From the NCBI RefSeq assembly GCF_000425305.1, contig NZ_AUDE01000009.1, positions 124,001 to 188,000 on the forward strand: DNA of 64,000 nt, given 5' to 3'. Below the pieces are notes generated by a model. It saw nothing but the letters and a program-made list of their open reading frames with translations, searched no databases and was not told the origin of the DNA. Shown here piece after piece: positions 1-64,000 of this stretch; the stretch's first letter is position 1, and every line of letters begins with the position of its first letter. Origin of the DNA: Psychroserpens burtonensis DSM 12212 (GTDB taxonomy: Bacteria; Bacteroidota; Bacteroidia; Flavobacteriales; Flavobacteriaceae). Made by a program: the position numbers and the translations under genes.

Positions 1-190
1 AATTGCTGGTGGAGCTGTGAGAACAGTTTTGGAAGCAGTTGGTATACATGACGTATTATCGAAATCTCAAGGATCTTCTAACCCTCATAATGTAGTTAAG
101 GCAACTTTTGACGCTCTATTACAATTAAGAGATGCTAGAACAATAGCAAAGGATAGAGGTATTTCTCTTGAAAAAGTGTTTAACGGTTAA
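1..190 (+). CDS. rpsE: 30S ribosomal protein S5, 3' end only
   Basis: The window opens inside this gene; the reading frame starts at base 2 and ends at TAA 188-190, giving the last 62 residues. The tail with [11 protein letters not shown], the [12 protein letters not shown] stretch and [13 protein letters not shown] is typical of the C-terminal domain of S5, a small-subunit protein important for decoding accuracy. It is followed after 11 bases by rpmD, the usual spc-operon neighbour. The start lies outside the window. Confidence 0.96.
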
Positions 191-201
191 TCAATAGGAC
201 G

Positions 202-384
202 ATGGCAAAGATTAAAGTAACAAAGGTAAAAAGCGCAATAAATCGTACTCAGACTCAGAAGAGGACATTAGAATCTCTAGGGTTGAGAAAAATTGGTCAA
301 ACAATTGAGCACGATGCGTCTCCAAGTATACTTGGGATGGTAAGTAAAGTTTCACATTTAGTTTCTGTTGAAGAGACAAAATAA
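202..384 (+). CDS. rpmD: 50S ribosomal protein L30
   Basis: Sixty residues, the normal size for L30. The start MAKIKVTKVKSAI, the LGLRKIGQT segment and the central IEHDASPSILGMV match the family, where the short basic protein binds 23S rRNA in the large subunit. It lies 11 bases after rpsE and 9 before rplO in the conserved spc order, so it is cotranscribed with them. Confidence 0.97.
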   Translation: MAKIKVTKVKSAINRTQTQKRTLESLGLRKIGQTIEHDASPSILGMVSKVSHLVSVEETK

Positions 385-393
385 TAAGATACA

Positions 394-846
394 ATGAACT
401 TAAGTAATTTAAAACCAGCAAAAGGTTCTGTAAAGAGCCAAGGTAAAAGAATAGGTAGAGGACAGGGTTCTGGAAAAGGTGGTACTGCGACTCGTGGTCA
501 CAACGGAGCAAAATCTCGTTCAGGTTATTCTAAAAAATTAGGTTTCGAAGGTGGTCAAATGCCACTTCAAAGACGTGTTCCTAAGTTTGGATTTACCAAT
601 ATTAACCGTGTTGAATATCAGGGTGTGAACTTAGATAAGTTGCAAGAGTTAGTAGAAAATAAGAAAATAAAGGATACAGTTGATTTTCAAATTCTAGTAG
701 ATCTAGGTTTGGCGGGAAAGAATGAAGTAGTAAAGATTCTTGGCCGTGGTGAATTAAAGTCGAAATTAACCGTAACTGCTCATAAATTTACTGCTTCAGC
801 AAAGGCTGCAATAGAAGCTGCAGGTGGAGAAGCTGTAACTTTATAA
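394..846 (+). CDS. rplO: 50S ribosomal protein L15
   Basis: 150 residues, normal length. The N-terminus MNLSNLKPAKGS, the glycine-rich basic RIGRGQGSGKGGTATRG stretch (about residues 20-36) and the GFEGGQMPLQRRVPKFGF block (about 51-68) are diagnostic of L15, a late-assembling protein near the peptidyl transferase region of the large subunit. It sits between rpmD and secY, 10 bases before secY, as in other bacteria. Confidence 0.97.
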   Translation: MNLSNLKPAKGSVKSQGKRIGRGQGSGKGGTATRGHNGAKSRSGYSKKLGFEGGQMPLQRRVPKFGFTNINRVEYQGVNLDKLQELVENKKIKDTVDFQILVDLGLAGKNEVVKILGRGELKSKLTVTAHKFTASAKAAIEAAGGEAVTL

Positions 847-856
847 GAACACTACT

Positions 857-2212
857 ATGAAAATAATAGATACATTAAAGAACGTTTGGAATATAACTGA
901 ATTAAAAGATAGAATCATTTTAACGCTTGGTTTGCTTTTGGTTTATCGTTTTGGTGCTCAGGTTGTTTTGCCTGGTATTGATGCAAGTCAACTTGGAGGT
1001 TTAGCTAGTGGTACTGATGGTGGGATATTAGGAATTCTTAATATGTTTACTGGTGGTGCTTTTGCTAATGCATCTGTTTTTGCACTTGGTATTATGCCTT
1101 ATATTTCAGCGTCTATTGTAGTGCAGTTAATGGGGATCGCGATTCCATATTTACAGAAATTACAAAAGGAAGGTGCGAGTGGACAAAAGAAGATCACACA
1201 AATCACACGTTGGTTAACGATCATCATTTGTTTATTTCAAGCTCCAGGGTATTTGGCTAGTTTACAGCCTGCCTTTGGTATCCCATCTTCAGCATTTTTG
1301 CTAGGAACAGGACCTCAATTTTATATTTCTTCTGTGATAATATTAGTTACTGGATGTATTTTTGCAATGTGGCTAGGAGAGAAAATCACAGATAAAGGTA
1401 TTGGGAATGGTATTTCATTATTAATTATGGTTGGTATTATAGCCACCTTACCACAATCGTTTATTCAGAATGCGGCCTCTCGTTTAGATGGTGGAGGAAA
1501 CGGTGGTTTAATGATGATTTTAATTGAACTTGTAGTTTGGTTTTTAATCATACTGGCGTGTATTATGTTAGTTATGGCTGTTCGTAAAATAGCAGTGCAA
1601 TACGCGAGACGTACTGCGTCTGGTGGATATGAGAAGAATGTGTTTGGAGGGAACAGACAGTTCTTACCATTAAAATTGAATGCTTCGGGTGTAATGCCTA
1701 TTATTTTTGCTCAGGCAATTATGTTTGTTCCTAGTTTAGTTGGAAAGTCTATGGGCTCTTCAAGCGAAGTAGGTCAATGGATGCAGTCACAGTTTAATGA
1801 CCCTTTTGGGTTATGGTATAATGTATTGTTTGCTTTATTAATTATCATCTTTACATATTTTTACACTGCGATTACTGTTCCTACTAACAAAATGGCAGAT
1901 GATTTAAAAAGAAGCGGTGGTTTTATTCCAGGTATTAGACCGGGAACAGAAACATCTGAATACTTAGATAAAATAATGTCACAAATAACATTACCTGGTT
2001 CTATATTTTTAGCACTACTTGCTGTGTTCCCAGCGATTATAGTTAAGATTATGGGTGTTCAGGGTGGTTGGGCATTATTCTTTGGTGGCACATCGCTACT
2101 AATTATGGTTGGAGTTGCAATAGACACGATGCAGCAAATCAATTCATACTTGTTGAATAAGCATTATGATGGTTTGATGAAGACTGGTAAAAACAGAAAA
2201 GCAGTAGCTTAG
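857..2212 (+). CDS. secY: Protein translocase channel subunit SecY
   Basis: 451 residues with the ten hydrophobic segments expected of SecY, the plasma-membrane channel of the general secretion pathway. Visible family marks are the N-terminal LKDRIILTLGLLLVYRFGAQV, the plug region after TM1 with IDASQL, the conserved ASIVVQLM, the cytoplasmic loop with QYARR followed by LPLKLNASGVMPIIFA, and the IRPGTETSEYLDKI loop near residue 360. It follows rplO directly. Downstream comes infA with no map gene between, which is common in Flavobacteriaceae. It works with SecE, SecG and SecA, and with the SecDF whose gene starts at 63746. Confidence 0.97.
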   Translation: MKIIDTLKNVWNITELKDRIILTLGLLLVYRFGAQVVLPGIDASQLGGLASGTDGGILGILNMFTGGAFANASVFALGIMPYISASIVVQLMGIAIPYLQKLQKEGASGQKKITQITRWLTIIICLFQAPGYLASLQPAFGIPSSAFLLGTGPQFYISSVIILVTGCIFAMWLGEKITDKGIGNGISLLIMVGIIATLPQSFIQNAASRLDGGGNGGLMMILIELVVWFLIILACIMLVMAVRKIAVQYARRTASGGYEKNVFGGNRQFLPLKLNASGVMPIIFAQAIMFVPSLVGKSMGSSSEVGQWMQSQFNDPFGLWYNVLFALLIIIFTYFYTAITVPTNKMADDLKRSGGFIPGIRPGTETSEYLDKIMSQITLPGSIFLALLAVFPAIIVKIMGVQGGWALFFGGTSLLIMVGVAIDTMQQINSYLLNKHYDGLMKTGKNRKAVA

Positions 2213-2239
2213 TACGAATAATAAATTAGAGTTTAATTT

Positions 2240-2259
2240 AGTCAGGTTAATTCCTGACT
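2240..2259 (+). promoter_or_regulatory. Perfect hairpin in the secY-infA spacer
   Basis: AGTCAGG (2240-2246) pairs perfectly with CCTGACT (2253-2259) around a 6-base loop. There is no T tract, so it is not an intrinsic terminator. It lies 25 bases before the infA ATG in the transcript and could be an RNA processing or regulatory structure; its function is unknown. Confidence 0.45.
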
Positions 2260-2284
2260 GAGGTTAAAAACTATAATAGAAAAT

Positions 2285-2500
2285 ATGGCAAAACAAGCAG
2301 CAATAGAGCAAGACGGTTCAATCATAGAGGCATTATCAAATGCGATGTTTCGTGTTGAGCTAGAAAACGGTCACATTGTGACAGCACACATTTCGGGTAA
2401 GATGCGTATGCATTATATTAAGTTGTTACCAGGAGATAAAGTAAAATTAGAAATGAGTCCTTATGATTTAACTAAGGCTCGCATAACTTATAGATACTAA
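2285..2500 (+). CDS. infA: Translation initiation factor IF-1
   Basis: 71 residues, the normal IF-1 length, forming a single S1/OB fold. [13 protein letters not shown], the RVELENGH strand, the [19 protein letters not shown] block and the C-terminal RITYRY are clear family marks. IF-1 binds the A site of the 30S subunit with IF-2 and IF-3 during initiation. It is separated from secY by 72 bases holding a hairpin, and is followed after 8 bases by rpmJ. Confidence 0.97.
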
Positions 2501-2508
2501 TTAATACG

Positions 2509-2625
2509 ATGAAAGTAAGAGCATCAGTTAAAAAGAGAAGTGCCGACTGTAAATTAGTCCGCAGAAAAGGTAGACTTTACGTCATTAACAAAAAGAATCC
2601 GAGATTCAAACAAAGACAAGGGTAA
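2509..2625 (+). CDS. rpmJ: 50S ribosomal protein L36 (zinc-free type)
   Basis: A 38-residue gene too short for many gene callers. It starts [14 protein letters not shown] and ends [12 protein letters not shown], the hallmark L36 ends. Zinc-binding L36 has three cysteines and a histidine; here only Cys14 remains, so this is the form without the zinc ribbon. It lies between infA and rpsM, 2 bases before the latter, exactly where rpmJ is expected. Confidence 0.95.
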
Positions 2626-2627
2626 TT

Positions 2628-3002
2628 ATGGCAAGAATTGCAGGTGTAGACATACCAAAACAGAAAAGAGGAGTAATTTCTTTAACTTATATCTACGGCG
2701 TAGGTAGAAGCAGATCAATTGAAATTTTAGCTGAGGCTAAGGTTGACCAAAGCGTCAAGGTACAAGATTGGACAGATGAGCAAATTGGAGCAATCCGTGA
2801 GGCTGTTGGAACTTATACTATTGAAGGTGAGTTGCGTTCTGAAACACAATTAAACATTAAGAGATTAATGGATATTGGATGTTACAGAGGTATACGTCAT
2901 AGAGCTGGTCTTCCATTAAGGGGTCAGAGAACTAAGAACAACTCTAGAACTAGAAAAGGTAGAAGAAAAACTGTTGCTAATAAGAAAAAAGCAACGAAAT
3001 AA
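2628..3002 (+). CDS. rpsM: 30S ribosomal protein S13
   Basis: 124 residues. [10 protein letters not shown], the helix-hairpin-helix-like [10 protein letters not shown], the [19 protein letters not shown] block and the basic C-terminal tail RTRKGRRKT identify S13, which contacts the 16S head, the P-site tRNA and the large subunit. It begins 2 bases after rpmJ. The next gene, rpsK, is unusually far away (104 bases). Confidence 0.97.
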
Positions 3003-3106
3003 AAATTAGACATTAGTCATTAGTTTGAACCGTTAGACGAATCTGTTTGAAATAGAAATGTTTAGGATTCTAACAACAAAAAACTGACAACTAGAAACTT
3101 TATAAT

Positions 3107-3490
3107 ATGGCAAAGTCAAGTACTAAAAAGCGTAAGGTAATAGTAGATGCTGTTGGAGAAGCTCATATAGCTGCTTCGTTTAACAACATTCTTATTTCTT
3201 TAACAAACAAAAAAGGTGACGTTATTTCATGGTCATCAGCCGGTAAAATGGGATTTAGAGGTTCTAAAAAGAACACACCATATGCTGCTCAGCTGGCTGC
3301 AGAAGATGCATCAGGAGTTGCAAAGGAAGCGGGACTTAAAAAAGTGAAAGTTTACGTAAAAGGTCCTGGTAACGGTAGAGAATCTGCGATCAGATCAATT
3401 CATAATGCAGGTATTGAAGTAACAGAAATCATTGATGTTACGCCATTACCACATAATGGATGTCGTCCTCCGAAAAGAAGAAGAGTTTAA
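3107..3490 (+). CDS. rpsK: 30S ribosomal protein S11
   Basis: 127 residues, normal length. Family marks are [15 protein letters not shown] (after residue 20), [19 protein letters not shown], and the C-terminal [19 protein letters not shown]11 forms part of the mRNA exit channel on the platform of the 30S subunit. It is preceded by a 104-base spacer of odd, partly repetitive sequence and followed by 213 bases containing a promoter for rpsD. Confidence 0.97.
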
Positions 3491-3568
3491 TCTGAATTAG
3501 TTTCAGATGCTGCATGATATTTATCGTGTAATCTCATAAAAATTTAGATAAACTAATATTAATACATT

Positions 3569-3602
3569 TTTGTATGACATTAGTTTATTTTGCATAAATT
3601 TG
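3569..3602 (+). promoter_or_regulatory. Internal promoter upstream of rpsD
   Basis: TTTG at 3569-3572 and TAAATTTG at 3595-3602, 22 bases apart, match the Bacteroidota -33/-7 pattern. The start site would be near 3608, giving rpsD an untranslated leader of about 95 bases, so rpsD-rpoA-rplQ can be transcribed separately from the upstream cluster. Confidence 0.6.
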
Positions 3603-3703
3603 CAAACTGAAAAACAATAAACAAGTATCAACGAGAGATCAACGTTCGTCGAAGGATAAGATTAAGACCTTAATTCACAAACACTCTCTAAACAAATTTT
3701 AAA

Positions 3704-4309
3704 ATGGCAAGATATACTGGTCCTAAAACGAAAATAGCCCGAAAGTTCGGTGAAGCTATTTTTGGAGATGATAAGGCTTTCGAGAAAAGAAATTATCCTC
3801 CAGGTCAACATGGTGCAAATAAGCGTCGTGGAAAGAAATCTGAATATGCAATCCAATTGATGGAGAAGCAGAAAGCGAAATATACTTATGGTATATTAGA
3901 AAAGCAGTTCAGAAACATGTTCAAAAAGGCAACAGCTGCTCAGGGAATTACTGGTCAAGTTTTACTTCAACTATGTGAATCTCGTTTAGATAACGTTGCT
4001 TACAGAATGGGATTATCTCCATCTAGAAGTGGAGCAAGACAATTAGTCTCACACAGACATATCACTGTAAATGGTGAAATAGTTAATATTCCTTCTTACC
4101 AATTAAAGGCAGGGGATGTTGTAGCTGTTAGAGAGAAATCTAAATCATTAGAATCCATTCAATCTTCATTGGCTAACTCAAGCAATGTATTTGAGTGGAT
4201 TACATGGAACAACGATACAAAACAGGGGACTTATGTTTCTATTCCTGAAAGAATCCAGATTCCAGAAAATATCAATGAGCAGTACATCGTTGAACTATAT
4301 TCTAAATAA
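3704..4309 (+). CDS. rpsD: 30S ribosomal protein S4
   Basis: 201 residues. [29 protein letters not shown] and the S4 RNA-binding domain (about residues 93-155, including [13 protein letters not shown] and [10 protein letters not shown]) identify S4, a primary 16S-binding assembly protein. In many bacteria S4 represses its own operon through the leader; a roughly 95-base leader follows the predicted promoter here, so autoregulation is possible but not shown. rpoA follows after 21 bases. Confidence 0.97.
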
Positions 4310-4330
4310 TAACTAGATACAAAACGCAAT

Positions 4331-5323
4331 ATGGCAATATTAAATTTTCAGAAGCCCGACAAAGTAATCATGATTGATTCAACTGAGTTTGAAGGTAAGT
4401 TTGAATTTAGACCTTTAGAACCAGGTTATGGATTAACAGTAGGTAATGCTTTAAGAAGAGTTTTGTTATCTTCTCTAGAAGGTTTTGCAATCACATCAAT
4501 TAGAGTAGAAGGAGTAGATCATGAGTTTTCTACAATTGCTGGAGTAGTTGAGGATGTTACAGAAATTATTTTGAACCTTAAGCAAGTTAACTTTAAACGT
4601 CAAATCGACGAAGTTGATAACGAGTCGGTTTCAATTTCTATTTCTGGACAGAATCAAATAACTGCTGGTGATTTTCAGAAGTTTATTTCAGGGTTCCAAG
4701 TATTGAATAAAGACTTAGTGATTTGCAATTTAGATCCTAAAGTAAATATCAATATGGAGATTACTATTGAAAAAGGTAGAGGATACGTTCCTGCTGAAGA
4801 GAATAAAAAAGCTTCTGCACCAATAGGGACCATCTTCACAGATTCAATTTATACTCCTATTACAAATGTAAAGTATAGCATAGAAAACTGGCGTGTTGAG
4901 CAAAAAACCGATTTCGAAAAATTAGTTTTTGAAATTGAAACAGATGGTTCAATTGCACCTAAAGATGCTTTAACTGAAGCAGCTAAAATATTAATTCATC
5001 ACTTTATGTTATTCTCTGATGAGCGTATCACTTTAGAAGCTGATGAAATTGCTCAAACAGAAACTTATGATGAAGAATCACTTCACATGAGACAACTATT
5101 GAAAACTAAATTAGTTGATATGGATCTTTCTGTTCGTGCTTTAAACTGTTTAAAAGCTGCAGAAGTTGATACTCTGGGAGACTTGGTATCTTTCAATAAG
5201 AACGATTTAATGAAATTCCGTAATTTTGGAAAGAAATCTTTAACCGAGCTTGAAGAGCTTGTAAATGTTAAAGGTCTTAACTTCGGAATGGATTTAGCAA
5301 AATATAAATTAGATAAAGATTAA
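4331..5323 (+). CDS. rpoA: RNA polymerase subunit alpha
   Basis: 330 residues, the usual length. The N-terminal dimerisation domain carries [22 protein letters not shown] near residue 37 and the [10 protein letters not shown] loop. The C-terminal domain (about 250-325) has the DNA-contacting segments [20 protein letters not shown] and [16 protein letters not shown]. It assembles the polymerase core and contacts upstream promoter DNA and activators. It lies between rpsD and rplQ as in most bacteria. Confidence 0.98.
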
Positions 5324-5334
5324 TACGTCATATT

Positions 5335-5362
5335 TTGCTCCCCTATATTGGGTTTGTAGCAA
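5335..5362 (+). promoter_or_regulatory. Hairpin in the rpoA-rplQ spacer
   Basis: TTGCT (5335-5339) pairs with AGCAA (5358-5362), with an inner CCC/GGG pair nested inside. No T tract follows. It lies about 23 bases before the rplQ ATG and may be a processing or translational control element. Confidence 0.3.
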
Positions 5363-5385
5363 GATGATGATTAAAATAAAATGTC

Positions 5386-5859
5386 ATGAGACACGGAAAG
5401 AAATTTAACCATTTAGGAAGACAAACTGCGCATAGAAAAGCAATGTTAGCTAATATGGCGTGTTCGTTAATCGAGCACAAACGTATCAATACTACTGTTG
5501 CAAAAGCTAAAGCTTTAAAACAATTTGTTGAGCCAATGATTACAAAGTCTAAAACTGATACGACTCACAACAGACGTATTGTTATGGCTAAGTTAAGACA
5601 AAAGGATGTTGTCGCTGAATTATTCAGAGATGTAGCTCCTAAAATTGGTGATCGTCCAGGTGGTTACACAAGGATAATTAAATTAGGAAACAGACTTGGT
5701 GATAATGCTGATATGGCTATGATTGAGTTAGTGGATTACAATGAAATCTACAATATAGGTAAAGTTGAGAAGAAGACAACTAGAAGAAGTCGTCGTGGTG
5801 GTGTTAAACCAGTAGCTCCTCCAGTTGATGCGAAAGCAACTAACGAAGAAGAAGAATAA
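5386..5859 (+). CDS. rplQ: 50S ribosomal protein L17
   Basis: 157 residues. The core [41 protein letters not shown] and [27 protein letters not shown] is the L17 fold located near the peptide exit tunnel. It carries an acidic/basic C-terminal extension (about residues 120-157, ending TNEEEE), which is usual in Bacteroidota. A strong intrinsic terminator follows 23 bases after the stop, so this is the end of the ribosomal transcript. Confidence 0.97.
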
Positions 5860-5882
5860 ATGTTAATAAGCATTTTATATAT

Positions 5883-5916
5883 AAAGGATAATCTATTTTA
5901 GATTATCCTTTTTTTT
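5883..5916 (+). terminator. Intrinsic terminator after rplQ
   Basis: A 13-base-pair perfect stem (5883-5895 with 5899-5911) around a 3-base loop, followed by a run of T. It closes the ribosomal protein/rpoA transcript. Confidence 0.88.
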
Positions 5917-6163
5917 ATGGATTTTTGTGAAAGCAATTTGGACAATACCTGTCAGTTTTCCTAATTGAGCTTTACTACATTAAGGATTCAAGAGTTGATA
6001 GGTTGTTGTTGTCGCTCTATTTAATGAGTATTATCAAAGCTTCAAACACAAATTACTAACAGCCTTGGTATAAAAAAGGAGTCGTATGTGCACGGATTGG
6101 TAATCTTTAGCACATAACAATAAGAATAGTGAGCAAAATAACAACATACAATATATAACAAAA
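5917..6163. other. Spacer between the rplQ terminator and carA
   Basis: About 250 bases of AT-rich DNA with no convincing gene. The carA promoter should lie here, but I do not see a full TANNTTTG box with a matching -33 element. A short antisense frame starting inside carA is not supported. Confidence 0.5.
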
Positions 6164-7270
6164 ATGAAATACCAAAAACGTAAAAAAGCGCTAATCTTAC
6201 TCGCAGACGGAACAATTTTTCACGGTAAATCAATAGGTAAAGAAGGTACTGCCTTTGGTGAAGTTTGTTTTAATACTGGAACAACTGGTTATCAAGAAAT
6301 TTTTACTGATCCTTCATATTATGGTCAGTTGATGGTTACTACCAATGCACATATTGGGAACTACGGTACAAAAGACGAGGAAGTAGAATCAGATTCTATT
6401 AAAATTTCTGGATTAATCTGTAAGAACTTTAGTTTTAATTATTCACGTCCAGATGGTGATAGCTCTTTAGACGATTTTTTAAATGATAACAATCTTTTAG
6501 CAATTTCAGATGTAGATACAAGAGCTCTTGTAAGTCACATAAGAGACAATGGCGCTATGAATGCTGTAATTTCTACAAACGTTGATAATGTTGATGAACT
6601 AAAGAAACAGTTAGCTGAAGTTCCAAGTATGGAAGGTTTAGAGTTAGCGTCTCAAGTATCAACCAAGGAGGCTTATTATTACGGTGATGAGAGTGCACAG
6701 TATAAAATAGCAGCTTTAGATATTGGTATTAAAAAGAATATTCTTCGCAACTTATCGAAGCGTGGTGCTTATATTAAAGTATTTCCGTACAATTCTAGAT
6801 TTGAAGATCTAGAAGCTTTTAAACCAGATGGTTATTTCTTGTCTAATGGTCCTGGAGATCCAAAGCCACTTATTGAGGCTCAAGCTTTAGCAAAAGAAAT
6901 CATTAAACGTAATTTGCCCTTATTTGGTATTTGTTTAGGACACCAAGTGATTGCATTAGCAAATGGCATTTCAACCTATAAAATGCATAATGGACATAGA
7001 GGAATCAATCATCCTGTAAAAAATTTAATAACAACTAAAGGTGAAATAACATCTCAAAATCATGGTTTTGCTATAAATAGAGAAGAAACGGAAAAGAATA
7101 ATGAATTAGAAATAACACATGTACATCTCAATGATGATACAGTTATGGGTATTAAAATGAAAAACAAAAACTGCTTTTCTGTACAATATCATCCTGAAGC
7201 AAGTCCTGGGCCAAACGATTCAAACTACTTATTTGATGAGTTTATTCAGAATATAAAAAATAACGAATAA
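6164..7270 (+). CDS. carA: Carbamoyl-phosphate synthase small subunit
   Basis: 368 residues. The N-terminal domain has LADGTIFHGKSIGKEGTAFGEVCFNTG and the GYQEIFTDPSYYGQ loop. The C-terminal class I glutamine amidotransferase holds the nucleophile Cys257 in LFGICLGHQ and the His343/Glu345 pair in QYHPEASPGPNDS. It releases ammonia from glutamine for the large subunit, supplying carbamoyl phosphate for pyrimidines and arginine. carB is not adjacent. Intrinsic terminators lie on both sides, so it is probably a single-gene transcript. The rplQ-carA-eno order fits a flavobacterial chromosome. Confidence 0.96.
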   Translation: MKYQKRKKALILLADGTIFHGKSIGKEGTAFGEVCFNTGTTGYQEIFTDPSYYGQLMVTTNAHIGNYGTKDEEVESDSIKISGLICKNFSFNYSRPDGDSSLDDFLNDNNLLAISDVDTRALVSHIRDNGAMNAVISTNVDNVDELKKQLAEVPSMEGLELASQVSTKEAYYYGDESAQYKIAALDIGIKKNILRNLSKRGAYIKVFPYNSRFEDLEAFKPDGYFLSNGPGDPKPLIEAQALAKEIIKRNLPLFGICLGHQVIALANGISTYKMHNGHRGINHPVKNLITTKGEITSQNHGFAINREETEKNNELEITHVHLNDDTVMGIKMKNKNCFSVQYHPEASPGPNDSNYLFDEFIQNIKNNE

Positions 7271-7271
7271 C

Positions 7272-7306
7272 AAAAAAGCAATGAATTTTAGAATTCATTG
7301 CTTTTT
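7272..7306 (+). terminator. Intrinsic terminator after carA
   Basis: AGCAATGAATT (7277-7287) pairs perfectly with AATTCATTGCT (7292-7302), flanked by A and T runs. It starts 2 bases after the carA stop and can also work on the opposite strand. Confidence 0.88.
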
Positions 7307-7383
7307 CTCTTTTACGAAAACATTGTAGTTGAGATATAATGTAATTCTGGGTTAGGTAGATTCAATATAGACTAACTATTTTG

Positions 7384-7391
7384 TAAATTTG
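7384..7391 (+). promoter_or_regulatory. -7 box for eno
   Basis: TAAATTTG matches the Bacteroidota -7 consensus. No clear TTG -33 element is seen at the usual spacing. A start near 7397 would give a leader of about 70 bases. Confidence 0.45.
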
Positions 7392-7402
7392 TAATACATG
7401 GT

Positions 7403-8760
<1,358 letters not shown>

Positions 8761-8807
8761 ATTAGGGTTGCTGATCTGTTTGAAGTATCGGAACACAAAA
8801 ACTTAAC

Positions 8808-8838
8808 ACCTATTCGTTAATTCGGATAGGTTTTTTTT
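8808..8838 (+). terminator. Intrinsic terminator after eno
   Basis: ACCTATTCG (8808-8816) pairs with CGGATAGGT (8823-8831, one wobble) and is followed by eight T. It ends the eno transcript. Confidence 0.85.
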
Positions 8839-9061
8839 ATGTCATTGAATAGGAGCCCCTTTTCGTCACTAAAAACTTTATTAAAAAAATATAGATTCTT
8901 CGTAAGCTCTGAATGATTACAAAATTAAATATTAGTTATATTTTAAGGACTCTGTCATTCTTTGGGAGGTGGTAATCCACAATTAAGAAATCTATAGCTT
9001 ATTTATTATTAGTAAGAATAATAAGCTCAATTCTATGACTTTAAATATTAATAAATTAGAA
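8839..9061. other. Convergent spacer downstream of eno
   Basis: About 220 AT-rich bases between the eno terminator and the end of the minus-strand DUF481 gene. I see no gene, tRNA or strong structure here. Confidence 0.5.
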
Positions 9062-9814
9062 TTAAAATGAATAAATTAACCCATTAGTCAGTTCAAATTG
9101 TGTCTTCGGAATGTTAGAACTTACAGGAACCGCATCATAAAAAAAATTAAAGTTAGTCTTAAATGCTAAGTCTTTAAAGATCTCAAATAGGAGCGAAGTG
9201 TTACTAGAAAAGCGATAATCACTAAATGCATCCAATTTTGGTTGGTAGTAGCTCGTGCTTAGAATACTTATCGTTTCTGTAGGATATAGGCTAAAGGATA
9301 GGTAGACACTTCCTCTCAGATCGTTTTGTGTTCGGTTACTAATAACATTAGATGCTTTTTCATATTCGTACATGATTAAGGTACCTAAATAGAAACGATA
9401 GTCATCACTTTTCGTTAATTTAAAACGGGGACCAGTTCCAACCAAACCTCTAAAATCAATTTCTGAAATCGCATCGTATTGTGCCTGTGTAAAAGCTTCC
9501 CATTTGACACGCTCTGAGATTTTTCGGTTATATCTTAGATGTTGTGTACCTCTATTAACTAATGAGTTGCCTCCTGTTTTTTGAAAGTTTAAATCATTAA
9601 CAAATAACCATAAATTGATTTGATCGTTGTATTGAACATGCGCCTTGTTCGCAATTCTAAAAATATCATTCTTATTTTTTATCAATGATACATCTAAACT
9701 CACCGAGCCTGTCCATTTTGCAGAATCTGATGCTTTTCTTAAAGTTTCAATATTGACTACCTGAGAGAAACTAGTAAGGCTTATAAAGAATATTAGATAT
9801 AAAAGTTTCGACAT
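9062..9814 (-). CDS. DUF481-like outer-membrane protein
   Basis: 250 residues with a signal peptide (MSKLLYLIFFISLTSFSQ) and then alternating polar/aromatic strands ending in F, as in an outer-membrane beta-barrel. The middle (NRGTQHLRYNRKISERVKWEAFTQAQYD and LVGTGPRFKL) resembles the DUF481/YdiY family of salt-induced outer-membrane proteins. Its function is unknown. It stands alone between eno and gltA, has a -7 box 20 bases upstream, and faces gltA divergently. The family assignment is moderately confident. Confidence 0.7.
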   Translation of the reverse strand: MSKLLYLIFFISLTSFSQVVNIETLRKASDSAKWTGSVSLDVSLIKNKNDIFRIANKAHVQYNDQINLWLFVNDLNFQKTGGNSLVNRGTQHLRYNRKISERVKWEAFTQAQYDAISEIDFRGLVGTGPRFKLTKSDDYRFYLGTLIMYEYEKASNVISNRTQNDLRGSVYLSFSLYPTETISILSTSYYQPKLDAFSDYRFSSNTSLLFEIFKDLAFKTNFNFFYDAVPVSSNIPKTQFELTNGLIYSF

Positions 9815-9833
9815 ATGAATAAAAATTAAGCTA

Positions 9834-9841
9834 CAAAAATA
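9834..9841 (-). promoter_or_regulatory. -7 box for the DUF481-like gene
   Basis: On the minus strand this reads TATTTTTG, a match to TANNTTTG, 20 bases before the ATG. The mRNA leader would be very short. Confidence 0.45.
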
Positions 9842-10026
9842 AAATTTTTAATCTATATGGAACCATCGCTATTACGAATAATGTATGTTTCCGTAGAAAA
9901 AGATAATCTACTTTATCAATATCGTAATTGTTAAAAGCATTATAAATGTACTTCGTAAATCCTTAGATATTTCGTAAATTTACATACAGCATAAAAAAAT
10001 CAATTTTAATATAATTCTAAGAATAA

Positions 10027-11313
10027 ATGTCAGATAAAGCTACACTAGAAATTAATGGTCAAAAATACGAATTCCCGTTAGTTAAAGGTACAGAAAACGA
10101 AGTCGCAATAGATATCAAAACATTGAGAAGTGTTACAGGTGGTTTTACAACAATTGACCCTGGTTACAAAAACACAGGTGCTTGTGAAAGTGCTATTACG
10201 TTTTTGGATGGAGAAAAAGGAATCTTAAGATATCGTGGTTACTCAATAGAAGAGTTGGCAGAAAAGGCAGATTTTCTTGAAGTAGCTTATTTACTGATAT
10301 TTGGAGAATTACCAAATAAAGCAGAACTTGATAAGTTTCATGCAGATATAAAAAAGCATGCTGTTGTTGATGATGACATTAAGAAAATTTTGGATGCATT
10401 TCCTAAATCTGCGCATCCAATGGGAGTTTTAGCATCTTTGACAAGTGCTTTAACAGCATTTAATCCAACATCTGTTAATGTAGAATCTGAAGAGGATATG
10501 TACAATGCCATTGTTAGGATTCTTGGGAAATTTCCAATATTGGTAGCGTGGACAATGCGTAAGAAAAAAGGAATGCCATTAGAATATGGAAGTTCATCTT
10601 TAGGTTACGTAGAAAACATCTTAAAAATGATGTTTAAGCACCCAAATGAAGATTATGTACAAAATCCTATTTTAGTAAATGCATTAGATAAATTATTAAT
10701 TTTACATGCAGATCACGAGCAAAACTGTTCTACATCTACTGTGAGAATTGTAGGATCATCACACGCAGGATTATTTGCTTCATTAGCGGCAGGAATCTCT
10801 GCACTTTGGGGACCACTTCATGGTGGAGCAAACCAAGCAGTTTTAGAAATGTTAGAAGGTATCAAAAAAGATGGAGGTGATACTAAAAAATATATGGGTA
10901 AAGCTAAGGATAAAGAAGATCCTTTTCGCTTGATGGGCTTTGGACACCGTGTTTATAAAAACTTTGATCCAAGAGCAAAAATCATTAAAGTTGCAGCAGA
11001 TGACGTACTAACAAATTTAGGAATCGAAGATCCAATTTTAGATATCGCAAAAGGTCTTGAAAAAGAAGCCTTAGAAGATGCTTACTTTGTAGATAGGAAA
11101 TTATATCCAAATGTGGATTTCTACTCAGGAATCATTTATAGAGGTATGGATATTCCAACCGAAATGTTTACAGTAATGTTCGCTTTAGGTCGTTTACCAG
11201 GTTGGATAGCGCAATGGAGAGAAATGCGTTTACGTAAAGAGCCAATAGGTCGTCCACGTCAATTATACATTGGGGAAACGCACAGACCATTTAAAGATAT
11301 TAGTAAAAGATAA
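10027..11313 (+). CDS. gltA: Citrate synthase (type II)
   Basis: 428 residues, the size of the hexameric type II enzyme, which condenses acetyl-CoA and oxaloacetate. The N-terminal small beta domain (ATLEINGQKYEFPLVKG) is typical of this type. Active-site histidines lie in HADHEQNCSTSTVR, GPLHGGANQAV and MGFGHRVYKNFDPRA, and the catalytic aspartate in the YPNVDFYSG segment. It has its own promoter region and a terminator that separates it from the downstream DDAH-like gene. Confidence 0.97.
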   Translation: MSDKATLEINGQKYEFPLVKGTENEVAIDIKTLRSVTGGFTTIDPGYKNTGACESAITFLDGEKGILRYRGYSIEELAEKADFLEVAYLLIFGELPNKAELDKFHADIKKHAVVDDDIKKILDAFPKSAHPMGVLASLTSALTAFNPTSVNVESEEDMYNAIVRILGKFPILVAWTMRKKKGMPLEYGSSSLGYVENILKMMFKHPNEDYVQNPILVNALDKLLILHADHEQNCSTSTVRIVGSSHAGLFASLAAGISALWGPLHGGANQAVLEMLEGIKKDGGDTKKYMGKAKDKEDPFRLMGFGHRVYKNFDPRAKIIKVAADDVLTNLGIEDPILDIAKGLEKEALEDAYFVDRKLYPNVDFYSGIIYRGMDIPTEMFTVMFALGRLPGWIAQWREMRLRKEPIGRPRQLYIGETHRPFKDISKR

Positions 11314-11331
11314 ACTGTTTAACACAATATT

Positions 11332-11364
11332 AAAGGCTTCATAAATTATTATGAAGCTTTTTTT
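11332..11364 (+). terminator. Intrinsic terminator after gltA
   Basis: CTTCATAA (11337-11344) pairs with TTATGAAG (11349-11356), extended by GG/CT and A/T pairs, then a T run. It ends 12 bases before the next start codon, so the downstream gene depends on read-through or a promoter overlapping this region. Confidence 0.82.
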
Positions 11365-11376
11365 ATATTAGTAGCT

Positions 11377-12291
11377 ATGATAAAACTTAATGTAAAAAAT
11401 GAGACCACTCGTTTGCGAGCAGTCATTCTTGGTACAGCAAAGAGTAATGGTCCAGCACCAACTCTTGACGAAGCTTACGATCCAAAATCTTTAGAACATA
11501 TTAAAGCAGGAACTTATCCTATAGAAGGCGATATGATCAAAGAAATGGAAGCTGTAGCTCAAGTTTTTGAAAAGTATGACATCAAAGTCTACAGACCAAA
11601 AATTATAGAAGACTGCAATCAGATTTTTAGCAGAGATATTGGTTTTGTTATTGACGATATCTTTATAAAGGCCAATATTTTGCCTGATCGTGAGGAAGAG
11701 TTAGAAGCGATTCAATACGTGATTGACCAGATAAATCCTGAAAAAGTTATGCGTCCACCAGAAGAGGTGCATATAGAAGGAGGAGACGTTCTCGTTTGGA
11801 ACGATTATATATTTATTGGGACGTATTACGAACCAGATTATGCAGATTATATTGTTGCACGTACCAATATAGAAGGTGTTGCTTATATCACCAAGCAGTT
11901 TCCTCATAAAATCGTAAAAAGTTTTAATTTGCGTAAATCACAAGTCAACCCAAAAGATAATGCCTTACATCTCGATTGTTGCTTCCAGCCTATTGGTAAC
12001 AACAAAGCAATTTTGCATAAAGAAGGATTTTTAGATGTCGATGAGTATGAGTGGTTGCTTAATTTCTTCGGTAAAGAGAATTGTTTCATTATTTCGAAAG
12101 ATGAAATGTACAATATGAATAGCAACGTGTTTTCAATTTCTGAAAGCGTCATTATTTCTGAACAAAATTTTACCCGTTTAAATGCATGGCTTCGCGACCA
12201 GGGCTTCGTAGTTGAAGAAGTACCTTATGCTGAAATTGCGAAGCAGGAAGGCTTATTAAGGTGCAGTACTTTGCCTTTAGTTAGGGATTAG
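11377..12291 (+). CDS. Dimethylarginine dimethylaminohydrolase/amidinotransferase-family protein
   Basis: 304 residues of the pentein (guanidino-group-modifying) fold. The catalytic residues can be placed: Glu134/Asp137 in HIEGGDV, His198 in ALHLDCC, and nucleophile Cys296 in LLRCSTLPLVRD close to the C-terminus. Such enzymes hydrolyse guanidines (arginine, methylarginine) to citrulline or transfer amidino groups; the exact substrate cannot be read from sequence. It follows gltA. A second pentein enzyme, ctlX, is encoded at 30060-30992, suggesting an arginine/citrulline salvage capacity. Confidence 0.85.
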   Translation: MIKLNVKNETTRLRAVILGTAKSNGPAPTLDEAYDPKSLEHIKAGTYPIEGDMIKEMEAVAQVFEKYDIKVYRPKIIEDCNQIFSRDIGFVIDDIFIKANILPDREEELEAIQYVIDQINPEKVMRPPEEVHIEGGDVLVWNDYIFIGTYYEPDYADYIVARTNIEGVAYITKQFPHKIVKSFNLRKSQVNPKDNALHLDCCFQPIGNNKAILHKEGFLDVDEYEWLLNFFGKENCFIISKDEMYNMNSNVFSISESVIISEQNFTRLNAWLRDQGFVVEEVPYAEIAKQEGLLRCSTLPLVRD

Positions 12292-12616
12292 GGTAGAAAT
12301 TTTTACAACCATTTATTTAATGTTATAGCAATCACCAGTGTTTAGTCTAATACGCTTTTTTCGTTTGTGTTAGCATACTTATTGATATTTATATATTGTT
12401 ATTTGTTTTATAGCTGGTGCGAAATTTTAAAGATTTGATAGACATAGTGAATGCTTTCTTATGTTTGGTTAAGAGCTAAAGGTCATATTCATTTAGAAGG
12501 GCTTTTGTTCTTAATATACAGCAAACAACGTCGACTGTCTGCACATTAAATCAATTAGTAGCTTCTTCGTAGATTCCCTATAAATTATCTGGTAATCTTA
12601 GTTTTAGCTGCAAAGT
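12292..12616. other. Convergent intergenic region without a gene
   Basis: 325 AT-rich bases between the DDAH-like gene and the minus-strand pseudouridine synthase. A distant CACCAG/CTGGTG inverted pair is present (about 12336 and 12413), but I see no gene, tRNA or terminator with a clear T run. Confidence 0.5.
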
Positions 12617-13285
12617 TTAGACTGATTTGAATGTCCAAAAAGCATTTTTAGGCAATGGTGCTTCATAAGTTTTGAATTCTTTAGAACCAATGACTTGATA
12701 GTTTAATTTCCATGCGTGAAGACAGATAGATTGAGGTAAGTATTTTTGATCAGAACCATATTTTTCATCACCAATAATAGGGAGACCTATATTTGCTAAT
12801 TGAGCTCTTATTTGATGGAATCGACCAGTTTTTGGTTTTATTTCTAAAAGATAACCAAAATCATTTTTGTCTACAACCTCATAGGAAAGAATGCATTCTA
12901 GTGAGTCTTTTGATTTTGATTGAATAATATCTGCTCTTTTTTCTAGATTATTTTTTACAAGAAAATTAATTAAGTGTTGCTTGTTTTTTTGTGGCTTGTT
13001 TTTAACAATTGCCAAATACGTTTTTTGAACTTTTCGGCTACTAAATAGATTATTAAATTCAACAAGAATGCTTTTTTTCTTAGCAAATATCAATACTCCA
13101 CTTGTCACGCGATCTAACCTATGTATTATGCCAATATAGGGTTTTCGTTTGTTTTTTAAAAGATGATTAAAAGTTTGACTCTCAATAGTACAGTCCTCAT
13201 AAGGGCTTTTTTCACTTATAAGTCCAGCCATTTTATTTACGACTATATAATCGTTGTTTTCATGTACTATTTCAAGATTTGACAT
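12617..13285 (-). CDS. RluA-family pseudouridine synthase
   Basis: 222 residues comprising the catalytic domain only, with no S4 domain. The motif HRLDRVTSGVLIFAKK places the catalytic aspartate at residue 58, and GRFHQIRAQLANIGLPIIGDEKYG is the second family signature. It isomerises uridine in rRNA or tRNA; the target site cannot be told from sequence. It stands alone, with weak intergenic regions on both sides. Confidence 0.88.
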   Translation of the reverse strand: MSNLEIVHENNDYIVVNKMAGLISEKSPYEDCTIESQTFNHLLKNKRKPYIGIIHRLDRVTSGVLIFAKKKSILVEFNNLFSSRKVQKTYLAIVKNKPQKNKQHLINFLVKNNLEKRADIIQSKSKDSLECILSYEVVDKNDFGYLLEIKPKTGRFHQIRAQLANIGLPIIGDEKYGSDQKYLPQSICLHAWKLNYQVIGSKEFKTYEAPLPKNAFWTFKSV

Positions 13286-13596
13286 TAGCAGTTTACATTT
13301 TCAAATTTTAAAATAGTATTGTTACGATTAATATGTTCAGTCGCTATCTGATTATTCAATGTTTTAGTCATTTAAATTTATTGTTGGTCAGGGAAATTGA
13401 TATTAATTATTTCACCTTTTTTGTCTTTTATAGAATGATTTATTGCAGTAACGCTCTACTGTTAATATCCCATGAGTTAACAACTACTAATACTATTTTA
13501 GGATAAAAACTCATTTAATTATCTATAACCTCATTTTAACGAAGTTAGTTTTTTTCCTTGGATTATCAATACACAGTCCTACGTATATTCTTTCTC
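13286..13596. other. Intergenic region without a gene
   Basis: About 310 AT-rich bases between two minus-strand genes. It should hold the promoter of the RluA-type gene, but I see no clear -7 box. A short plus-strand frame that begins here is antisense to the next gene and is not supported. Confidence 0.45.
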
Positions 13597-14370
13597 TTAC
13601 TGCTCAATCGCATTATGAGCTATATATCTAGTATCATCACTAAACATGGTTTCTCCTTTAATAAGCCAAGCAAAGCCAAAACTTTCTACTGCGACGGTTT
13701 CCATCCAAAAAGTAAGTTGATTACCATTATAAAAATCTTCATTAATGACTCCAGTAAAACCTAGTAAAATTATAATTAGTGATAATACAATGAGCCCAGC
13801 ACACACTCTACAAATTCTATTTCTAATTACTTTTTTTTGTCCTCGATATCCTTTTAACTTATTAGATTTAGTGAACAAGAAAAATGACATATAAGCCAAT
13901 AGTATTAAAAAAAGTGCTGCAGAGATCAAGTGAAATGTTTCCCTAAAACCTGAACTTGTATTGCCTTCAATAAATGTAATGGAGTATGCTTTTAAAGACT
14001 CGCAATACGTCTCACTTAAATTACCTGTTGGGAAGAATACCACAAATAATGCAAAGATTCCCGCAAACGTAGAGATATAAAAATCTTTTGGTGCTTTACC
14101 ACTATACACAATTAAAAATATAGCTATTACACTTAAAATGACAGTAAAAATGCTTCCCGCCCTTGTGTAATAATAATGACTAATAGATTCTATAGGCCTA
14201 GAGAGATCAAAAAATAAAAAGGTAATAATGATTAAAAGAATTGGTAATGCCATCCCTAAAACACCAATGAGTTTTCTCAGTGTTTTACTATTTTGTAACC
14301 AGAGATCATCTTCTTTTTTATAGTCAAGATTAATCATGTTATTAACCTTTTTGGTGAGTTGATTTTGCAT
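13597..14370 (-). CDS. Multi-pass membrane protein, unknown function
   Basis: 257 residues with about six hydrophobic segments, for example LIGVLGMALPILLIIITFLFF, SIFTVILSVIAIFLIVYSG, FAGIFALFVVFFP and LIVLSLIIILLGFTG. The recurring SHYYYTRAGSIF and RETFHLISAALF segments resemble the loosely defined DUF998-like membrane families, but I do not recognise a specific function. An internal methionine at residue 12 is an alternative start. No linked genes give a clue. Confidence 0.7.
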   Translation of the reverse strand: MQNQLTKKVNNMINLDYKKEDDLWLQNSKTLRKLIGVLGMALPILLIIITFLFFDLSRPIESISHYYYTRAGSIFTVILSVIAIFLIVYSGKAPKDFYISTFAGIFALFVVFFPTGNLSETYCESLKAYSITFIEGNTSSGFRETFHLISAALFLILLAYMSFFLFTKSNKLKGYRGQKKVIRNRICRVCAGLIVLSLIIILLGFTGVINEDFYNGNQLTFWMETVAVESFGFAWLIKGETMFSDDTRYIAHNAIEQ

Positions 14371-14500
14371 AATTAATAGTTTTAAATACTTTGATATTGA
14401 AACATAATAATCATTATCAAATAGTTACAGTTTTCAAAAACTAAGTTACGGTTTTAGATAATACAAAATAGAGGTGATTTTAAGTATACTTTAAAGTTGC

Positions 14501-15586
14501 TTAGTCTCTTACAAAGCCGTCCCAACGTTTCATATACGTCACAAAAGCATTACCTAAACCTTCTTGTTCTAAATAGACTTCAGATACTGGAGTTTGTATT
14601 GGCTCAAAGTTTGGATTTTTAATGACTTGCTTTGGGAAATCGTGATGTAGAATTCCAGATTTGCCGATAGAGACAAAGTCCACTCTAGTGTTTAAAACTT
14701 TTTGGACATCTTCACCAGAACTTATTTTTCCTGCGACCGTCCATTTTACATTTTTGTAATCTAATTCCTCGAAGTGGGCGAGGAGTGATTTGTTTCGATA
14801 TGCTTCATTTTCGGGAGTTTTGAAAACATCCCAAAGTGAAATGTCTAAAAAATCAATTTGATTGGTATCAATCAATTGTTGCGAAACTATTTTTACTTCA
14901 TGGAGTTGCATCCCAAATCGTTCTGGTGAGAGGCGAACGCCTAATAGAAATTGTGCTCCACAAGCTTTTCTAATCCCATCAACTATCTCAAATAGGAGTC
15001 GTGCTCTGTTTTTTAAATTTCCTCCGTAAATATCCTTGCGTTTATTAATATCTGTACTTAAAAATTGAGTTAAAATATAACCATGAGCACCATGAACCTC
15101 TACACCGTCATATCCGCTTTTCTGCGCTCTAATCGCAGCATCAATAAAGTCGTTGCGTAAGTTATAGACCTCTTCTAATGTTAGTGCACGAGCGTTGTGT
15201 TTTTGAATTACCGAAGGACAAACCGGTTGTTCACCAATAACGTTCTCAGGAGATCGCATACCGGCGTGATGCAATTGAATTACGGCTATACAACCTTCTT
15301 TGTGTATACCTGCAGCTAAACGTTTATGACCGTCTATTTGGTGGTCTGAAAAAAACCCTAATTGGCCAGGAAACCCTTTGCCAATGGCCTGCACGTGAGA
15401 AGCACAAGTCATCGTCAACCCAAAACCTTCTTTGGCTCTCATGGTTAACCAATTAAACTCATCATTTGAAAGCGTCCCATCATCACGACTTTGTGAATTG
15501 GTCATTGGTGCTAACATGAAACGATTGGACATTGTTACTCCACACTTAAATGTGAGCGGTGTGTTTGGGGAGTTATGCATGCTCAA
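14501..15586 (-). CDS. NADH:flavin oxidoreductase, old yellow enzyme family
   Basis: 361 residues forming an FMN-binding TIM barrel. Marks are NRFMLAPMTNSQSRDDG at the N-terminus, the AVIQLHHAGMRS strand, YDGVEVHGAHGYILTQFLS and the C-terminal phosphate-binding region with DFVSIGKSG. Such enzymes reduce activated double bonds of enones or nitro compounds; the physiological substrate is unknown. It starts 9 bases after the M28 peptidase gene, so the two are cotranscribed. Confidence 0.9.
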   Translation of the reverse strand: MSMHNSPNTPLTFKCGVTMSNRFMLAPMTNSQSRDDGTLSNDEFNWLTMRAKEGFGLTMTCASHVQAIGKGFPGQLGFFSDHQIDGHKRLAAGIHKEGCIAVIQLHHAGMRSPENVIGEQPVCPSVIQKHNARALTLEEVYNLRNDFIDAAIRAQKSGYDGVEVHGAHGYILTQFLSTDINKRKDIYGGNLKNRARLLFEIVDGIRKACGAQFLLGVRLSPERFGMQLHEVKIVSQQLIDTNQIDFLDISLWDVFKTPENEAYRNKSLLAHFEELDYKNVKWTVAGKISSGEDVQKVLNTRVDFVSIGKSGILHHDFPKQVIKNPNFEPIQTPVSEVYLEQEGLGNAFVTYMKRWDGFVRD

Positions 15587-15595
15587 TGAAGTGTA

Positions 15596-16756
15596 TTATT
15601 CTATAATAATAGTCTTAACAAAACGCTTGTTGTCAATTTTAAAGACTGCAAAATATTGTGCAGAAGCTATACTATCTAACGCAATTGTTTGTTGTTGCTT
15701 ACTTAACGTGTCTTGGTATACTTGTTTGCCTAGGGTATCGATAAGTTTAAAATCAACAGCTTGTTGTAGTGGTTCTTCAAACGTAATATTGAGGTAATTA
15801 CTTGAGGGGTTAGGAGAAATGCTAATCATTTTGCTAAAGTTTTCTTGCTCTTCATCACTTAAGGTTTCAAAAGCAACTGCAAATTCTAGAACAGCTCCAA
15901 GAGAACCTTTTATGACTTCATAAGCATAAGGAACATCCATATTAGCTAGGTTGTCATTTATCGTATGATTTACTGGTGACACATTACTTTCATATAATCC
16001 TGTAATGATTTCGCCATTGTTTTCAAAAGGCACATAGTCTGATGCGTAAGCATTTGAAATTTCGGTCTCTAGATTTGAATAGAGTTCTATCAAAATTGCT
16101 AAGCTATTTGTTGCTGCATTTGATGCTGCATTATTTGATTGTGGACTGGTTAAATCACGCTCACAAACAACGGTATCATTTGTCATTCCATTAACGCCTC
16201 CAACTTCATCAATATTAAAAACAAGCCTAATATCTAAATTTTGAGGGATCACTGTGTTATTTACGTAGTAGTTACTACCTACTAATCCATCCTCTTCTCC
16301 TGAAAAGTGAATGAATTTAATAGAATACTCTGTTTCCACATTTTTTAAAAGTCTTGCGAGTTCTAATAGTAAAACGGTTCCTGTGCCATTATCATTAGTG
16401 CCAGGTCCATTAATTGTATCGTAATGGGCATCAATAATTAAAAAAGTATTAGGATACAAAGTTCCCGTTTTGGTTACGATAATATTATTGCTTGTTCCTG
16501 CGGAATAGGTAAATGGTTGAAGTACCACATCTGTATAGCCAAGACTTTGGTATCTAGAAGTAATCCAATTTTCGGTATTTACTAAAGCTGAAGATCCCAC
16601 AGTTTTTATTCCGAAGTTTTCAAAAGCAGTCAAATCATTAAGCACATTTGTTTGTGATGTATTGCTTACAATATTTCCATAAAATTGATTGAATGTTTGA
16701 GCGCTCGTTATAGATATAACAAATACGGTTAGTAATACTATTACTAATTTTTTCAT
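15596..16756 (-). CDS. Secreted M28-family peptidase with type IX secretion tail
   Basis: 386 residues. A signal peptide (MKKLVIVLLTVFVISITSAQ) is followed by an M28 zinc aminopeptidase domain with metal ligands in IIDAHYDT, GTNDNGTGTVLLLELA and HFSGEEDGLVGSNYYV. The last 75 residues, opening ISISPNPSSNYLNITF and ending KTIIIE, form a type A C-terminal sorting domain for the type IX secretion system, so the enzyme should reach the cell surface or medium. It sits in a run with lipid genes (20 bases after the ACBP gene), though no functional link is obvious. Confidence 0.9.
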   Translation of the reverse strand: MKKLVIVLLTVFVISITSAQTFNQFYGNIVSNTSQTNVLNDLTAFENFGIKTVGSSALVNTENWITSRYQSLGYTDVVLQPFTYSAGTSNNIIVTKTGTLYPNTFLIIDAHYDTINGPGTNDNGTGTVLLLELARLLKNVETEYSIKFIHFSGEEDGLVGSNYYVNNTVIPQNLDIRLVFNIDEVGGVNGMTNDTVVCERDLTSPQSNNAASNAATNSLAILIELYSNLETEISNAYASDYVPFENNGEIITGLYESNVSPVNHTINDNLANMDVPYAYEVIKGSLGAVLEFAVAFETLSDEEQENFSKMISISPNPSSNYLNITFEEPLQQAVDFKLIDTLGKQVYQDTLSKQQQTIALDSIASAQYFAVFKIDNKRFVKTIIIE

Positions 16757-16776
16757 ATTTTGGGGTTTAAGGAGTT

Positions 16777-17043
16777 CTATTTTCGGTATAAAAAATAGTT
16801 ATTTACCAAATCAATATAAATGCGTTTGGCTTCATCTTCAGTAACATCTTGGACTTGAAATAATGCATTTGTTTTAAACGCATTGATTATAGGTTTGCGA
16901 CTACTAGGACGCTCGTAGTTGTTACTTGCTTTTTTATAATAAGCGTATAAACGCAATAACATGTCTGCAGGAAAACGTTCGGTATGCGCATTTACGCGCT
17001 CTACCGCTTCACTAAATTCTATTTCTAATTCTTCTGATGTCAT
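16777..17043 (-). CDS. Acyl-CoA-binding protein (ACBP family)
   Basis: 88 residues, the size of a single ACBP four-helix domain. LEIEFSEAVERVNAHTERFPADMLLRLYAYYKKAS follows the family pattern in which the tyrosine/lysine-containing YAYYKKA segment binds the CoA nucleotide. Such proteins bind and buffer long-chain acyl-CoA. They are common in eukaryotes and patchy in bacteria. Its ATG overlaps the psd stop codon (ATGA), and cdsA lies just upstream, so a role in acyl supply for phospholipid synthesis is plausible but inferred. Confidence 0.85.
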   Translation of the reverse strand: MTSEELEIEFSEAVERVNAHTERFPADMLLRLYAYYKKASNNYERPSSRKPIINAFKTNALFQVQDVTEDEAKRIYIDLVNNYFLYRK

Positions 17044-17693
17044 GGTTTTGTCGCAATAACAGTTTCGCCTCCTTTTACGTTTTGATTTAATTCTACTTTA
17101 ATATCTGAATCTAGAGGCAAATATAAATCGACTCGAGATCCAAATTTTATAAACCCAGAATCTGAACCTTGTACAACATGGTCTTCAATGTTTGCATAAT
17201 TAACAATACGTTTTGCTAAAGCTCCTGCGATTTGCCTGTACAGTATTTTTCCAAAGTTATCATTTTCTACGACAACAGTAGTACGCTCATTTTCTTCACT
17301 AGATTTTGGATGCCAAGCAACAAGAAATTTTCCCGGATGATATTTGGAGTAGGTTACATTTCCGCCGATAGGATAACGGGTTACATGAACATTAATGGGT
17401 GACATGAATACAGATACTTGTATGCGTTTATCTTTGAAGACCTCTTTCTCAAAAACTTCTTCTATAACGACCACTTTACCATCTACAGGTGATACTGCTG
17501 CATGGCTATCTAAGATAGTGTGTCGTTTTGGATTTCTAAAAAACTGAAGAATAAGCAACAGCAATATAAGCATTCCAATCATGAGCGAAAATCGCAACCA
17601 TGTAAGATCAATGAAACGATCTATAATGAGAATGGAACCAATCACGATGACTAGTGTTATGAGAATAATTTTATAACCTTCTTTATGAAACAT
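17040..17693 (-). CDS. psd: Phosphatidylserine decarboxylase (short, self-processing type)
   Basis: 217 residues. It decarboxylates phosphatidylserine to phosphatidylethanolamine. The N-terminus has two hydrophobic segments (IILITLVIVIGSILII and LMIGMLILLLLILQF). The processing site lies in IKFGSRVDLYLP, with cleavage expected between Gly185 and Ser186 so that the serine becomes the pyruvoyl group. VSPVDGKVVVIEEV and SVFMSPINVHVTRYPIGG are further family marks. It overlaps cdsA by 11 bases and the ACBP gene by 4, so the three are translationally coupled. Confidence 0.95.
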   Translation of the reverse strand: MFHKEGYKIILITLVIVIGSILIIDRFIDLTWLRFSLMIGMLILLLLILQFFRNPKRHTILDSHAAVSPVDGKVVVIEEVFEKEVFKDKRIQVSVFMSPINVHVTRYPIGGNVTYSKYHPGKFLVAWHPKSSEENERTTVVVENDNFGKILYRQIAGALAKRIVNYANIEDHVVQGSDSGFIKFGSRVDLYLPLDSDIKVELNQNVKGGETVIATKP

Positions 17694-18504
17694 AAGTAAT
17701 GAGTCTTAAATATAAAAATATAAATGGTGCAGCAAAGATAATACTATCTAGGCGATCTAGTAAGCCTCCATGTCCAGGCATAATGACACCACTATCTTTA
17801 ACGCCAGCTTGACGTTTAAATTTGGATTCTATTAAGTCTCCAATAGTACCAAAAACACTAACTATAATGCCTAAAATAAGCCAGTTAGTAAATGTGAGTT
17901 CGTCTGTAAAATACCAAATAAAATAACTTGCAATACATGAGAAAAAGAGTCCGCCGAGGAAACCTTCAACCGTTTTTTTAGGAGAAATACTTGAGAATAG
18001 CTTTTGCTTTCCTAAATTTTTACCTACAATATAGGCAAATGTATCATTGACCCAAACTAATATAAAAGATCCTAAGAGAAGGAGTGGTGTGAATTTTTCA
18101 TAGAAATTTCCAATACAAATTAGAAATACGAATCCGCTTGATAAATAGAAGGTTGTAATTATAAATCGTTTGGAGCTAAATAACGGAATGGTTTTTTCTG
18201 AAAACAAGTCCTTTATAAGAATAAGCAGTACGAAAATGGTAATAACCAGCACTATTTGGGAAGTTTCATTAAATCCTACTAAGGACTCTGAAATGAGTTT
18301 CCAATAGGCAAACCCTAAATATAGGATTGAGAATATAATATAAGGCAGAAAGCTTTTTAACTGAATGAGTTTTTTAAACTCTGCCATACAAATCAAACCA
18401 AAAATAAAGAAGAGAGCAATAAGCGCATGCCTCCAAAATAGGGAACCAATAAGAAGACAGACGTATAACAATCCTGAGATAGCTCTTGTAGCAGTTTCTT
18501 TCAT
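17683..18504 (-). CDS. cdsA: Phosphatidate cytidylyltransferase
   Basis: 273 residues with about seven membrane segments. It makes CDP-diacylglycerol from phosphatidate and CTP in the plasma membrane. The C-terminal signature is present as GDLIESKFKRQAGVKDSGVIMPGHGGLLDRLDS, and the SPKKTVEGFLGG segment is also typical. It begins directly after the stop of the LUD gene and overlaps psd, giving two steps of phosphatidylethanolamine synthesis in one transcript; the synthase between them (pssA) is not in this window. Confidence 0.95.
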   Translation of the reverse strand: MKETATRAISGLLYVCLLIGSLFWRHALIALFFIFGLICMAEFKKLIQLKSFLPYIIFSILYLGFAYWKLISESLVGFNETSQIVLVITIFVLLILIKDLFSEKTIPLFSSKRFIITTFYLSSGFVFLICIGNFYEKFTPLLLLGSFILVWVNDTFAYIVGKNLGKQKLFSSISPKKTVEGFLGGLFFSCIASYFIWYFTDELTFTNWLILGIIVSVFGTIGDLIESKFKRQAGVKDSGVIMPGHGGLLDRLDSIIFAAPFIFLYLRLITYVS

Positions 18505-19110
18505 TTATAAATCTTCTAGAAGCAATAGATATAAGTTTTTTGAACTACTTCCATAGGTAAGGAAGTCTTTGTCTTCTATAGTTTTAAAGTGTTTGATAGT
18601 AGTAATGTTAGTGGGTATTTTATCTCTATTTTTTCCTTTAATACCTCTAAGGCCTTCACCAATGTTTTGCACGAATTGGCTCGTAGTTGCATAGATAACG
18701 AAATTGTCGGGTAACTCTTTTAATTTCTTTTCAGCAATTTGATTGGAAGAAATTAATAGAGAACCATCATCTGAGATAAGATATTCACAGGTTGAAAAGA
18801 AAAATGAGCTTTCTGAAATTCGCTTTGTCTTGTCAAGTTTAAAATCTTTGAAAAGTTGATCTAAACGAGCATCGAACATTAAGACCATATCATTTCTCCA
18901 ATTATTCTCTAATAAAATGGAATTTAGAGAGTTTTGAACCTCTTGCATGTTTTCACAGTACAAGAATTTTCCACCGTTAGCTTTAAAGTTTATCGTAAAT
19001 TGTTCATCAACAGGTAGCTTGATTTCGGGCATGTACTTGCCTCGCTGTTCGCTTTTTATGTTGTCTTCAGGTGTGCTTTTCAAACCGAAGATTTTACGAA
19101 ATAGACTCAT
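18505..19110 (-). CDS. LUD-domain protein
   Basis: 201 residues resembling the LUD domain of LutB/LutC (lactate utilisation) proteins: an N-terminal region with EQFTINFKANGGKFLYCEN, a central SESSFFFSTCEYLISDDGSLLISS and a C-terminal YATTSQFVQNIGEGLRGIKG. It lacks iron-sulfur cysteine motifs and LutA/LutB partners are not nearby, so lactate oxidation is not implied. It is the first gene of the LUD-cdsA-psd-ACBP run and has its own -7 box. Its biochemical role is unknown. Confidence 0.8.
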   Translation of the reverse strand: MSLFRKIFGLKSTPEDNIKSEQRGKYMPEIKLPVDEQFTINFKANGGKFLYCENMQEVQNSLNSILLENNWRNDMVLMFDARLDQLFKDFKLDKTKRISESSFFFSTCEYLISDDGSLLISSNQIAEKKLKELPDNFVIYATTSQFVQNIGEGLRGIKGKNRDKIPTNITTIKHFKTIEDKDFLTYGSSSKNLYLLLLEDL

Positions 19111-19153
19111 TTGAAAGGGATAGCTATCAATCTAGTTGAATTAATGTATGATT

Positions 19154-19161
19154 CAAATATA
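19154..19161 (-). promoter_or_regulatory. -7 box for the LUD-cdsA-psd run
   Basis: The minus strand reads TATATTTG, a match to TANNTTTG, 43 bases before the LUD gene ATG. A minus-strand TTG at 19186-19188 lies 24 bases upstream, slightly long. The element overlaps the end of the ftsH terminator. Confidence 0.5.
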
Positions 19162-19200
19162 AAAAAAACTTAAATTAATGTACGTCAATTTAAGTTTTTT
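19161..19200 (-). terminator. Intrinsic terminator after ftsH
   Basis: AAAAAACTTAAATT (19163-19176) pairs perfectly with AATTTAAGTTTTTT (19187-19200) around a 10-base loop. On the minus strand it ends in a T run and separates ftsH from the LUD-cdsA-psd transcript. Confidence 0.8.
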
Positions 19201-19225
19201 ATAAGATATATTAATAACTATTGAT

Positions 19226-21262
19226 TTATTCTTCTTTCACTTGTTCGTCTACATCCTCTTCTTTCACCGTTTCTTTATCATCTTTTTCTTGATCTTTTTC
19301 AACAATTTCTTCTTCTGTTTTATTAGATTGCAACAGACGTTGGTCTATTTGCTTTTGAAAAGGTCGATCTCCAAATATTTTTTCGAGATTATCTTTAAAA
19401 ATAACTTCTTTTTCAAGTAGAACTGCGGCAAGCTCAGTAAGCTTATCTTTATTGTTTTCTAACAATACAATAGCACGTTGATATTGCTTCTCTATAATAT
19501 CTGAAATTTCTTTATCTATGAGTTCTGCTGTGCGTTCACTATACGGTTTTGTAAATCCAGCCTCTTGACCCGAAGAATCGTAATAAGTAATATTACCCAC
19601 CTTCTCACTAAGACCATAAATAGTAACCATAGCTCTAGCTTGCTTTGTCACTTTTTCTAAATCACTAAGTGCACCCGTAGATATTTTATCAAAAATAACT
19701 TTCTCTGCAGCACGTCCTCCTAAAGCAGCACACATTTCGTCTAGCATTTGTTCGGGTCTTACAATTAGACGCTCTTCTGGTAAGTACCAAGCGGCACCTA
19801 ATGACTGTCCACGAGGTACAATAGTTACTTTTACTAAAGGTGCAGCGTGTTCTAGCATCCAACTTACAGTTGCGTGTCCAGCTTCATGAAAAGCAATTGC
19901 TTTTTTCTCTTCAATAGTAACAATTTTATTCTTTTTTTCAAGACCACCTACAATGCGATCAACCGCATCTAAGAAATCTTGTTTATCAACCGCTTTTTTG
20001 CCATTTCTAGCAGCAATTAATGCAGCTTCGTTACACACGTTCGCAATATCTGCTCCAGAGAATCCTGGCGTTTGTTTTGCTAAGAAATCAATATCTAATT
20101 TTTCAGCTTGTTTGATGGGTCTTAAGTGAACTTCAAAGATTTCTTTACGTTCTCTCACGTCTGGAAGATCTACAAAAATTTGTCTATCAAAACGTCCAGC
20201 GCGCATTAGTGCTTTATCTAAAACATCTGCTCTGTTAGTTGCAGCGAGTACAATAACGTTTGTATTAGTTCCAAAACCATCCATTTCTGTTAGAAGTTGG
20301 TTAAGTGTGTTTTCACGTTCATCATTAGAACCTGAGAAATTACTCTTACCACGAGCTCTACCAATAGCGTCTATTTCATCAATAAAAATGATAGCTGGTG
20401 ATTTTTCTTTGGCTTGCTTGAATAAATCTCTTACACGAGATGCTCCGACACCCACAAACATTTCGACAAAATCTGAACCAGATAATGAAAAGAAAGGTAC
20501 TTTCGCTTCTCCAGCAACTGCTTTTGCTAATAAGGTTTTACCTGTTCCAGGTTGACCTACTAATAGTGCTCCCTTTGGTATTTTACCACCAAGAGAGGTG
20601 TATTTCTCCGGATTTTTAAGAAAATCTACAATTTCTTGTACTTCTTCTTTAGCGCCCTCTAAGCCTGCTACATCTTTAAATGATGTTTTTACGTCAGTTT
20701 TCTCATCAAATAATTTGGCTTTAGATTTTCCTATGTTGAAAATTTGTCCACCAGCGCCTCCGCCACCACCACTAGACATACGCCTCATGATAAAGATCCA
20801 AACACCTATTATTAGGATGAAAGGTAATAATGAAAACAAAAGATTTCCAAAGACATTCTCCTCAGATTTAAACTCTACAGGAACATTTATATTTGGGTTT
20901 TCTATTTTGGTAGCATTGATTTGTTCTTCAAATAATTTTAAATCACCAAACTCAAAGGTATAATTTGGTAACGGTGTCACTTGAGGTAAAATACTTGAAG
21001 GTTTTGACGCCTTATGGACTTCTTTGTCTTGTGCATCTTTAGTCAAGTAAACACGTGCTTCGCGTTTATTAACGATATCAACCCTGTCAACATCGCCTTG
21101 CTCCATAAAACTAAAAAACTCTGATGGGTTTATTTTTTTGCCTCCAGAGCCACTCATACCCGAAAATATCTGTATTCCTAAAAACACTGCTATTACGATA
21201 CCGTAAATCCACCAAGAATTAAACTTTGGTTTTTTACTTAAATTTTTATTGTCTTTTGCCAT
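19226..21262 (-). CDS. ftsH: ATP-dependent membrane zinc protease FtsH
   Basis: 678 residues. Two membrane segments (about 19-36 and 139-160) flank a periplasmic domain. The AAA module has Walker A GQPGTGKT (236-243), Walker B IIFIDEIDAIG and the FVGVGASRVRDLF pore loop. The zinc protease motif HEAGH is at 459-463. The charged C-terminal tail is rich in E, D and K. FtsH degrades membrane and short-lived regulatory proteins as a hexamer. It follows rsfS by 35 bases, probably in one transcript, and is closed by a terminator. Confidence 0.97.
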   Translation of the reverse strand: MAKDNKNLSKKPKFNSWWIYGIVIAVFLGIQIFSGMSGSGGKKINPSEFFSFMEQGDVDRVDIVNKREARVYLTKDAQDKEVHKASKPSSILPQVTPLPNYTFEFGDLKLFEEQINATKIENPNINVPVEFKSEENVFGNLLFSLLPFILIIGVWIFIMRRMSSGGGGGAGGQIFNIGKSKAKLFDEKTDVKTSFKDVAGLEGAKEEVQEIVDFLKNPEKYTSLGGKIPKGALLVGQPGTGKTLLAKAVAGEAKVPFFSLSGSDFVEMFVGVGASRVRDLFKQAKEKSPAIIFIDEIDAIGRARGKSNFSGSNDERENTLNQLLTEMDGFGTNTNVIVLAATNRADVLDKALMRAGRFDRQIFVDLPDVRERKEIFEVHLRPIKQAEKLDIDFLAKQTPGFSGADIANVCNEAALIAARNGKKAVDKQDFLDAVDRIVGGLEKKNKIVTIEEKKAIAFHEAGHATVSWMLEHAAPLVKVTIVPRGQSLGAAWYLPEERLIVRPEQMLDEMCAALGGRAAEKVIFDKISTGALSDLEKVTKQARAMVTIYGLSEKVGNITYYDSSGQEAGFTKPYSERTAELIDKEISDIIEKQYQRAIVLLENNKDKLTELAAVLLEKEVIFKDNLEKIFGDRPFQKQIDQRLLQSNKTEEEIVEKDQEKDDKETVKEEDVDEQVKEE

Positions 21263-21297
21263 CTATATAGTACCGTAAATTCGGTTTTTTTTAATGT

Positions 21298-21669
21298 TTA
21301 GTAACTCGTTTCTACTTGTGTCGTTTTTGCATCTCCCCAAAGACTTTCAATATCATAGTACTCTCTAATATGTTTTTGAAAGACGTGAACAACGACATTA
21401 ACATAGTCCATTAAGACCCATTCTGCATTATCGCTTCCTTCTACGTGCCATGGATTGTCTCTATGTTCTTTACTTACCTTTTTTTGTATGGAATTTACAA
21501 TTGCATTAACCTGCGTGTTAGAAGTACCTTCACAGATAATAAAGTAATCACAAACTGTATTCTCAAGTTCTCTAAGATCTAAAATTATAATTTCTTTTCC
21601 TTTTACATCTTCAATACCAGCAATAACTGTACTTATAAGTTGATCTGGACTCGTATTTTTTTGCGTCAT
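21298..21669 (-). CDS. rsfS: Ribosome silencing factor
   Basis: 123 residues. IEDVKGKEIIILDLRELENTVCDYFIICEGTSNTQV and the GSDNAEWVLMDYVNVVVHVFQ segment with a YDIESLWGDA end are the RsfS/DUF143 signature. It binds L14 on the 50S subunit and blocks subunit joining when nutrients are short. It is the first gene of an rsfS-ftsH unit, with a -7 box 21 bases upstream, divergent from birA. Confidence 0.93.
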   Translation of the reverse strand: MTQKNTSPDQLISTVIAGIEDVKGKEIIILDLRELENTVCDYFIICEGTSNTQVNAIVNSIQKKVSKEHRDNPWHVEGSDNAEWVLMDYVNVVVHVFQKHIREYYDIESLWGDAKTTQVETSY

Positions 21670-21689
21670 TAAATTGATTTAATTTTGTG

Positions 21690-21697
21690 CAAAGTTA
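21690..21697 (-). promoter_or_regulatory. -7 box for rsfS-ftsH
   Basis: The minus strand reads TAACTTTG, matching TANNTTTG, 21 bases before the rsfS ATG. No clear -33 TTG is visible. Confidence 0.45.
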
Positions 21698-21765
21698 TTA
21701 TTTTTTTGGTTCTTATAAACGGATATTTATCATAAGAAATTTATAATTTTTTTTAGCACATTACT

Positions 21766-22497
21766 ATGCACATAATCAAACTTAATGCCATCGACTCTAC
21801 GAGTACATTTTTAAGACAACTAAGTGGTGAAAAAAAATTGGAAAATTACACTGTTGTTGTTGCAGAATCCCAATCAAAAGGACGTGGTCAAATGGGAACT
21901 TCGTGGAGTTCTAATCCAGGTAAAAACCTCATGGCTAGTGTCTTTGTAGATGTTTCTTTCTTGGCGATACACTATAGTTTTTGGATTAGTATGGTAACAT
22001 CATTGGCGATATCAAAGACATTAAAAGAGCTTTATATTAGTAATGTAAAAGTAAAATGGCCAAACGACATTTTGGCAGACCAAAAGAAAATTTCAGGTAT
22101 TTTAATTGAAAATGTCATAAAGAATAATCGCCTTCAAGCTTGCATTATTGGTTTTGGTCTTAATGTTAACCAGGGGTGTTTTGATAATTTACCATTGGCG
22201 ACATCGATGCAAATGGTTTCTAGGAAAACATATAACCTTGATGCGATCCTTAAAAAAGTCATAGACAACTTACAAATTTATATGACCCAATTGAAAGACG
22301 GTGATTTTACTAATATCAAAGACCTTTATGAAATTGAACTATTTAGAAAAGAAAAACCTTCTACATTTGAGGATGCAGAAGGCTCTTTGTTTTCTGGTTT
22401 CATAAAAGGGGTTTCAAAGTCTGGGCATCTTCAAGTTTTAATAGAAGATGGTGTTATTAAAGAATTTGAACTTAAAGAAGTAACACTTCTTTATTAG
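21766..22497 (+). CDS. birA: Biotin--[acetyl-CoA-carboxylase] ligase
   Basis: 243 residues: catalytic domain plus a short C-terminal domain. The N-terminal DNA-binding domain of the bifunctional BirA is missing, so it should only attach biotin and not act as a repressor. The ATP/biotin loop is SKGRGQMGTSW (about 38-48), followed by KVKWPNDILADQKKISGILIE. It attaches biotin to carboxylase carrier subunits. It is divergent from rsfS and its stop overlaps the convergent SRPBCC gene by 4 bases. Confidence 0.92.
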   Translation: MHIIKLNAIDSTSTFLRQLSGEKKLENYTVVVAESQSKGRGQMGTSWSSNPGKNLMASVFVDVSFLAIHYSFWISMVTSLAISKTLKELYISNVKVKWPNDILADQKKISGILIENVIKNNRLQACIIGFGLNVNQGCFDNLPLATSMQMVSRKTYNLDAILKKVIDNLQIYMTQLKDGDFTNIKDLYEIELFRKEKPSTFEDAEGSLFSGFIKGVSKSGHLQVLIEDGVIKEFELKEVTLLY

Positions 22498-22889
22498 ATT
22501 TGCTTAGGCATATTGGTCGCTAAAGTTTCAATAAACTTGGTGATTGGACCTTTAATCATCATCGCCATCATTGCATTGAATTCCCCTTCAAAAATTAATT
22601 CTACGACACTTTGTTCAGGTTTAGGTTCTACTATATTTGCTGTTAGTGAAAAGTCTAATTTTCCACCAGCAGCTCCTAAAACTATTTTGTTTGGCGCTAT
22701 AGCTTCTTTCTTTTTAAGTACTATTTCAGGCATTCCTTTTAAGGCAAATAAAAACTTATCAGTATCAAGAACTTCAAATTTACTAATATTTTCGGGCATT
22801 AATTTTTCGAAGTTTTTGACATCCGAGAGAAAGTCAAACGTATCTTGAGCTGATTTATTTATAGTTATTTTTGGTGATTCTAATTTCAT
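22494..22889 (-). CDS. SRPBCC (START/polyketide-cyclase fold) protein
   Basis: 131 residues. INKSAQDTFDFLSDVKNFEKLMPENISKFEV and the long C-terminal helix MMAMMIKGPITKFIETLATNMPKQI fit the SRPBCC helix-grip fold, which binds hydrophobic ligands. No specific function can be given. It follows pyrE by 32 bases on the same strand and is probably cotranscribed with it; the 3' ends of this gene and birA overlap convergently. Confidence 0.78.
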   Translation of the reverse strand: MKLESPKITINKSAQDTFDFLSDVKNFEKLMPENISKFEVLDTDKFLFALKGMPEIVLKKKEAIAPNKIVLGAAGGKLDFSLTANIVEPKPEQSVVELIFEGEFNAMMAMMIKGPITKFIETLATNMPKQI

Positions 22890-22921
22890 AGGTGTAAGAT
22901 TATAATTTTATAGAGCTATAA

Positions 22922-23566
22922 TCAAATAGCATTCCATTCACTTGGATTCGCATTCCAAAGGGCCAAAACTTCTTGTTCTTTAGTGGTTATATATTTGGTG
23001 TCAAGTGCTTGTTCTAATAGGTTTTCGTAATTGCTTAACGTATAAAGATCTACATTTGCCGTTTCAAAATTACTCTTGGAGATATCGAACCCATAAGAAA
23101 AGATAGCGACCATACCTTTAACATTAACATTTGCTTTTTTAAGCGCTTTTACAGCGTTAAGACTACTTTTTCCAGTACTTATTAAATCTTCAACGACAAC
23201 TACATTTTGTCCAGCCTCTATAAAACCTTCAATTTGGTTTTGGCGACCATGAGATTTTGCTTCTGGTCTTACATAAATAAACGGAAGTCCTAAATATTCA
23301 GCAACCAACATTCCAATTCCTATAGCGCCAGTTGCAACACCAGCAATAACATCTACTTTTCCGTAGTGAGATTCAATATGTTTCGCCATAGTTTCGCGAA
23401 TATAATTTCTAATTGGTGGAAATGAGAGTACAATTCTGTTATCACAATAGATTGGTGATTTCCATCCTGATGCCCATATAAATGGCTCGCTAGGTTGCAA
23501 TTTTATAGCATTAATTTGCAATAAAACTTCAGCGGTTTGTTTGGCAGTTTCTTTGTCAAAAGTCAT
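22922..23566 (-). CDS. pyrE: Orotate phosphoribosyltransferase
   Basis: 214 residues. It converts orotate and PRPP to orotidine monophosphate in pyrimidine synthesis. The PRPP-binding motif is VVVVEDLISTGKSSLNAV (about 122-139); FIWASGWKSPIYCDNR and DVIAGVATGAIGIGMLVAE are further family marks. An inverted repeat AGTGTA/TACACT directly abuts the ATG on the 5' side and could affect initiation. It is divergent from the NUDIX gene. Confidence 0.95.
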   Translation of the reverse strand: MTFDKETAKQTAEVLLQINAIKLQPSEPFIWASGWKSPIYCDNRIVLSFPPIRNYIRETMAKHIESHYGKVDVIAGVATGAIGIGMLVAEYLGLPFIYVRPEAKSHGRQNQIEGFIEAGQNVVVVEDLISTGKSSLNAVKALKKANVNVKGMVAIFSYGFDISKSNFETANVDLYTLSNYENLLEQALDTKYITTKEQEVLALWNANPSEWNAI

Positions 23567-23582
23567 AGTGTAAAACTACACT
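23567..23582 (-). promoter_or_regulatory. Hairpin abutting the pyrE start codon
   Basis: On the minus strand AGTGTA, a 4-base loop and TACACT end exactly at the base before the ATG. Folding in the mRNA would place a stem in the ribosome-binding region. A run of A lies just upstream. Confidence 0.4.
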
Positions 23583-23665
23583 TTTTTTAATAAAAATAAT
23601 TTTAAAATAGGCATCATCTCTATAAAAATGATATTTTTACTTTTTAAACGCTACACTTATAATTT

Positions 23666-24247
23666 ATGTATTACATATTCGTAAATGATAAACCTATTAT
23701 CTTAACCACTAAGGTAGAAAAGGAGGATGGTTTTAAAAACTTCCTATTGTCGAAGGTAAATATAGGCAAGGTTATAAAGAAGCTAAATTCTTCAGCTCTA
23801 AAAGAGGTTAGACTTATTGGTAAAAATGAAGATAAACTCATTAAAAAGTTTCTAAAACTGCTACCAAATGTTGTAGCAGGCGGAGGAAAAGTCTATAATG
23901 AAAAAGGAGAGGTTCTTTTTATTTATAGAAATGATAAATGGGATTTGCCTAAGGGTAAAGCAGAGAAAAATGAAAGTATTGAAGAAACTTCAATGCGAGA
24001 AGTAGAGGAGGAGACAGGCGTAAAAGGCCTTGAAGTCGTAAAACCATTAGACACGACTTATCATATTTTTAAACGTAACGGGAAACATAAAATCAAAGTA
24101 ACTTATTGGTTTGAAATGAAAACGTTATTTAAAGGACCATTATTCCCTCAAGAAAAAGAGGGCATTACAAAAGTAGAGTGGCTTTCAATAGAAGAAAGTC
24201 AAAAGGCGTTGGGAAATAGTTATGCTAATATTAGAAGATTGGTTTAA
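23666..24247 (+). CDS. NUDIX hydrolase with N-terminal extension
   Basis: 193 residues. A Nudix box runs from Gly97 (GKAEKNESIEET, then REVEEETG) and fits the GX5EX7REUXEEXGU pattern, so it should cleave nucleoside diphosphate-X compounds. The first 65 residues form an additional small domain (MYYIFVNDKPIILTTK and following). Substrate unknown. It is a single gene, divergent from pyrE and convergent with the amidohydrolase-like gene. Confidence 0.88.
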   Translation: MYYIFVNDKPIILTTKVEKEDGFKNFLLSKVNIGKVIKKLNSSALKEVRLIGKNEDKLIKKFLKLLPNVVAGGGKVYNEKGEVLFIYRNDKWDLPKGKAEKNESIEETSMREVEEETGVKGLEVVKPLDTTYHIFKRNGKHKIKVTYWFEMKTLFKGPLFPQEKEGITKVEWLSIEESQKALGNSYANIRRLV

Positions 24248-24256
24248 GGTATTTGA

Positions 24257-24937
24257 TTAAATAATCTCCTTTATTGCGGCTAACACCCTGTCTTTTATAA
24301 GTAAGTTCATTTGGTTGTCTTTTGAGTATTTTTGATTTATTTCTATTTCTATACCTGTGTAATTCATTTTAAATTGACGTCTTAAATAGGTAGTAAAACC
24401 GTCAGATTTTCCTAAGTACGGATAATTAAACCTCACCTTTAAATTATGGTTTTTAGCTTTAATTTTAGCTTTTAAGAGTGCTGCAAACAGCTTCTCTGAT
24501 GGTTTTCTAGGGTCGTACAGTAAACCAATGTCACACTCTCGCTTTGTGTTTTTAAGGCTTGGTGTGAAGGAATGTATAGAAAGATGCAATACAGTGTCGT
24601 CTTTAGATATAAAGTTTGATATTATTGACGACACCTCATTTCGATAGGGATGGTAATAGGTTGAGGTAATTTGATTCTTCTGAATTACGCTTAATTTATT
24701 GCTATATTCTGAAAATAGCTGACTATGATGAAGCGATCGATTTAGTTCAATTAACAAACGGCTTGTTGTACTCGCTTTTGAATAATCAGAAAGAGATTTT
24801 AAATAGTCAAAAGTATCGAGAGCACCCAAGTCAAAACCTCTATGAGTCTCTAAGACCTCTTGGTTTTCTTGAAATAAATAAACATATTCATTTGGGATTT
24901 TATTTCCACCATGTTCACAAGTGAGGATTAGTTTCAA
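24257..24937 (-). CDS. N-formylglutamate amidohydrolase-like protein
   Basis: 226 residues from the chosen TTG start. The N-terminal LILTCEHGGNKIP and HRGFDLGALD, the central LIELNRSLHH and HLSIHSFTP, and IGLLYDPRKPSEK fit the N-formylglutamate amidohydrolase family, metal-dependent enzymes that cut N-acyl amide bonds. The TTG overlaps the stop of the upstream gene (TTGA), giving the standard MKLILTCEHGG start; an ATG 30 bases earlier (24967) lies inside the upstream gene and would add 10 atypical residues. As the third gene of the amidoligase cassette it may trim or release the product rather than degrade histidine; this is inferred. Confidence 0.82.
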   Translation of the reverse strand: MKLILTCEHGGNKIPNEYVYLFQENQEVLETHRGFDLGALDTFDYLKSLSDYSKASTTSRLLIELNRSLHHSQLFSEYSNKLSVIQKNQITSTYYHPYRNEVSSIISNFISKDDTVLHLSIHSFTPSLKNTKRECDIGLLYDPRKPSEKLFAALLKAKIKAKNHNLKVRFNYPYLGKSDGFTTYLRRQFKMNYTGIEIEINQKYSKDNQMNLLIKDRVLAAIKEII

Positions 24938-26160
24938 TTGACAAACAATTGATTCATTTCTAAACATTCAGCAAGATCAGAATACACTTGTTTGACTTTT
25001 GCTTCTGAAGTGTCATTTCCAATAGCTTTCAATATTCTAGAAGACAAAGATCCTTCAGTTAAGATGATTTCAATTGTCTTTTGATTTTCCGAAGATAGTT
25101 TTGGTTTAACCCAGTTATACATATGTTGCCAAACATCTTGCATTGTTGAAATTTCTTTTATTCCGAAAATTGATAAATAGTCAAAATTGACAACTCTTGC
25201 GAGTTCTCCGTACTTTATTCCGTCATTTAAGATGTCAAATAATTCTTGCTTTGTCCATTTCTTCTGTGCCTGTAGTGTACATAACTCTTTGTTGACTAAG
25301 GCTTTTAAAACTTCAATAATTAAGATGCAGATTGCAACATCAGCTTTGGGACATTCCTGAATGTCCACAAGACGAATTTCTATAGTATTTCTATCAAAAC
25401 GTGCAATAGCACCTCTAGAATTTAAAAAGTGATGATCTAAAATATTTTTGGTATCAAAAGGTTTGATTGCTCTTTTTATAGGATCAAAAATGGTTGCGTA
25501 ATAATCGACTTTATTAAAAACACGTTCAGGAATTACTAATCCTGTCATTTCGGGAATCTCTTTCTGATTCGTTTTATAAAATTCCAAACGGGAATCCATA
25601 ATACCAGTAAGATTACCTTCCAAAATTGGAGAACTTGCACATAATCCAGGGATTAATGGTAAAATAACTCTTACGGCAGCATGGAGTTTTTCAAATTCTT
25701 TGTCGTCATAAAAGGGTAGGTTGATATGAGTACTTTGTACGTTACTCCAACCATGGCCTTTACAATCAAAAATTCTATTATAGAGTTCATAAACTTCACT
25801 GTAACTGTGTTTCCATAGTTCTGTGTCGTTCGATGGGTTCATTAATGGATGGGAGGCAGTCGGCAATAATTTTGCATCAACTGATTTTAATAATTGATTT
25901 ATTTCTAAAATATTTTTATGAAACTTCTCAGATAATGACTCTAAATCTGTTGTTGGACCATTTGTTTTAAGTTCCACGACATGAGCGACTAATTCATTAC
26001 TCCAAGCAATAGCGCCATTGTCTATATCTGACGTTAGTTTACCGTTTTTTAAGGTTAATAACTGATCAACTAGTGGTGCAACTTTGAATGTTGACGTGTT
26101 GATAAGCATGTATTCTAGTTCAATACCAAAAACTTCGAATAGGTGATATCTTTTACTCAT
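24934..26160 (-). CDS. GCS2-family carboxylate-amine ligase
   Basis: 408 residues of the glutamate-cysteine ligase 2 (YbdK-like) family. The ATP/metal-binding strand appears as FGIELEYMLIN (about 10-20), with VELKTNGP, the STHINLPF motif and IARFDRNTIEIRLVDIQECPKADVA further on. Members join a carboxylate, often glutamate, to an amine using ATP. It starts 2 bases after the ATP-grasp gene and overlaps the amidohydrolase start. With two ligases in one transcript, a small amide-linked product rather than glutathione is likely; the substrates are unknown. Confidence 0.87.
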   Translation of the reverse strand: MSKRYHLFEVFGIELEYMLINTSTFKVAPLVDQLLTLKNGKLTSDIDNGAIAWSNELVAHVVELKTNGPTTDLESLSEKFHKNILEINQLLKSVDAKLLPTASHPLMNPSNDTELWKHSYSEVYELYNRIFDCKGHGWSNVQSTHINLPFYDDKEFEKLHAAVRVILPLIPGLCASSPILEGNLTGIMDSRLEFYKTNQKEIPEMTGLVIPERVFNKVDYYATIFDPIKRAIKPFDTKNILDHHFLNSRGAIARFDRNTIEIRLVDIQECPKADVAICILIIEVLKALVNKELCTLQAQKKWTKQELFDILNDGIKYGELARVVNFDYLSIFGIKEISTMQDVWQHMYNWVKPKLSSENQKTIEIILTEGSLSSRILKAIGNDTSEAKVKQVYSDLAECLEMNQLFVN

Positions 26161-26162
26161 GA

Positions 26163-27608
26163 TTATTCTAATCTAGATTTTAACGCTAACAATATAGTGG
26201 CGTAGATTTTATCTCCATAGTATAAATCCTCTACACCAAAATCAATGTTTGGATTGTCGTTTATTTCAATAACCATCGGGTGGTCATCTACGACTTTAAT
26301 ATCAATTCCATATAAGCCTTTACCTATTAGTTTAGCACTTTTTATTGCCATATCTAGAACTATTTTAGGAACCTCTTCAAGAGGTAAACAGTCTGCTTCG
26401 CCATCTTGGTCGTTCTTTTTTTTTGCATTCCAATTATAGATTTGCCAGTGGTCTTTTGCCATGTAATATTTGCAGGCGTAGAATGGTTCGTCATCAATTA
26501 TACCAATTCTCCAATCATAATCTGATGGACAGAATTCTTGTGCAATTATGAGGTCTGATTCTTTAAGCATTTCTGTAACTAAATGGTCATATTCTTCTTC
26601 TGTTTTAGCCTTTTTTACACCAAAAGAAAATGTGGAGTCTGGAGCTTTTAACACACAAGGTAAACCAACTATTTTTAGGACTTCGTCTTTATTGTCTTTA
26701 TGAATAATAATAGTTTTTGGTGTTGCAATATTTGCATTATTTAAAGCCTCGGCCATATAAACTTTATTGCAGCATTTTAAAATAGCATTTGGATAATCAA
26801 CAATAGCAATCCCTTCTTGTTGCGCTTTACGTGCAAAAGCATAGGTTTCATTATTTACTTCTGTGCTTTGACGAATAAATAAAGCATCAAAAGAGGATAG
26901 TCTTGATAAGTCTTTAGGATCAATAATTTCTGTATAAATATTCAATTTTTCAGCGATTTCTAAGAATTTTTTTAATCCTTTGGGATTACTTGGAGGTGCT
27001 GGATCATTGGGATTAACCAATATAGCTAAATCAAAGTCGTAGTTCGAAAGTTTTGGAGTATCGTAACGCTTCTTTCCAAAATACTGATTAGCGAAAATTT
27101 GTACGGTCTCAAAATGTTCTTGCGGGATCTCTGATTCTGAAATCGCCTTAATACTTTGTATCGTCCACTTTAGATTATGACTAAATTTCACTCTTAAAAA
27201 GGGAACTTGAAAATGTTTGTAAAACAAACTACTCAACTCCTTGTATTTTTGCGCTACATTTTGTCCAAAATAAATACTTAATGTAAACTCACGAGATTTT
27301 ATACTTTTTAAACTCTGCTGAATGACGTCATCAAATTCATCTGAGACTATACGAACCAATTTTAACGCTCGTAGATCCACAATGTTTTTTACAGTTGGTA
27401 TTGGTAAATGTTCTCTTGCTTCTGCTAAAAGAGACACATAATAGCCTTTAGATTGATAAGAGTAGTCCTTACATAGATTAAAAATTCTAGCTTTTTTTAG
27501 TTGCGAAAATTTAGGATTAGTAAGATACTCTTGTGAGGAAATTACGGTAATATTATCAATCAAAAAATTCCATTTTTCTGGTTGATTGACAACAATAAGT
27601 TTGTTCAT
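26163..27608 (-). CDS. RimK-family ATP-grasp ligase with RLAN N-terminal domain
   Basis: 481 residues. The N-terminal 190 residues match the RimK-like N-terminal (RLAN) domain. The ATP-grasp part (about 200-481) has CNKVYMAEALNNANIATPKTIII, the nucleotide-binding LKAPDSTFSFGVKKA and the magnesium-binding EIND with Glu448 and Asn450, ending near the C-terminus. It is expected to form an amide or peptide bond through an acyl-phosphate. It is the first gene of the cassette, with a good promoter upstream. The acceptor could be a small molecule or a protein; the sequence does not decide. Confidence 0.88.
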   Translation of the reverse strand: MNKLIVVNQPEKWNFLIDNITVISSQEYLTNPKFSQLKKARIFNLCKDYSYQSKGYYVSLLAEAREHLPIPTVKNIVDLRALKLVRIVSDEFDDVIQQSLKSIKSREFTLSIYFGQNVAQKYKELSSLFYKHFQVPFLRVKFSHNLKWTIQSIKAISESEIPQEHFETVQIFANQYFGKKRYDTPKLSNYDFDLAILVNPNDPAPPSNPKGLKKFLEIAEKLNIYTEIIDPKDLSRLSSFDALFIRQSTEVNNETYAFARKAQQEGIAIVDYPNAILKCCNKVYMAEALNNANIATPKTIIIHKDNKDEVLKIVGLPCVLKAPDSTFSFGVKKAKTEEEYDHLVTEMLKESDLIIAQEFCPSDYDWRIGIIDDEPFYACKYYMAKDHWQIYNWNAKKKNDQDGEADCLPLEEVPKIVLDMAIKSAKLIGKGLYGIDIKVVDDHPMVIEINDNPNIDFGVEDLYYGDKIYATILLALKSRLE

Positions 27609-27639
27609 GATTGACGCTTAAAATCGATATAATTTTAAA

Positions 27640-27672
27640 CAAATTTATATAAAATTATGTTTGCTTTTACAA
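27640..27672 (-). promoter_or_regulatory. Promoter of the amidoligase cassette
   Basis: On the minus strand TTG (27672-27670) and TAAATTTG (27647-27640) are separated by 22 bases, a good Bacteroidota -33/-7 pair. The ATG at 27608 lies 31 bases downstream of the -7 box. Confidence 0.6.
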
Positions 27673-27764
27673 AAGATAAAAAATAAATATTTGGAATTCA
27701 AATATTTAATAATCAGATATTTAAATATGTTTTTAGGTTAATAATAGTTGGTTTTTTAATTTTA

Positions 27765-29540
27765 TTAAAACAGTTTGTAAACAGGATATTGCAAATGTGA
27801 CTTTTCATAATTTTTGCTCTGTTTATGTAGCCAATCCAACTGTGCAAACCAATTATCAGCAAATTCTTTATTGAATGTCTTTTTTAGATTGAAAGCTATT
27901 TGTAGTTTTGGATTACTTCTCAACAATTCTTGTGCGAAGTCCTCCCAAACATAAGGTGAGAAGCTTTCTTTTTGTTGTAGAATCGTATCAAAAAAGTTCC
28001 AGCTAAAAAATGAATCAGGAGCTTGTGGCTCTAAGGTTTCTAATAGATATCTAAATCCGTTTTGATTAGTATCAATTATATAATCACCTTTAAAAAAGCT
28101 TACTTTTTCTTCGGAAATATCTAAAGCCAAATTATAGTGAGAGTAATGACCTTCATAAACTTGTTTTCTCGTCTCATAGCTTTTAATAGTATATGAATTT
28201 ACGGTAAGAGTCGTATCCTTTTCAAAACGTTTCATTTCAATGTTATTCAATTCTAAGAGTTCTAAAACGTTCCACCATCCTTGAGGAATTATATAAGCCT
28301 TTGGAATTTCTACCTCCAAAGTTGAGGTCATATAATTTTGATAGTTTATTTTTTTTGTAAATGGTTTATTTCGGTCATACTTTAATCGCTGTGCACCAGT
28401 TAAACCACTTTCAATCCTATTGCCTTCAAATCCTTTAAAATCTAAAATTGTTGTTTTTGTGGTATCAATAGACCATTGTAGAGGGTAGCTTTTTTTATTT
28501 CTTATATTTTTTACTGCATTTCTACGTAATTTAGAAATCGTCTCGCCTTCATTCTCAGTAATTTCTATCATGCTTTTCATGAGCTCATAAGTTCCTTCAA
28601 CACGCTTGTCATAAGGTTTTAGCATATGAGTTTCTACCATCATACCTAATGTATTCCATAAGGTTGTGTAACCTGTTGAATAACGGGGAGAATCCATAAA
28701 CTGGCTAAACCCTTGCTCAGGAGTACTATTAAAGACATTTACGTAAGGAGTGATGTCCCAATTTTTGTCAGCGAGATTTTGCTCTAATTGAGGTGTCATT
28801 TTAGTATGTAAGAATTCACCAAGTTCACCTCCTAATTTATTATGTTGCGTAAATAAATGCGTTAATGTATATTGGTAATCTGCACCATTACTCACATGAT
28901 TATCAATAAACACATCAGGTTGAACCAAATGAAATAGTTGAGCAAAGGTTCTAGCATTTTTTGTGTCAGACTTTATAAAATCCCGGTTCAAATCAAAATT
29001 ACGAGCATTGCCTCTAAACCCATAAGATATCGGACCGTTTTGATTCGTTCTCGTTGTTGAATTTCTGTTTAAACTCCCACCAACATTATAAATGGCTACC
29101 GTTACTAAAACAGTAGATTCAGGCATTTCAATTTTGCCTTGAACGATATCTCGAAATAACATCATTGTAGCATCAATACCATCAGACTCTCCAGGATGAA
29201 TTCCATTATTGATTAATAGAATACGTTTGGTTTTTCTTATTTCAGAAAAATCAAAATTTGAATCAGGATTTAGTGTTATGATATGAAGTGGTTTACCTGA
29301 ATCTGTTTCGCCAATACTATCAATTTTTACTTCGGAAAATGTTGCTGCTAGGCGCTCATAAAACATAATGGTCTCCTTATAAGTTGCTGTTTCTAAGCCT
29401 TCAGATTTTTCAAATTGTGTTGTAAAATCATATGTTTTAGTATCACTTTTAGTCGAACAAGACCAAACGCAAAGGGATAATACGATGATATTTACTTTTA
29501 TTAGGTTCTGGTTTTTAAATAGATATGTCAAATTGTTCAT
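27765..29540 (-). CDS. M14-family metallopeptidase lipoprotein
   Basis: 591 residues. A lipoprotein signal ends at Cys28 (lipobox VWSC), so the protein should be membrane-anchored outside the cytoplasm. The N-terminal zinc carboxypeptidase domain has ligands His115 and Glu118 (HPGE) and His215 (DNHV), with the substrate-binding Asn-Arg in LNRDF (185-187). The C-terminal 250 residues form an extra domain of unknown function. It probably removes C-terminal residues from peptides. It is divergent from the STAS-like gene. Confidence 0.9.
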   Translation of the reverse strand: MNNLTYLFKNQNLIKVNIIVLSLCVWSCSTKSDTKTYDFTTQFEKSEGLETATYKETIMFYERLAATFSEVKIDSIGETDSGKPLHIITLNPDSNFDFSEIRKTKRILLINNGIHPGESDGIDATMMLFRDIVQGKIEMPESTVLVTVAIYNVGGSLNRNSTTRTNQNGPISYGFRGNARNFDLNRDFIKSDTKNARTFAQLFHLVQPDVFIDNHVSNGADYQYTLTHLFTQHNKLGGELGEFLHTKMTPQLEQNLADKNWDITPYVNVFNSTPEQGFSQFMDSPRYSTGYTTLWNTLGMMVETHMLKPYDKRVEGTYELMKSMIEITENEGETISKLRRNAVKNIRNKKSYPLQWSIDTTKTTILDFKGFEGNRIESGLTGAQRLKYDRNKPFTKKINYQNYMTSTLEVEIPKAYIIPQGWWNVLELLELNNIEMKRFEKDTTLTVNSYTIKSYETRKQVYEGHYSHYNLALDISEEKVSFFKGDYIIDTNQNGFRYLLETLEPQAPDSFFSWNFFDTILQQKESFSPYVWEDFAQELLRSNPKLQIAFNLKKTFNKEFADNWFAQLDWLHKQSKNYEKSHLQYPVYKLF

Positions 29541-29579
29541 ATGTTGTTCATTTCTTTGTAAATGTCAATTAATTCATTT

Positions 29580-29587
29580 CAAAGTTA
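29580..29587 (-). promoter_or_regulatory. -7 box for the M14 peptidase gene
   Basis: The minus strand reads TAACTTTG, matching TANNTTTG, 40 bases before the peptidase ATG. No clear -33 element. Confidence 0.4.
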
Positions 29588-29625
29588 ATCTTAATTTTAT
29601 TTATCCTTCTAAACTAATAGCTATA

Positions 29626-30012
29626 ATGAAAGTATTTATTCTCCCTTTCGGAAAAATCAACTTGATTAATCCTCACATTGCCGAAGTCATCATTAATGAA
29701 GGCACAATCTTAGATAAACCAGAAGTTGAAGCCTATCAAAATTTATTGCGATCTCAATTAAAGCCACCATTTTCCGTATTAATAAATATGGAAAATGCCT
29801 ATTCTTATACATTTGAGGCGCAATTAGCGATGGGTGACCTAAAGGATATTGTATATCGAGCAGTTGTTGTGTATAATCATAATGCAGAAATGGCGACTAA
29901 AATAATAATGAATCTCAACAAAAATAATAATTGGAATATTAGGTTATTTAGAGAGCGACAGGAGGCCTTAGACTGGTTGCATATTAATGTTAATAATAGA
30001 AGTGCGGTATGA
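29626..30012 (+). CDS. STAS/SpoIIAA-like small protein
   Basis: 128 residues from the chosen ATG (MKVFILPFGKINLI). An open frame extends 47 codons further upstream but would run antisense into the divergent M14 gene, so it is not used. Alternating strands and helices (FSVLINMENAYSYTFEAQLAMGD, YRAVVVYNHNAEMATKIIMNL, NIRLFRERQEALDWLH) suggest a STAS/SpoIIAA-type fold, often used for regulation or binding. No catalytic motif is seen. It precedes ctlX by 47 bases and is probably cotranscribed. Confidence 0.72.
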   Translation: MKVFILPFGKINLINPHIAEVIINEGTILDKPEVEAYQNLLRSQLKPPFSVLINMENAYSYTFEAQLAMGDLKDIVYRAVVVYNHNAEMATKIIMNLNKNNNWNIRLFRERQEALDWLHINVNNRSAV

Positions 30013-30059
30013 TTCCTGTGCTTATTTTAATTAATTTAGCACTTCCTTAATTTTAAGTC

Positions 30060-30992
30060 ATGTTACAAACTACAAATACAATTTTAATGATTCGTCCCGT
30101 TAATTTTAGGATGAATGAGCAAACCGCTATCAATAATTATTTTCAAGAAGCTTTGGACATAAAAAACGCAGAAATTAACTCAAAAGCACAAATTGAGTTT
30201 GATGATCTTGTTGTAAAGTTGAGAGGGGTTGGTGTTAATGTTATTGTTGAGCACGATGACAAATCAATGGATACTCCAGATTCTATTTTTCCAAATAATT
30301 GGGTGAGTTTTCATGAAAATGGTGACGTAGGTCTCTATCCAATGTTTGCTGCAAATCGTCGTAGAGAAAGACGGGATGATATTCTTACTAATTTAGAAAA
30401 AGAAGGCTTTCAAATTAATAATATTATAGACTATACGAGTGCAGAAGATGAAGGTTTCTTTTTAGAAGGAACAGGAAGTTTGCTTTTGGATCGTATGAAC
30501 TCAAAAGCCTATTGTGCGCTGTCAGCTAGAGCAGACGAAGATTTGTTTATAGAATTTTGCGAAGATTTTGAATATACACCAGTTATATTTAAAGCCTATC
30601 AAAATGTTGATGATACGCGTTTACCAATTTATCATACGAATGTAATGATGTGTTTGGCTGAGCAGTTTTCAGTAATATGCTTGGACGCGATTGACGATAA
30701 GAAAGAGCGTAAACAGGTGACTAAAAGCTTAAAAGCAGATGGCAAGACGATCATAGTGATTTCTGAATCACAAATGCACCAATTTGCTGGTAATATGTTG
30801 CAAGTAAAAGGAGAAAATGATCAACGTTATTTAGTGATGAGTAAGGCTGCTCATGATAGTCTTACTTCAAAGCAAGTTGCAGATATCGAGGTCTTTTGCC
30901 CAATTATATCAAGCTCACTAGAAACTATAGAGACTTGTGGAGGCGGAAGTGCTCGTTGTATGATGGCTGAGGTTTTCTTGCCTAAAACTTAA
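30060..30992 (+). CDS. ctlX: Citrulline utilisation hydrolase-like pentein enzyme
   Basis: 310 residues of the arginine deiminase/amidinotransferase superfamily. Landmarks are MIRPVNFRMNEQTA, IFPNNWVSFHENG (substrate loop, about 76-88), LEGTGSLLLDR (acidic loop, about 135-145), His192 in IYHTNVMM and nucleophile Cys300 in GGGSARCMMAEVF. This pattern is that of CtlX, linked to citrulline use. It follows the STAS-like gene. The product of the DDAH-like enzyme at 11377-12291 could be its substrate, but the two genes are 18 kb apart. Confidence 0.85.
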   Translation: MLQTTNTILMIRPVNFRMNEQTAINNYFQEALDIKNAEINSKAQIEFDDLVVKLRGVGVNVIVEHDDKSMDTPDSIFPNNWVSFHENGDVGLYPMFAANRRRERRDDILTNLEKEGFQINNIIDYTSAEDEGFFLEGTGSLLLDRMNSKAYCALSARADEDLFIEFCEDFEYTPVIFKAYQNVDDTRLPIYHTNVMMCLAEQFSVICLDAIDDKKERKQVTKSLKADGKTIIVISESQMHQFAGNMLQVKGENDQRYLVMSKAAHDSLTSKQVADIEVFCPIISSSLETIETCGGGSARCMMAEVFLPKT

Positions 30993-31204
30993 TTCAGTTT
31001 ATCAAAAATATAGCTGCTTTTTAGGTACCCTTGATATGTATTGTTATCATTAAATCCTTTATTCTAAGAAATGATTTTATCTTTCATAATTTCAATTTTA
31101 ATGGTTGCATAAGGTGTTTCATTTAGAGTGCTTTAATATGGTTTGTCCTTCTCCTTTGTGAAAATTTGATTTTATAGGTATTAATATAACTAGGTATACT
31201 TGGT

Positions 31205-31238
31205 TTTTACTCACACTGCCTGCGGTATGTGAGTAAAA
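31205..31238. repeat. Strong hairpin in the ctlX-kinase gap
   Basis: TTTTACTCACA (31205-31215) is a perfect inverted repeat of TGTGAGTAAAA (31228-31238). Inside, TGCC (31217-31220) can pair with GGTA (31224-31227) around a 3-base loop, leaving a single bulged C. No T tract follows. Confidence 0.6.
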
Positions 31239-31506
31239 CGTTACTGGTGATTTCTATTTTCAAACCCATAGATAATTATTTACAATAGTCCAAATTGAAG
31301 AGCTGTACATGTGTTGCTTTCTTGTTTGACTTCATACACACTTTGTCCTTTATGTTTTTGTTGTTTAGCGTTAAGAGCACTCTCAATATGTAGGAAATAT
31401 CCTTTGTCTTTCTAGATTAGATATATGTGTAATGAAATATCAAAATAGGAAGTATCTAATAGAGACTGAATTTCTGAAACGAATGAGTAGTCTCGGATTA
31501 AAGAAA

Positions 31507-31610
31507 ACGACACTCGTACGTGGTTGATGTTTGTTTTTTCTTCGGAATTTGACGCTTTATCTTATTAACGAAGAACAGCCGTAAAAGGATATAAAAATAT
31601 AAAGTGTCGT
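31507..31610. repeat. Nested inverted repeats
   Basis: Outer arms ACGACACT (31507-31514) and AGTGTCGT (31603-31610) enclose inner arms TTCTTCG (31538-31544) and CGAAGAA (31569-31575). The arrangement is compatible with a folded RNA of about 104 bases, but the arms are short. Confidence 0.35.
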
Positions 31611-31679
31611 CATATGATTGGTTTTGAATTTGAGTAGAATACTAAAAATAAATAGATTCAATTAATTAAAGGAAATTGA

Positions 31680-33734
31680 TTAATTTTTAGGTTCAATCTT
31701 AGGAAGTTCAACATAGAATTTAGTTCCTATTCCTGGTGTGCTTTCTACCCAAATACGTCCTTTATTTAGTTCAACTAATTCTTTGCAAATAGTCAAACCT
31801 AAGCCAGTACCTTTCTCGTTACTTGTCCCTCTGGTAGAGAACGTCCCACTTTGGAATAGCTTATCAATATTTTCTCTAGAAATACCAACACCTGTGTCTT
31901 CAACACAAATTAAACTTTTACCATTGTGATCAGAATTTGAAACGGTAATAGAATCGCCTATACGTGTAAACTTAACGGCATTGGTAATTAAATTTTGAAT
32001 TACGATTTCAATCATACTTTTGTCTGCATAGATAAAATCTCGTCTTGACTCATCGATAAGTATGATACGTTTTTGATCAACTTTTTGCTCAACTAAACTT
32101 ATTTTATTTTTAAAGACGTCTTGTATATTAAAAAGCTCTGCTTTTGGTTCTAAATTCTGCATTTGAGATTTAGACCAATTTAAAAGGTTGTAAAGAAGTT
32201 GCGATGCACTATCGGCATTTTCACTTAGCTCAGGGACTAAATCATAAAATTCTTCGCGTGAAATTCCATCTTCTTTAAGTAAATCTATAAAACCTTTTAT
32301 CGATGAAATAGAATCTTTTAGATCATGAGAAACAATTGAAAACAATCTATCTTTTACATTATTTACTTCTTCAAGATGTTTTATTTTTTCAGCTAACTCT
32401 TCATTTTTTAATATGATTTCTGCATTCTTATTTTGAAGTTTTTTATTGAGTTTGAATATGTTTTTACGTTTGAAATAAACTAGTAATAGGATTGTCATTG
32501 CAATTAAAAATGCTACTCCTAAAACATAAGAAATAGTTTTTAGTTTTTGAAACTCAATAGCTTCATCTTCACTTTGTTTTTCTAACTCTAAAGCTTTGAA
32601 GTCTTTAATCTCATTTAAAGACTCGGTTTCTAGCGGTTTTCTTATGATAGGTATTTTTGGCTGATTCTCTTGGTCTAGCTCGCGTTTTAATGTATAATAT
32701 TTTCCCTGCCAGAAAAATGCATTTTGAAATCTCCCTTTAATAGAATCTAATTCTTTATGCAATCTGTAATTTTTGAGAAGTTCAGGTTTATTATCGATTT
32801 TAACTGCGATGGAATACGCTTCATTTACTTGTACAGCAGCGGTTTTCAAATTTCCTTGTTGAATATTTAAATCACCCACGGCATTAAGTGCTCTTAAAAC
32901 ACCATCATTACTATTGATTTTTCTGTTAAATTTTAAACCCTCTACAAGGTATTTAGCAGCTTTATCATAATCTTTAAATCTTAAATATTCTGCGCCAATT
33001 CGAGGTAAAATTTCACCACGAAGTGTTTGATCTTTTTTTGGATTAAGAAGTGTTAACACCTTCTCATAATATTCTATAGCTTTTCTATGTTCTTTTCTTT
33101 CAGAATATAAAGTAGCTATGTTACGTATAGATGTTTTTATACCAGTACTATCTTTTAATTGTTCTCTAACTTTTAGAGCTTTGATGTTAAATTCTAAAGA
33201 CTTATCAATTTGATTTGTATTGTAATAGGCGTCTGCCAAATTATTATACGCAGAGCTTAATTCATCTTTAAGGTTTCTAGTTTCAAAAGTTTGAATTGCA
33301 GAAAGTGAATTTTGTAAACCTATACCATAATTGCCACGCTTAATTTCAATTAAGCCAATACTGTTATTCACTTTTGCGATTCCTAATGTATCACCTAATT
33401 GGCTATAATATCTTCGCGATCTATTAAAACCATCAATCGCATTGTAGTAATCATCATTATGAGCGTAAATTAAAGCTTTGTAATAATTAGCGTCAGCAAT
33501 TCCTTTAGTATGATTTAGTGATTTAGATAAGCGTTCTGTATTGTCAATATAGGTAAGGGCTTTTTTGTAACTCTTTTTGTTGTATAGTGCTTTTACTAAT
33601 CGTAACGAGGTTTCAACTTTTAATGAATCCTGTTTTTGGTAAGCTAATTCTACAGTAAGGCTATCGATCTCATTTGTTTGTGAAAAACAAAAAAGCGAAG
33701 TGCATAATACAGCTAAAGTAATTAACTGCTTCAT
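31680..33734 (-). CDS. TPR-containing sensor histidine kinase, orphan
   Basis: 684 residues. A signal peptide (MKQLITLAVLCTSLFCFSQ) is followed by about 340 residues of tetratricopeptide repeats, one membrane segment near residue 400 (YVLGVAFLIAMTILLLVYF), a coiled coil, a HisKA domain with the phospho-accepting His470 in IVSHDLKDSISS, and a HATPase domain (NLITNAVKF, ICVEDTGVGIS, GTGLGLTICKELV). No response regulator is adjacent. An inverted repeat ACCTTA-GT-TAAGGT (33735-33748) touches the start codon and a -7 box lies at 33760-33767, so an operator over the start region is possible. Confidence 0.92.
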   Translation of the reverse strand: MKQLITLAVLCTSLFCFSQTNEIDSLTVELAYQKQDSLKVETSLRLVKALYNKKSYKKALTYIDNTERLSKSLNHTKGIADANYYKALIYAHNDDYYNAIDGFNRSRRYYSQLGDTLGIAKVNNSIGLIEIKRGNYGIGLQNSLSAIQTFETRNLKDELSSAYNNLADAYYNTNQIDKSLEFNIKALKVREQLKDSTGIKTSIRNIATLYSERKEHRKAIEYYEKVLTLLNPKKDQTLRGEILPRIGAEYLRFKDYDKAAKYLVEGLKFNRKINSNDGVLRALNAVGDLNIQQGNLKTAAVQVNEAYSIAVKIDNKPELLKNYRLHKELDSIKGRFQNAFFWQGKYYTLKRELDQENQPKIPIIRKPLETESLNEIKDFKALELEKQSEDEAIEFQKLKTISYVLGVAFLIAMTILLLVYFKRKNIFKLNKKLQNKNAEIILKNEELAEKIKHLEEVNNVKDRLFSIVSHDLKDSISSIKGFIDLLKEDGISREEFYDLVPELSENADSASQLLYNLLNWSKSQMQNLEPKAELFNIQDVFKNKISLVEQKVDQKRIILIDESRRDFIYADKSMIEIVIQNLITNAVKFTRIGDSITVSNSDHNGKSLICVEDTGVGISRENIDKLFQSGTFSTRGTSNEKGTGLGLTICKELVELNKGRIWVESTPGIGTKFYVELPKIEPKN

Positions 33735-33759
33735 ACCTTAGTTAAGGTGTGAATAATTG

Positions 33760-33767
33760 CAAAATTA
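33760..33767 (-). promoter_or_regulatory. -7 box for the orphan kinase
   Basis: The minus strand reads TAATTTTG, matching TANNTTTG, 26 bases before the ATG. An ACCTTA/TAAGGT inverted repeat lies between this box and the start codon. Confidence 0.45.
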
Positions 33768-33810
33768 TTTGTACACGAAACATCCTTCGAGGTTGGATAG
33801 TTAGAGTGTT

Positions 33811-33854
33811 GAAATAATAATGTCAATCTCAATAAAGATTGATTATTATGTTTC
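33811..33854. repeat. Interrupted long hairpin upstream of the orphan kinase
   Basis: The arms 33811-33829 and 33836-33854 pair over 17 positions (TCAATCT/AGATTGA, TAATAA/TTATTA, GAAA/TTTC) with a 2-base bulge on each side and a 6-base loop. No T tract follows. Confidence 0.45.
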
Positions 33855-34292
33855 ATCAATGTTTGGGACTTTGATTAATAGCTATTCAAAAATGTAGAAA
33901 AAGGTTCTTAAACCCTAATTTTTAGGTCTTAATACCTATAAATTAGTTAAAGTGAATAATGTAAATTTGAAAAACATCGACGAATAGATGAACGGTAAAA
34001 ATCATAGAAAAACTACACTTTTGTCGATGAAATGCACAAAGCCCCTGTGTTTTAGGTTAATGTATTGATATTTAAGTATATATGTGTGAATATTTACAAG
34101 ATGGTGATTTCATAATAAGTAAGGATTATTCAAGCTTTTATTTTCCATTGATATTTCATTCGTCGAACCTATAGCACTCCTAAAAATTTTACACACATTA
34201 TAAATTATATGCATAGTGTTTGTCTAGATTGTTATGAAGCTCAAAATAATCAATAAAAGTGCTGTCACATCTTTAAAATTTAATAAAAATCC

Positions 34293-34300
34293 TATCTTTG
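34293..34300 (+). promoter_or_regulatory. -7 box for argS
   Basis: TATCTTTG matches TANNTTTG and lies 22 bases before the argS ATG, giving a leader of under 20 bases. No good -33 TTG is seen. Confidence 0.5.
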
Positions 34301-34322
34301 CAGACCTAAAAACGATATTAAA

Positions 34323-36107
34323 ATGAATCTTCAGGAGATACTCTCACATAATGTAAAACAGGCTATTAAAGCTGTTTTTAATGCAGAATTACAATCGGTA
34401 GAATTTCAAGCAACGCGTAAAGAGTTTGCTGGAGATATTACGGTAGTTGTTTTTCCTATGTTGAGGGTTGTAAAAGGAAATCCTGTTCAAATTGGAGAAC
34501 AAATTGGTCAGTACTTGGTTGCTCATGTTGATGAGGTGAAAGCGTTCAATGTGGTCAAGGGGTTTCTAAATATTGAAATTGAAGATGCATATTATATCAA
34601 TTTTTTTAACGGTATAAAGGATGATTCTCGGTACGGTTTCATAGCACCAAACTCAGAACAAAAAGCAGTAATGGTAGAGTATTCCTCACCAAATACCAAT
34701 AAACCTTTGCATTTAGGTCATGTTAGAAATGTGATTTTAGGATACAGTGTTTCCGAAATTTTAAAAGCTTCGGGGAAGAAGGTCTATAAAACTCAAATAA
34801 TTAACGACAGAGGAATTCATATCTGTAAAAGTATGTTGGCATGGAAACGCTTCGGAAATGGAGAAACTCCAAAATCGTCAGGGTTAAAAGGTGATAAACT
34901 GGTTGGGAACTATTATGTGAAATTTGACAAGGAGTATAAATCTGAAATACAACAGCTCATTTCCGAAGGTCAAACAGAAGAAGATGCAAAGAAAAACGCG
35001 CCAATTATATTAGATGCTCAACAAATGCTTCTTAAATGGGAGGCTGGAGACGATGAGGTCGTTGCACTTTGGAAAATGATGAACAGTTGGGTTTACGACG
35101 GTTTTGAGACCACCTATAAAAGTATAGGGGTGGATTTTGACAAACTATACTATGAAAGTCAAACCTATTTATTAGGAAAAGAATTCGTTGCAGAAGGGTT
35201 AAAAACAGGCGTATTTATAGAAAAAGAAGATGGCTCGGTTTGGTGTGATTTAACCGAAGATGGTTTGGACGAAAAAATTGTGCTTCGTAGTGATGGTACT
35301 GCTGTTTACATGACGCAAGATATTGGTACAGCAATCCAACGGGTTAAGGATTTTCCAGATGTTGGTGGTATGGTTTATACGGTTGGGAATGAGCAAGAAT
35401 ATCATTTTCAAGTTTTATTTTTAATCATTAAAAAGCTTGGTTTTGATTGGGCAGATAGTTTATACCATTTAAGTTATGGTATGGTTGATTTACCTTCAGG
35501 AAAAATGAAGAGTAGAGAGGGGACTGTTGTAGATGCAGATGATTTGGTAGACGAAATGGCGCAGACTGCTGGAGAAATTTCTGAAGAGTTAGGGAAGTTA
35601 GATGGCTATTCTTTAGAAGAAAAACAAGACCTATACAAAACCATAGGTTTGGGTGCTTTAAAGTACTTTATCTTAAAAGTAGATCCTAGAAAACGTATTT
35701 TATTTGATCCAAAAGAGTCTATTGATTTTCAAGGAAATACGGGTCCGTTTATACAATATACATATGCTAGAATACAGTCTATTTTACGTAAGTCTAATAT
35801 TGATGCCAGTGTCACATTAAGTACAGATGAAGTGTCTTTACATGAAAAGGAAAGAGAACTCATAAAACAATTAGCAGTATTCCCTGAGGTGATTCAAAAT
35901 GCAGCAGACCATTACAGTCCAGCACTAATTGCTAATTACACCTACGAACTCGTGAAAGGGTTCAATTCGTTTTACCAAAATGTTTCTATTTTAGGAGCAG
36001 ACACTGACACTGAAAAAGTATTTCGTGTACAGCTGGCACAAAGCGTCGCTAATGTTATTAAGAACGCGTTTGGTTTGCTAGGTATCCATGTACCAGAACG
36101 CATGTAG
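34323..36107 (+). CDS. argS: Arginyl-tRNA synthetase
   Basis: 594 residues, class I synthetase. The HIGH-type motif is HLGH within NKPLHLGHVRNVILG (about 130-145). The KMSKS site has the form KMKSREG, common in Bacteroidota ArgRS. The N-terminal Add-1 domain and the C-terminal anticodon-binding helical domain (QYTYARIQSILRKSNI onward) are complete, and the protein ends with GIHVPERM, normal for the family. It charges tRNA-Arg. The coding region contains two exact copies, in opposite orientation, of the CTTCGGAAATG word. Confidence 0.97.
   Translation: MNLQEILSHNVKQAIKAVFNAELQSVEFQATRKEFAGDITVVVFPMLRVVKGNPVQIGEQIGQYLVAHVDEVKAFNVVKGFLNIEIEDAYYINFFNGIKDDSRYGFIAPNSEQKAVMVEYSSPNTNKPLHLGHVRNVILGYSVSEILKASGKKVYKTQIINDRGIHICKSMLAWKRFGNGETPKSSGLKGDKLVGNYYVKFDKEYKSEIQQLISEGQTEEDAKKNAPIILDAQQMLLKWEAGDDEVVALWKMMNSWVYDGFETTYKSIGVDFDKLYYESQTYLLGKEFVAEGLKTGVFIEKEDGSVWCDLTEDGLDEKIVLRSDGTAVYMTQDIGTAIQRVKDFPDVGGMVYTVGNEQEYHFQVLFLIIKKLGFDWADSLYHLSYGMVDLPSGKMKSREGTVVDADDLVDEMAQTAGEISEELGKLDGYSLEEKQDLYKTIGLGALKYFILKVDPRKRILFDPKESIDFQGNTGPFIQYTYARIQSILRKSNIDASVTLSTDEVSLHEKERELIKQLAVFPEVIQNAADHYSPALIANYTYELVKGFNSFYQNVSILGADTDTEKVFRVQLAQSVANVIKNAFGLLGIHVPERM
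34850..34968. repeat. Inverted pair of the CTTCGGAAATG word in argS
   Basis: CTTCGGAAATG at 34850-34860 and its reverse complement at 34958-34968, read in different codon phases (Phe-Gly-Asn and Ile-Ser-Glu). Part of the word family described in the findings. Confidence 0.7.
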
Positions 36108-36231
36108 TTCACTTAAGTTTAGTTTCTAAAAATTTTAAATTTTTCATTTAGTCTCTACGAAAACTTTTTTCGGGTAGTAATCGTATATACTACTAGAATG
36201 GAAATTTAATAATTAACCCAAATATCATTTT

Positions 36232-36822
36232 ATGAAAAAACAAGTTTTTGCAATTGTGCTTTTTTTTGGCTTATTAGGTGTTATTCAAGCGCAGGAAACT
36301 ACCAAAAGAGAGTCAGCTGCCGGAATAAAAGGTGGTTATAATTTAGCGGCCGTATCTTATGATGGAGATGGTGAAACAGGTCAACGACATGGCTTTCACA
36401 TTGGTGTTTATGGCGAATCATTTATTAATGATAATTTTTCTATCCAACCGGAGTTACTATACTCTCAACAAGGTTATGAAATTAAAAATAGCAATGGAAC
36501 TTTTACTCAGATGCTTAATTATATAAATGTTCCAATTATGTTTAAAGTATATCCTACTGATAACTTTTTTATAGAAGTAGGTCCACAAGTCGGATATGCT
36601 ATTTCTCATAAGGAAAAATTTGATAGTAGTTTTAATTTATTTGATACCTCTCAAGAGTTTGATCCTAATAGTTTTGACTACGGTGTTAATTTTGGAGGCG
36701 GATTTAAAACAGATTCGGGTGTGAGTATGGGTGTTAGATATCATTTAGGCTTAGGAGATATTTATGATGATGGAAGCCCTAACAATAGAGTATGGCACTT
36801 CTCAATAGGATTTGATTTGTAA
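36232..36822 (+). CDS. Outer-membrane beta-barrel protein (porin-like)
   Basis: 196 residues with a signal peptide (MKKQVFAIVLFFGLLGVIQAQ) and a small beta-barrel pattern: AAGIKGGYNLAAV, HIGVYGESFINDNFSIQPELLYSQQGYE, YINVPIMFKVYP, GPQVGYAIS and a C-terminal phenylalanine-containing strand. This fits the outer-membrane beta-barrel family (PF13568-like) widespread in Bacteroidota. Function unknown. It stands after argS and is followed by a strong terminator. Confidence 0.85.
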   Translation: MKKQVFAIVLFFGLLGVIQAQETTKRESAAGIKGGYNLAAVSYDGDGETGQRHGFHIGVYGESFINDNFSIQPELLYSQQGYEIKNSNGTFTQMLNYINVPIMFKVYPTDNFFIEVGPQVGYAISHKEKFDSSFNLFDTSQEFDPNSFDYGVNFGGGFKTDSGVSMGVRYHLGLGDIYDDGSPNNRVWHFSIGFDL

Positions 36823-36846
36823 AAAAAAATACAATTTGGTAATTAT

Positions 36847-36876
36847 GCTCAAGATTTTAGTCTTGAGCTTTTTTTT
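36847..36876 (+). terminator. Intrinsic terminator after the beta-barrel gene
   Basis: GCTCAAGA (36847-36854) pairs with TCTTGAGC (36861-36868), 6-base loop, then eight T. Confidence 0.9.
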
Positions 36877-36943
36877 GTAAAATACTTAGATGCTTTTTTG
36901 AGAATTTTAAAAACCACTACGAATCAAATCACGTAGATAACGT

Positions 36944-37906
36944 ATGATAAAGACAACTGTTTTTAGTGTGGTTTTATGTGCGTTATGTTTTAATGCAATA
37001 GGTCAAAAAATTGATAATCTTGTGTCTTTTAGAGACATCGATAGTCCTCGTTATTTTAGGTTTAATTATGATAATGATTATTTTGCAGCAAGTGATGAAA
37101 ACTATACACAAGGTTATAGTTTGGAGTTTGTATCTCCCTTTTTTGAAAAGAATCCTATCAATACAATTTTAATTAAACCAGACGGTTTTGATTTGAGATA
37201 TGGCTTAGCTATTGAGCATATTGGATTTACACCAAATAAATATGATTTACCAGAAATACAATTTGGAGATCGACCATTTGCTGCAGCTATAATGCTAAGG
37301 AGCTCGGTGCTTGGTATAGACACAGAAAGGAAACTACGATTACATTCATCTTTAAATATAGGGTTAATAGGTCCTGGAGCTTTTGGCGAAGAAATGCAAG
37401 TAGCTATTCATAAAGCCACCGGTAATAAAATACCGAGAGGATGGCGACATCAAATTAAAAATGATCTTGTATTGAACTATAATTTAGGCTTGGAAAAGCA
37501 AATTTTAAAAGTGTATAATTTATTACTATTACAAGCGCAATCTAATATAAATATTGGGACTTTGTTTACTAATATTTCGGTGGGTTCAAATGTGGTTTTA
37601 GGGAGATTTAATAGTTCTTTTTCTTTTGAAGAAAAGAAAATAAATTTTCAAATTTACACCTATGCTCAACCTGTTTTCACTGTAATTGGTCATGATGCGA
37701 CATTGCAAGGTGGTCTAATTAATAGGAAAAGCCCTTATACTATTTCTGGGAGCGATCTTGAACGTTTTACATTTCAGTTTAACTATGGCGTGGTTATACA
37801 AACCAAAACACTCTATTTTGAATATACACGCTCAAGTATTACAAAAGAATTTAACATGGGTGATTTAGCAAAATGGGGAGGCATAAGAATTGGTTTTACA
37901 TTTTAA
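36944..37906 (+). CDS. LpxR-like (DUF2219) outer-membrane lipid A deacylase family protein
   Basis: 320 residues with a signal peptide (MIKTTVFSVVLCALCFNAIGQ). The N-terminal FRFNYDNDYFAASDENYTQGYSLEF matches the catalytic/calcium loop of LpxR (Asn-Asp and Thr), and GWRHQIKNDLVLNYNLGLEK holds the expected histidine. The C-terminus ends in an aromatic strand (IRIGFTF). LpxR removes a 3'-acyloxyacyl group from lipid A in the outer membrane; whether this homologue does the same is inferred. It overlaps the convergent YfiT-like gene by 11 bases. Confidence 0.85.
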   Translation: MIKTTVFSVVLCALCFNAIGQKIDNLVSFRDIDSPRYFRFNYDNDYFAASDENYTQGYSLEFVSPFFEKNPINTILIKPDGFDLRYGLAIEHIGFTPNKYDLPEIQFGDRPFAAAIMLRSSVLGIDTERKLRLHSSLNIGLIGPGAFGEEMQVAIHKATGNKIPRGWRHQIKNDLVLNYNLGLEKQILKVYNLLLLQAQSNINIGTLFTNISVGSNVVLGRFNSSFSFEEKKINFQIYTYAQPVFTVIGHDATLQGGLINRKSPYTISGSDLERFTFQFNYGVVIQTKTLYFEYTRSSITKEFNMGDLAKWGGIRIGFTF

Positions 37907-38447
37907 AGTATCCTTCATAGGTAATAGCTTGCTTAATATGAGCCAAATGATGATTACTATGCCAAGCATACATTCCAATAGTTTCATCTATTCTTAAACG
38001 TTTTAAATGATCAGGATGCACAAATTCTCTTGACAACTCCTCTTCGGAAATGTGCTTTAATAGCTGACCTAGTTTACTATGAAGACCCCTTAGTACATTC
38101 AAAGAGTCATCCAGAGTATCATCATTACCATCTATAAGTGTTGCCCAACGATCTTCATAAAATGGTTTTATGGTTGGAGAGTCCTCCGTTAGCGCTAACT
38201 TAAATCTTATAATACTGTGCATGTGGCTATCTGCGCAATGATGAACCACTTGCTTGATATTCCAGCCATCTGGTCGGTATGTCCAGTTTAATTGTTCTTT
38301 AGATAACACTTTTGTAGCTTTATCAATTTCCGAAGGAAAACGTTCAAGATCGTTAATCCATAAGTTGATCATTTCCGAAGAAATAGTATCAGGTTTTTGA
38401 AATTCTCCAATTGGAAACTTTAAGAGTTGTAATTGTGTGCTTTTCAT
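37896..38447 (-). CDS. YfiT-like DinB-fold protein (putative bacillithiol transferase)
   Basis: 183 residues from the chosen ATG (MKSTQLQLLKFPIGEFQKP). An ATG 27 bases upstream lies inside the preceding gene and adds an atypical tail. The fold is a DinB/YfiT four-helix bundle with metal-binding histidines in VVHHCADSHMHS and WHSNHHLAHI, and the NWTYRPDGWNIKQV segment is typical. YfiT-type enzymes transfer bacillithiol to electrophiles; the thiol used here is inferred. It follows the CutA-like gene by 4 bases. Confidence 0.85.
   Translation of the reverse strand: MKSTQLQLLKFPIGEFQKPDTISSEMINLWINDLERFPSEIDKATKVLSKEQLNWTYRPDGWNIKQVVHHCADSHMHSIIRFKLALTEDSPTIKPFYEDRWATLIDGNDDTLDDSLNVLRGLHSKLGQLLKHISEEELSREFVHPDHLKRLRIDETIGMYAWHSNHHLAHIKQAITYEGYFKM
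38042..38380. repeat. Three copies of the CTTCGGAAAT word in the YfiT-like gene
   Basis: CTTCGGAAATG at 38042-38052, ATTTCCGAAG at 38326-38335 and CATTTCCGAAG at 38370-38380: one copy in plus orientation and two in minus, all within one coding gene. Confidence 0.7.
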
Positions 38448-38451
38448 AATC

Positions 38452-38769
38452 CTAAACTTTGGCAGTTCCTTCAATTATATCTTGAGATTGAGACTCATCC
38501 ATATAAACTATGGGTACAGCATAAATAATTGGCGTATTTTTTGGATAGTGCACTCTTACTAGCTTATTGATGGTCTTAAATAAAAGAGCCTTAGTCGTAC
38601 CAACAATTAGAACCTCACTGATGCTTGTTAATTTTCCTTCTTGATTAGTAACACGTCCAATAACCTCTTTTAAAATATACTCGTTTGTTAAGAGTCCATG
38701 CTCGTGAAGTAAGTCTGTAATTCTATTAGCTTGGTCTTCGTTTTTTGTAATAATATGTAATTGAATCAT
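38452..38769 (-). CDS. CutA/NIL-like small protein, divergent
   Basis: 105 residues from the ATG giving MIQLHIITKNEDQANRITDLL; an earlier ATG adds 9 residues. The predicted strand-helix pattern (IQLHIITKN, then NRITDLLHEHGLLTNEYI, then EVLIVGTTKALLFKTINKLVRVHYPKNTPIIYAVPIVYMDE) resembles CutA1, including the HYPKNTPIIYAVPI segment at the position of the CutA LHPYEVPEI motif. CutA-like proteins form trimers; the function, often linked to metals, is uncertain. It is probably cotranscribed with the YfiT-like gene. Confidence 0.65.
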   Translation of the reverse strand: MIQLHIITKNEDQANRITDLLHEHGLLTNEYILKEVIGRVTNQEGKLTSISEVLIVGTTKALLFKTINKLVRVHYPKNTPIIYAVPIVYMDESQSQDIIEGTAKV

Positions 38770-38823
38770 GATTGTATAAATTAAAGTTGACATCATAAAG
38801 ATACATCTAGAATTTTATAAAAT

Positions 38824-41139
38824 CTAAAATCGTAATCTAAAGCTAATATTTGGGGTGATACCTAAAGATAAGTTGTCTACAGTTATAATATCACCATCAC
38901 TATTTTTCGCATAATACGTATTAATGACATTTTCTCTATCGAAAAGATTCCATAGGGAAGCTCCGATAGAAGCATCCAGTTTATTGGTGAATTTTAATTG
39001 ATACGTTGCAGATATATCTGTTCTAAAGTAGGCACTTATGCGATTACTATTAGGGGTATCGTAATCAATTTGAGAATTAGATTGATTTTGTAGTTCTAAA
39101 GGTAAAGTTTGCGGTCTGCCAGAATGCCAATTGAAACCTAAAGCAAATTTTAAATTATCAAAATCATAGGTGCTAGCAAATGTCACAGCGTGACGAACAT
39201 CAATATTATTAGGGAAAGGATTACCATCATTGAAATTATCAAAAATATAATCGTTTTTACTATAAGAATAACTTAACCATGTGCTAAAATAATCAAACTG
39301 TTTATTGATAAGAAAATCAATCCCTCTTACTTGAAATTTACCAATGTCCTCTATAAATTGAAATTGATTTTGAAAACCTTGACTTTGAGATGTGATGCCT
39401 TCCACGTCTTTTATAAAAGCTTCAATACTCACTAGTAGCTTGTTTTTATTGTAGTGAATGCCTGCAGCTGCTTGAACGCTTTTTATGATTGGGATGTTTT
39501 CATTATTAGATAAAATCCACCTGCGTTTTTCAATGCCTAAGAAATCATTTTGTAAATCTATAATTTGAGAGGTCGTTTGGCTTTTTAATTCTGCTAAAAA
39601 TTCTAATCTAAAATCGTTGTTTAATTTATGACTTACAGATAATCGTGGCTCAGTAAAAAACTCTGAAAATTTTTCAATAAAATTAGTTCTTAAACCTATT
39701 CTCGCATAGGTATTTTTATTTGCTGAAGTAAATTCGGCTTCACCATAAATGGAGTGTGTGCGAACCACTTCTTTTATAAATTGCTCTGTGGTTGGATTGT
39801 TAGTGTTTTCAGCATTGCTAATAATCACTTCGCTAAATTGATAACCACCATGTATTTTTAAATTATCATCGATATGATTGGTAGCATTCATCTTTAGACC
39901 TAGATCATTAACTTTATTATCTTGATTAGTACGTTGGTCATTTGCAATATTAAAGTTTGTGGCTTTTAAATCGTAACTGGTATAGTAAAATTTAGCCGTT
40001 GTTGTCAGTTTGCTATTCCAATATTTTAAATACTCAAAACCTGTAGCAAAATTATTTTGTTCTAGTTCGTTTTTTAAAGGAATAACAGAATCATCATTTG
40101 CTTGTTGATCATAAGATAGTCTATTATTAATCGTTAAAAAGTTAAATCTAAATTGGTCTTGATCAGTAATATCATATAAAAACTTTGTAGCGATATCGTA
40201 AAAATAGAAACGTTCGTTATTTGAGATAATTTCTGAATTTTCCTGTTGCGGATTAGAAAAATCACTATCCTGAAACACACGCTGCAGGTATTGGTCGTAG
40301 GTTGGTGTGAAAATAAAATCGGTTATAGACCGTCTTGCAGAGACTTGAATTTCGGCTTGTTCATTAAGTGGGACTTTTGCAAAACCATCTGCATTGATAA
40401 GGTTGAAACCTGCTCCAGCTTTAAAATTTTGATCTAGACTATTAGAGAGTTGCATATCAATAACACTAGAAACGCCATCACCAAATTTTACACTAGTTCC
40501 ATTTTTTGAGACATTTACTTCCTTTGTTAGATAAGGATTAAAAGCAGATACTAAACCAAAAAAATGTCCAGATTGGTACATTTTTATACCGTCCCACAAA
40601 ATTAAATTTTGATCATGAGTTCCTCCACGAACATTAATATTAGATACACGCTCATCAACACTCATAACACCAGGTAAGGCCTGAATACTTTGTAAAATAT
40701 CGGGTTCTAAAAGCCCAGGGAGAATCCCAAAATATTCAGTATTAATGTTAATTTTACCATCACTATTTTTTGAAATCCCTTTAGTTAAGTAGTTCGTAAT
40801 GACGACTTCTTCAAGCTTTTGAGTGATAAAATCACTGAATGGATTAGACCGTTTTGAAATGACAACACTAGTGTTATTGATAATGATAAAATCGAGATTT
40901 GTTTCATATCTTAAATACTCTAATGTATTTTCTCGTGATAAAGTTTCCGAAGGGAGAAGGACACTTTTATTGGCTATAGTCTGATCTAAATAAGTGAAAT
41001 GGATACTAAATCTGGATTCTATTATCGTGAGAACTTCGGCAAGCGGAAGTTTTGTTTTTAAATTTGATTGCGCATTACTGCTATTCAAATTCAAAAATAA
41101 TAAGATTATAAAAAGATAGAAGACACCTTTTTTATTCAC
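38824..41139 (-). CDS. TonB-dependent receptor with STN domain (FecA-like)
   Basis: 771 residues. A signal peptide (MNKKGVFYLFIILLFLNLNSSNAQ) is followed by a secretin/TonB short N-terminal (STN) domain (about 30-105), used by receptors that signal to an anti-sigma factor. Then come a TonB-box-like EEVVITNY, a plug domain (GGTHDQNLILWDGIKMYQSGHFFGL) and a 22-strand-type barrel ending in ISFRLRF. The carboxypeptidase-D-like domain common in Bacteroidota receptors is absent and there is no SusD. Its start overlaps the FecR gene by 8 bases. The imported ligand is unknown. Confidence 0.93.
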   Translation of the reverse strand: MNKKGVFYLFIILLFLNLNSSNAQSNLKTKLPLAEVLTIIESRFSIHFTYLDQTIANKSVLLPSETLSRENTLEYLRYETNLDFIIINNTSVVISKRSNPFSDFITQKLEEVVITNYLTKGISKNSDGKININTEYFGILPGLLEPDILQSIQALPGVMSVDERVSNINVRGGTHDQNLILWDGIKMYQSGHFFGLVSAFNPYLTKEVNVSKNGTSVKFGDGVSSVIDMQLSNSLDQNFKAGAGFNLINADGFAKVPLNEQAEIQVSARRSITDFIFTPTYDQYLQRVFQDSDFSNPQQENSEIISNNERFYFYDIATKFLYDITDQDQFRFNFLTINNRLSYDQQANDDSVIPLKNELEQNNFATGFEYLKYWNSKLTTTAKFYYTSYDLKATNFNIANDQRTNQDNKVNDLGLKMNATNHIDDNLKIHGGYQFSEVIISNAENTNNPTTEQFIKEVVRTHSIYGEAEFTSANKNTYARIGLRTNFIEKFSEFFTEPRLSVSHKLNNDFRLEFLAELKSQTTSQIIDLQNDFLGIEKRRWILSNNENIPIIKSVQAAAGIHYNKNKLLVSIEAFIKDVEGITSQSQGFQNQFQFIEDIGKFQVRGIDFLINKQFDYFSTWLSYSYSKNDYIFDNFNDGNPFPNNIDVRHAVTFASTYDFDNLKFALGFNWHSGRPQTLPLELQNQSNSQIDYDTPNSNRISAYFRTDISATYQLKFTNKLDASIGASLWNLFDRENVINTYYAKNSDGDIITVDNLSLGITPNISFRLRF

Positions 41140-42028
41140 GTTTTAGTCTAATGATATTATCTGTTTTACTATACTTTAATTGTAAAGGTAAAGTAATAGA
41201 TTTTAAGGCAGTTTCAATATCATTATGTATAAAATCTCCAGTGAAGTTTTGAGAGCCATCGAAATCACTAAATTCTACAGATACATTGTATTGTCTTTCA
41301 AACTCTGCGATAACTTCTCGGAATGGGATACTCCTAAAGGTACTCTTATTAATTAGCCATGATGGATGAGATACATTTTCTTTTTCAGTAGCAATATAGT
41401 TCCCATCAATAATTAAAAAGGTGTCTCCTGGTAGGAGTATTATTTGTTTTGTTTTACTGTTTACAGCAACTTTTCCTTCATAACAAGTCACTTCAAAATA
41501 GTCATTACGTTGCTTGATATTAAATTGCGTTCCAAGAACAGTTACAGTTCCTAAATTTGTTTTAACATCGAACTTTTTTCCTTTGGCAACTTTAAAATAA
41601 GCTTCTCCATGTAATACTAAATTACGGCTGCTTTTCCAATTAGATTTATTAAATGTTATCGTGGAAACTGCATTTAACTGCACTTGAGACGCATCTGGTA
41701 ATACAATTGATTTTTGTTGTGAGGCAATCGTATAGGTTGTGGTGTCAAGAGTTGAAGTATAGAAATATATACCAAACGCGATGACTAAAATTGCAGCGAT
41801 TTTTGATAATGTAGCAAATAATTTATTTGGTTTCTTCTTAAGAGAATCAATAGATTTTAAAACGTTTTTAAAAGCGTCATCTTCATTAATGGTGTCTGCT
41901 TTAAATCCAATAAGTCCTTGGTCTAATTTAATTAAATTAGGGTAGTCTTTAAGCTGTTTGAAAGCTTCTAGCTCTCTAGGATTTAGGTTATGGTCTAACC
42001 ATTTTTGTATGAGGTCTTCTTTGTTCAT
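41132..42028 (-). CDS. FecR-family anti-sigma factor
   Basis: 298 residues. The cytoplasmic N-terminus (MNKEDLIQKWLDHNLNPRELEAF) would bind the sigma factor, a single membrane segment lies near residues 72-92 (LSKIAAILVIAFGIYFY), and the periplasmic part has the FecR domain (TIASQQKSIVLPDASQVQLNAVSTITF and LHGEAYFKVAKGKKFDVKTNLGTVTVLGTQFNI) plus a C-terminal STN-like region (FREVIAEFERQYNVSVEF). It links the outer-membrane receptor downstream with the sigma factor upstream. Confidence 0.93.
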   Translation of the reverse strand: MNKEDLIQKWLDHNLNPRELEAFKQLKDYPNLIKLDQGLIGFKADTINEDDAFKNVLKSIDSLKKKPNKLFATLSKIAAILVIAFGIYFYTSTLDTTTYTIASQQKSIVLPDASQVQLNAVSTITFNKSNWKSSRNLVLHGEAYFKVAKGKKFDVKTNLGTVTVLGTQFNIKQRNDYFEVTCYEGKVAVNSKTKQIILLPGDTFLIIDGNYIATEKENVSHPSWLINKSTFRSIPFREVIAEFERQYNVSVEFSDFDGSQNFTGDFIHNDIETALKSITLPLQLKYSKTDNIIRLKRE

Positions 42029-42215
42029 TGTGTTCTATTCAAGTATATAACAGTTAATTATTAAAAAGTCCTACCCTTTAATTTAGTTTTCAGTTGCAGT
42101 CTCAGTTCTCAGTATCCTATGCAATTAATTGTTAACTAGACATGTTTAAGGCTTATTATAAGTCTAGTTTTGTATTTATGACTTTGGGTTCCTTTACTGC
42201 TACTGCTAACTTTTT

Positions 42216-42731
42216 TCACAGTTCATCAATATCTTGTCTTAATTTTTTAAGGGCGCCGTAAATACGTTTTTCTACTGCCTTTGTTGATATATCTAATAAT
42301 TGTGCAATCTCTTTAAAACGTTTGCCTTCAACTCTGTTCATTAAAAAGGCGACGCGTTGCGCTTCTGTTAATCCGGCAATTGCTTTTTCTAATTTTGCTT
42401 TGTATTCTTTTTCTTCAAGTATAAACTCTGGATTTATATTCGTAGTATGTTTTGGTTGTATCATACGGTGTCGTAACACTACTTTTTGGTGAGCATACTC
42501 GTTTAGCATTAAGTTGTTTGCGGTGGTGAATAAAAAACTCTTGGCTTTGTTCTGCGGAATTTTAGCACAATTCTCCCACAATTTCACAAACGCTTCCTGC
42601 ATTTTGTCTTGCGGATTTAACTGACTACCAAATTTATAATATAAAAAATCGTGCAAATTTTTGGAGTGCGTTCTAAAAATAGAGGAGAATAGCTGTTCCT
42701 CACAAATATGGTCTTTAAGTGGTTTTGACAT
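42216..42731 (-). CDS. ECF sigma factor (FecI/RpoE-like)
   Basis: 171 residues. Region 2 (FSSIFRTHSKNLHDFLYYKFGSQLNPQDKMQEAFVKLWENC) and region 4 (IAGLTEAQRVAFLMNRVEGKRFKEIAQLLDISTKAVEKRIYGALKKLRQ) are complete. It heads the sigma-FecR-receptor set; the FecR gene begins 187 bases downstream with an A/T- and CAGT-rich spacer and no terminator. It probably activates this receptor locus when the ligand is bound. Confidence 0.93.
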   Translation of the reverse strand: MSKPLKDHICEEQLFSSIFRTHSKNLHDFLYYKFGSQLNPQDKMQEAFVKLWENCAKIPQNKAKSFLFTTANNLMLNEYAHQKVVLRHRMIQPKHTTNINPEFILEEKEYKAKLEKAIAGLTEAQRVAFLMNRVEGKRFKEIAQLLDISTKAVEKRIYGALKKLRQDIDEL

Positions 42732-42868
42732 TTTTTTTTGGTTGAGGCTAAGTTATGTAAATGAAATTGAAATCTAAATTTAACTTGAACATGAGTTGGA
42801 ATTCGAGCTTAAATTTGAAATTTTGAGTTTTGAGTTTTGAGATTCACGACTTAGAAAGTAGGAGTTTT

Positions 42869-42910
42869 ATGATTTTAACTGTTCTATTAAAAAAAACAAG
42901 TGATTGTTAA
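42869..42910 (+). CDS. Possible 13-residue leader-type peptide
   Basis: ATG, 12 further codons and TAA, preceded by AGGAG at a normal ribosome-binding distance, an unusual feature in this genome where Shine-Dalgarno sequences are mostly weak. It lies between a promoter-like element and a terminator. There is no homologue I recognise, and chance is a real possibility. Confidence 0.2.
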   Translation: MILTVLLKKTSDC

Positions 42911-42946
42911 ATAAACGCAACAGTTAGTTTTAGTTTTTAGTTGGTT

Positions 42947-42983
42947 AAAAAAGGGTTGTTGGTCGTAGCAATCCTTTTTTTTG
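42947..42983 (+). terminator. Intrinsic terminator upstream of ffh
   Basis: AAAAAAGGGTTG (42947-42958) pairs with CAATCCTTTTTT (42969-42980) with one wobble, followed by more T. There is no annotated plus-strand gene before it, which is why a small upstream transcript is suspected. Confidence 0.75.
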
Positions 42984-43036
42984 TATTCTACCTTTTTATT
43001 TTTTCAATTGAACGTCATAAATACACGACAAATCGT

Positions 43037-43044
43037 TAATTTTG
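43037..43044 (+). promoter_or_regulatory. -7 box for ffh
   Basis: TAATTTTG matches TANNTTTG, 23 bases before the ffh ATG at 43068. A TTG at 43008-43010 is 26 bases upstream, slightly far. The box lies inside the longer open frame, which supports the inward start. Confidence 0.5.
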
Positions 43045-43067
43045 TCCCTTTAAAATTCTACAAGAAT

Positions 43068-44396
43068 ATGTTTAATAATTTAAGTGAAAAGTTAGATAAA
43101 GCGTTACACGTACTAAAAGGCCACGGTAGTATTACAGAAGTAAACGTTGCCGAAACCTTAAAAGAAGTTCGTAGAGCACTTTTAGATGCCGATGTTAACT
43201 TTAAAATTGCTAAAGATTTTACTAATAGAGTAAAGGAGAAAGCTTTAGGTCAAGATGTGTTAACGAGTTTGCAACCAGGCCAATTAATGGTCAAACTTGT
43301 TAAAGATGAGCTAACAGAATTAATGGGAGGAGACGCAGAAGGAATCAACTTGTCTGGTAATCCAAGTATTATTTTAATGTCTGGTTTGCAAGGTTCTGGT
43401 AAAACGACATTCTCAGGTAAATTAGCCAATTACCTAAGAAATAAGAAGTCTAAAAAACCATTGTTAGTAGCTTGTGATGTCTATCGTCCTGCTGCGATTG
43501 ATCAATTGCATGTTGTAGGTGATCAATTAAAAATTGATGTGTATAGTGATAAAGGAAATAATAATCCTATTGCTATTGCACAAGCTGGTATAGCATATGC
43601 AAAAGAAAATGGACATAATGTGGTTATTATTGATACCGCTGGTCGTTTAGCTGTTGATAAAGCCATGATGGATGAAATTTCTAACATCCATAAAGCAATC
43701 CAACCACAAGAGACTCTATTTGTCGTAGATTCTATGACAGGTCAAGATGCTGTAAATACAGCAAAAGCATTCAACGATATTTTAAATTTTGATGGTGTAA
43801 TCCTAACCAAACTCGATGGTGATACACGAGGTGGAGCGGCAATATCTATTAAATCTGTTGTAAATAAACCAATTAAATTTATTGGTACAGGTGAAAAGAT
43901 GGAAGCGATTGATGTCTTCTATCCGTCACGTATGGCAGATCGTATCTTAGGAATGGGAGATGTTGTATCTCTTGTTGAAAGAGCTCAAGAGCAATATGAT
44001 GAAGAAGAAGCGCGTAAGATTCAAAAGAAAATTGCTAAAAATCAATTTGGATTTGATGATTTCTTAAAGCAAATCCAGCAGATTAAGAAAATGGGTAATA
44101 TGAAAGATCTTATCGGAATGATTCCTGGAGCAGGAAAAATGATGAAAGATGTTGATATTGATGATGACGCATTTAAAGGTATTGAAGCTATTATTCATTC
44201 AATGACTCCAGATGAACGATCAAACCCAACAGTTATAAATGCTAGTCGGAAAAAACGAATTGGAAAAGGTTCTGGTACTTCTGTGCAAGAGGTGAATCAA
44301 CTTTTAAAACAATTTAACCAGATGAGTAAGATGATGAAGATGATGCAGGGTGGGAAAGGTAAAGCAATGATGCAAGCTATGAAAGGTATGAATTAA
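43068..44396 (+). CDS. ffh: Signal recognition particle protein (Ffh/SRP54)
   Basis: 442 residues from MFNNLSEKLDKALHVLKG, the usual SRP54 start; the open frame extends 29 codons upstream through the promoter, so that part is rejected. The N domain, the GTPase G domain (MSGLQGSGKTTFSGKLA, VACDVYRPAAIDQL, IIDTAGRLAVD, TKLDGDTRGGAA) and the methionine-rich M domain (MGNMKDLIGMIPG to the C-terminus MMQAMKGMN) are complete. It delivers nascent membrane proteins to FtsY and SecY. folD follows after 48 bases. Confidence 0.97.
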   Translation: MFNNLSEKLDKALHVLKGHGSITEVNVAETLKEVRRALLDADVNFKIAKDFTNRVKEKALGQDVLTSLQPGQLMVKLVKDELTELMGGDAEGINLSGNPSIILMSGLQGSGKTTFSGKLANYLRNKKSKKPLLVACDVYRPAAIDQLHVVGDQLKIDVYSDKGNNNPIAIAQAGIAYAKENGHNVVIIDTAGRLAVDKAMMDEISNIHKAIQPQETLFVVDSMTGQDAVNTAKAFNDILNFDGVILTKLDGDTRGGAAISIKSVVNKPIKFIGTGEKMEAIDVFYPSRMADRILGMGDVVSLVERAQEQYDEEEARKIQKKIAKNQFGFDDFLKQIQQIKKMGNMKDLIGMIPGAGKMMKDVDIDDDAFKGIEAIIHSMTPDERSNPTVINASRKKRIGKGSGTSVQEVNQLLKQFNQMSKMMKMMQGGKGKAMMQAMKGMN

Positions 44397-44444
44397 GAAT
44401 TCACACCTTTTTATATAATAGAAATAACATAATATAACACTGCG

Positions 44445-45320
44445 ATGACAATTCTAGACGGTAAAAAAGTAAGCAACGACATAAAAAACGAAATTAAGGC
44501 TCAAGTTGATAAAATGAAAGCTAAAGGAGAGAAAGTCCCTCATTTAGCGGCTGTTATCGTTGGGAATGATGGTGCAAGTCTGACTTATGTTGGGAGTAAA
44601 GTGCGTGCTTGTGAGCGCGTTGGATTTGAATCAACAATGGTTCGTATGTCTAATACGACCAGCGAAATAGAATTGCTAGATAAGATTGAAGAATTAAACC
44701 AAAATGATGATATCGATGGTTTTATCATCCAGTTACCATTGCCACCACAAATCAATACTCAAAAAGTTTTGATGGCTGTCGATCCAAGTAAAGATGTTGA
44801 TGGGTTTCATCCAGAAAACTTTGGGAAAATGGCATTAGATATGAGTACATTTATTCCTGCAACACCTTTTGGTATTTTGGAGCTTTTGGATCGTTATGGT
44901 GTTGAAACTAAAGGGAAACATACCGTAGTCATTGGAAGAAGTCATATTGTTGGTAGACCAATGAGCATATTGATGGGGCGTAAAGGGTTTCCTGGGAATT
45001 CTACTGTAACATTGACGCATAGTCACACAAAAAACATTACGCAAATTACATCTCAAGCAGATATTATTATTTCTGCCTTAGGTGTTCCAAATTTCTTAAA
45101 GGCAGAAATGGTAAAAGATGACGTGGTAATCGTGGATGTTGGAATTACAAGAGTACCCGATGAAAACTCTCCCAAAGGGTATATAATTACAGGTGATGTT
45201 GATTTTGAAAACGTAAGTAAGAAAGCAAGTTATATTACACCAGTTCCTGGAGGTGTTGGACCAATGACTATTGCAATGCTTCTTAAAAACACTTTGTTAG
45301 CTCGTGAGCAACGCATGTAA
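44445..45320 (+). CDS. folD: Methylenetetrahydrofolate dehydrogenase/cyclohydrolase
   Basis: 291 residues. It interconverts 5,10-methylene- and 10-formyl-tetrahydrofolate in one-carbon metabolism. Marks are VGNDGASLTYVGSKVRACERVGF (catalytic Tyr and Lys), DGFIIQLPLPPQI, the DPSKDVDGFHPENFG loop, the nucleotide-binding GRSHIVGRPMSILM and the C-terminal YITPVPGGVGPMTIAMLLKNT. It follows ffh in the same direction with no terminator between, so the two may be cotranscribed. Confidence 0.97.
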   Translation: MTILDGKKVSNDIKNEIKAQVDKMKAKGEKVPHLAAVIVGNDGASLTYVGSKVRACERVGFESTMVRMSNTTSEIELLDKIEELNQNDDIDGFIIQLPLPPQINTQKVLMAVDPSKDVDGFHPENFGKMALDMSTFIPATPFGILELLDRYGVETKGKHTVVIGRSHIVGRPMSILMGRKGFPGNSTVTLTHSHTKNITQITSQADIIISALGVPNFLKAEMVKDDVVIVDVGITRVPDENSPKGYIITGDVDFENVSKKASYITPVPGGVGPMTIAMLLKNTLLAREQRM

Positions 45321-45529
45321 CTTTGTTTCTGTCCCAGAGTAACGTGATGAAACTTAAATTATAAAGATGCTTCGGTTGGACCTATTTCTAATGGCATTCA
45401 TTGTATTTTAATTATCACTCATAGCAAAGCTAGTTTTTAGTCATTGAGTATTGCTGAAATAAAGAGATGTTTTTATTGGAGGCACATTGCGATAGTAATC
45501 TAAGTGTTGATTAAATTTTATATTGCAGC

Positions 45530-46249
45530 ATGATTAAATTATTCGCCGCTGTAAATCGTGTTCAAATTCTAAGTTTGGAACATCTCATTCCTATTGGATT
45601 GGCTATAATTGTAGCAGTAACTTTAATTAGGTTCGCGAGAACAATTTCTTCAGAAAGTCAGCAACGCGTGATTCACTATATCGCTATTTTTATATCGCTA
45701 GCAGTTATAACGTTCCATTTATATTATATGTTCACTACAGACTATAATATTAGAACAGACTTGCCTTTGTACTTGTGCAGTCTCTTGGCAATAATCATTC
45801 CAATTTTCACATATTATCGACACTATTGGATGTTCGAAATCTTAGTTTTTTGGGTCATCGCAGGAACTTTGCAAGGTGTTATTACTCCAGATATTGCTGA
45901 AGGCTTCCCTAGTTTAGATTATATGAGATATTGGATAGTTCATTTAGGACTATTAACTGTAATAGTTTACACTATTTTTGTCTTTAAGATGAAACCTAAA
46001 TTTAAAAGCATTTTTAAATCCTTTTTAGCATTGCAAGTGTATGTGGTCTTAATGATTGTGACGAATTACGTTTTAGAGGCTAATTATTTTTATTTGAATA
46101 GAAAGCCAGAATCTGCTTCAGTACTAGATTATTTTGGTGAATGGCCTTATTATATCATTGTTGCTCAGTTGATAATAATCCCTTTATTTCTAGTGATTTA
46201 CTTGCCGTTTTACATCTCTGAAGCAAAGAAAAAATCACTTCTCAAATAA
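45530..46249 (+). CDS. YwaF/TMEM164-type membrane protein
   Basis: 239 residues with six or seven membrane segments. The sequence [75 protein letters not shown] and the late [14 protein letters not shown] follow the TIGR02206/YwaF pattern. Function is unknown, although TMEM164 relatives in animals are acyltransferases; a similar activity here is speculative. It overlaps the convergent VOC gene by 15 bases. Confidence 0.8.
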
Positions 46250-46660
46250 TTGATTCATGTCTTTAAAAGCTTTGAATTCAAGTGCATTTCCTGCAGGATC
46301 AAAAAAGAACATGGTAGTTTGTTCACCAACTTGGCCTTCAAATCTAACATAAGGCTCAATAATAAACTCTACACCTTTAGATGCAACCGTTTTGGAGAAG
46401 TCTTGAAATGTATCCCAAGGTAAAACGACGCCATAATGCGGGACAGGAACAGATTTTTCGTCAACAGCATTGGTATGAATTTCTTCTTTTGATTTTGGCT
46501 TATAATGAATAACGAGTTGATGTCCAAAGAAATTAAAATCTACCCAATGGTCACTACTTCGACCTTCTTCACAGTTGAGAATATCTCTGTAGAATGTTCT
46601 ACATTCTTCTAAATTATGAACAGGAATTGCAAGATGAAAAGGAGAGATATTAGTTGACAT
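46235..46660 (-). CDS. VOC (glyoxalase/bleomycin-resistance fold) protein
   Basis: 141 residues. [26 protein letters not shown] and the C-terminal [18 protein letters not shown] are the two beta-alpha-beta-beta-beta motifs of the VOC fold, with likely metal ligands His9 and a glutamate in ALEFK. Substrate unknown. It follows rluF by 10 bases on the same strand and may be transcribed with it. Confidence 0.83.
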
Positions 46661-46670
46661 AAATCTGCTA

Positions 46671-47417
46671 TTAATTATTTTTTTCTAAATACGTTTTGGT
46701 AGATGCTGCAAGTAGGTTATTTAATTCTGCGAATTCTCCTTTAGTCAATTCTCTGTATTCCCCAACAGGCATGTCTAAAGGGATATTCATGATGCGAACA
46801 CGTTTCAAGGAAGATACTTCATAGTTGAGGTAGTCGCACATACGACGTATTTGTCTATTTAAACCTTGAGTCAAAATGATGCTAAAGGTTTGCGAATCGA
46901 GCCGCTTGACATCACATTTCTTTGTGGTTTTTTCAAGTTCTTCTAGATAAATCCCACTGGACATATGTTTTATAAATGTTTGGGAAATGGGCTTGTCTAC
47001 AGTGACGATATATTCCTTTTCGTGATTATTACTTGCGCGAAGAATTTTATTGACAATATCCCCATCATCGGTTAAAAGGATTAAACCTTCACTAGGTTTA
47101 TCTAACCGTCCAATTGGAAAAATACGTTTAGGGTAATTTATAAAGTCAATGATATTATCTTTTTCTACACGAGTGTCTGTTGTACAAACGATACCTACAG
47201 GCTTATTAAACGCCAAATAAACAAACTTTTGTTTTGTGTTTTCTATGAGTTTTCCATCGACATGAACTTCATCGGAAGGCGCAATTTTAGTTCCCATTTC
47301 TGGTACAACGCCATTAATTGTTACTCGTCCAGCATCAATGAGCTTGTCTGCTTCTCTGCGAGAACAGTAGCCAACTTCGCTAAGAAATTTGTTGATTCGT
47401 TTTAAATTATCTACCAT
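46671..47417 (-). CDS. rluF: 23S rRNA pseudouridine synthase RluF-like
   Basis: 248 residues with an N-terminal S4 RNA-binding domain ([30 protein letters not shown]) and a catalytic domain whose motif [17 protein letters not shown] places the catalytic Asp at 106. The [11 protein letters not shown] and [30 protein letters not shown] segments point to the RluB/E/F group, closest to RluF. It modifies 23S rRNA, and related enzymes also modify tRNA-Tyr. The stop of the alpha/beta hydrolase gene lies 17 bases upstream. Confidence 0.88.
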
Positions 47418-47434
47418 GAGACAAAATTACAAAA

Positions 47435-48262
47435 CTAAGCGTTAACAAAATCTATAATATGATTGTTTACTTCTTCATGTCGTAAACCGTGACCAAAACC
47501 TTCCGTAGAAATAAGTGTGGCATTTTTGAAGTAATTCTTAAAATCTTCTGCGTCACTATAAGGAATAATCCTATCTTTTTTATCATGAATTAAGAGCCCT
47601 TGAGTATCTTCGTTTTCTAGAAATCGTGCCGCATTAAAATGTTCTGGTTTCTCTTTAAAACGCTCATGTATTAGTTCATCCATAGCCTTGGATACACGTT
47701 TGTTGTAACCCATCATAGCAGTATATCGACTAAAAACACCAACAAAGTTGGAAGGGGCTCCTAATAAAATTAATTTATTTACAGAGGGTAATTCATACTT
47801 GCTTTTACAAAAAGCGGTAGCCATCCCGCCAACCGAGTGTCCAATAATAATATTTGCATTAAATTTCTTTGCTACAATATGAATACACTCAGCATACAGT
47901 ACAGCATTAAATAGTTTTCCGCTTGATCTGCCATGAGCAGGTGCATCTAAAGCCACAATATTATAATCTAGCTTTTTAAGTCTTTCGATCAATGATTTCC
48001 ATCTAAAAGAATTGCTTTCCCAACCATGAGCTAATAAAATAGTCTCCTTTTTACCTAACCATCGGTAGGTCATAATATTGAGGTTTTCATAGTCAATATC
48101 CTCAATAAAAGCAGTCATTAAGAAATCTTTTTCTGGCTCTTTAAGTTTGATTTTTCTAGGTTTCGAAAATAGCTTAAGAGCTATTTTGCCTCCAAGTTTA
48201 GGAGATAACATACTCGTGATATTTATAAAACCACCTATTGTCTTTACTATAGCTTGTCTCAT
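47435..48262 (-). CDS. Alpha/beta hydrolase
   Basis: 275 residues from MRQAIVKTIGGF. An earlier in-frame ATG adds 15 residues, but the chosen ATG overlaps the cupin stop as ATGA, the signature of coupling. The oxyanion region is LLAHGWESNSFRW, the nucleophile serine lies in IIGHSVGGMATAF, the acid is in LIHDKKDRIIPY and the catalytic histidine in GFGHGLRH. The substrate (ester, lactone or other) is unknown. Confidence 0.87.
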   Translation of the reverse strand: MRQAIVKTIGGFINITSMLSPKLGGKIALKLFSKPRKIKLKEPEKDFLMTAFIEDIDYENLNIMTYRWLGKKETILLAHGWESNSFRWKSLIERLKKLDYNIVALDAPAHGRSSGKLFNAVLYAECIHIVAKKFNANIIIGHSVGGMATAFCKSKYELPSVNKLILLGAPSNFVGVFSRYTAMMGYNKRVSKAMDELIHERFKEKPEHFNAARFLENEDTQGLLIHDKKDRIIPYSDAEDFKNYFKNATLISTEGFGHGLRHEEVNNHIIDFVNA

Positions 48263-48624
48263 TGATCTTCTCTGTTTACTAAGTCCATAGAAAAAGCAGG
48301 TGTGCATATAGCGATGTATTCACAAGCAATAGTGAAAGGGTTGGAGTATTGAACTCTGGTGTTCTTATTAATCTTTATGGATTGACCAGCATCCAGAATA
48401 ATAGTTTCTCCTTCAATTATAAATTGTTTTTTACCTTTAATGATATAAGTATATTCATCAAATTCTGGAGTTTGAAAAGGCTCACTCCATCCCGTAGGAG
48501 CTATCATGTGAGCAATACTTATTTGTGAGTTGCCATCTGTAGCATTTCCAAAATGTTCTTCAATGACTTTTCCGTCAGTAGTGGGAACAACAAAAGGAGC
48601 GTTTTGAATCTTATATTTTTTCAT
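48259..48624 (-). CDS. Cupin-domain protein
   Basis: 121 residues with a single small beta-barrel: the first cupin motif is degenerate (TPEFDEYTYIIKGKKQFIIEG) and the second is LDAGQSIKINKNTRVQYSNP. Two of the usual metal-binding histidines are missing, so it may bind a ligand rather than a catalytic metal. It overlaps the alpha/beta hydrolase start by 4 bases and is translated together with it. Confidence 0.8.
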   Translation of the reverse strand: MKKYKIQNAPFVVPTTDGKVIEEHFGNATDGNSQISIAHMIAPTGWSEPFQTPEFDEYTYIIKGKKQFIIEGETIILDAGQSIKINKNTRVQYSNPFTIACEYIAICTPAFSMDLVNREDQ

Positions 48625-48693
48625 GTATGATTATGTATTTCTCTCTAAACTTTTTAGTTGTGTATTATTCAACATGTTAAATTGCTTAATCTA

Positions 48694-49254
48694 CTATTGC
48701 CAATGCATTATAAAATATTTAACCTGGGCAGCATCAGGTATTTGAACTGGCTCTATTTTAAGTGTCATATCGAATCTTAAGTTTGCAGGTAATTCTTTTT
48801 TATCTATTGTAAAAGAGGCATCGATTTCGTCAATATAAATAACGACTGAATTTATAAGATTATTTATACTAGAAATTTTATAAGCTTCTTTTAGGTCTTT
48901 GAAAGTACTTAATAAGGAAATGTCCTTTTCTGTTTTATAGTTTTCGCTCAATATTCTAACACTACCAATCACAGAGGTTGAATCTAATGCTCGTCGAGGA
49001 GATAGAATCAACATTTTTATTCCTTCAGAAGAATAGATTTCAATGTCATTATTTTGTAATATGAATTGATCTCCTTTAAGAGAAGGTTGTATTATAGAAT
49101 CCTTTGCAAATACTAATTTTAAATCTTTAACCTGAGTAGAATCGGTTAGCAAACCGATATTTTGTTTATTAATCAAGAATGGATTTTGTTCTTTTTCCGA
49201 GGTGCAACTTGATAGCAATGCGGTTACAACGATAATGGTGAATAGTTTTGTCAT
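48694..49254 (-). CDS. Lipoprotein of unknown function
   Basis: 186 residues with a lipoprotein signal (MTKLFTIIVVTALLSSC, lipid-modified Cys17). The rest is mostly beta-strand (DLKLVFAKDSIIQ, GDQFILQNNDIEIYSSEG, VVIYIDEIDASFTIDKKEL) with no catalytic motif; I do not recognise the family. It starts 30 bases after the HerA-like gene stop on the same strand, which suggests cotranscription but gives no functional clue. Confidence 0.78.
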   Translation of the reverse strand: MTKLFTIIVVTALLSSCTSEKEQNPFLINKQNIGLLTDSTQVKDLKLVFAKDSIIQPSLKGDQFILQNNDIEIYSSEGIKMLILSPRRALDSTSVIGSVRILSENYKTEKDISLLSTFKDLKEAYKISSINNLINSVVIYIDEIDASFTIDKKELPANLRFDMTLKIEPVQIPDAAQVKYFIMHWQ

Positions 49255-49284
49255 ATGAATTATAAAAAGGGGTCTAAAAATTAA

Positions 49285-50823
49285 TTATTTAAGCAATTTT
49301 GTCAAGATACCAAGAACACTTCTAATTACAGTAGGACTTGTCAAAACTTTAAGGATTGGATTCTGTCTAGTACTTCTTCTGCGAGACAGGGATGAGCGTC
49401 TTTTACTTTCAGCTTTTTCTAGAGCATCTCTTTCTTGACGTGCTTTTTCTTTAGCGTCTTCTGCATCAGCAATCTCAATTTTTTTACTAAGCATTTCGTA
49501 AGCGCTCTCTCTATCTATGTCGTGGTTGTATTTTTTTGCAAGTTTAGATTTTCCGAGTAGACCACTAAGCTCTAAATCTGTTAGAACATCCATTCTACTC
49601 ATTGGGGCGCGCATCATTGTTGCAGCCAAAGGTGTAGGTCTTCCTTTTTCATCTAATGCAGATACTAATGCTTCTCCAATACCTAATGATGTTAAAACAT
49701 CGGCAGTATCGTAAAATTCAGTATCTGGATAGTTCTGAGCAGTTAATTTTATTGCTTTTCTATCTTTTGCTGTAAATGCTCTTAGCGCATGTTGAACTTT
49801 TAAACCTAACTGACCTAAAATAGCTTCAGGAACATCTGTTGGGTTTTGAGTTACAAAATACAAGCCAACACCTTTACTACGAATCAATTTTACGATACTT
49901 TCAATTTGGCCTAATAATGCTTTTGAGGCTTCGTTAAAAATCAAATGCGCTTCATCAATAAACAAAATAAGTTCAGGTCGGCCACTATCACCTTGTTCTG
50001 GGAATGTAGAATATATTTCTGCCAATAGACTCAGCATAAATGTGGAGAATAATTTTGGTCTATCCTGAATATCTGTTAAACGAATAATATTGATATAACC
50101 TCTTCCGCTATCATCAACGCGCAATAAATCGTTAACTTCAAATGAGGTTTCGCCAAAAAATAAAGCGCCACCTTGTTGTTCAATTTCAACTATTTTTCTT
50201 AGAATAGCACCTGTAGATGCTGTGGAGATTCTTCCGTAGGCTTCAGTAAATTCTATTTTGCCTTCTTGCGTTGCGTATTGTAATATTTTCTTGAAATCTT
50301 TTAAATCGAGTAAAGGCAATTTATGATCATCACAATATTTAAAAATTACTGATACAACACCAGATTGTGTTTCAGATAAGTCTAAGATTCTAGAGAAAAG
50401 AACAGGCCCAAATTCACTAACGGTGGCACGAAGTCTTACACCATCTTGTTCAGACAATGTCATGACTTCAACAGGAAATGATTTAGATTCAAAAGGTAAT
50501 CCTATTTTGGCATGACGTTCATCAATTTTTGCATGACCAGGACTTGGTTTTGCCAACCCACTTAGATCACCTTTTATGTCCATTAATAATACTGGGATAC
50601 CTTTTTCGCTCAAACTCTCAGCTAAAACCTGAAGCGTTTTAGTCTTTCCGGTACCAGTAGCGCCAGCAATCAAACCATGCCTATTCATCGTTTTTAGAGG
50701 CACATTCACAAAGGCATTGGTTAGGGCTTCACCATCCAACATGGCAGACCCTAAAGTGATATAATCACCTTTATTCGTATTTCCTTCTGTGATTTCCTTT
50801 AAAAAATCGTCAGTTCTACTCAT
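49285..50823 (-). CDS. HerA-like ATPase (DUF853/YjgR)
   Basis: 512 residues. Walker A GATGTGKT (54-61), VLLMDIKGDLSGLAKPSPGHAK, Walker B LILFIDEAHLIFNEA and the VTQNPTDVPEAILGQLGLKVQHALRAF sensor region fit the DUF853 branch of HerA/FtsK-type ATPases. The C-terminus is a charged coiled-coil tail (DAEDAKEKARQERDALEKAESK) ending in a basic stretch. DNA or membrane-linked roles have been proposed for the family but are not settled. It is divergent from the exported RidA gene. Confidence 0.9.
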   Translation of the reverse strand: MSRTDDFLKEITEGNTNKGDYITLGSAMLDGEALTNAFVNVPLKTMNRHGLIAGATGTGKTKTLQVLAESLSEKGIPVLLMDIKGDLSGLAKPSPGHAKIDERHAKIGLPFESKSFPVEVMTLSEQDGVRLRATVSEFGPVLFSRILDLSETQSGVVSVIFKYCDDHKLPLLDLKDFKKILQYATQEGKIEFTEAYGRISTASTGAILRKIVEIEQQGGALFFGETSFEVNDLLRVDDSGRGYINIIRLTDIQDRPKLFSTFMLSLLAEIYSTFPEQGDSGRPELILFIDEAHLIFNEASKALLGQIESIVKLIRSKGVGLYFVTQNPTDVPEAILGQLGLKVQHALRAFTAKDRKAIKLTAQNYPDTEFYDTADVLTSLGIGEALVSALDEKGRPTPLAATMMRAPMSRMDVLTDLELSGLLGKSKLAKKYNHDIDRESAYEMLSKKIEIADAEDAKEKARQERDALEKAESKRRSSLSRRRSTRQNPILKVLTSPTVIRSVLGILTKLLK

Positions 50824-50880
50824 GCATTCAAAATTTGTATAAAAATAGTATAATTTTAGACAAGTTTAAAATCAACTAAA

Positions 50881-51327
50881 ATGAAACATTTACTATTTAT
50901 TATTACTCTATTTTTTTGCTTCGGAAATGTGTCTTGCATAAAAAGTTCTTCGGAAATCGTCTTCTACAAATCTCATGAACCCAAAAAAGAACAAGCACCT
51001 TTTAGCGATGTAGTTGATGCCAACGGGTTTTTATTTCTAGCAGGACAAGTTGGGATGAATCATAAAACGAGAACGCTTGTTGAAGGTGGAATAGAAGCAG
51101 AGACGAAACAGTGTTTAGAAAATATAAAAGCGGTTTTAGAACAGCATGATTCAGGATTAGATAAGGTTGTAAAATGTACTGTGATTTTAAAAAATATAGA
51201 TGACTTTGCAGCCTTCAATGCGGTTTATAAGTCTTACTTTTCGAAGAAACCGGCAAGGACCACGTTTGCAGCGTCAGGATTAGCTGTTGGAGCTCTTATT
51301 GAAATAGATGTTATTGCGGTTAAATAG
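50881..51327 (+). CDS. Exported RidA-family protein (predicted lipoprotein)
   Basis: 148 residues. Residues 20-148 form a RidA/YjgF domain with the conserved VVDANGFLFLAGQVG, the arginine (Arg126) in PARTTFAASGLAVGALIEID and Glu141, the residues used for imine/enamine deamination. Unusually, a signal sequence (MKHLLFIITLFFCFGNVSC, lipobox NVSC, Cys19) precedes it, so the enzyme should be outside the cytoplasm. Two copies of the CTTCGGAAAT word lie in the signal region. Confidence 0.87.
   Translation: MKHLLFIITLFFCFGNVSCIKSSSEIVFYKSHEPKKEQAPFSDVVDANGFLFLAGQVGMNHKTRTLVEGGIEAETKQCLENIKAVLEQHDSGLDKVVKCTVILKNIDDFAAFNAVYKSYFSKKPARTTFAASGLAVGALIEIDVIAVK
50929..50958 (+). repeat. Direct pair of the CTTCGGAAAT word
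   Basis: CTTCGGAAATG at 50929-50939 and CTTCGGAAATC at 50948-50958, 8 bases apart, in different reading phases (Phe-Gly-Asn and Ser-Glu-Ile). Confidence 0.7.
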
Positions 51328-51613
51328 ATTACAGTAAAGAAGTTATTTTAAGAGTGGTAATTAGTTTTGAAGTCCATAGCTTAATGCAATAAGTTAATTT
51401 TAAATACGAGGGTTATATGGGAATTTGTCAAACAATAGCCTGATAAATTAAATAGCGCAGAGTGGTTTTTTTTTCTGGTTTATGTAAACTGTTAGAGAAA
51501 GCTCTTTGCCTTGACAGTCAAAAGCTCTCGGTACTGTGAAAGAAAAAAAATATTTCGAAGAGAAACAGTCTAAATTTACTGTATACAGCCACTGAATACT
51601 GCCTACTATTTAA
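51328..51613. other. Spacer before queE
   Basis: About 290 bases without a gene. AAAGCTCT occurs twice near 51500 and a short ACAGT/ACTGT pair surrounds the second copy. I looked for a preQ1 riboswitch and saw none. Confidence 0.4.
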
Positions 51614-51621
51614 TACATTTG
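51614..51621 (+). promoter_or_regulatory. -7 box directly before queE
   Basis: TACATTTG matches TANNTTTG and ends 6 bases before the ATG at 51628. Transcription would start at or within a base or two of the start codon, giving a leaderless mRNA. It also argues against the TTG at 51619 as start. Confidence 0.55.
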
Positions 51622-51627
51622 CAGGCT

Positions 51628-52260
51628 ATGACAAGAACAGAACAACAAGATCTTATTGATAAAGGATTACTCTTGCCTCTAATGGAAGAGTTTTACACCA
51701 TTCAAGGTGAAGGTTTTCATAAAGGAACAGCAGCGTATTTTATAAGAATAGGGGGCTGTGATGTAGGTTGCCATTGGTGTGATGTGAAGGAGAGCTGGTT
51801 GGCTGAATTACATCCACCTACAGAAACCGAAAAGATTGTTTCAAATGCTGTAAAGTACAGTAATACGATTGTGGTTACAGGTGGTGAACCATTAATGTGG
51901 GATATGAATCCGTTAACCGCACAATTGAAAGCTAAAGGGTTACAAACTCATATTGAAACGTCTGGTGCTTATGAATTATCTGGTACTTGGGATTGGATTT
52001 GTCTCTCACCAAAGAAGATGAAATTACCAACCGAAAAAGTCTATGAAAAGGCGCATGAATTGAAGTGTATCATTTATAATAAAGATGACTTTAGGTTTGC
52101 TGAAGAGCAAGCCGCAAAAGTAAATAAAGACTGTATTTTGTATCTACAACCAGAATGGAGTAAACGAGATAAAGTAGTGCCTCAAATCGTAAATTATGTC
52201 ATGAAAAACCCAAAATGGAAGGTGTCTCTACAAACCCATAAATATTTAAATATTCCGTAA
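51628..52260 (+). CDS. queE: 7-carboxy-7-deazaguanine synthase (radical SAM)
   Basis: 210 residues from ATG 51628; an in-frame TTG three codons earlier lies inside the -7 box and is rejected. The radical SAM cluster motif is C44-x3-C48-x2-C51 in GGCDVGCHWCDV. MEEFYTIQGEGFHKG, VVTGGEPLMWD and the THIETSG segment are further family marks. It makes the deazaguanine core of queuosine (or related) tRNA modification. No queC/queD lie nearby. The N-terminal insertion pattern is that of the Bacteroidota QueE group. Confidence 0.93.
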   Translation: MTRTEQQDLIDKGLLLPLMEEFYTIQGEGFHKGTAAYFIRIGGCDVGCHWCDVKESWLAELHPPTETEKIVSNAVKYSNTIVVTGGEPLMWDMNPLTAQLKAKGLQTHIETSGAYELSGTWDWICLSPKKMKLPTEKVYEKAHELKCIIYNKDDFRFAEEQAAKVNKDCILYLQPEWSKRDKVVPQIVNYVMKNPKWKVSLQTHKYLNIP

Positions 52261-52362
52261 GGTGCTTATAGCTAAATCGTTATTGTGGTTATTGCTAATA
52301 GCAATTCATGTAAATTATAATTAAAACGAAAAATTGCTATCTTTAAGAGCTATCAAGTTTTT

Positions 52363-54381
52363 ATGAAATATACTCTCTTAGTCATTTCCTTATTATTTGG
52401 ATTTCAAATAGTAGCCCAAGATTTAGACCTTCAACGTAAAATAGAATTTGTCAATTCAAAGATTCAACAAACAGAAAAAGGAGAACGCCTTAATTGGTTT
52501 GATAGTTTGACAAAACTCACCTATCGCAATCCAGAATTAGAATACGATGCCATACTTCGTAAAACTATTGATTTTGCTATCAAATTAGATTCTTTAAATT
52601 TCGCTACCAAAAAAGTAGCTGATTTAATAGGCTTTCAAAATAATTTTTTAGGCAAACCTCAGGAAGGTCTCAAGCTGTTTAATACCTATGTCGAGAAATT
52701 AAATAAAGGAACAGATTTTGGTGCCATTGGTCGAATGTATTTAAATGCGGCTGATAGTTATTATTATACAGGTGATATCGACACTTCTTTTGAATATTAT
52801 ACCATCACAAAAGATTATGCTGAAAAAGCAAACGACGAGTATTTGTATGCTTATGCCGTAATGTACACAGGATATAATGAATCTGAAATCGGTAAGTTTG
52901 CAGAAGCATCTCAGAGTTTAAAAGAAGCCGCAGCCATATTTGTAAAACTCAAGGATACTACGAATATTCTTGGGGCTAAAAATGGACTAGCAGTTCTGTA
53001 TAGTAGAAACGCATTTTATGAAGAGGCTGAAAAAGAACGCAACGAATCTATTTTGATGATTGGAAAAACAGATAGATATACAGCCTTAACAAATTTATAC
53101 TTTAATGCTGCTGAAGATCATAAAAAAATAGGAGATTTTAAGCAGCAACTACTCAATATTAAAGCCGCCTTTTTGGCGAATAGTAAAACAAATAATGCGT
53201 TTTTGGCAGAGCCTGTAATATTAACTCAGCTTGTCAATGCCTATTGTAAAAACGACAGTATATTGCAAGCCGAAAAGTATTTTGAAGATCTCAATGCCTT
53301 ATTTGTGAAAGATGAAAGTGAAGACCTTAAAGAGCAAATTGTAAAAGCAAAACGCGTATTGTCTTTTACTAAAGGCGACTATGAAAATGCCATAAAATAT
53401 AGTTCTGAGTTTTTATCATTGCTACAGAATAAAAAAACGCATCTTGGTGATATTGTTGCAGCCGAACAATTTTTGGCAGAGGCATACAAAGCAAGTGGCG
53501 ATGATATCAATTATAAAAAACATCTCCTGAATCATTATACCCTTAAAGATTCTCTTTCAAATATTCAAAATGTAAAATCTTTAGCTTATTACCAAACACT
53601 TTACGAAACAGAAAAGCGAGATTTGAAGATTGAAAACCAAAACGCTAATATCAGTTTATTAAATCTTAAGAATAAGAGTAAAACTCAATTATTAATTTTT
53701 GGATCTCTAGGCTTTTTATTACTATTCGGTGGGATTATTGTTTACCGTTCCTTTGTAAGCGCCAAGAAACGCGGACTAGCACAACAAGAATTTTCGCAAC
53801 AGCTTATTGCTGCTCAAGAGCAAGAACGAACGCGTATTGCCAAAGATTTACACGATGGTGTTGGGCAGCAAATCACACTTATTAAAATGAAAGCTCAGAA
53901 TAGTGACCAAACAGAACTGTCTGGTTTGGCTCATAATGCCTTAGAAGAAGTGCGAAGTATCTCTAGAGACTTATACCCAGTTACCTTAAAAAAGCTAGGG
54001 CTAACGGATAGTATTGAGCAGTTGCTTTTAGATTTGGACGAAGAAACTGATCTTTTTATATCGATAGAAATTGATGATGTCAATACCAGTTTTAATGAAA
54101 CTGAATCCCTCAATTTTTACAGATTTATACAGGAATCTGTAAACAATGTATTAAAGCATGCTAAAGCTAAAACCTTAATTTTAAATATAGTAAAGCAGAG
54201 TGATGGTATTAAAGTCTTAATAAAAGATAATGGCCAAGGTTTTGAGGTGAACAAAATGATAAATCAAAATAGTTTAGGTTTAAAAACGATGGCCGAGCGT
54301 ATTAGTATGCTCAAGGGCAACTTATCTATTAAAAGCAAAAGAGATGAAGGCACATCTATATTAGTACAAATTCCAGTATAA
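52363..54381 (+). CDS. TPR sensor histidine kinase (NarX/HisKA_3 type)
   Basis: 672 residues. A signal peptide (MKYTLLVISLLFGFQIVAQ), about 400 residues of tetratricopeptide-like helices, one membrane segment near 446-467 (LLIFGSLGFLLLFGGIIVY), a HisKA_3 domain with phospho-accepting His497 in RIAKDLHDGVGQQ, and a HATPase domain (NFYRFIQESVNNVLKHA, VLIKDNGQGF, LGLKTMAERI). It pairs with the LuxR-type regulator that begins 2 bases downstream. The signal sensed is unknown. Confidence 0.93.
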   Translation: MKYTLLVISLLFGFQIVAQDLDLQRKIEFVNSKIQQTEKGERLNWFDSLTKLTYRNPELEYDAILRKTIDFAIKLDSLNFATKKVADLIGFQNNFLGKPQEGLKLFNTYVEKLNKGTDFGAIGRMYLNAADSYYYTGDIDTSFEYYTITKDYAEKANDEYLYAYAVMYTGYNESEIGKFAEASQSLKEAAAIFVKLKDTTNILGAKNGLAVLYSRNAFYEEAEKERNESILMIGKTDRYTALTNLYFNAAEDHKKIGDFKQQLLNIKAAFLANSKTNNAFLAEPVILTQLVNAYCKNDSILQAEKYFEDLNALFVKDESEDLKEQIVKAKRVLSFTKGDYENAIKYSSEFLSLLQNKKTHLGDIVAAEQFLAEAYKASGDDINYKKHLLNHYTLKDSLSNIQNVKSLAYYQTLYETEKRDLKIENQNANISLLNLKNKSKTQLLIFGSLGFLLLFGGIIVYRSFVSAKKRGLAQQEFSQQLIAAQEQERTRIAKDLHDGVGQQITLIKMKAQNSDQTELSGLAHNALEEVRSISRDLYPVTLKKLGLTDSIEQLLLDLDEETDLFISIEIDDVNTSFNETESLNFYRFIQESVNNVLKHAKAKTLILNIVKQSDGIKVLIKDNGQGFEVNKMINQNSLGLKTMAERISMLKGNLSIKSKRDEGTSILVQIPV

Positions 54382-54383
54382 AA

Positions 54384-55019
54384 ATGAATAATATCACACT
54401 TGTTGTAGCAGACGACCATCCTTTGTTATTAAGTGGCTTAGTTGGTCAGTTGAAGAATCATAATTATGATATTTTAGCGACTGCAGAAAATGGGGCCATA
54501 GCCTTAGAACGCATTCTAAACCTAAAACCAAGTATTGCCATTTTAGACGAAGAAATGCCAAGACTTACTGGTTTTGAAGTGATACAAAAATGCATAGAAA
54601 AAAAGATAGAGACCAAATTCATTATTCTCACTTCGCACAAGGAAAAATCTTTTATTTATAAAGCAAAAAAATTAAATATTTCGGGTTATATTCTAAAAGA
54701 TGATCCTTTTAAGGAGCTTCACAATTGCATACAAAGTATAAGTAATGGAACGCCTTATTTTAGTTCTACCTTTACTAGAGTGTTTGAAGATGAGGTGGCA
54801 CCGCAATTAAAAACAATGAAATTATTGTCACCATCAGAGCGCGTTATTGTGCGCTTGATAGGTCAAGGTGAATCCTCAAAAGATATCGGTGAACTCTTAT
54901 CACTATCTCATAGAACTATTGAGAAACACCGCTCCAATATTATAGCTAAGTTAGGTCTTGCAGGAGATAAACATACCCTTATGTTATGGGCAAAAGAAAA
55001 CTTAGAGTTTATTAATTAG
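54384..55019 (+). CDS. LuxR/NarL-type response regulator
   Basis: 211 residues. The receiver domain has acidic Asp10/Asp11, the phosphorylated Asp55 in AILDEEMPR and Lys105 in YILKDDPF. The C-terminal LuxR helix-turn-helix is LSPSERVIVRLIGQGESSKDIGELLSLSHRTIEKHRSNIIAKLGL. It starts 2 bases after the kinase stop and is its partner. Target genes are not evident from the neighbours. Confidence 0.95.
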   Translation: MNNITLVVADDHPLLLSGLVGQLKNHNYDILATAENGAIALERILNLKPSIAILDEEMPRLTGFEVIQKCIEKKIETKFIILTSHKEKSFIYKAKKLNISGYILKDDPFKELHNCIQSISNGTPYFSSTFTRVFEDEVAPQLKTMKLLSPSERVIVRLIGQGESSKDIGELLSLSHRTIEKHRSNIIAKLGLAGDKHTLMLWAKENLEFIN

Positions 55020-55419
55020 ACCTAAAGTCTTAATCCAGGATTTTATGGACAGCCTAAGGAAAAAAAGTGTGGTTGATAGTTTGAATAATAAAAATAGGCA
55101 ATCGAGTAAAATTGATAATTAGGGTCTAGAAAAATTAGATTGGCTTAAATATTAAACGTACTCAAGACATAACATAAGTACCTGCTTAAAAATACTGTGT
55201 TGAGAAAAAAATAATTGGCTTGTATTTATTTGCTTCTAAAGACGGTTTAATAAAACGATTATAGTTAGTTTATGAGTCGTCAGTTTTACTAAATGATAAC
55301 GTGCTATAGATAGTGGTATTAGCAGCGTGAGGGTTGAGGTCTGAATTATAAAAAATTTTATATGTCCACTACCAAGAATAGTACTGATTATTAAATAGCA
55401 TATATTAAAATTAATACAT
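55020..55419. other. Convergent intergenic region without a gene
   Basis: About 400 AT-rich bases after the response regulator. I see no open frame of interest, tRNA or strong hairpin before the terminator at 55420. Confidence 0.5.
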
Positions 55420-55452
55420 AAAAAAAGCCTTGATTTCTCAAAGCTTTTTTTT
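55420..55452 (-). terminator. Bidirectional terminator after the DUF2911 gene
   Basis: AAAAAAAGC/GCTTTTTTT arms with CTTGA/TCAA pairs and a 4-base loop, T runs on both strands. It serves the minus-strand DUF2911 gene and could stop plus-strand read-through. Confidence 0.8.
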
Positions 55453-55472
55453 ACATCTAATATGGAATATAT

Positions 55473-56018
55473 TTATTTTACAAAAGGTACTGCAACACGA
55501 ATTGTTCCCCATCCCATGTGCATGTGAACACCATCCTTAGATTCTTCAAAGGCTATTGAAAAGGCCTCTAATGATTCTTTTCCTTCTGTAACAGGTACCG
55601 TTAATCTAGCGACATCATTTTCTTGTTTGTAGAAATAACTTCCCCAAACATTAAGATCTGTGCTAATGATTGCAGTCCATTCCTTTTCTCCAGGAATTAC
55701 ATAAAAGGTATAAGTTCCGGGTTTAATTTTAGTGTCTCCTAGAGCCATTGTTGTATACAGCGTTAATTCTACAGCTTCATTAGCTCCAGTTCTCCAAACG
55801 TCTCCGTTTGGTGCTAATTTTTCTATAGAACGACCATTAAGTTGAGGTCTGCCGTAAATTACTTTTATTAATTTATTTGATTCTTTGTAATTAGAAGGAA
55901 AAGACGCGCCATCCATAGGGCTTTTATCCATTTTAGCAAAGTCTTGTGCATTCATGTTTAAAGAGATGAGCATAATAAATGCCGTTGCGGTAGTTGTAAT
56001 AATTGATTTTGTTTTCAT
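55473..56018 (-). CDS. DUF2911 exported protein
   Basis: 181 residues with a signal peptide (to about residue 24, ISLNMNAQ). The body carries KVIYGRPQLNGRSIEKLAPNGDVWRTGANEAVELTLY, LGDTKIKPGTYTFYVIPGEKEWTAIIS and the C-terminal SIAFEESKDGVHMHMGWGTIRVAVPF, the pattern of DUF2911, a family of unknown function abundant in Bacteroidota. It is a single gene with a terminator, divergent from asnB. Confidence 0.88.
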   Translation of the reverse strand: MKTKSIITTTATAFIMLISLNMNAQDFAKMDKSPMDGASFPSNYKESNKLIKVIYGRPQLNGRSIEKLAPNGDVWRTGANEAVELTLYTTMALGDTKIKPGTYTFYVIPGEKEWTAIISTDLNVWGSYFYKQENDVARLTVPVTEGKESLEAFSIAFEESKDGVHMHMGWGTIRVAVPFVK

Positions 56019-56277
56019 GTTTTATTTTTAATTAAATTGAACATTATAAATATAAACCTCAAAGGTTTAATTATGGTCTTTAAAGTCGTAAACTGATGTT
56101 AAAGTTTACATTTTTTAGAAGATCATTGTGTTTTAAGAGTGATTTAATTTCATAAATGTATTAAAATTTAATTATTAGTTATAGTGTGTAACCAATAATG
56201 GATGTTATGTTTTATATATGTAATAGTAAATTCATATTTGTCCTATCAATTTGAATACTAATATAAAGAATAAAAAT

Positions 56278-57948
56278 ATGTGCGGAATTGTATGTGCGTT
56301 TGACCTAAAACAAAAAGCGGAAGATTTAAGACCTCAAATCCTTGAAATGGCTAAGACTATTCGTCATAGAGGACCAGACTGGAGTGGGATATATAGTGAT
56401 GAGAAAGCAATATTAGCGCATGAGCGTTTAGCGATTGTAGATCCTGCTTCTGGAAAACAACCGCTGTTTAGTCCTGATAAAAAACTCGTTTTAGCAGCGA
56501 ATGGCGAAATTTATAACCATCGTGCGTTAAGAAAACAATTTCCTGATTATCACTTTCAAACTGAAAGTGATTGTGAAGTCATTCTAGCATTGTACCAAGA
56601 AAAAGGGGTTGACTTTTTAGATGAAATGAATGGCATTTTTGGTTTTGCAATTTATGATACAGAAAAAGATGAATACTTTGTTGCCAGAGATCATATGGGA
56701 ATAATTCCGCTCTATATTGGTTGGGATCAACACGGAACTTTCTATGTTGCTTCAGAATTGAAAGCACTGGAAGGAACCTGTACTAAAATTGAATTATTTC
56801 CTCCTGGACATTACATGTCAAGTAAGGACGGAGTCTTTGTGCAGTGGTATAAGCGTGATTGGACAGATTACGATGCTGTAAAAGATAACGAAACAAGTAT
56901 TACGGCAGTTAAAGAAGCCTTAGAAGCAGCTGTTCATAGACAGTTAATGAGTGATGTGCCTTATGGCGTCTTATTGTCTGGTGGTTTAGATTCTTCCGTG
57001 GTTTCTGCAATAGCAAAAAAATATGCACAAAAACGTATAGAATCTGGTGATGAGAAGGATGCTTGGTATCCACAATTACATTCATTTGCGGTAGGTTTAG
57101 AAGGTTCTCCTGATCTTGCTGCAGCTCAAAAAGTAGCAGACTATATTGGGACCATACATCACGAAATAAAATTCACAATTCAAGAAGGTTTAGATGCTAT
57201 TAAAGATGTGATTTACAATATAGAGACTTACGATATTACAACTATTCGTTCATCTACTCCCATGTATTTAATGGCTAGAGTTATTAAATCTATGGGTATT
57301 AAAATGGTGTTATCTGGAGAGGGTGCAGATGAGATTTTTGGTGGATATTTATATTTTCATAAAGCGCCAAATGCAAGAGAATTTCATGAAGAAACAGTTC
57401 GTAAATTAGATAAGCTACATATGTACGATTGCTTGAGAGCTAACAAAAGTTTAGCAGCATGGGGAATTGAAGGACGTGTGCCATTTTTAGATAAAGAATT
57501 TATAGATGTCGCGATGCGAATTAACCCTCAAGATAAAATGATTAACGGTGAACGTATGGAGAAATGGGTGATTCGTAAAGCTTTTGAAGACATGTTACCA
57601 GAAAGCGTAGCTTGGAGACAAAAAGAACAATTTAGTGATGGTGTAGGTTACAGCTGGATTGATACTTTAAAAGAACTGGTCGATAAGGAAGTGACTGATG
57701 AGCAAATGGCTAGTGCTAAATTTCGGTATCCAATTCAAACACCAATAAATAAAGAAGAGTATTATTACCGCAGTATTTTTGAAGGCCATTTCCCTAGTGA
57801 TGCTGCGGCTCTAAGTGTGCCGCAAGAGCCAAGTGTGGCGTGTAGTACTAGGATAGCATTAGAGTGGGATGAAGCTTTTAAAAACATGAATGACCCTTCG
57901 GGAAGAGCAATTGCGAATGTGCATGCTAAGGCTTATGTGAAGGCCTAA
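56278..57948 (+). CDS. asnB: Asparagine synthase B (glutamine-hydrolysing)
   Basis: 556 residues from MCGIVCAFD; the open frame begins 9 codons earlier, but Cys2 must become the N-terminal nucleophile, so the ATG at 56278 is right. The N-terminal glutaminase domain (RHRGPDWSG, NGEIYNH) is followed by the synthetase with the ATP pyrophosphatase loop SGGLDSS (234-240) and VLSGEGADEIFGGY. It makes asparagine from aspartate and glutamine. It is followed by an intrinsic terminator. Confidence 0.96.
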   Translation: MCGIVCAFDLKQKAEDLRPQILEMAKTIRHRGPDWSGIYSDEKAILAHERLAIVDPASGKQPLFSPDKKLVLAANGEIYNHRALRKQFPDYHFQTESDCEVILALYQEKGVDFLDEMNGIFGFAIYDTEKDEYFVARDHMGIIPLYIGWDQHGTFYVASELKALEGTCTKIELFPPGHYMSSKDGVFVQWYKRDWTDYDAVKDNETSITAVKEALEAAVHRQLMSDVPYGVLLSGGLDSSVVSAIAKKYAQKRIESGDEKDAWYPQLHSFAVGLEGSPDLAAAQKVADYIGTIHHEIKFTIQEGLDAIKDVIYNIETYDITTIRSSTPMYLMARVIKSMGIKMVLSGEGADEIFGGYLYFHKAPNAREFHEETVRKLDKLHMYDCLRANKSLAAWGIEGRVPFLDKEFIDVAMRINPQDKMINGERMEKWVIRKAFEDMLPESVAWRQKEQFSDGVGYSWIDTLKELVDKEVTDEQMASAKFRYPIQTPINKEEYYYRSIFEGHFPSDAAALSVPQEPSVACSTRIALEWDEAFKNMNDPSGRAIANVHAKAYVKA

Positions 57949-57976
57949 AAACAGGCTTATGTAATACTTACTATAA

Positions 57977-58007
57977 GGAGAGGCCATTGGAAACATTGGT
58001 CTTTTTT
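57977..58007 (+). terminator. Intrinsic terminator after asnB
   Basis: A GAGAGGCCA arm pairs with TGGTCTTTT (three wobbles) around a 10-base loop, followed by T. Weaker than the other terminators here. Confidence 0.6.
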
Positions 58008-58017
58008 GTATTAATTA

Positions 58018-58152
58018 CTTCGGAAATGGACTCAATTGAAATGACGTTCAAAATAAATGAAATATGGCTTATTTCAACCTGTTTTTAAGTAGATCAAGAT
58101 CATGAAATCTAGGCTTAGACGAATGTTGTGATTTAAGCACATTTCCGAAGAT
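58018..58152. repeat. Intergenic inverted pair of the CTTCGGAAATG word
   Basis: CTTCGGAAATG (58018-58028) and CATTTCCGAAG (58142-58152) are perfect inverted 11-mers 113 bases apart in non-coding DNA, showing that the word is not driven by codon use. Confidence 0.75.
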
Positions 58153-58280
58153 GTTAAAAAATAATAAAATCTATTTTAAGGCATTTTTCAGCTTGTTTAA
58201 GAGTGTTTTGTGTAATTAATAAATGTTAATAATTATTGAAGTCTGTCGATAAAAAGCTTTCAAAAAGCCTTCAATTTTTT

Positions 58281-58288
58281 TATCTTTG
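58281..58288 (+). promoter_or_regulatory. -7 box for gyrB
   Basis: TATCTTTG matches TANNTTTG. TTTC at 58258-58261, 19 bases upstream, is a near match to the TTTG -33 element. The start would be near 58294, giving a leader of about 97 bases. Confidence 0.5.
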
Positions 58289-58298
58289 TTTGTACACG

Positions 58299-58324
58299 AA
58301 AGGATGCTACACGCATCTTTTTTT
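58299..58324 (+). terminator. Terminator-like hairpin in the gyrB leader
   Basis: AAAGGATGC (58299-58307) pairs with GCATCTTTT (58313-58321, one wobble) around a 5-base loop and is followed by seven T. It lies between the -7 box and the start codon, 66 bases before the ATG, so it could attenuate gyrB transcription. Confidence 0.65.
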
Positions 58325-58366
58325 GTGATATGTGAGATTAAAATGTCGCATGAAAACAAGAACTAG

Positions 58367-60340
<1,974 letters not shown>

Positions 60341-60431
60341 AGATAATTAGATTATAATATCTTTACCATCTCTAATTTTTAGAGATTGAAATAGCTTTTA
60401 AAGAAATTTCGAGAAGTGTAGAAACCAAGTT

Positions 60432-60467
60432 AAAAGCAATTACGTATTTATATGTAGTTGCTTTTTT
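60432..60467 (+). terminator. Intrinsic terminator after gyrB
   Basis: A 15-base-pair stem (60432-60446 with 60451-60465, two wobbles) around a 4-base loop and a T run. It ends the gyrB transcript. Confidence 0.88.
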
Positions 60468-60564
60468 TATTCAGAAATCTTTAAAATTCATTCAATAATC
60501 CATTTATAAACACCGTCAAAAAGTAATTTTATTCGATATAGTGCGTTAAACTACTATCTTTTAT

Positions 60565-60572
60565 TACTTTTG
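60565..60572 (+). promoter_or_regulatory. -7 box for the DUF6588-like gene
   Basis: TACTTTTG matches TANNTTTG, 24 bases before the ATG. No clear -33 element. Confidence 0.45.
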
Positions 60573-60596
60573 AATACCCAAAAATACACATGACAC

Positions 60597-61610
60597 ATGA
60601 AACAGATACTTTTAATTGGTATTATATTACTCTCTGTCATTTCGACTAGAGCTCAAGAAAACGTAAACGATTTATTAGCTGCAGGTGCAGCTGATGCGGA
60701 ACGATTTACGAAAGACTATATGGCTCCAGCCACAGAAGCTTTAGGTTACGGAATAAATAATGGTTGGTTCAACAATGCCAAAGCACCTAAGAGATTTAAT
60801 TTTGAATTATCGATAATAGGAAATGTTGGTTTTATAAAAGATGAGAAAAAGTCTTTTCAAATGAATGAGGCCGATTATCCAAACATCAGATTTGAAGATG
60901 GTAGTGCATCTAAAATGGTGTCCACAGCTTTAGGAAATAACGATCCGGAAATTAGAGTGATTATAACCTATGACGACCCAATTTTTGGTCAGCAAGAAAC
61001 AACATTAGTCTTGCCAACAGGAATAGGTGCAGAAGGTGTTGATTTAATTCCAACTGGATTTTTACAAGCCAGTTTTTCGCCATTTAAAGGCACACAAATT
61101 AAAGGTCGATTTATCCCTAAGATTGAGACTGAGGATGCAAAAATCGGACTCTATGGCATCGGACTTCAACAAGAGTTTACAAGTTGGTTGCCAGCAGATA
61201 CAGTGTTGCCAGTTGCAGTGTCTGGGCTTGTCGCTTACACACATTTAGATGGGAGCTATGATTTTACAGATGCAGAGTTTGTTGACGGTGAAAATCAGCG
61301 TGTTGAAACAGATGTGAATACACTTTTGTTTGAACTTATTGTAGGGACAAACTTAAAGATTATTAATTTTTATGGTGCTTTGGGTTATATCACAGGAAGT
61401 TCTACTACAGATTTATTAGGAACCTATAGAGTGACAGATGGTTTTTTGTTTTCTGAAGAAATAAAGGATCCGTTTTCTGTAGAAAACGATATTTCTGGAA
61501 TGAGAGGAACCGTAGGAGCCAATTTGCAGTTAGGGTTTTTTAGCTTAAATGCAGATTATACCATTGCAGAATTTGATAGTGCCACCTTAGGTATAAACTT
61601 TTCATTTTAA
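60597..61610 (+). CDS. DUF6588-like outer-membrane protein
   Basis: 337 residues with a signal peptide (MKQILLIGIILLSVISTRAQ). The start of the mature part, NVNDLLAAGAADAERFTKDYMAPATEALGYGINNGWFNNAK, followed by many amphipathic strands (FNFELSIIGNVGFI, GTQIKGRFIPKI, FELIVGTNLKIINFYGALGYITG) and a final FSLNADYTIAEFDSATLGINFSF, is the pattern of DUF6588, a Bacteroidota outer-membrane barrel of unknown function. It has its own -7 box and terminator. Confidence 0.82.
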   Translation: MKQILLIGIILLSVISTRAQENVNDLLAAGAADAERFTKDYMAPATEALGYGINNGWFNNAKAPKRFNFELSIIGNVGFIKDEKKSFQMNEADYPNIRFEDGSASKMVSTALGNNDPEIRVIITYDDPIFGQQETTLVLPTGIGAEGVDLIPTGFLQASFSPFKGTQIKGRFIPKIETEDAKIGLYGIGLQQEFTSWLPADTVLPVAVSGLVAYTHLDGSYDFTDAEFVDGENQRVETDVNTLLFELIVGTNLKIINFYGALGYITGSSTTDLLGTYRVTDGFLFSEEIKDPFSVENDISGMRGTVGANLQLGFFSLNADYTIAEFDSATLGINFSF

Positions 61611-61710
61611 TGAAATCCAAAATTCAAAAGCAAAGCGTATTGAGTTTTGTTGGTTGAATTAATCCCGTTCTCGGAAACGAGATCTTATTGTTATATATCA
61701 TAAAATTTTC

Positions 61711-61744
61711 TAAAAGCGCAAGATTTTCTCTTGCGCTTTTTTCT
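61711..61744 (+). terminator. Intrinsic terminator before mdh
   Basis: AAAAGCGCAAGA (61712-61723) pairs perfectly with TCTTGCGCTTTT (61729-61740), 5-base loop, then T. It closes the DUF6588-like transcript. Confidence 0.9.
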
Positions 61745-61763
61745 TTAACACTGCTAAAAGCCG

Positions 61764-61771
61764 TAAATTTG
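61764..61771 (+). promoter_or_regulatory. -7 box for mdh
   Basis: TAAATTTG matches TANNTTTG, 37 bases before the mdh ATG. The -33 region falls in the T run of the preceding terminator and shows no clean TTG. Confidence 0.5.
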
Positions 61772-61808
61772 TAGTCAATATAATCAATACAATTTAAAAA
61801 CAAGATAT

Positions 61809-62735
61809 ATGAAGGTTACAGTAGTTGGAGCAGGAGCAGTAGGTGCGAGTTGCGCAGAATACATTGCAATTAAAGATTTTGCAAGTGAAGTCGTTTTATT
61901 AGACATCAAAGAAGGTTTTGCCGAAGGTAAAGCGATGGACTTAATGCAAACCGCTTCATTAAATGGTTTTGATACAAAAATAACAGGTGTAACTAATGAT
62001 TATTCGAAAACTACTGATAGTGATATATGCGTAATTACATCAGGTATTCCGCGTAAACCTGGTATGACTAGAGAAGAGTTAATTGGTATCAACGCAGGTA
62101 TTGTAAAGATGGTGTCTTCTAGTTTAATTGAGTACTCTCCAAATACAATTCTTATTGTAGTAAGTAACCCAATGGACACCATGACGTACTTAGTTCATAA
62201 AACTACAGATTTGCCAAAAAATAGAATTATTGGTATGGGTGGAGCTTTAGATTCTGCACGTTTTAAATATAGATTAGCAGAGGCTTTAGGGGCACCTATT
62301 AGTGATGTTGATGGGATGGTTATTGGCGGACATAGTGATAAAGGTATGGTGCCTTTAACAGCACACGCTACTAGGAATAGTGTAAAAGTCTCTGAGTTTT
62401 TATCAGAAGACCGTTTAAATCAAGTCAAAGAAGATACTAAAGTTGGTGGAGCAACATTAACAAAGTTGTTAGGTACTTCTGCTTGGTATGCACCAGGAGC
62501 TGCAGTAAGTGGTTTAGTGCAAGCCATTGCCTGTGACCAAAATAAAATGTTCCCTTGTTCAGTATTATTAGAAGGGGAATACGGTTTAAATGATCTTTGT
62601 ATTGGTGTTCCAGTAATTTTGGGACGAAATGGTATTGAAGAGATTGTAACTATAAAATTGAGTGCTGCAGAAGAAGCGCACTTAAATGAAAGTGCAGAAG
62701 GGGTTAAGAAAACTAACGCATTATTAGAGCTATAA
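61809..62735 (+). CDS. mdh: Malate dehydrogenase (LDH-like type)
   Basis: 308 residues. It oxidises malate to oxaloacetate with NAD. Marks are the Rossmann motif VVGAGAVGASCAEYI followed by VVLLDIKEG (Asp for NAD), the substrate loop ITSGIPRKPGMTREEL, VVSNPMD, and the catalytic histidine in VIGGHSDKGMVPL. It belongs to the tetrameric lactate dehydrogenase-like MDH group. With gltA at 10027 it supplies the citrate cycle. It has its own -7 box and terminator. Confidence 0.96.
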   Translation: MKVTVVGAGAVGASCAEYIAIKDFASEVVLLDIKEGFAEGKAMDLMQTASLNGFDTKITGVTNDYSKTTDSDICVITSGIPRKPGMTREELIGINAGIVKMVSSSLIEYSPNTILIVVSNPMDTMTYLVHKTTDLPKNRIIGMGGALDSARFKYRLAEALGAPISDVDGMVIGGHSDKGMVPLTAHATRNSVKVSEFLSEDRLNQVKEDTKVGGATLTKLLGTSAWYAPGAAVSGLVQAIACDQNKMFPCSVLLEGEYGLNDLCIGVPVILGRNGIEEIVTIKLSAAEEAHLNESAEGVKKTNALLEL

Positions 62736-62759
62736 GCGCATCACCTTTTAAATATATTT

Positions 62760-62788
62760 AAGGCTACCGTGAATACGGTAGCCTTTTT
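62760..62788 (+). terminator. Intrinsic terminator after mdh
   Basis: AAGGCTACCGT (62760-62770) pairs perfectly with ACGGTAGCCTT (62775-62785), 4-base loop, then T. Confidence 0.92.
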
Positions 62789-62911
62789 AAATTTATAAAA
62801 TAGTAAAGGTCTTTGCTCTATAAACTTTTCAAACGAGCTCTTTTACTGATACAATTCGTTTATTAATCTGCTATAAACGACGAACTGTAAACCTAAAGTC
62901 TTTATTTTTTA

Positions 62912-62919
62912 TATATTTG
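62912..62919 (+). promoter_or_regulatory. -7 box directly before the 62924 gene
   Basis: TATATTTG matches TANNTTTG and ends only 4 bases before the ATG, so the transcript would start at or next to the start codon (leaderless). Confidence 0.5.
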
Positions 62920-62923
62920 GCAC

Positions 62924-63538
62924 ATGAATTCGAGATGGTACATTAGTATTCTCATAATTACACTTACCTTTTTAGGGAGCATCGCTAGTACACCGCAAGT
63001 AGCAACTCCTAATCAGGAAATTGTGCTTCAGTTTTCTTCGGAAAACGTCTCACCTCAAGACACTTTAAATGCGATTACAAGCCTAAAGCAACAGTTAGAA
63101 TTTGCTGGAGTAAACGATATTAAGGTTCAAACACTTCAAGGTGGTCAATTAAAGATTACATATTTCAGTAATTCTGATGTTGAGGATATAAAAACTTTGT
63201 TATCAAAAGAATGTGCTCTAGATTTAGGTTACCTTTCACAAGGTAATAACCAAAGCAATACACCTTCCGAAGAGAAAAGTATCAAATATAACTTTGATGT
63301 TTATGAGATTCAGCAAGCTGATAATATTTCTGACTTAGAAGGGAAACTAGCTTTAGAACCAAAAACAGAAAACGATAGAATTTTCAATCCTAATGTGTTA
63401 ATCTCTGCCAAAGAAATTGATATTGACGCAAAAGAAAATATTGAAAAGATTGCCTACAAATTAAGTAGAACCATTGCAATCGCAATAGATAATCATTCTT
63501 ATAAAATCCCAGAAGTTCGCGCAGGGCCAGTAATCTAG
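62924..63538 (+). CDS. Exported protein resembling a SecD periplasmic domain
   Basis: 204 residues with an N-terminal hydrophobic export or anchor segment (ISILIITLTFLGSIAS) and no lipobox. Residues about 40-100 (DTLNAITSLKQQLEFAGVNDIKVQTLQGGQLKITYF, then DVEDIKTLLSKECALDLGYL) resemble the pattern of the SecD P1 head, in which a helix leads into the R(V/I)DQLGV-like turn and a strand, then a helix and the QLEFR-like strand. The remaining part is unfamiliar. secDF starts 207 bases downstream, so a role near SecDF is plausible; this is my reading, not an established family. Confidence 0.6.
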   Translation: MNSRWYISILIITLTFLGSIASTPQVATPNQEIVLQFSSENVSPQDTLNAITSLKQQLEFAGVNDIKVQTLQGGQLKITYFSNSDVEDIKTLLSKECALDLGYLSQGNNQSNTPSEEKSIKYNFDVYEIQQADNISDLEGKLALEPKTENDRIFNPNVLISAKEIDIDAKENIEKIAYKLSRTIAIAIDNHSYKIPEVRAGPVI

Positions 63539-63669
63539 GGATTGCTTTCTCGCTTCTAGCGATAAATAGTCCAAAATACTTCATGAGATGGATACTAAAA
63601 TATAATGTATATCAATCTCAATCCATGGCTTTAAAAGCTACACAACAACATATATAACATAAAAAACAA

Positions 63670-63699
63670 TTGTCAAATCAAGTGTAAATTTTATATTTG
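63670..63699 (+). promoter_or_regulatory. Promoter of secDF
   Basis: TTG (63670-63672), 19 bases, TATATTTG (63692-63699): a near-ideal Bacteroidota promoter. The leader then contains the inverted repeat TCCGAAA/TTTCGGA (63704-63718), which may fold in the mRNA. Confidence 0.7.
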
Positions 63700-63745
63700 C
63701 GCTTCCGAAATTTTCGGATAACCATTTGACCTAAACAATAAAATA

Positions 63746-64000
63746 ATGCAAAACAAAGGACTAGTAAAGCTTTTTGCAGTGCTATTTGGATTGGTAAGTA
63801 TCTACCAATTATCATTTACATTCAAAAACAACCAAATTGATAATGCTGCAAAAACATATGCAGAGAGTAAGTATAACGATTCAGAGGACATCAACGACGC
63901 TGAAGTTCATTACATAGATTCTTTAGCTAATGTAGAGGCTTTCAACATAGGAATTGCAAGTTTCACGGGTAAGGAAGTTAAAGAAAAATCAATGAACCTT
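63746..64000 (+). CDS. secDF: Protein translocase subunit SecDF, 5' end only
   Basis: The first 85 codons are in the window. MQNKGLVKLFAVLFGLVSIYQLSFTFKNNQ forms the first membrane segment, followed by a periplasmic region with AEVHYIDSLANVEAF and FTGKEVKEKSMNL, which leads in this family to the conserved LDLKGG strand just past the window end. Bacteroidota encode SecD and SecF as one fused protein; the fusion itself cannot be seen here. SecDF uses the proton motive force to help pull proteins out through SecY (gene at 857). Confidence 0.88.
   Translation, partial: MQNKGLVKLFAVLFGLVSIYQLSFTFKNNQIDNAAKTYAESKYNDSEDINDAEVHYIDSLANVEAFNIGIASFTGKEVKEKSMNL

Follow-up and report, generated by a model that had tools for sequence, protein, structure and literature searches.

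A recurrent sequence word in the genome of Psychroserpens burtonensis and its possible role in DNA uptake

The window analyzed here, a stretch of 64,000 nt of the P. burtonensis genome, raises the question of why one short DNA word, CTTCGGAAAT, recurs within it far more often than expected. A first-pass annotation had proposed three candidates, a DNA uptake sequence, a chi-like recombination signal, or a word recognized by an abundant DNA-binding protein. Of these, an uptake-type word matches the pattern most closely, and this candidate is favored, not proven.

Genome-wide enrichment of a sharp, codon-independent word

Ten exact copies of CTTCGGAAAT were found in the window, six on the plus and four on the minus strand, whereas 100 dinucleotide-preserving shuffles gave a mean of 0.13 and at most one copy, thus bearing out the reported over-representation. 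Seven of the ten extend, as claimed, to the 11-mer CTTCGGAAATG, and the near copies seen earlier do share a common core, CTTCGGAA, present 19 times in the window. Six of the first coordinates for the 10-mer were right; the copy placed at 50929 starts at 50919, and those placed at 34958, 38370, and 58142 were off by one. Two copies (58018 and 58141) are indeed intergenic. The copies of CTTCGGAAAT are:

28109..28118, plus strand, inside ORF 27765-29540 (minus strand; no Pfam match)
34850..34859, plus strand, inside the arginyl-tRNA synthetase ORF 34323-36107
34959..34968, minus strand, inside the same arginyl-tRNA synthetase ORF
38042..38051, plus strand, inside ORF 37896-38474 (minus strand)
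38326..38335, minus strand, inside ORF 37896-38474
38371..38380, minus strand, inside ORF 37896-38474
50919..50928, plus strand, early in an open frame that was traced by eye from its ATG (50881)
50948..50957, plus strand, in the open frame from ATG 50881, in another reading phase than the 50919 copy
58018..58027, plus strand, intergenic, between an asparagine synthase-like ORF (end 57948) and gyrB (start 58391)
58141..58150, minus strand, intergenic upstream of gyrB, in the stretch shared with the 58018 copy

The other copies of the core CTTCGGAA are:

5281..5288, plus strand, next bases TG; identical in congener G006
9104..9111, plus strand; identical in congener G006
16609..16616, minus strand; identical in congener G006
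25087..25094, minus strand, as TCTTCGGAAAATC
29330..29337, plus strand, as CTTCGGAAAATG
31540..31547, plus strand, preceded by a T run, between ORFs 30060-30992 and 31680-33734
40945..40952, minus strand
63036..63043, plus strand, as CTTCGGAAAACG
63265..63272, minus strand, as CTTCGGAAGG

When window words with at least four occurrences were ranked by a second-order Markov model of the window, CTTCGGAAAT or its extension took first place at every k from 8 to 11. Motif statistics for the genome were obtained from 864 kb of its 3.98 Mb, on four contigs, with genes called as simple ORFs. In this sample, the core ranked first at k = 8 under a fourth-order Markov model (270 copies versus 41.0 expected), and the highest-ranking words from k = 9 through 12 were all shifts of one motif. 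Over the entire 3.98 Mb, CTTCGGAAAT was counted 358 times (192 and 166 by strand) versus 28 (13 and 15) for the reversed word. Inside genes, the core was found 230 times, compared to 20.0 ± 4.6 (maximum 29) in 60 synonymous-codon shuffles, and TTTCTTCGGAA 75 times, compared to 2.0; by this measure of in-gene over-representation the core was the first of 20,326 8-mers with at least 10 occurrences. The word is thus neither limited to the window nor as rare as matched models predict, the two outcomes that the first-pass annotation had named as speaking against it. These counts demonstrate a strong, sharp, strand-symmetric, and codon-independent enrichment of CTTCGGAAAT and its core throughout the genome.

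That the word is a by-product of base composition or of codon and amino-acid usage could be suspected from recurrent in-gene readings of the core such as Ile-Ser-Glu-Glu (20 of 230), but this is refuted by the synonymous shuffles, as the first-pass annotation had anticipated for codon preference, and by a density between genes that is not lower than within them; we give this explanation practically no chance.

In the motif, a T-rich tract precedes CTTCGGAA; the next base is usually A, and a T often comes after it. At least six T were present in the nine bases preceding 123 of the 270 cores, compared to a background of 5.7%, and single substitutions at positions 1, 4, 6, and 8 of CTTCGGAAAT reduced the count to at most 2.0 times expectation.

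Placement along the chromosome

The cores located in genes of the 864 kb were read in sense 119 times and in antisense 111 times, with every reading phase used, in agreement with the earlier remark on strands and phases. Core density was 0.303/kb in coding and 0.385/kb in intergenic sequence, a small excess, with 15% of the cores falling in the 12% of bases that are intergenic. Spacing over the four contigs was random: 21 neighboring pairs lay less than 200 bases apart, versus 16.4 ± 3.9 under random placement, which is not significant, and the impression that copies often come in close pairs was therefore not sustained. The spacing in these 864 kb gave no sign of regional clustering of the Noc, SlmA, or matS type, and no strong, KOPS-like strand polarity of the word along the replichores was found. 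The cores of the sample did not display a replication-strand bias (120:131), while the genes were split 280:194.

This last result bears on a chi-like recombination signal read by an AddAB-type enzyme. Chi sites are likewise genome-wide and in part codon-independent, and all 23 congeners have AddAB-like PD-(D/E)XK genes (PF12705), with a single match in G014 and two in each of the others. However, known chi sites comprise 5 to 8 bases, fewer than the present motif once its T tract is included, and typically show a leading-strand bias, albeit weaker in some bacteria, whereas none was found here. Moreover, the enzymes are common to congeners carrying 26 and 640 copies, and the word is not shared accordingly. 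We therefore consider a chi-like signal to be quite unlikely.

Word load and site conservation in relatives

Copy numbers in the 23 Psychroserpens genomes ranged from 26, which is background, to 640. Some species reached 12 to 34 times the reversed control, with sister species at background, and the word was almost lost in the close sister species G003 and G006, inside one clade with 100/100 support. Elsewhere in the family, 10 genomes from eight other genera were word-rich, each with at least 100 copies.

The word-poor species could have adopted another dialect of the word. However, no comparably strong alternative word was found in the stretches analyzed from G005 (200 kb), G006 and G014 (280 kb each), and G003 (80 kb). 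The core itself was weakly raised in these genomes (28 versus 6.8 in G005, 36 versus 7.3 in G006, 25 versus 8.5 in G014, and 6 versus 2.1 in G003). That none was found in G006, G005, and G014 argues against a simple dialect model. In G097, CTTCGGAA followed by A was continued by AT in 16 of 23 cases, compared to 101 of 270 (p 0.003), although this sample is small.

At orthologous positions, 14 of 24 sites were conserved in the word-rich G002, where the rate for other 8-mers containing four G/C was 17.1% (p 6e-6), and 4 of 59 in the word-poor G014, against a background of 10.4%. Sites are thus maintained between the two word-rich species only, and not relative to the word-poor species. Gaps were found at none of the 24 sites in G002 and at two of the 59 in G014; the differences are substitutions, and the word arises by substitution.

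The gap counts also bear on the idea that the word is an RNA or DNA hairpin, a terminator, or the trace of an inserted element. On paper, TTTCTTCGGAAA folds into a stem closed by a TTCG loop (TTTC-TTCG-GAAA, UUCG in RNA), and it had 57 occurrences on each strand count. Nevertheless, flank pairing was at or below independence (for example, 0.527 versus 0.555 at −1/+8), other stems around TTCG were rare (TTTC 57, the next 3), and sense and antisense orientations were equally used. Without covariation and without gaps, this reading is refuted in this form, and we regard it as extremely improbable.

A cytoplasmic DNA-binding protein, nucleoid-associated, chromosome-organizing, or regulatory, with hundreds of sites would explain why a sharp core and its constant flank recur throughout the genome on both strands alike, and also why sites are kept between word-rich species. 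However, the density was similar within and between genes, the sites were unclustered in the 864 kb, and a site required for chromosome upkeep would hardly permit the near loss observed in G003 and G006. Such a protein is, in our opinion, an unlikely cause. The patchy presence of the word among congeners also resembles the spread of defence systems, and the word might mark self DNA for defence or for another discrimination system unrelated to uptake, a possibility that we consider very unlikely.

An uptake-type word is favored over the chi and DNA-binding candidates by the lack of replication-strand bias, the random spacing, and the use of both strands, and also by copy numbers that differ widely among the congeners, all of which have AddAB-like genes.

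Uptake genes, candidate readers, and known systems

On these sequence patterns, we find it somewhat probable that the word belongs to the DNA-uptake type of self-recognition sequences. Competent cells would bind word-bearing DNA through a surface protein, so that related DNA would be preferentially taken up and recombined; as a consequence of this preference, the word would accumulate genome-wide at tolerant positions, and mutation would erase it where the preference was lost. The reader would then be an uptake receptor.

The type IV pilus ATPase (PF00437) scored below the cut-off in this genome (19.4 versus 24.9 bits) and also in the word-rich G007, G008, G017, and G018; it was above the cut-off in 11 of 23 congeners and missing in 12, including this genome. 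A link between the type IV pilus and the word was rejected, since the ATPase is missing here and did not track word count (p 0.83). Because the pilus machine is missing, the uptake reading is only favored, and uptake would go via a pilus-independent operon as in Riemerella: DNA may enter through an outer-membrane barrel and a DUF5689 lipoprotein, and then ComEC, homologues of which are present. ComEC and a strong DUF5689 protein were both detected in 23 of 23 congeners. The genome itself carries ComEC on L108 and, on L107, a PF13620 barrel-like protein with a carboxypeptidase-regulatory domain (6352-9201) followed by a DUF5689/DUF5017 lipoprotein (9250-10674). The gene content of Riemerella-type pilus-independent uptake (PF13620, DUF5689, and ComEC) is thus present. 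In R. anatipestifer, the barrel and DUF5689 lipoprotein pair is described as essential for transformation (PMC8459023).

Several properties of the candidate readers were compared to word load. Of 249 genomes of the family, 228 had the DUF5689 operon; since the majority of these are word-poor, its presence predicts nothing (11 of 12 word-rich genomes versus 217 of 237, p 1). The C-terminal type of the lipoprotein was associated with word richness in the genus (p 0.01) and, at a threshold of 140 bits that we chose, in the family (8/12 versus 57/237, p 0.003), also without the own genus (6/10 versus 57/237, p 0.02). It was nevertheless rejected as the reader, being neither needed nor sufficient: the 640-copy genome G002 carries a different type, and G056 and G091 have close C-termini yet 9 and 7 word copies. 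A second, T9SS-secreted DUF5689 protein, found in 8 of 23 congeners, was associated with the word (p 0.0007), but this rested on only three independent pairs on the gyrB tree, and outside the genus it was found in 3 of 13 word-richer versus 2 of 24 word-poor genomes among the matches listed (p 0.32); it was also rejected. The lipoprotein structure was predicted with a pLDDT of 87.9 and a pTM of 0.67, and its best Foldseek matches were jelly-roll adhesin, MAM, and sugar-binding domains; since no DNA-binding fold was among these best matches, the structure is neutral on a role as reader.

Uptake words are described as known only in Neisseriaceae and Pasteurellaceae in a 2025 paper (PMC12616744), and our literature searches found none in Bacteroidota among the matches listed. 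A bolder proposal, which we consider possible rather than probable, is that the word represents a third, independently evolved uptake-word system, in Bacteroidota and without type IV pili, in which a word-specific surface protein belonging to the Riemerella-type barrel/lipoprotein route, or its partner, would read CTTCGGAA and the preference would switch on and off between sister species, leaving 640 copies or background within one genus. If true, self-recognition words would not be confined to the two proteobacterial families named in that paper and would be new for the phylum, and they would need no pilus-tip receptor. The preference of R. columbina for its own DNA, reported in PMC7965970, would be explained; DNA with versus without the word would offer a direct assay for pilus-independent uptake, and sister species differing in word load would provide a natural comparison. 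Even with another reader protein, loads of 12 to 34 times the control beside background in sister species would reveal an unexplained genome-wide force.

Chi (RecBCD/AddAB) and KOPS are, like this word, genome-wide and oriented, but the present word lacks replication-strand bias and has disappeared from congeners in which the enzymes are retained. The USS known from Haemophilus influenzae and the rest of the Pasteurellaceae is closer: a short sharp core is flanked on one side by AT-rich sequence, copies number in the hundreds, both strands and all phases are used, and copies originate by substitution; the word itself, the phylum, the lack of a pilus ATPase above the cut-off, and the weak intergenic excess differ. 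The DUS of Neisseriaceae, whose reader is the minor pilin ComP, also recurs throughout the genome in a naturally transformable family, with copy number and flanks varying between relatives, but here there are no enriched close inverted pairs, pilus ATPase, or clear dialect words in word-poor congeners. The machine for the pilus-dependent uptake of both families was not found in this genome. Riemerella transformation, which is independent of type IV pili and involves the RA0C_RS04915/RS04920 operon, has no known word; PMC7965970 reports raw k-mer counts only. The likeness lies in gene content, namely the operon layout, PF13620 followed by a DUF5689/DUF5017 lipoprotein, and ComEC.

Abundance and shape of the word

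The window contains 10 copies of the 10-mer CTTCGGAAAT (expectation from shuffled sequence, 0.13), and the word ranks top there for k = 8 to 11 among words with at least four occurrences. The copy positions reported in the first-pass annotation were confirmed except for four, which were coordinate slips, and seven copies do extend to an 11-mer as it had claimed. The P. burtonensis assembly (3,976,448 bases, 68 contigs) contains 358 copies, 192 on one strand and 166 on the other, and 28 copies of the same letters written backwards (the reversed control). The word is real and genome-wide.

The motif was analyzed on 864 kb of this genome (40 stretches of 20 kb and the window), with expectations taken from a fourth-order Markov model fitted to these 864 kb. 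The strongest 8-mer was CTTCGGAA, hereafter the core (270 occurrences vs 41.0 expected), the strongest 9-mer was CTTCGGAAA, and the top words at k = 10 to 12 were shifts of one motif, such as TTTTCTTCGGAA (73 vs 0.81). The full motif consists of a T-rich tract, with T strongest at −3 and −6, followed by the invariant core and then mostly by A (A in 69%, AT in 37%). Single substitutions at core positions 1, 4, 6, and 8 were enriched at most 2.0-fold, and some at positions 2, 3, 5, and 7 were enriched up to 8.4-fold. A hairpin with a TTCG loop can be drawn from the word, but flanking pairs do not covary and alternative stems are rare, and this explanation was rejected. Further over-represented long words in the 40 stretches and the window (CACCAACAATGGC, GTGGAAAACACC, GGAGGAACAC, and their shifts) had the appearance of repeats inside large genes.

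Codons, strands, and spacing

ORFs were called simply, as the longest non-overlapping open frames of at least 240 bases, and the codons of the 705 called ORFs were shuffled while retaining the amino acids and each gene's own codons. The core was seen 230 times against 20.0 ± 4.6 expected, ranking first among 20,326 8-mers with at least 10 occurrences, and TTTCTTCGGAA was seen 75 times against 2.0. Codon use is excluded as the cause of the enrichment, as the first-pass annotation had argued. Cores within ORFs were found in sense (119) and antisense (111) orientation and in every reading phase, frame 0 being rare, at a density of 0.303/kb compared with 0.385/kb between ORFs.

Over the 864 kb, core spacing was random (CV 0.98 vs 1.00 ± 0.06), and the close pairs reported earlier were not significant. 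Relative to the GC-skew strand, cores were split 120:131 and genes 280:194. The word may be a chi-like signal or the site of another DNA-binding protein. Within these 864 kb, random spacing and the even strand split of cores argue against chi, KOPS, and regional site families. An uptake-type self-recognition word, with putative uptake and a putative receptor, explains most of the observations. The pattern is the one such a word produces: where incoming DNA is preferred if it bears the word, copies build up at tolerant positions.

Distribution and evolution of the copies

Copy numbers range from 26 to 640 among 23 Psychroserpens genomes (congeners), 11 of which reach at least five times the reversed control. 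One 100/100 clade of the gyrB tree mixes word-rich genomes (P. burtonensis, 358; G002, 640; G018, 437; G017, 291) with word-poor ones (G003, 28; G006, 32), and dividing the genomes at 200 copies implies five or more changes on this tree, although support is good for only 4 of its 20 inner branches. Among 249 genomes of the family, 12 carry at least 100 copies, two from Psychroserpens and ten from eight other genera, with a maximum of 605 (G097). Core-rich 22-kb loci included those of Winogradskyella tangerina and Arcticiflavibacter luteus, with seven cores each; the remaining Winogradskyella loci had 0 to 3. In the order (196 genomes), the maximum was 57 copies among all 166 genomes outside the family; some genomes of one group (f5) show a mild excess, e.g., 53 vs 9. 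A search for another strong word in stretches of 80 to 280 kb from four word-poor congeners gave none, and the core is weakly raised there, which may be a relic of a lost preference.

Conservation was assessed against G002, G014, and G006, five other relatives having yielded little or no aligned sequence. In word-rich G002 (79.8% identity), 14 of 24 aligned P. burtonensis cores were identical (binomial p 6e-6); the corresponding rates were 17.1% for the remaining 8-mers containing four G/C and 12.7% for the CpG-containing ones among them. In word-poor G014 (74.3% identity), 4 of 59 were identical, against 10.4% and 7.1%, respectively. Gaps at core sites were found in 0/24 cases against G002 (1/33 from the G002 side) and 2/59 against G014. 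Ten cores of the window aligned with G006, of which three were identical and seven changed by substitution; G006 itself has six cores in these parts, three of them shared. These counts indicate that substitution creates the copies and that they are retained solely between genomes in which the word is abundant. Sister species differ in the evolutionary force acting on the word.

Candidate readers and putative uptake machinery

Natural transformation is known within the family in Riemerella, and R. columbina favours its own DNA (PMC7965970); the word search in that paper used raw counts and listed A/T-rich words alone. In a transposon screen of R. anatipestifer, ComEC, DprA, ComF, RecA, and four unfamiliar genes were essential; the four include the gene for a carboxypeptidase-regulatory-domain protein of the outer membrane and its neighbour, which carries DUF5689/DUF5017; Psychroserpens homologues are reported there for all four (PMC8459023). 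ComEC and a strong DUF5689 protein were each found in 23/23 congeners.

Features at loci L107 (P. burtonensis) and L106
L107 9250-10674: DUF5689/DUF5017 lipoprotein, directly after a PF13620 (barrel) protein
L107 5147-6214, minus strand: secreted Exo_endo_phos_3 nuclease gene, divergent, upstream of the barrel/lipoprotein pair
L106 1643-3400, minus strand: protein secreted by T9SS, weakly matching DUF5689, its N-terminal parts variable; in 8/23 congeners

ORFs placed like the nuclease gene also occur in G002, G006, and G008. The barrel protein is divergent in G002, G003, and G006 (59-63% identity to others, 86-90% mutually), and both ends of the A. luteus lipoprotein resemble those of the same three genomes.

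Three candidates for the protein that would recognise the word were rejected. The presence of DUF5689 failed to distinguish word-rich genomes from word-poor ones. The lipoprotein has a modular C-terminal domain that is exchanged from species to species (L107 9250-10674, L076-L098), and one C-terminal type goes with word richness, with clear exceptions in both directions. The second, T9SS-secreted DUF5689 protein was associated with word count within the genus, and this association was unclear outside the genus and after kinship correction. The G014/G015 and G010/G016 lipoproteins have alike N-terminal parts and unlike C-terminal types, and one C-terminal type is near-identical in 13/23 congeners. 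The best structural matches to the predicted lipoprotein model were jelly-roll domains, with no DNA-binding fold among them.

A T2SSE/PilB-type type IV pilus ATPase was patchily distributed, above cut-off in 11/23 congeners (G002, G004, G005, G009, G011, G012, G013, and G019-G022), and did not track word count among the 23. In P. burtonensis itself, this ATPase does not reach the cut-off. Thus, if CTTCGGAAAT is an uptake word, its machine would differ from that of the two families known to have such words, Neisseriaceae and Pasteurellaceae.
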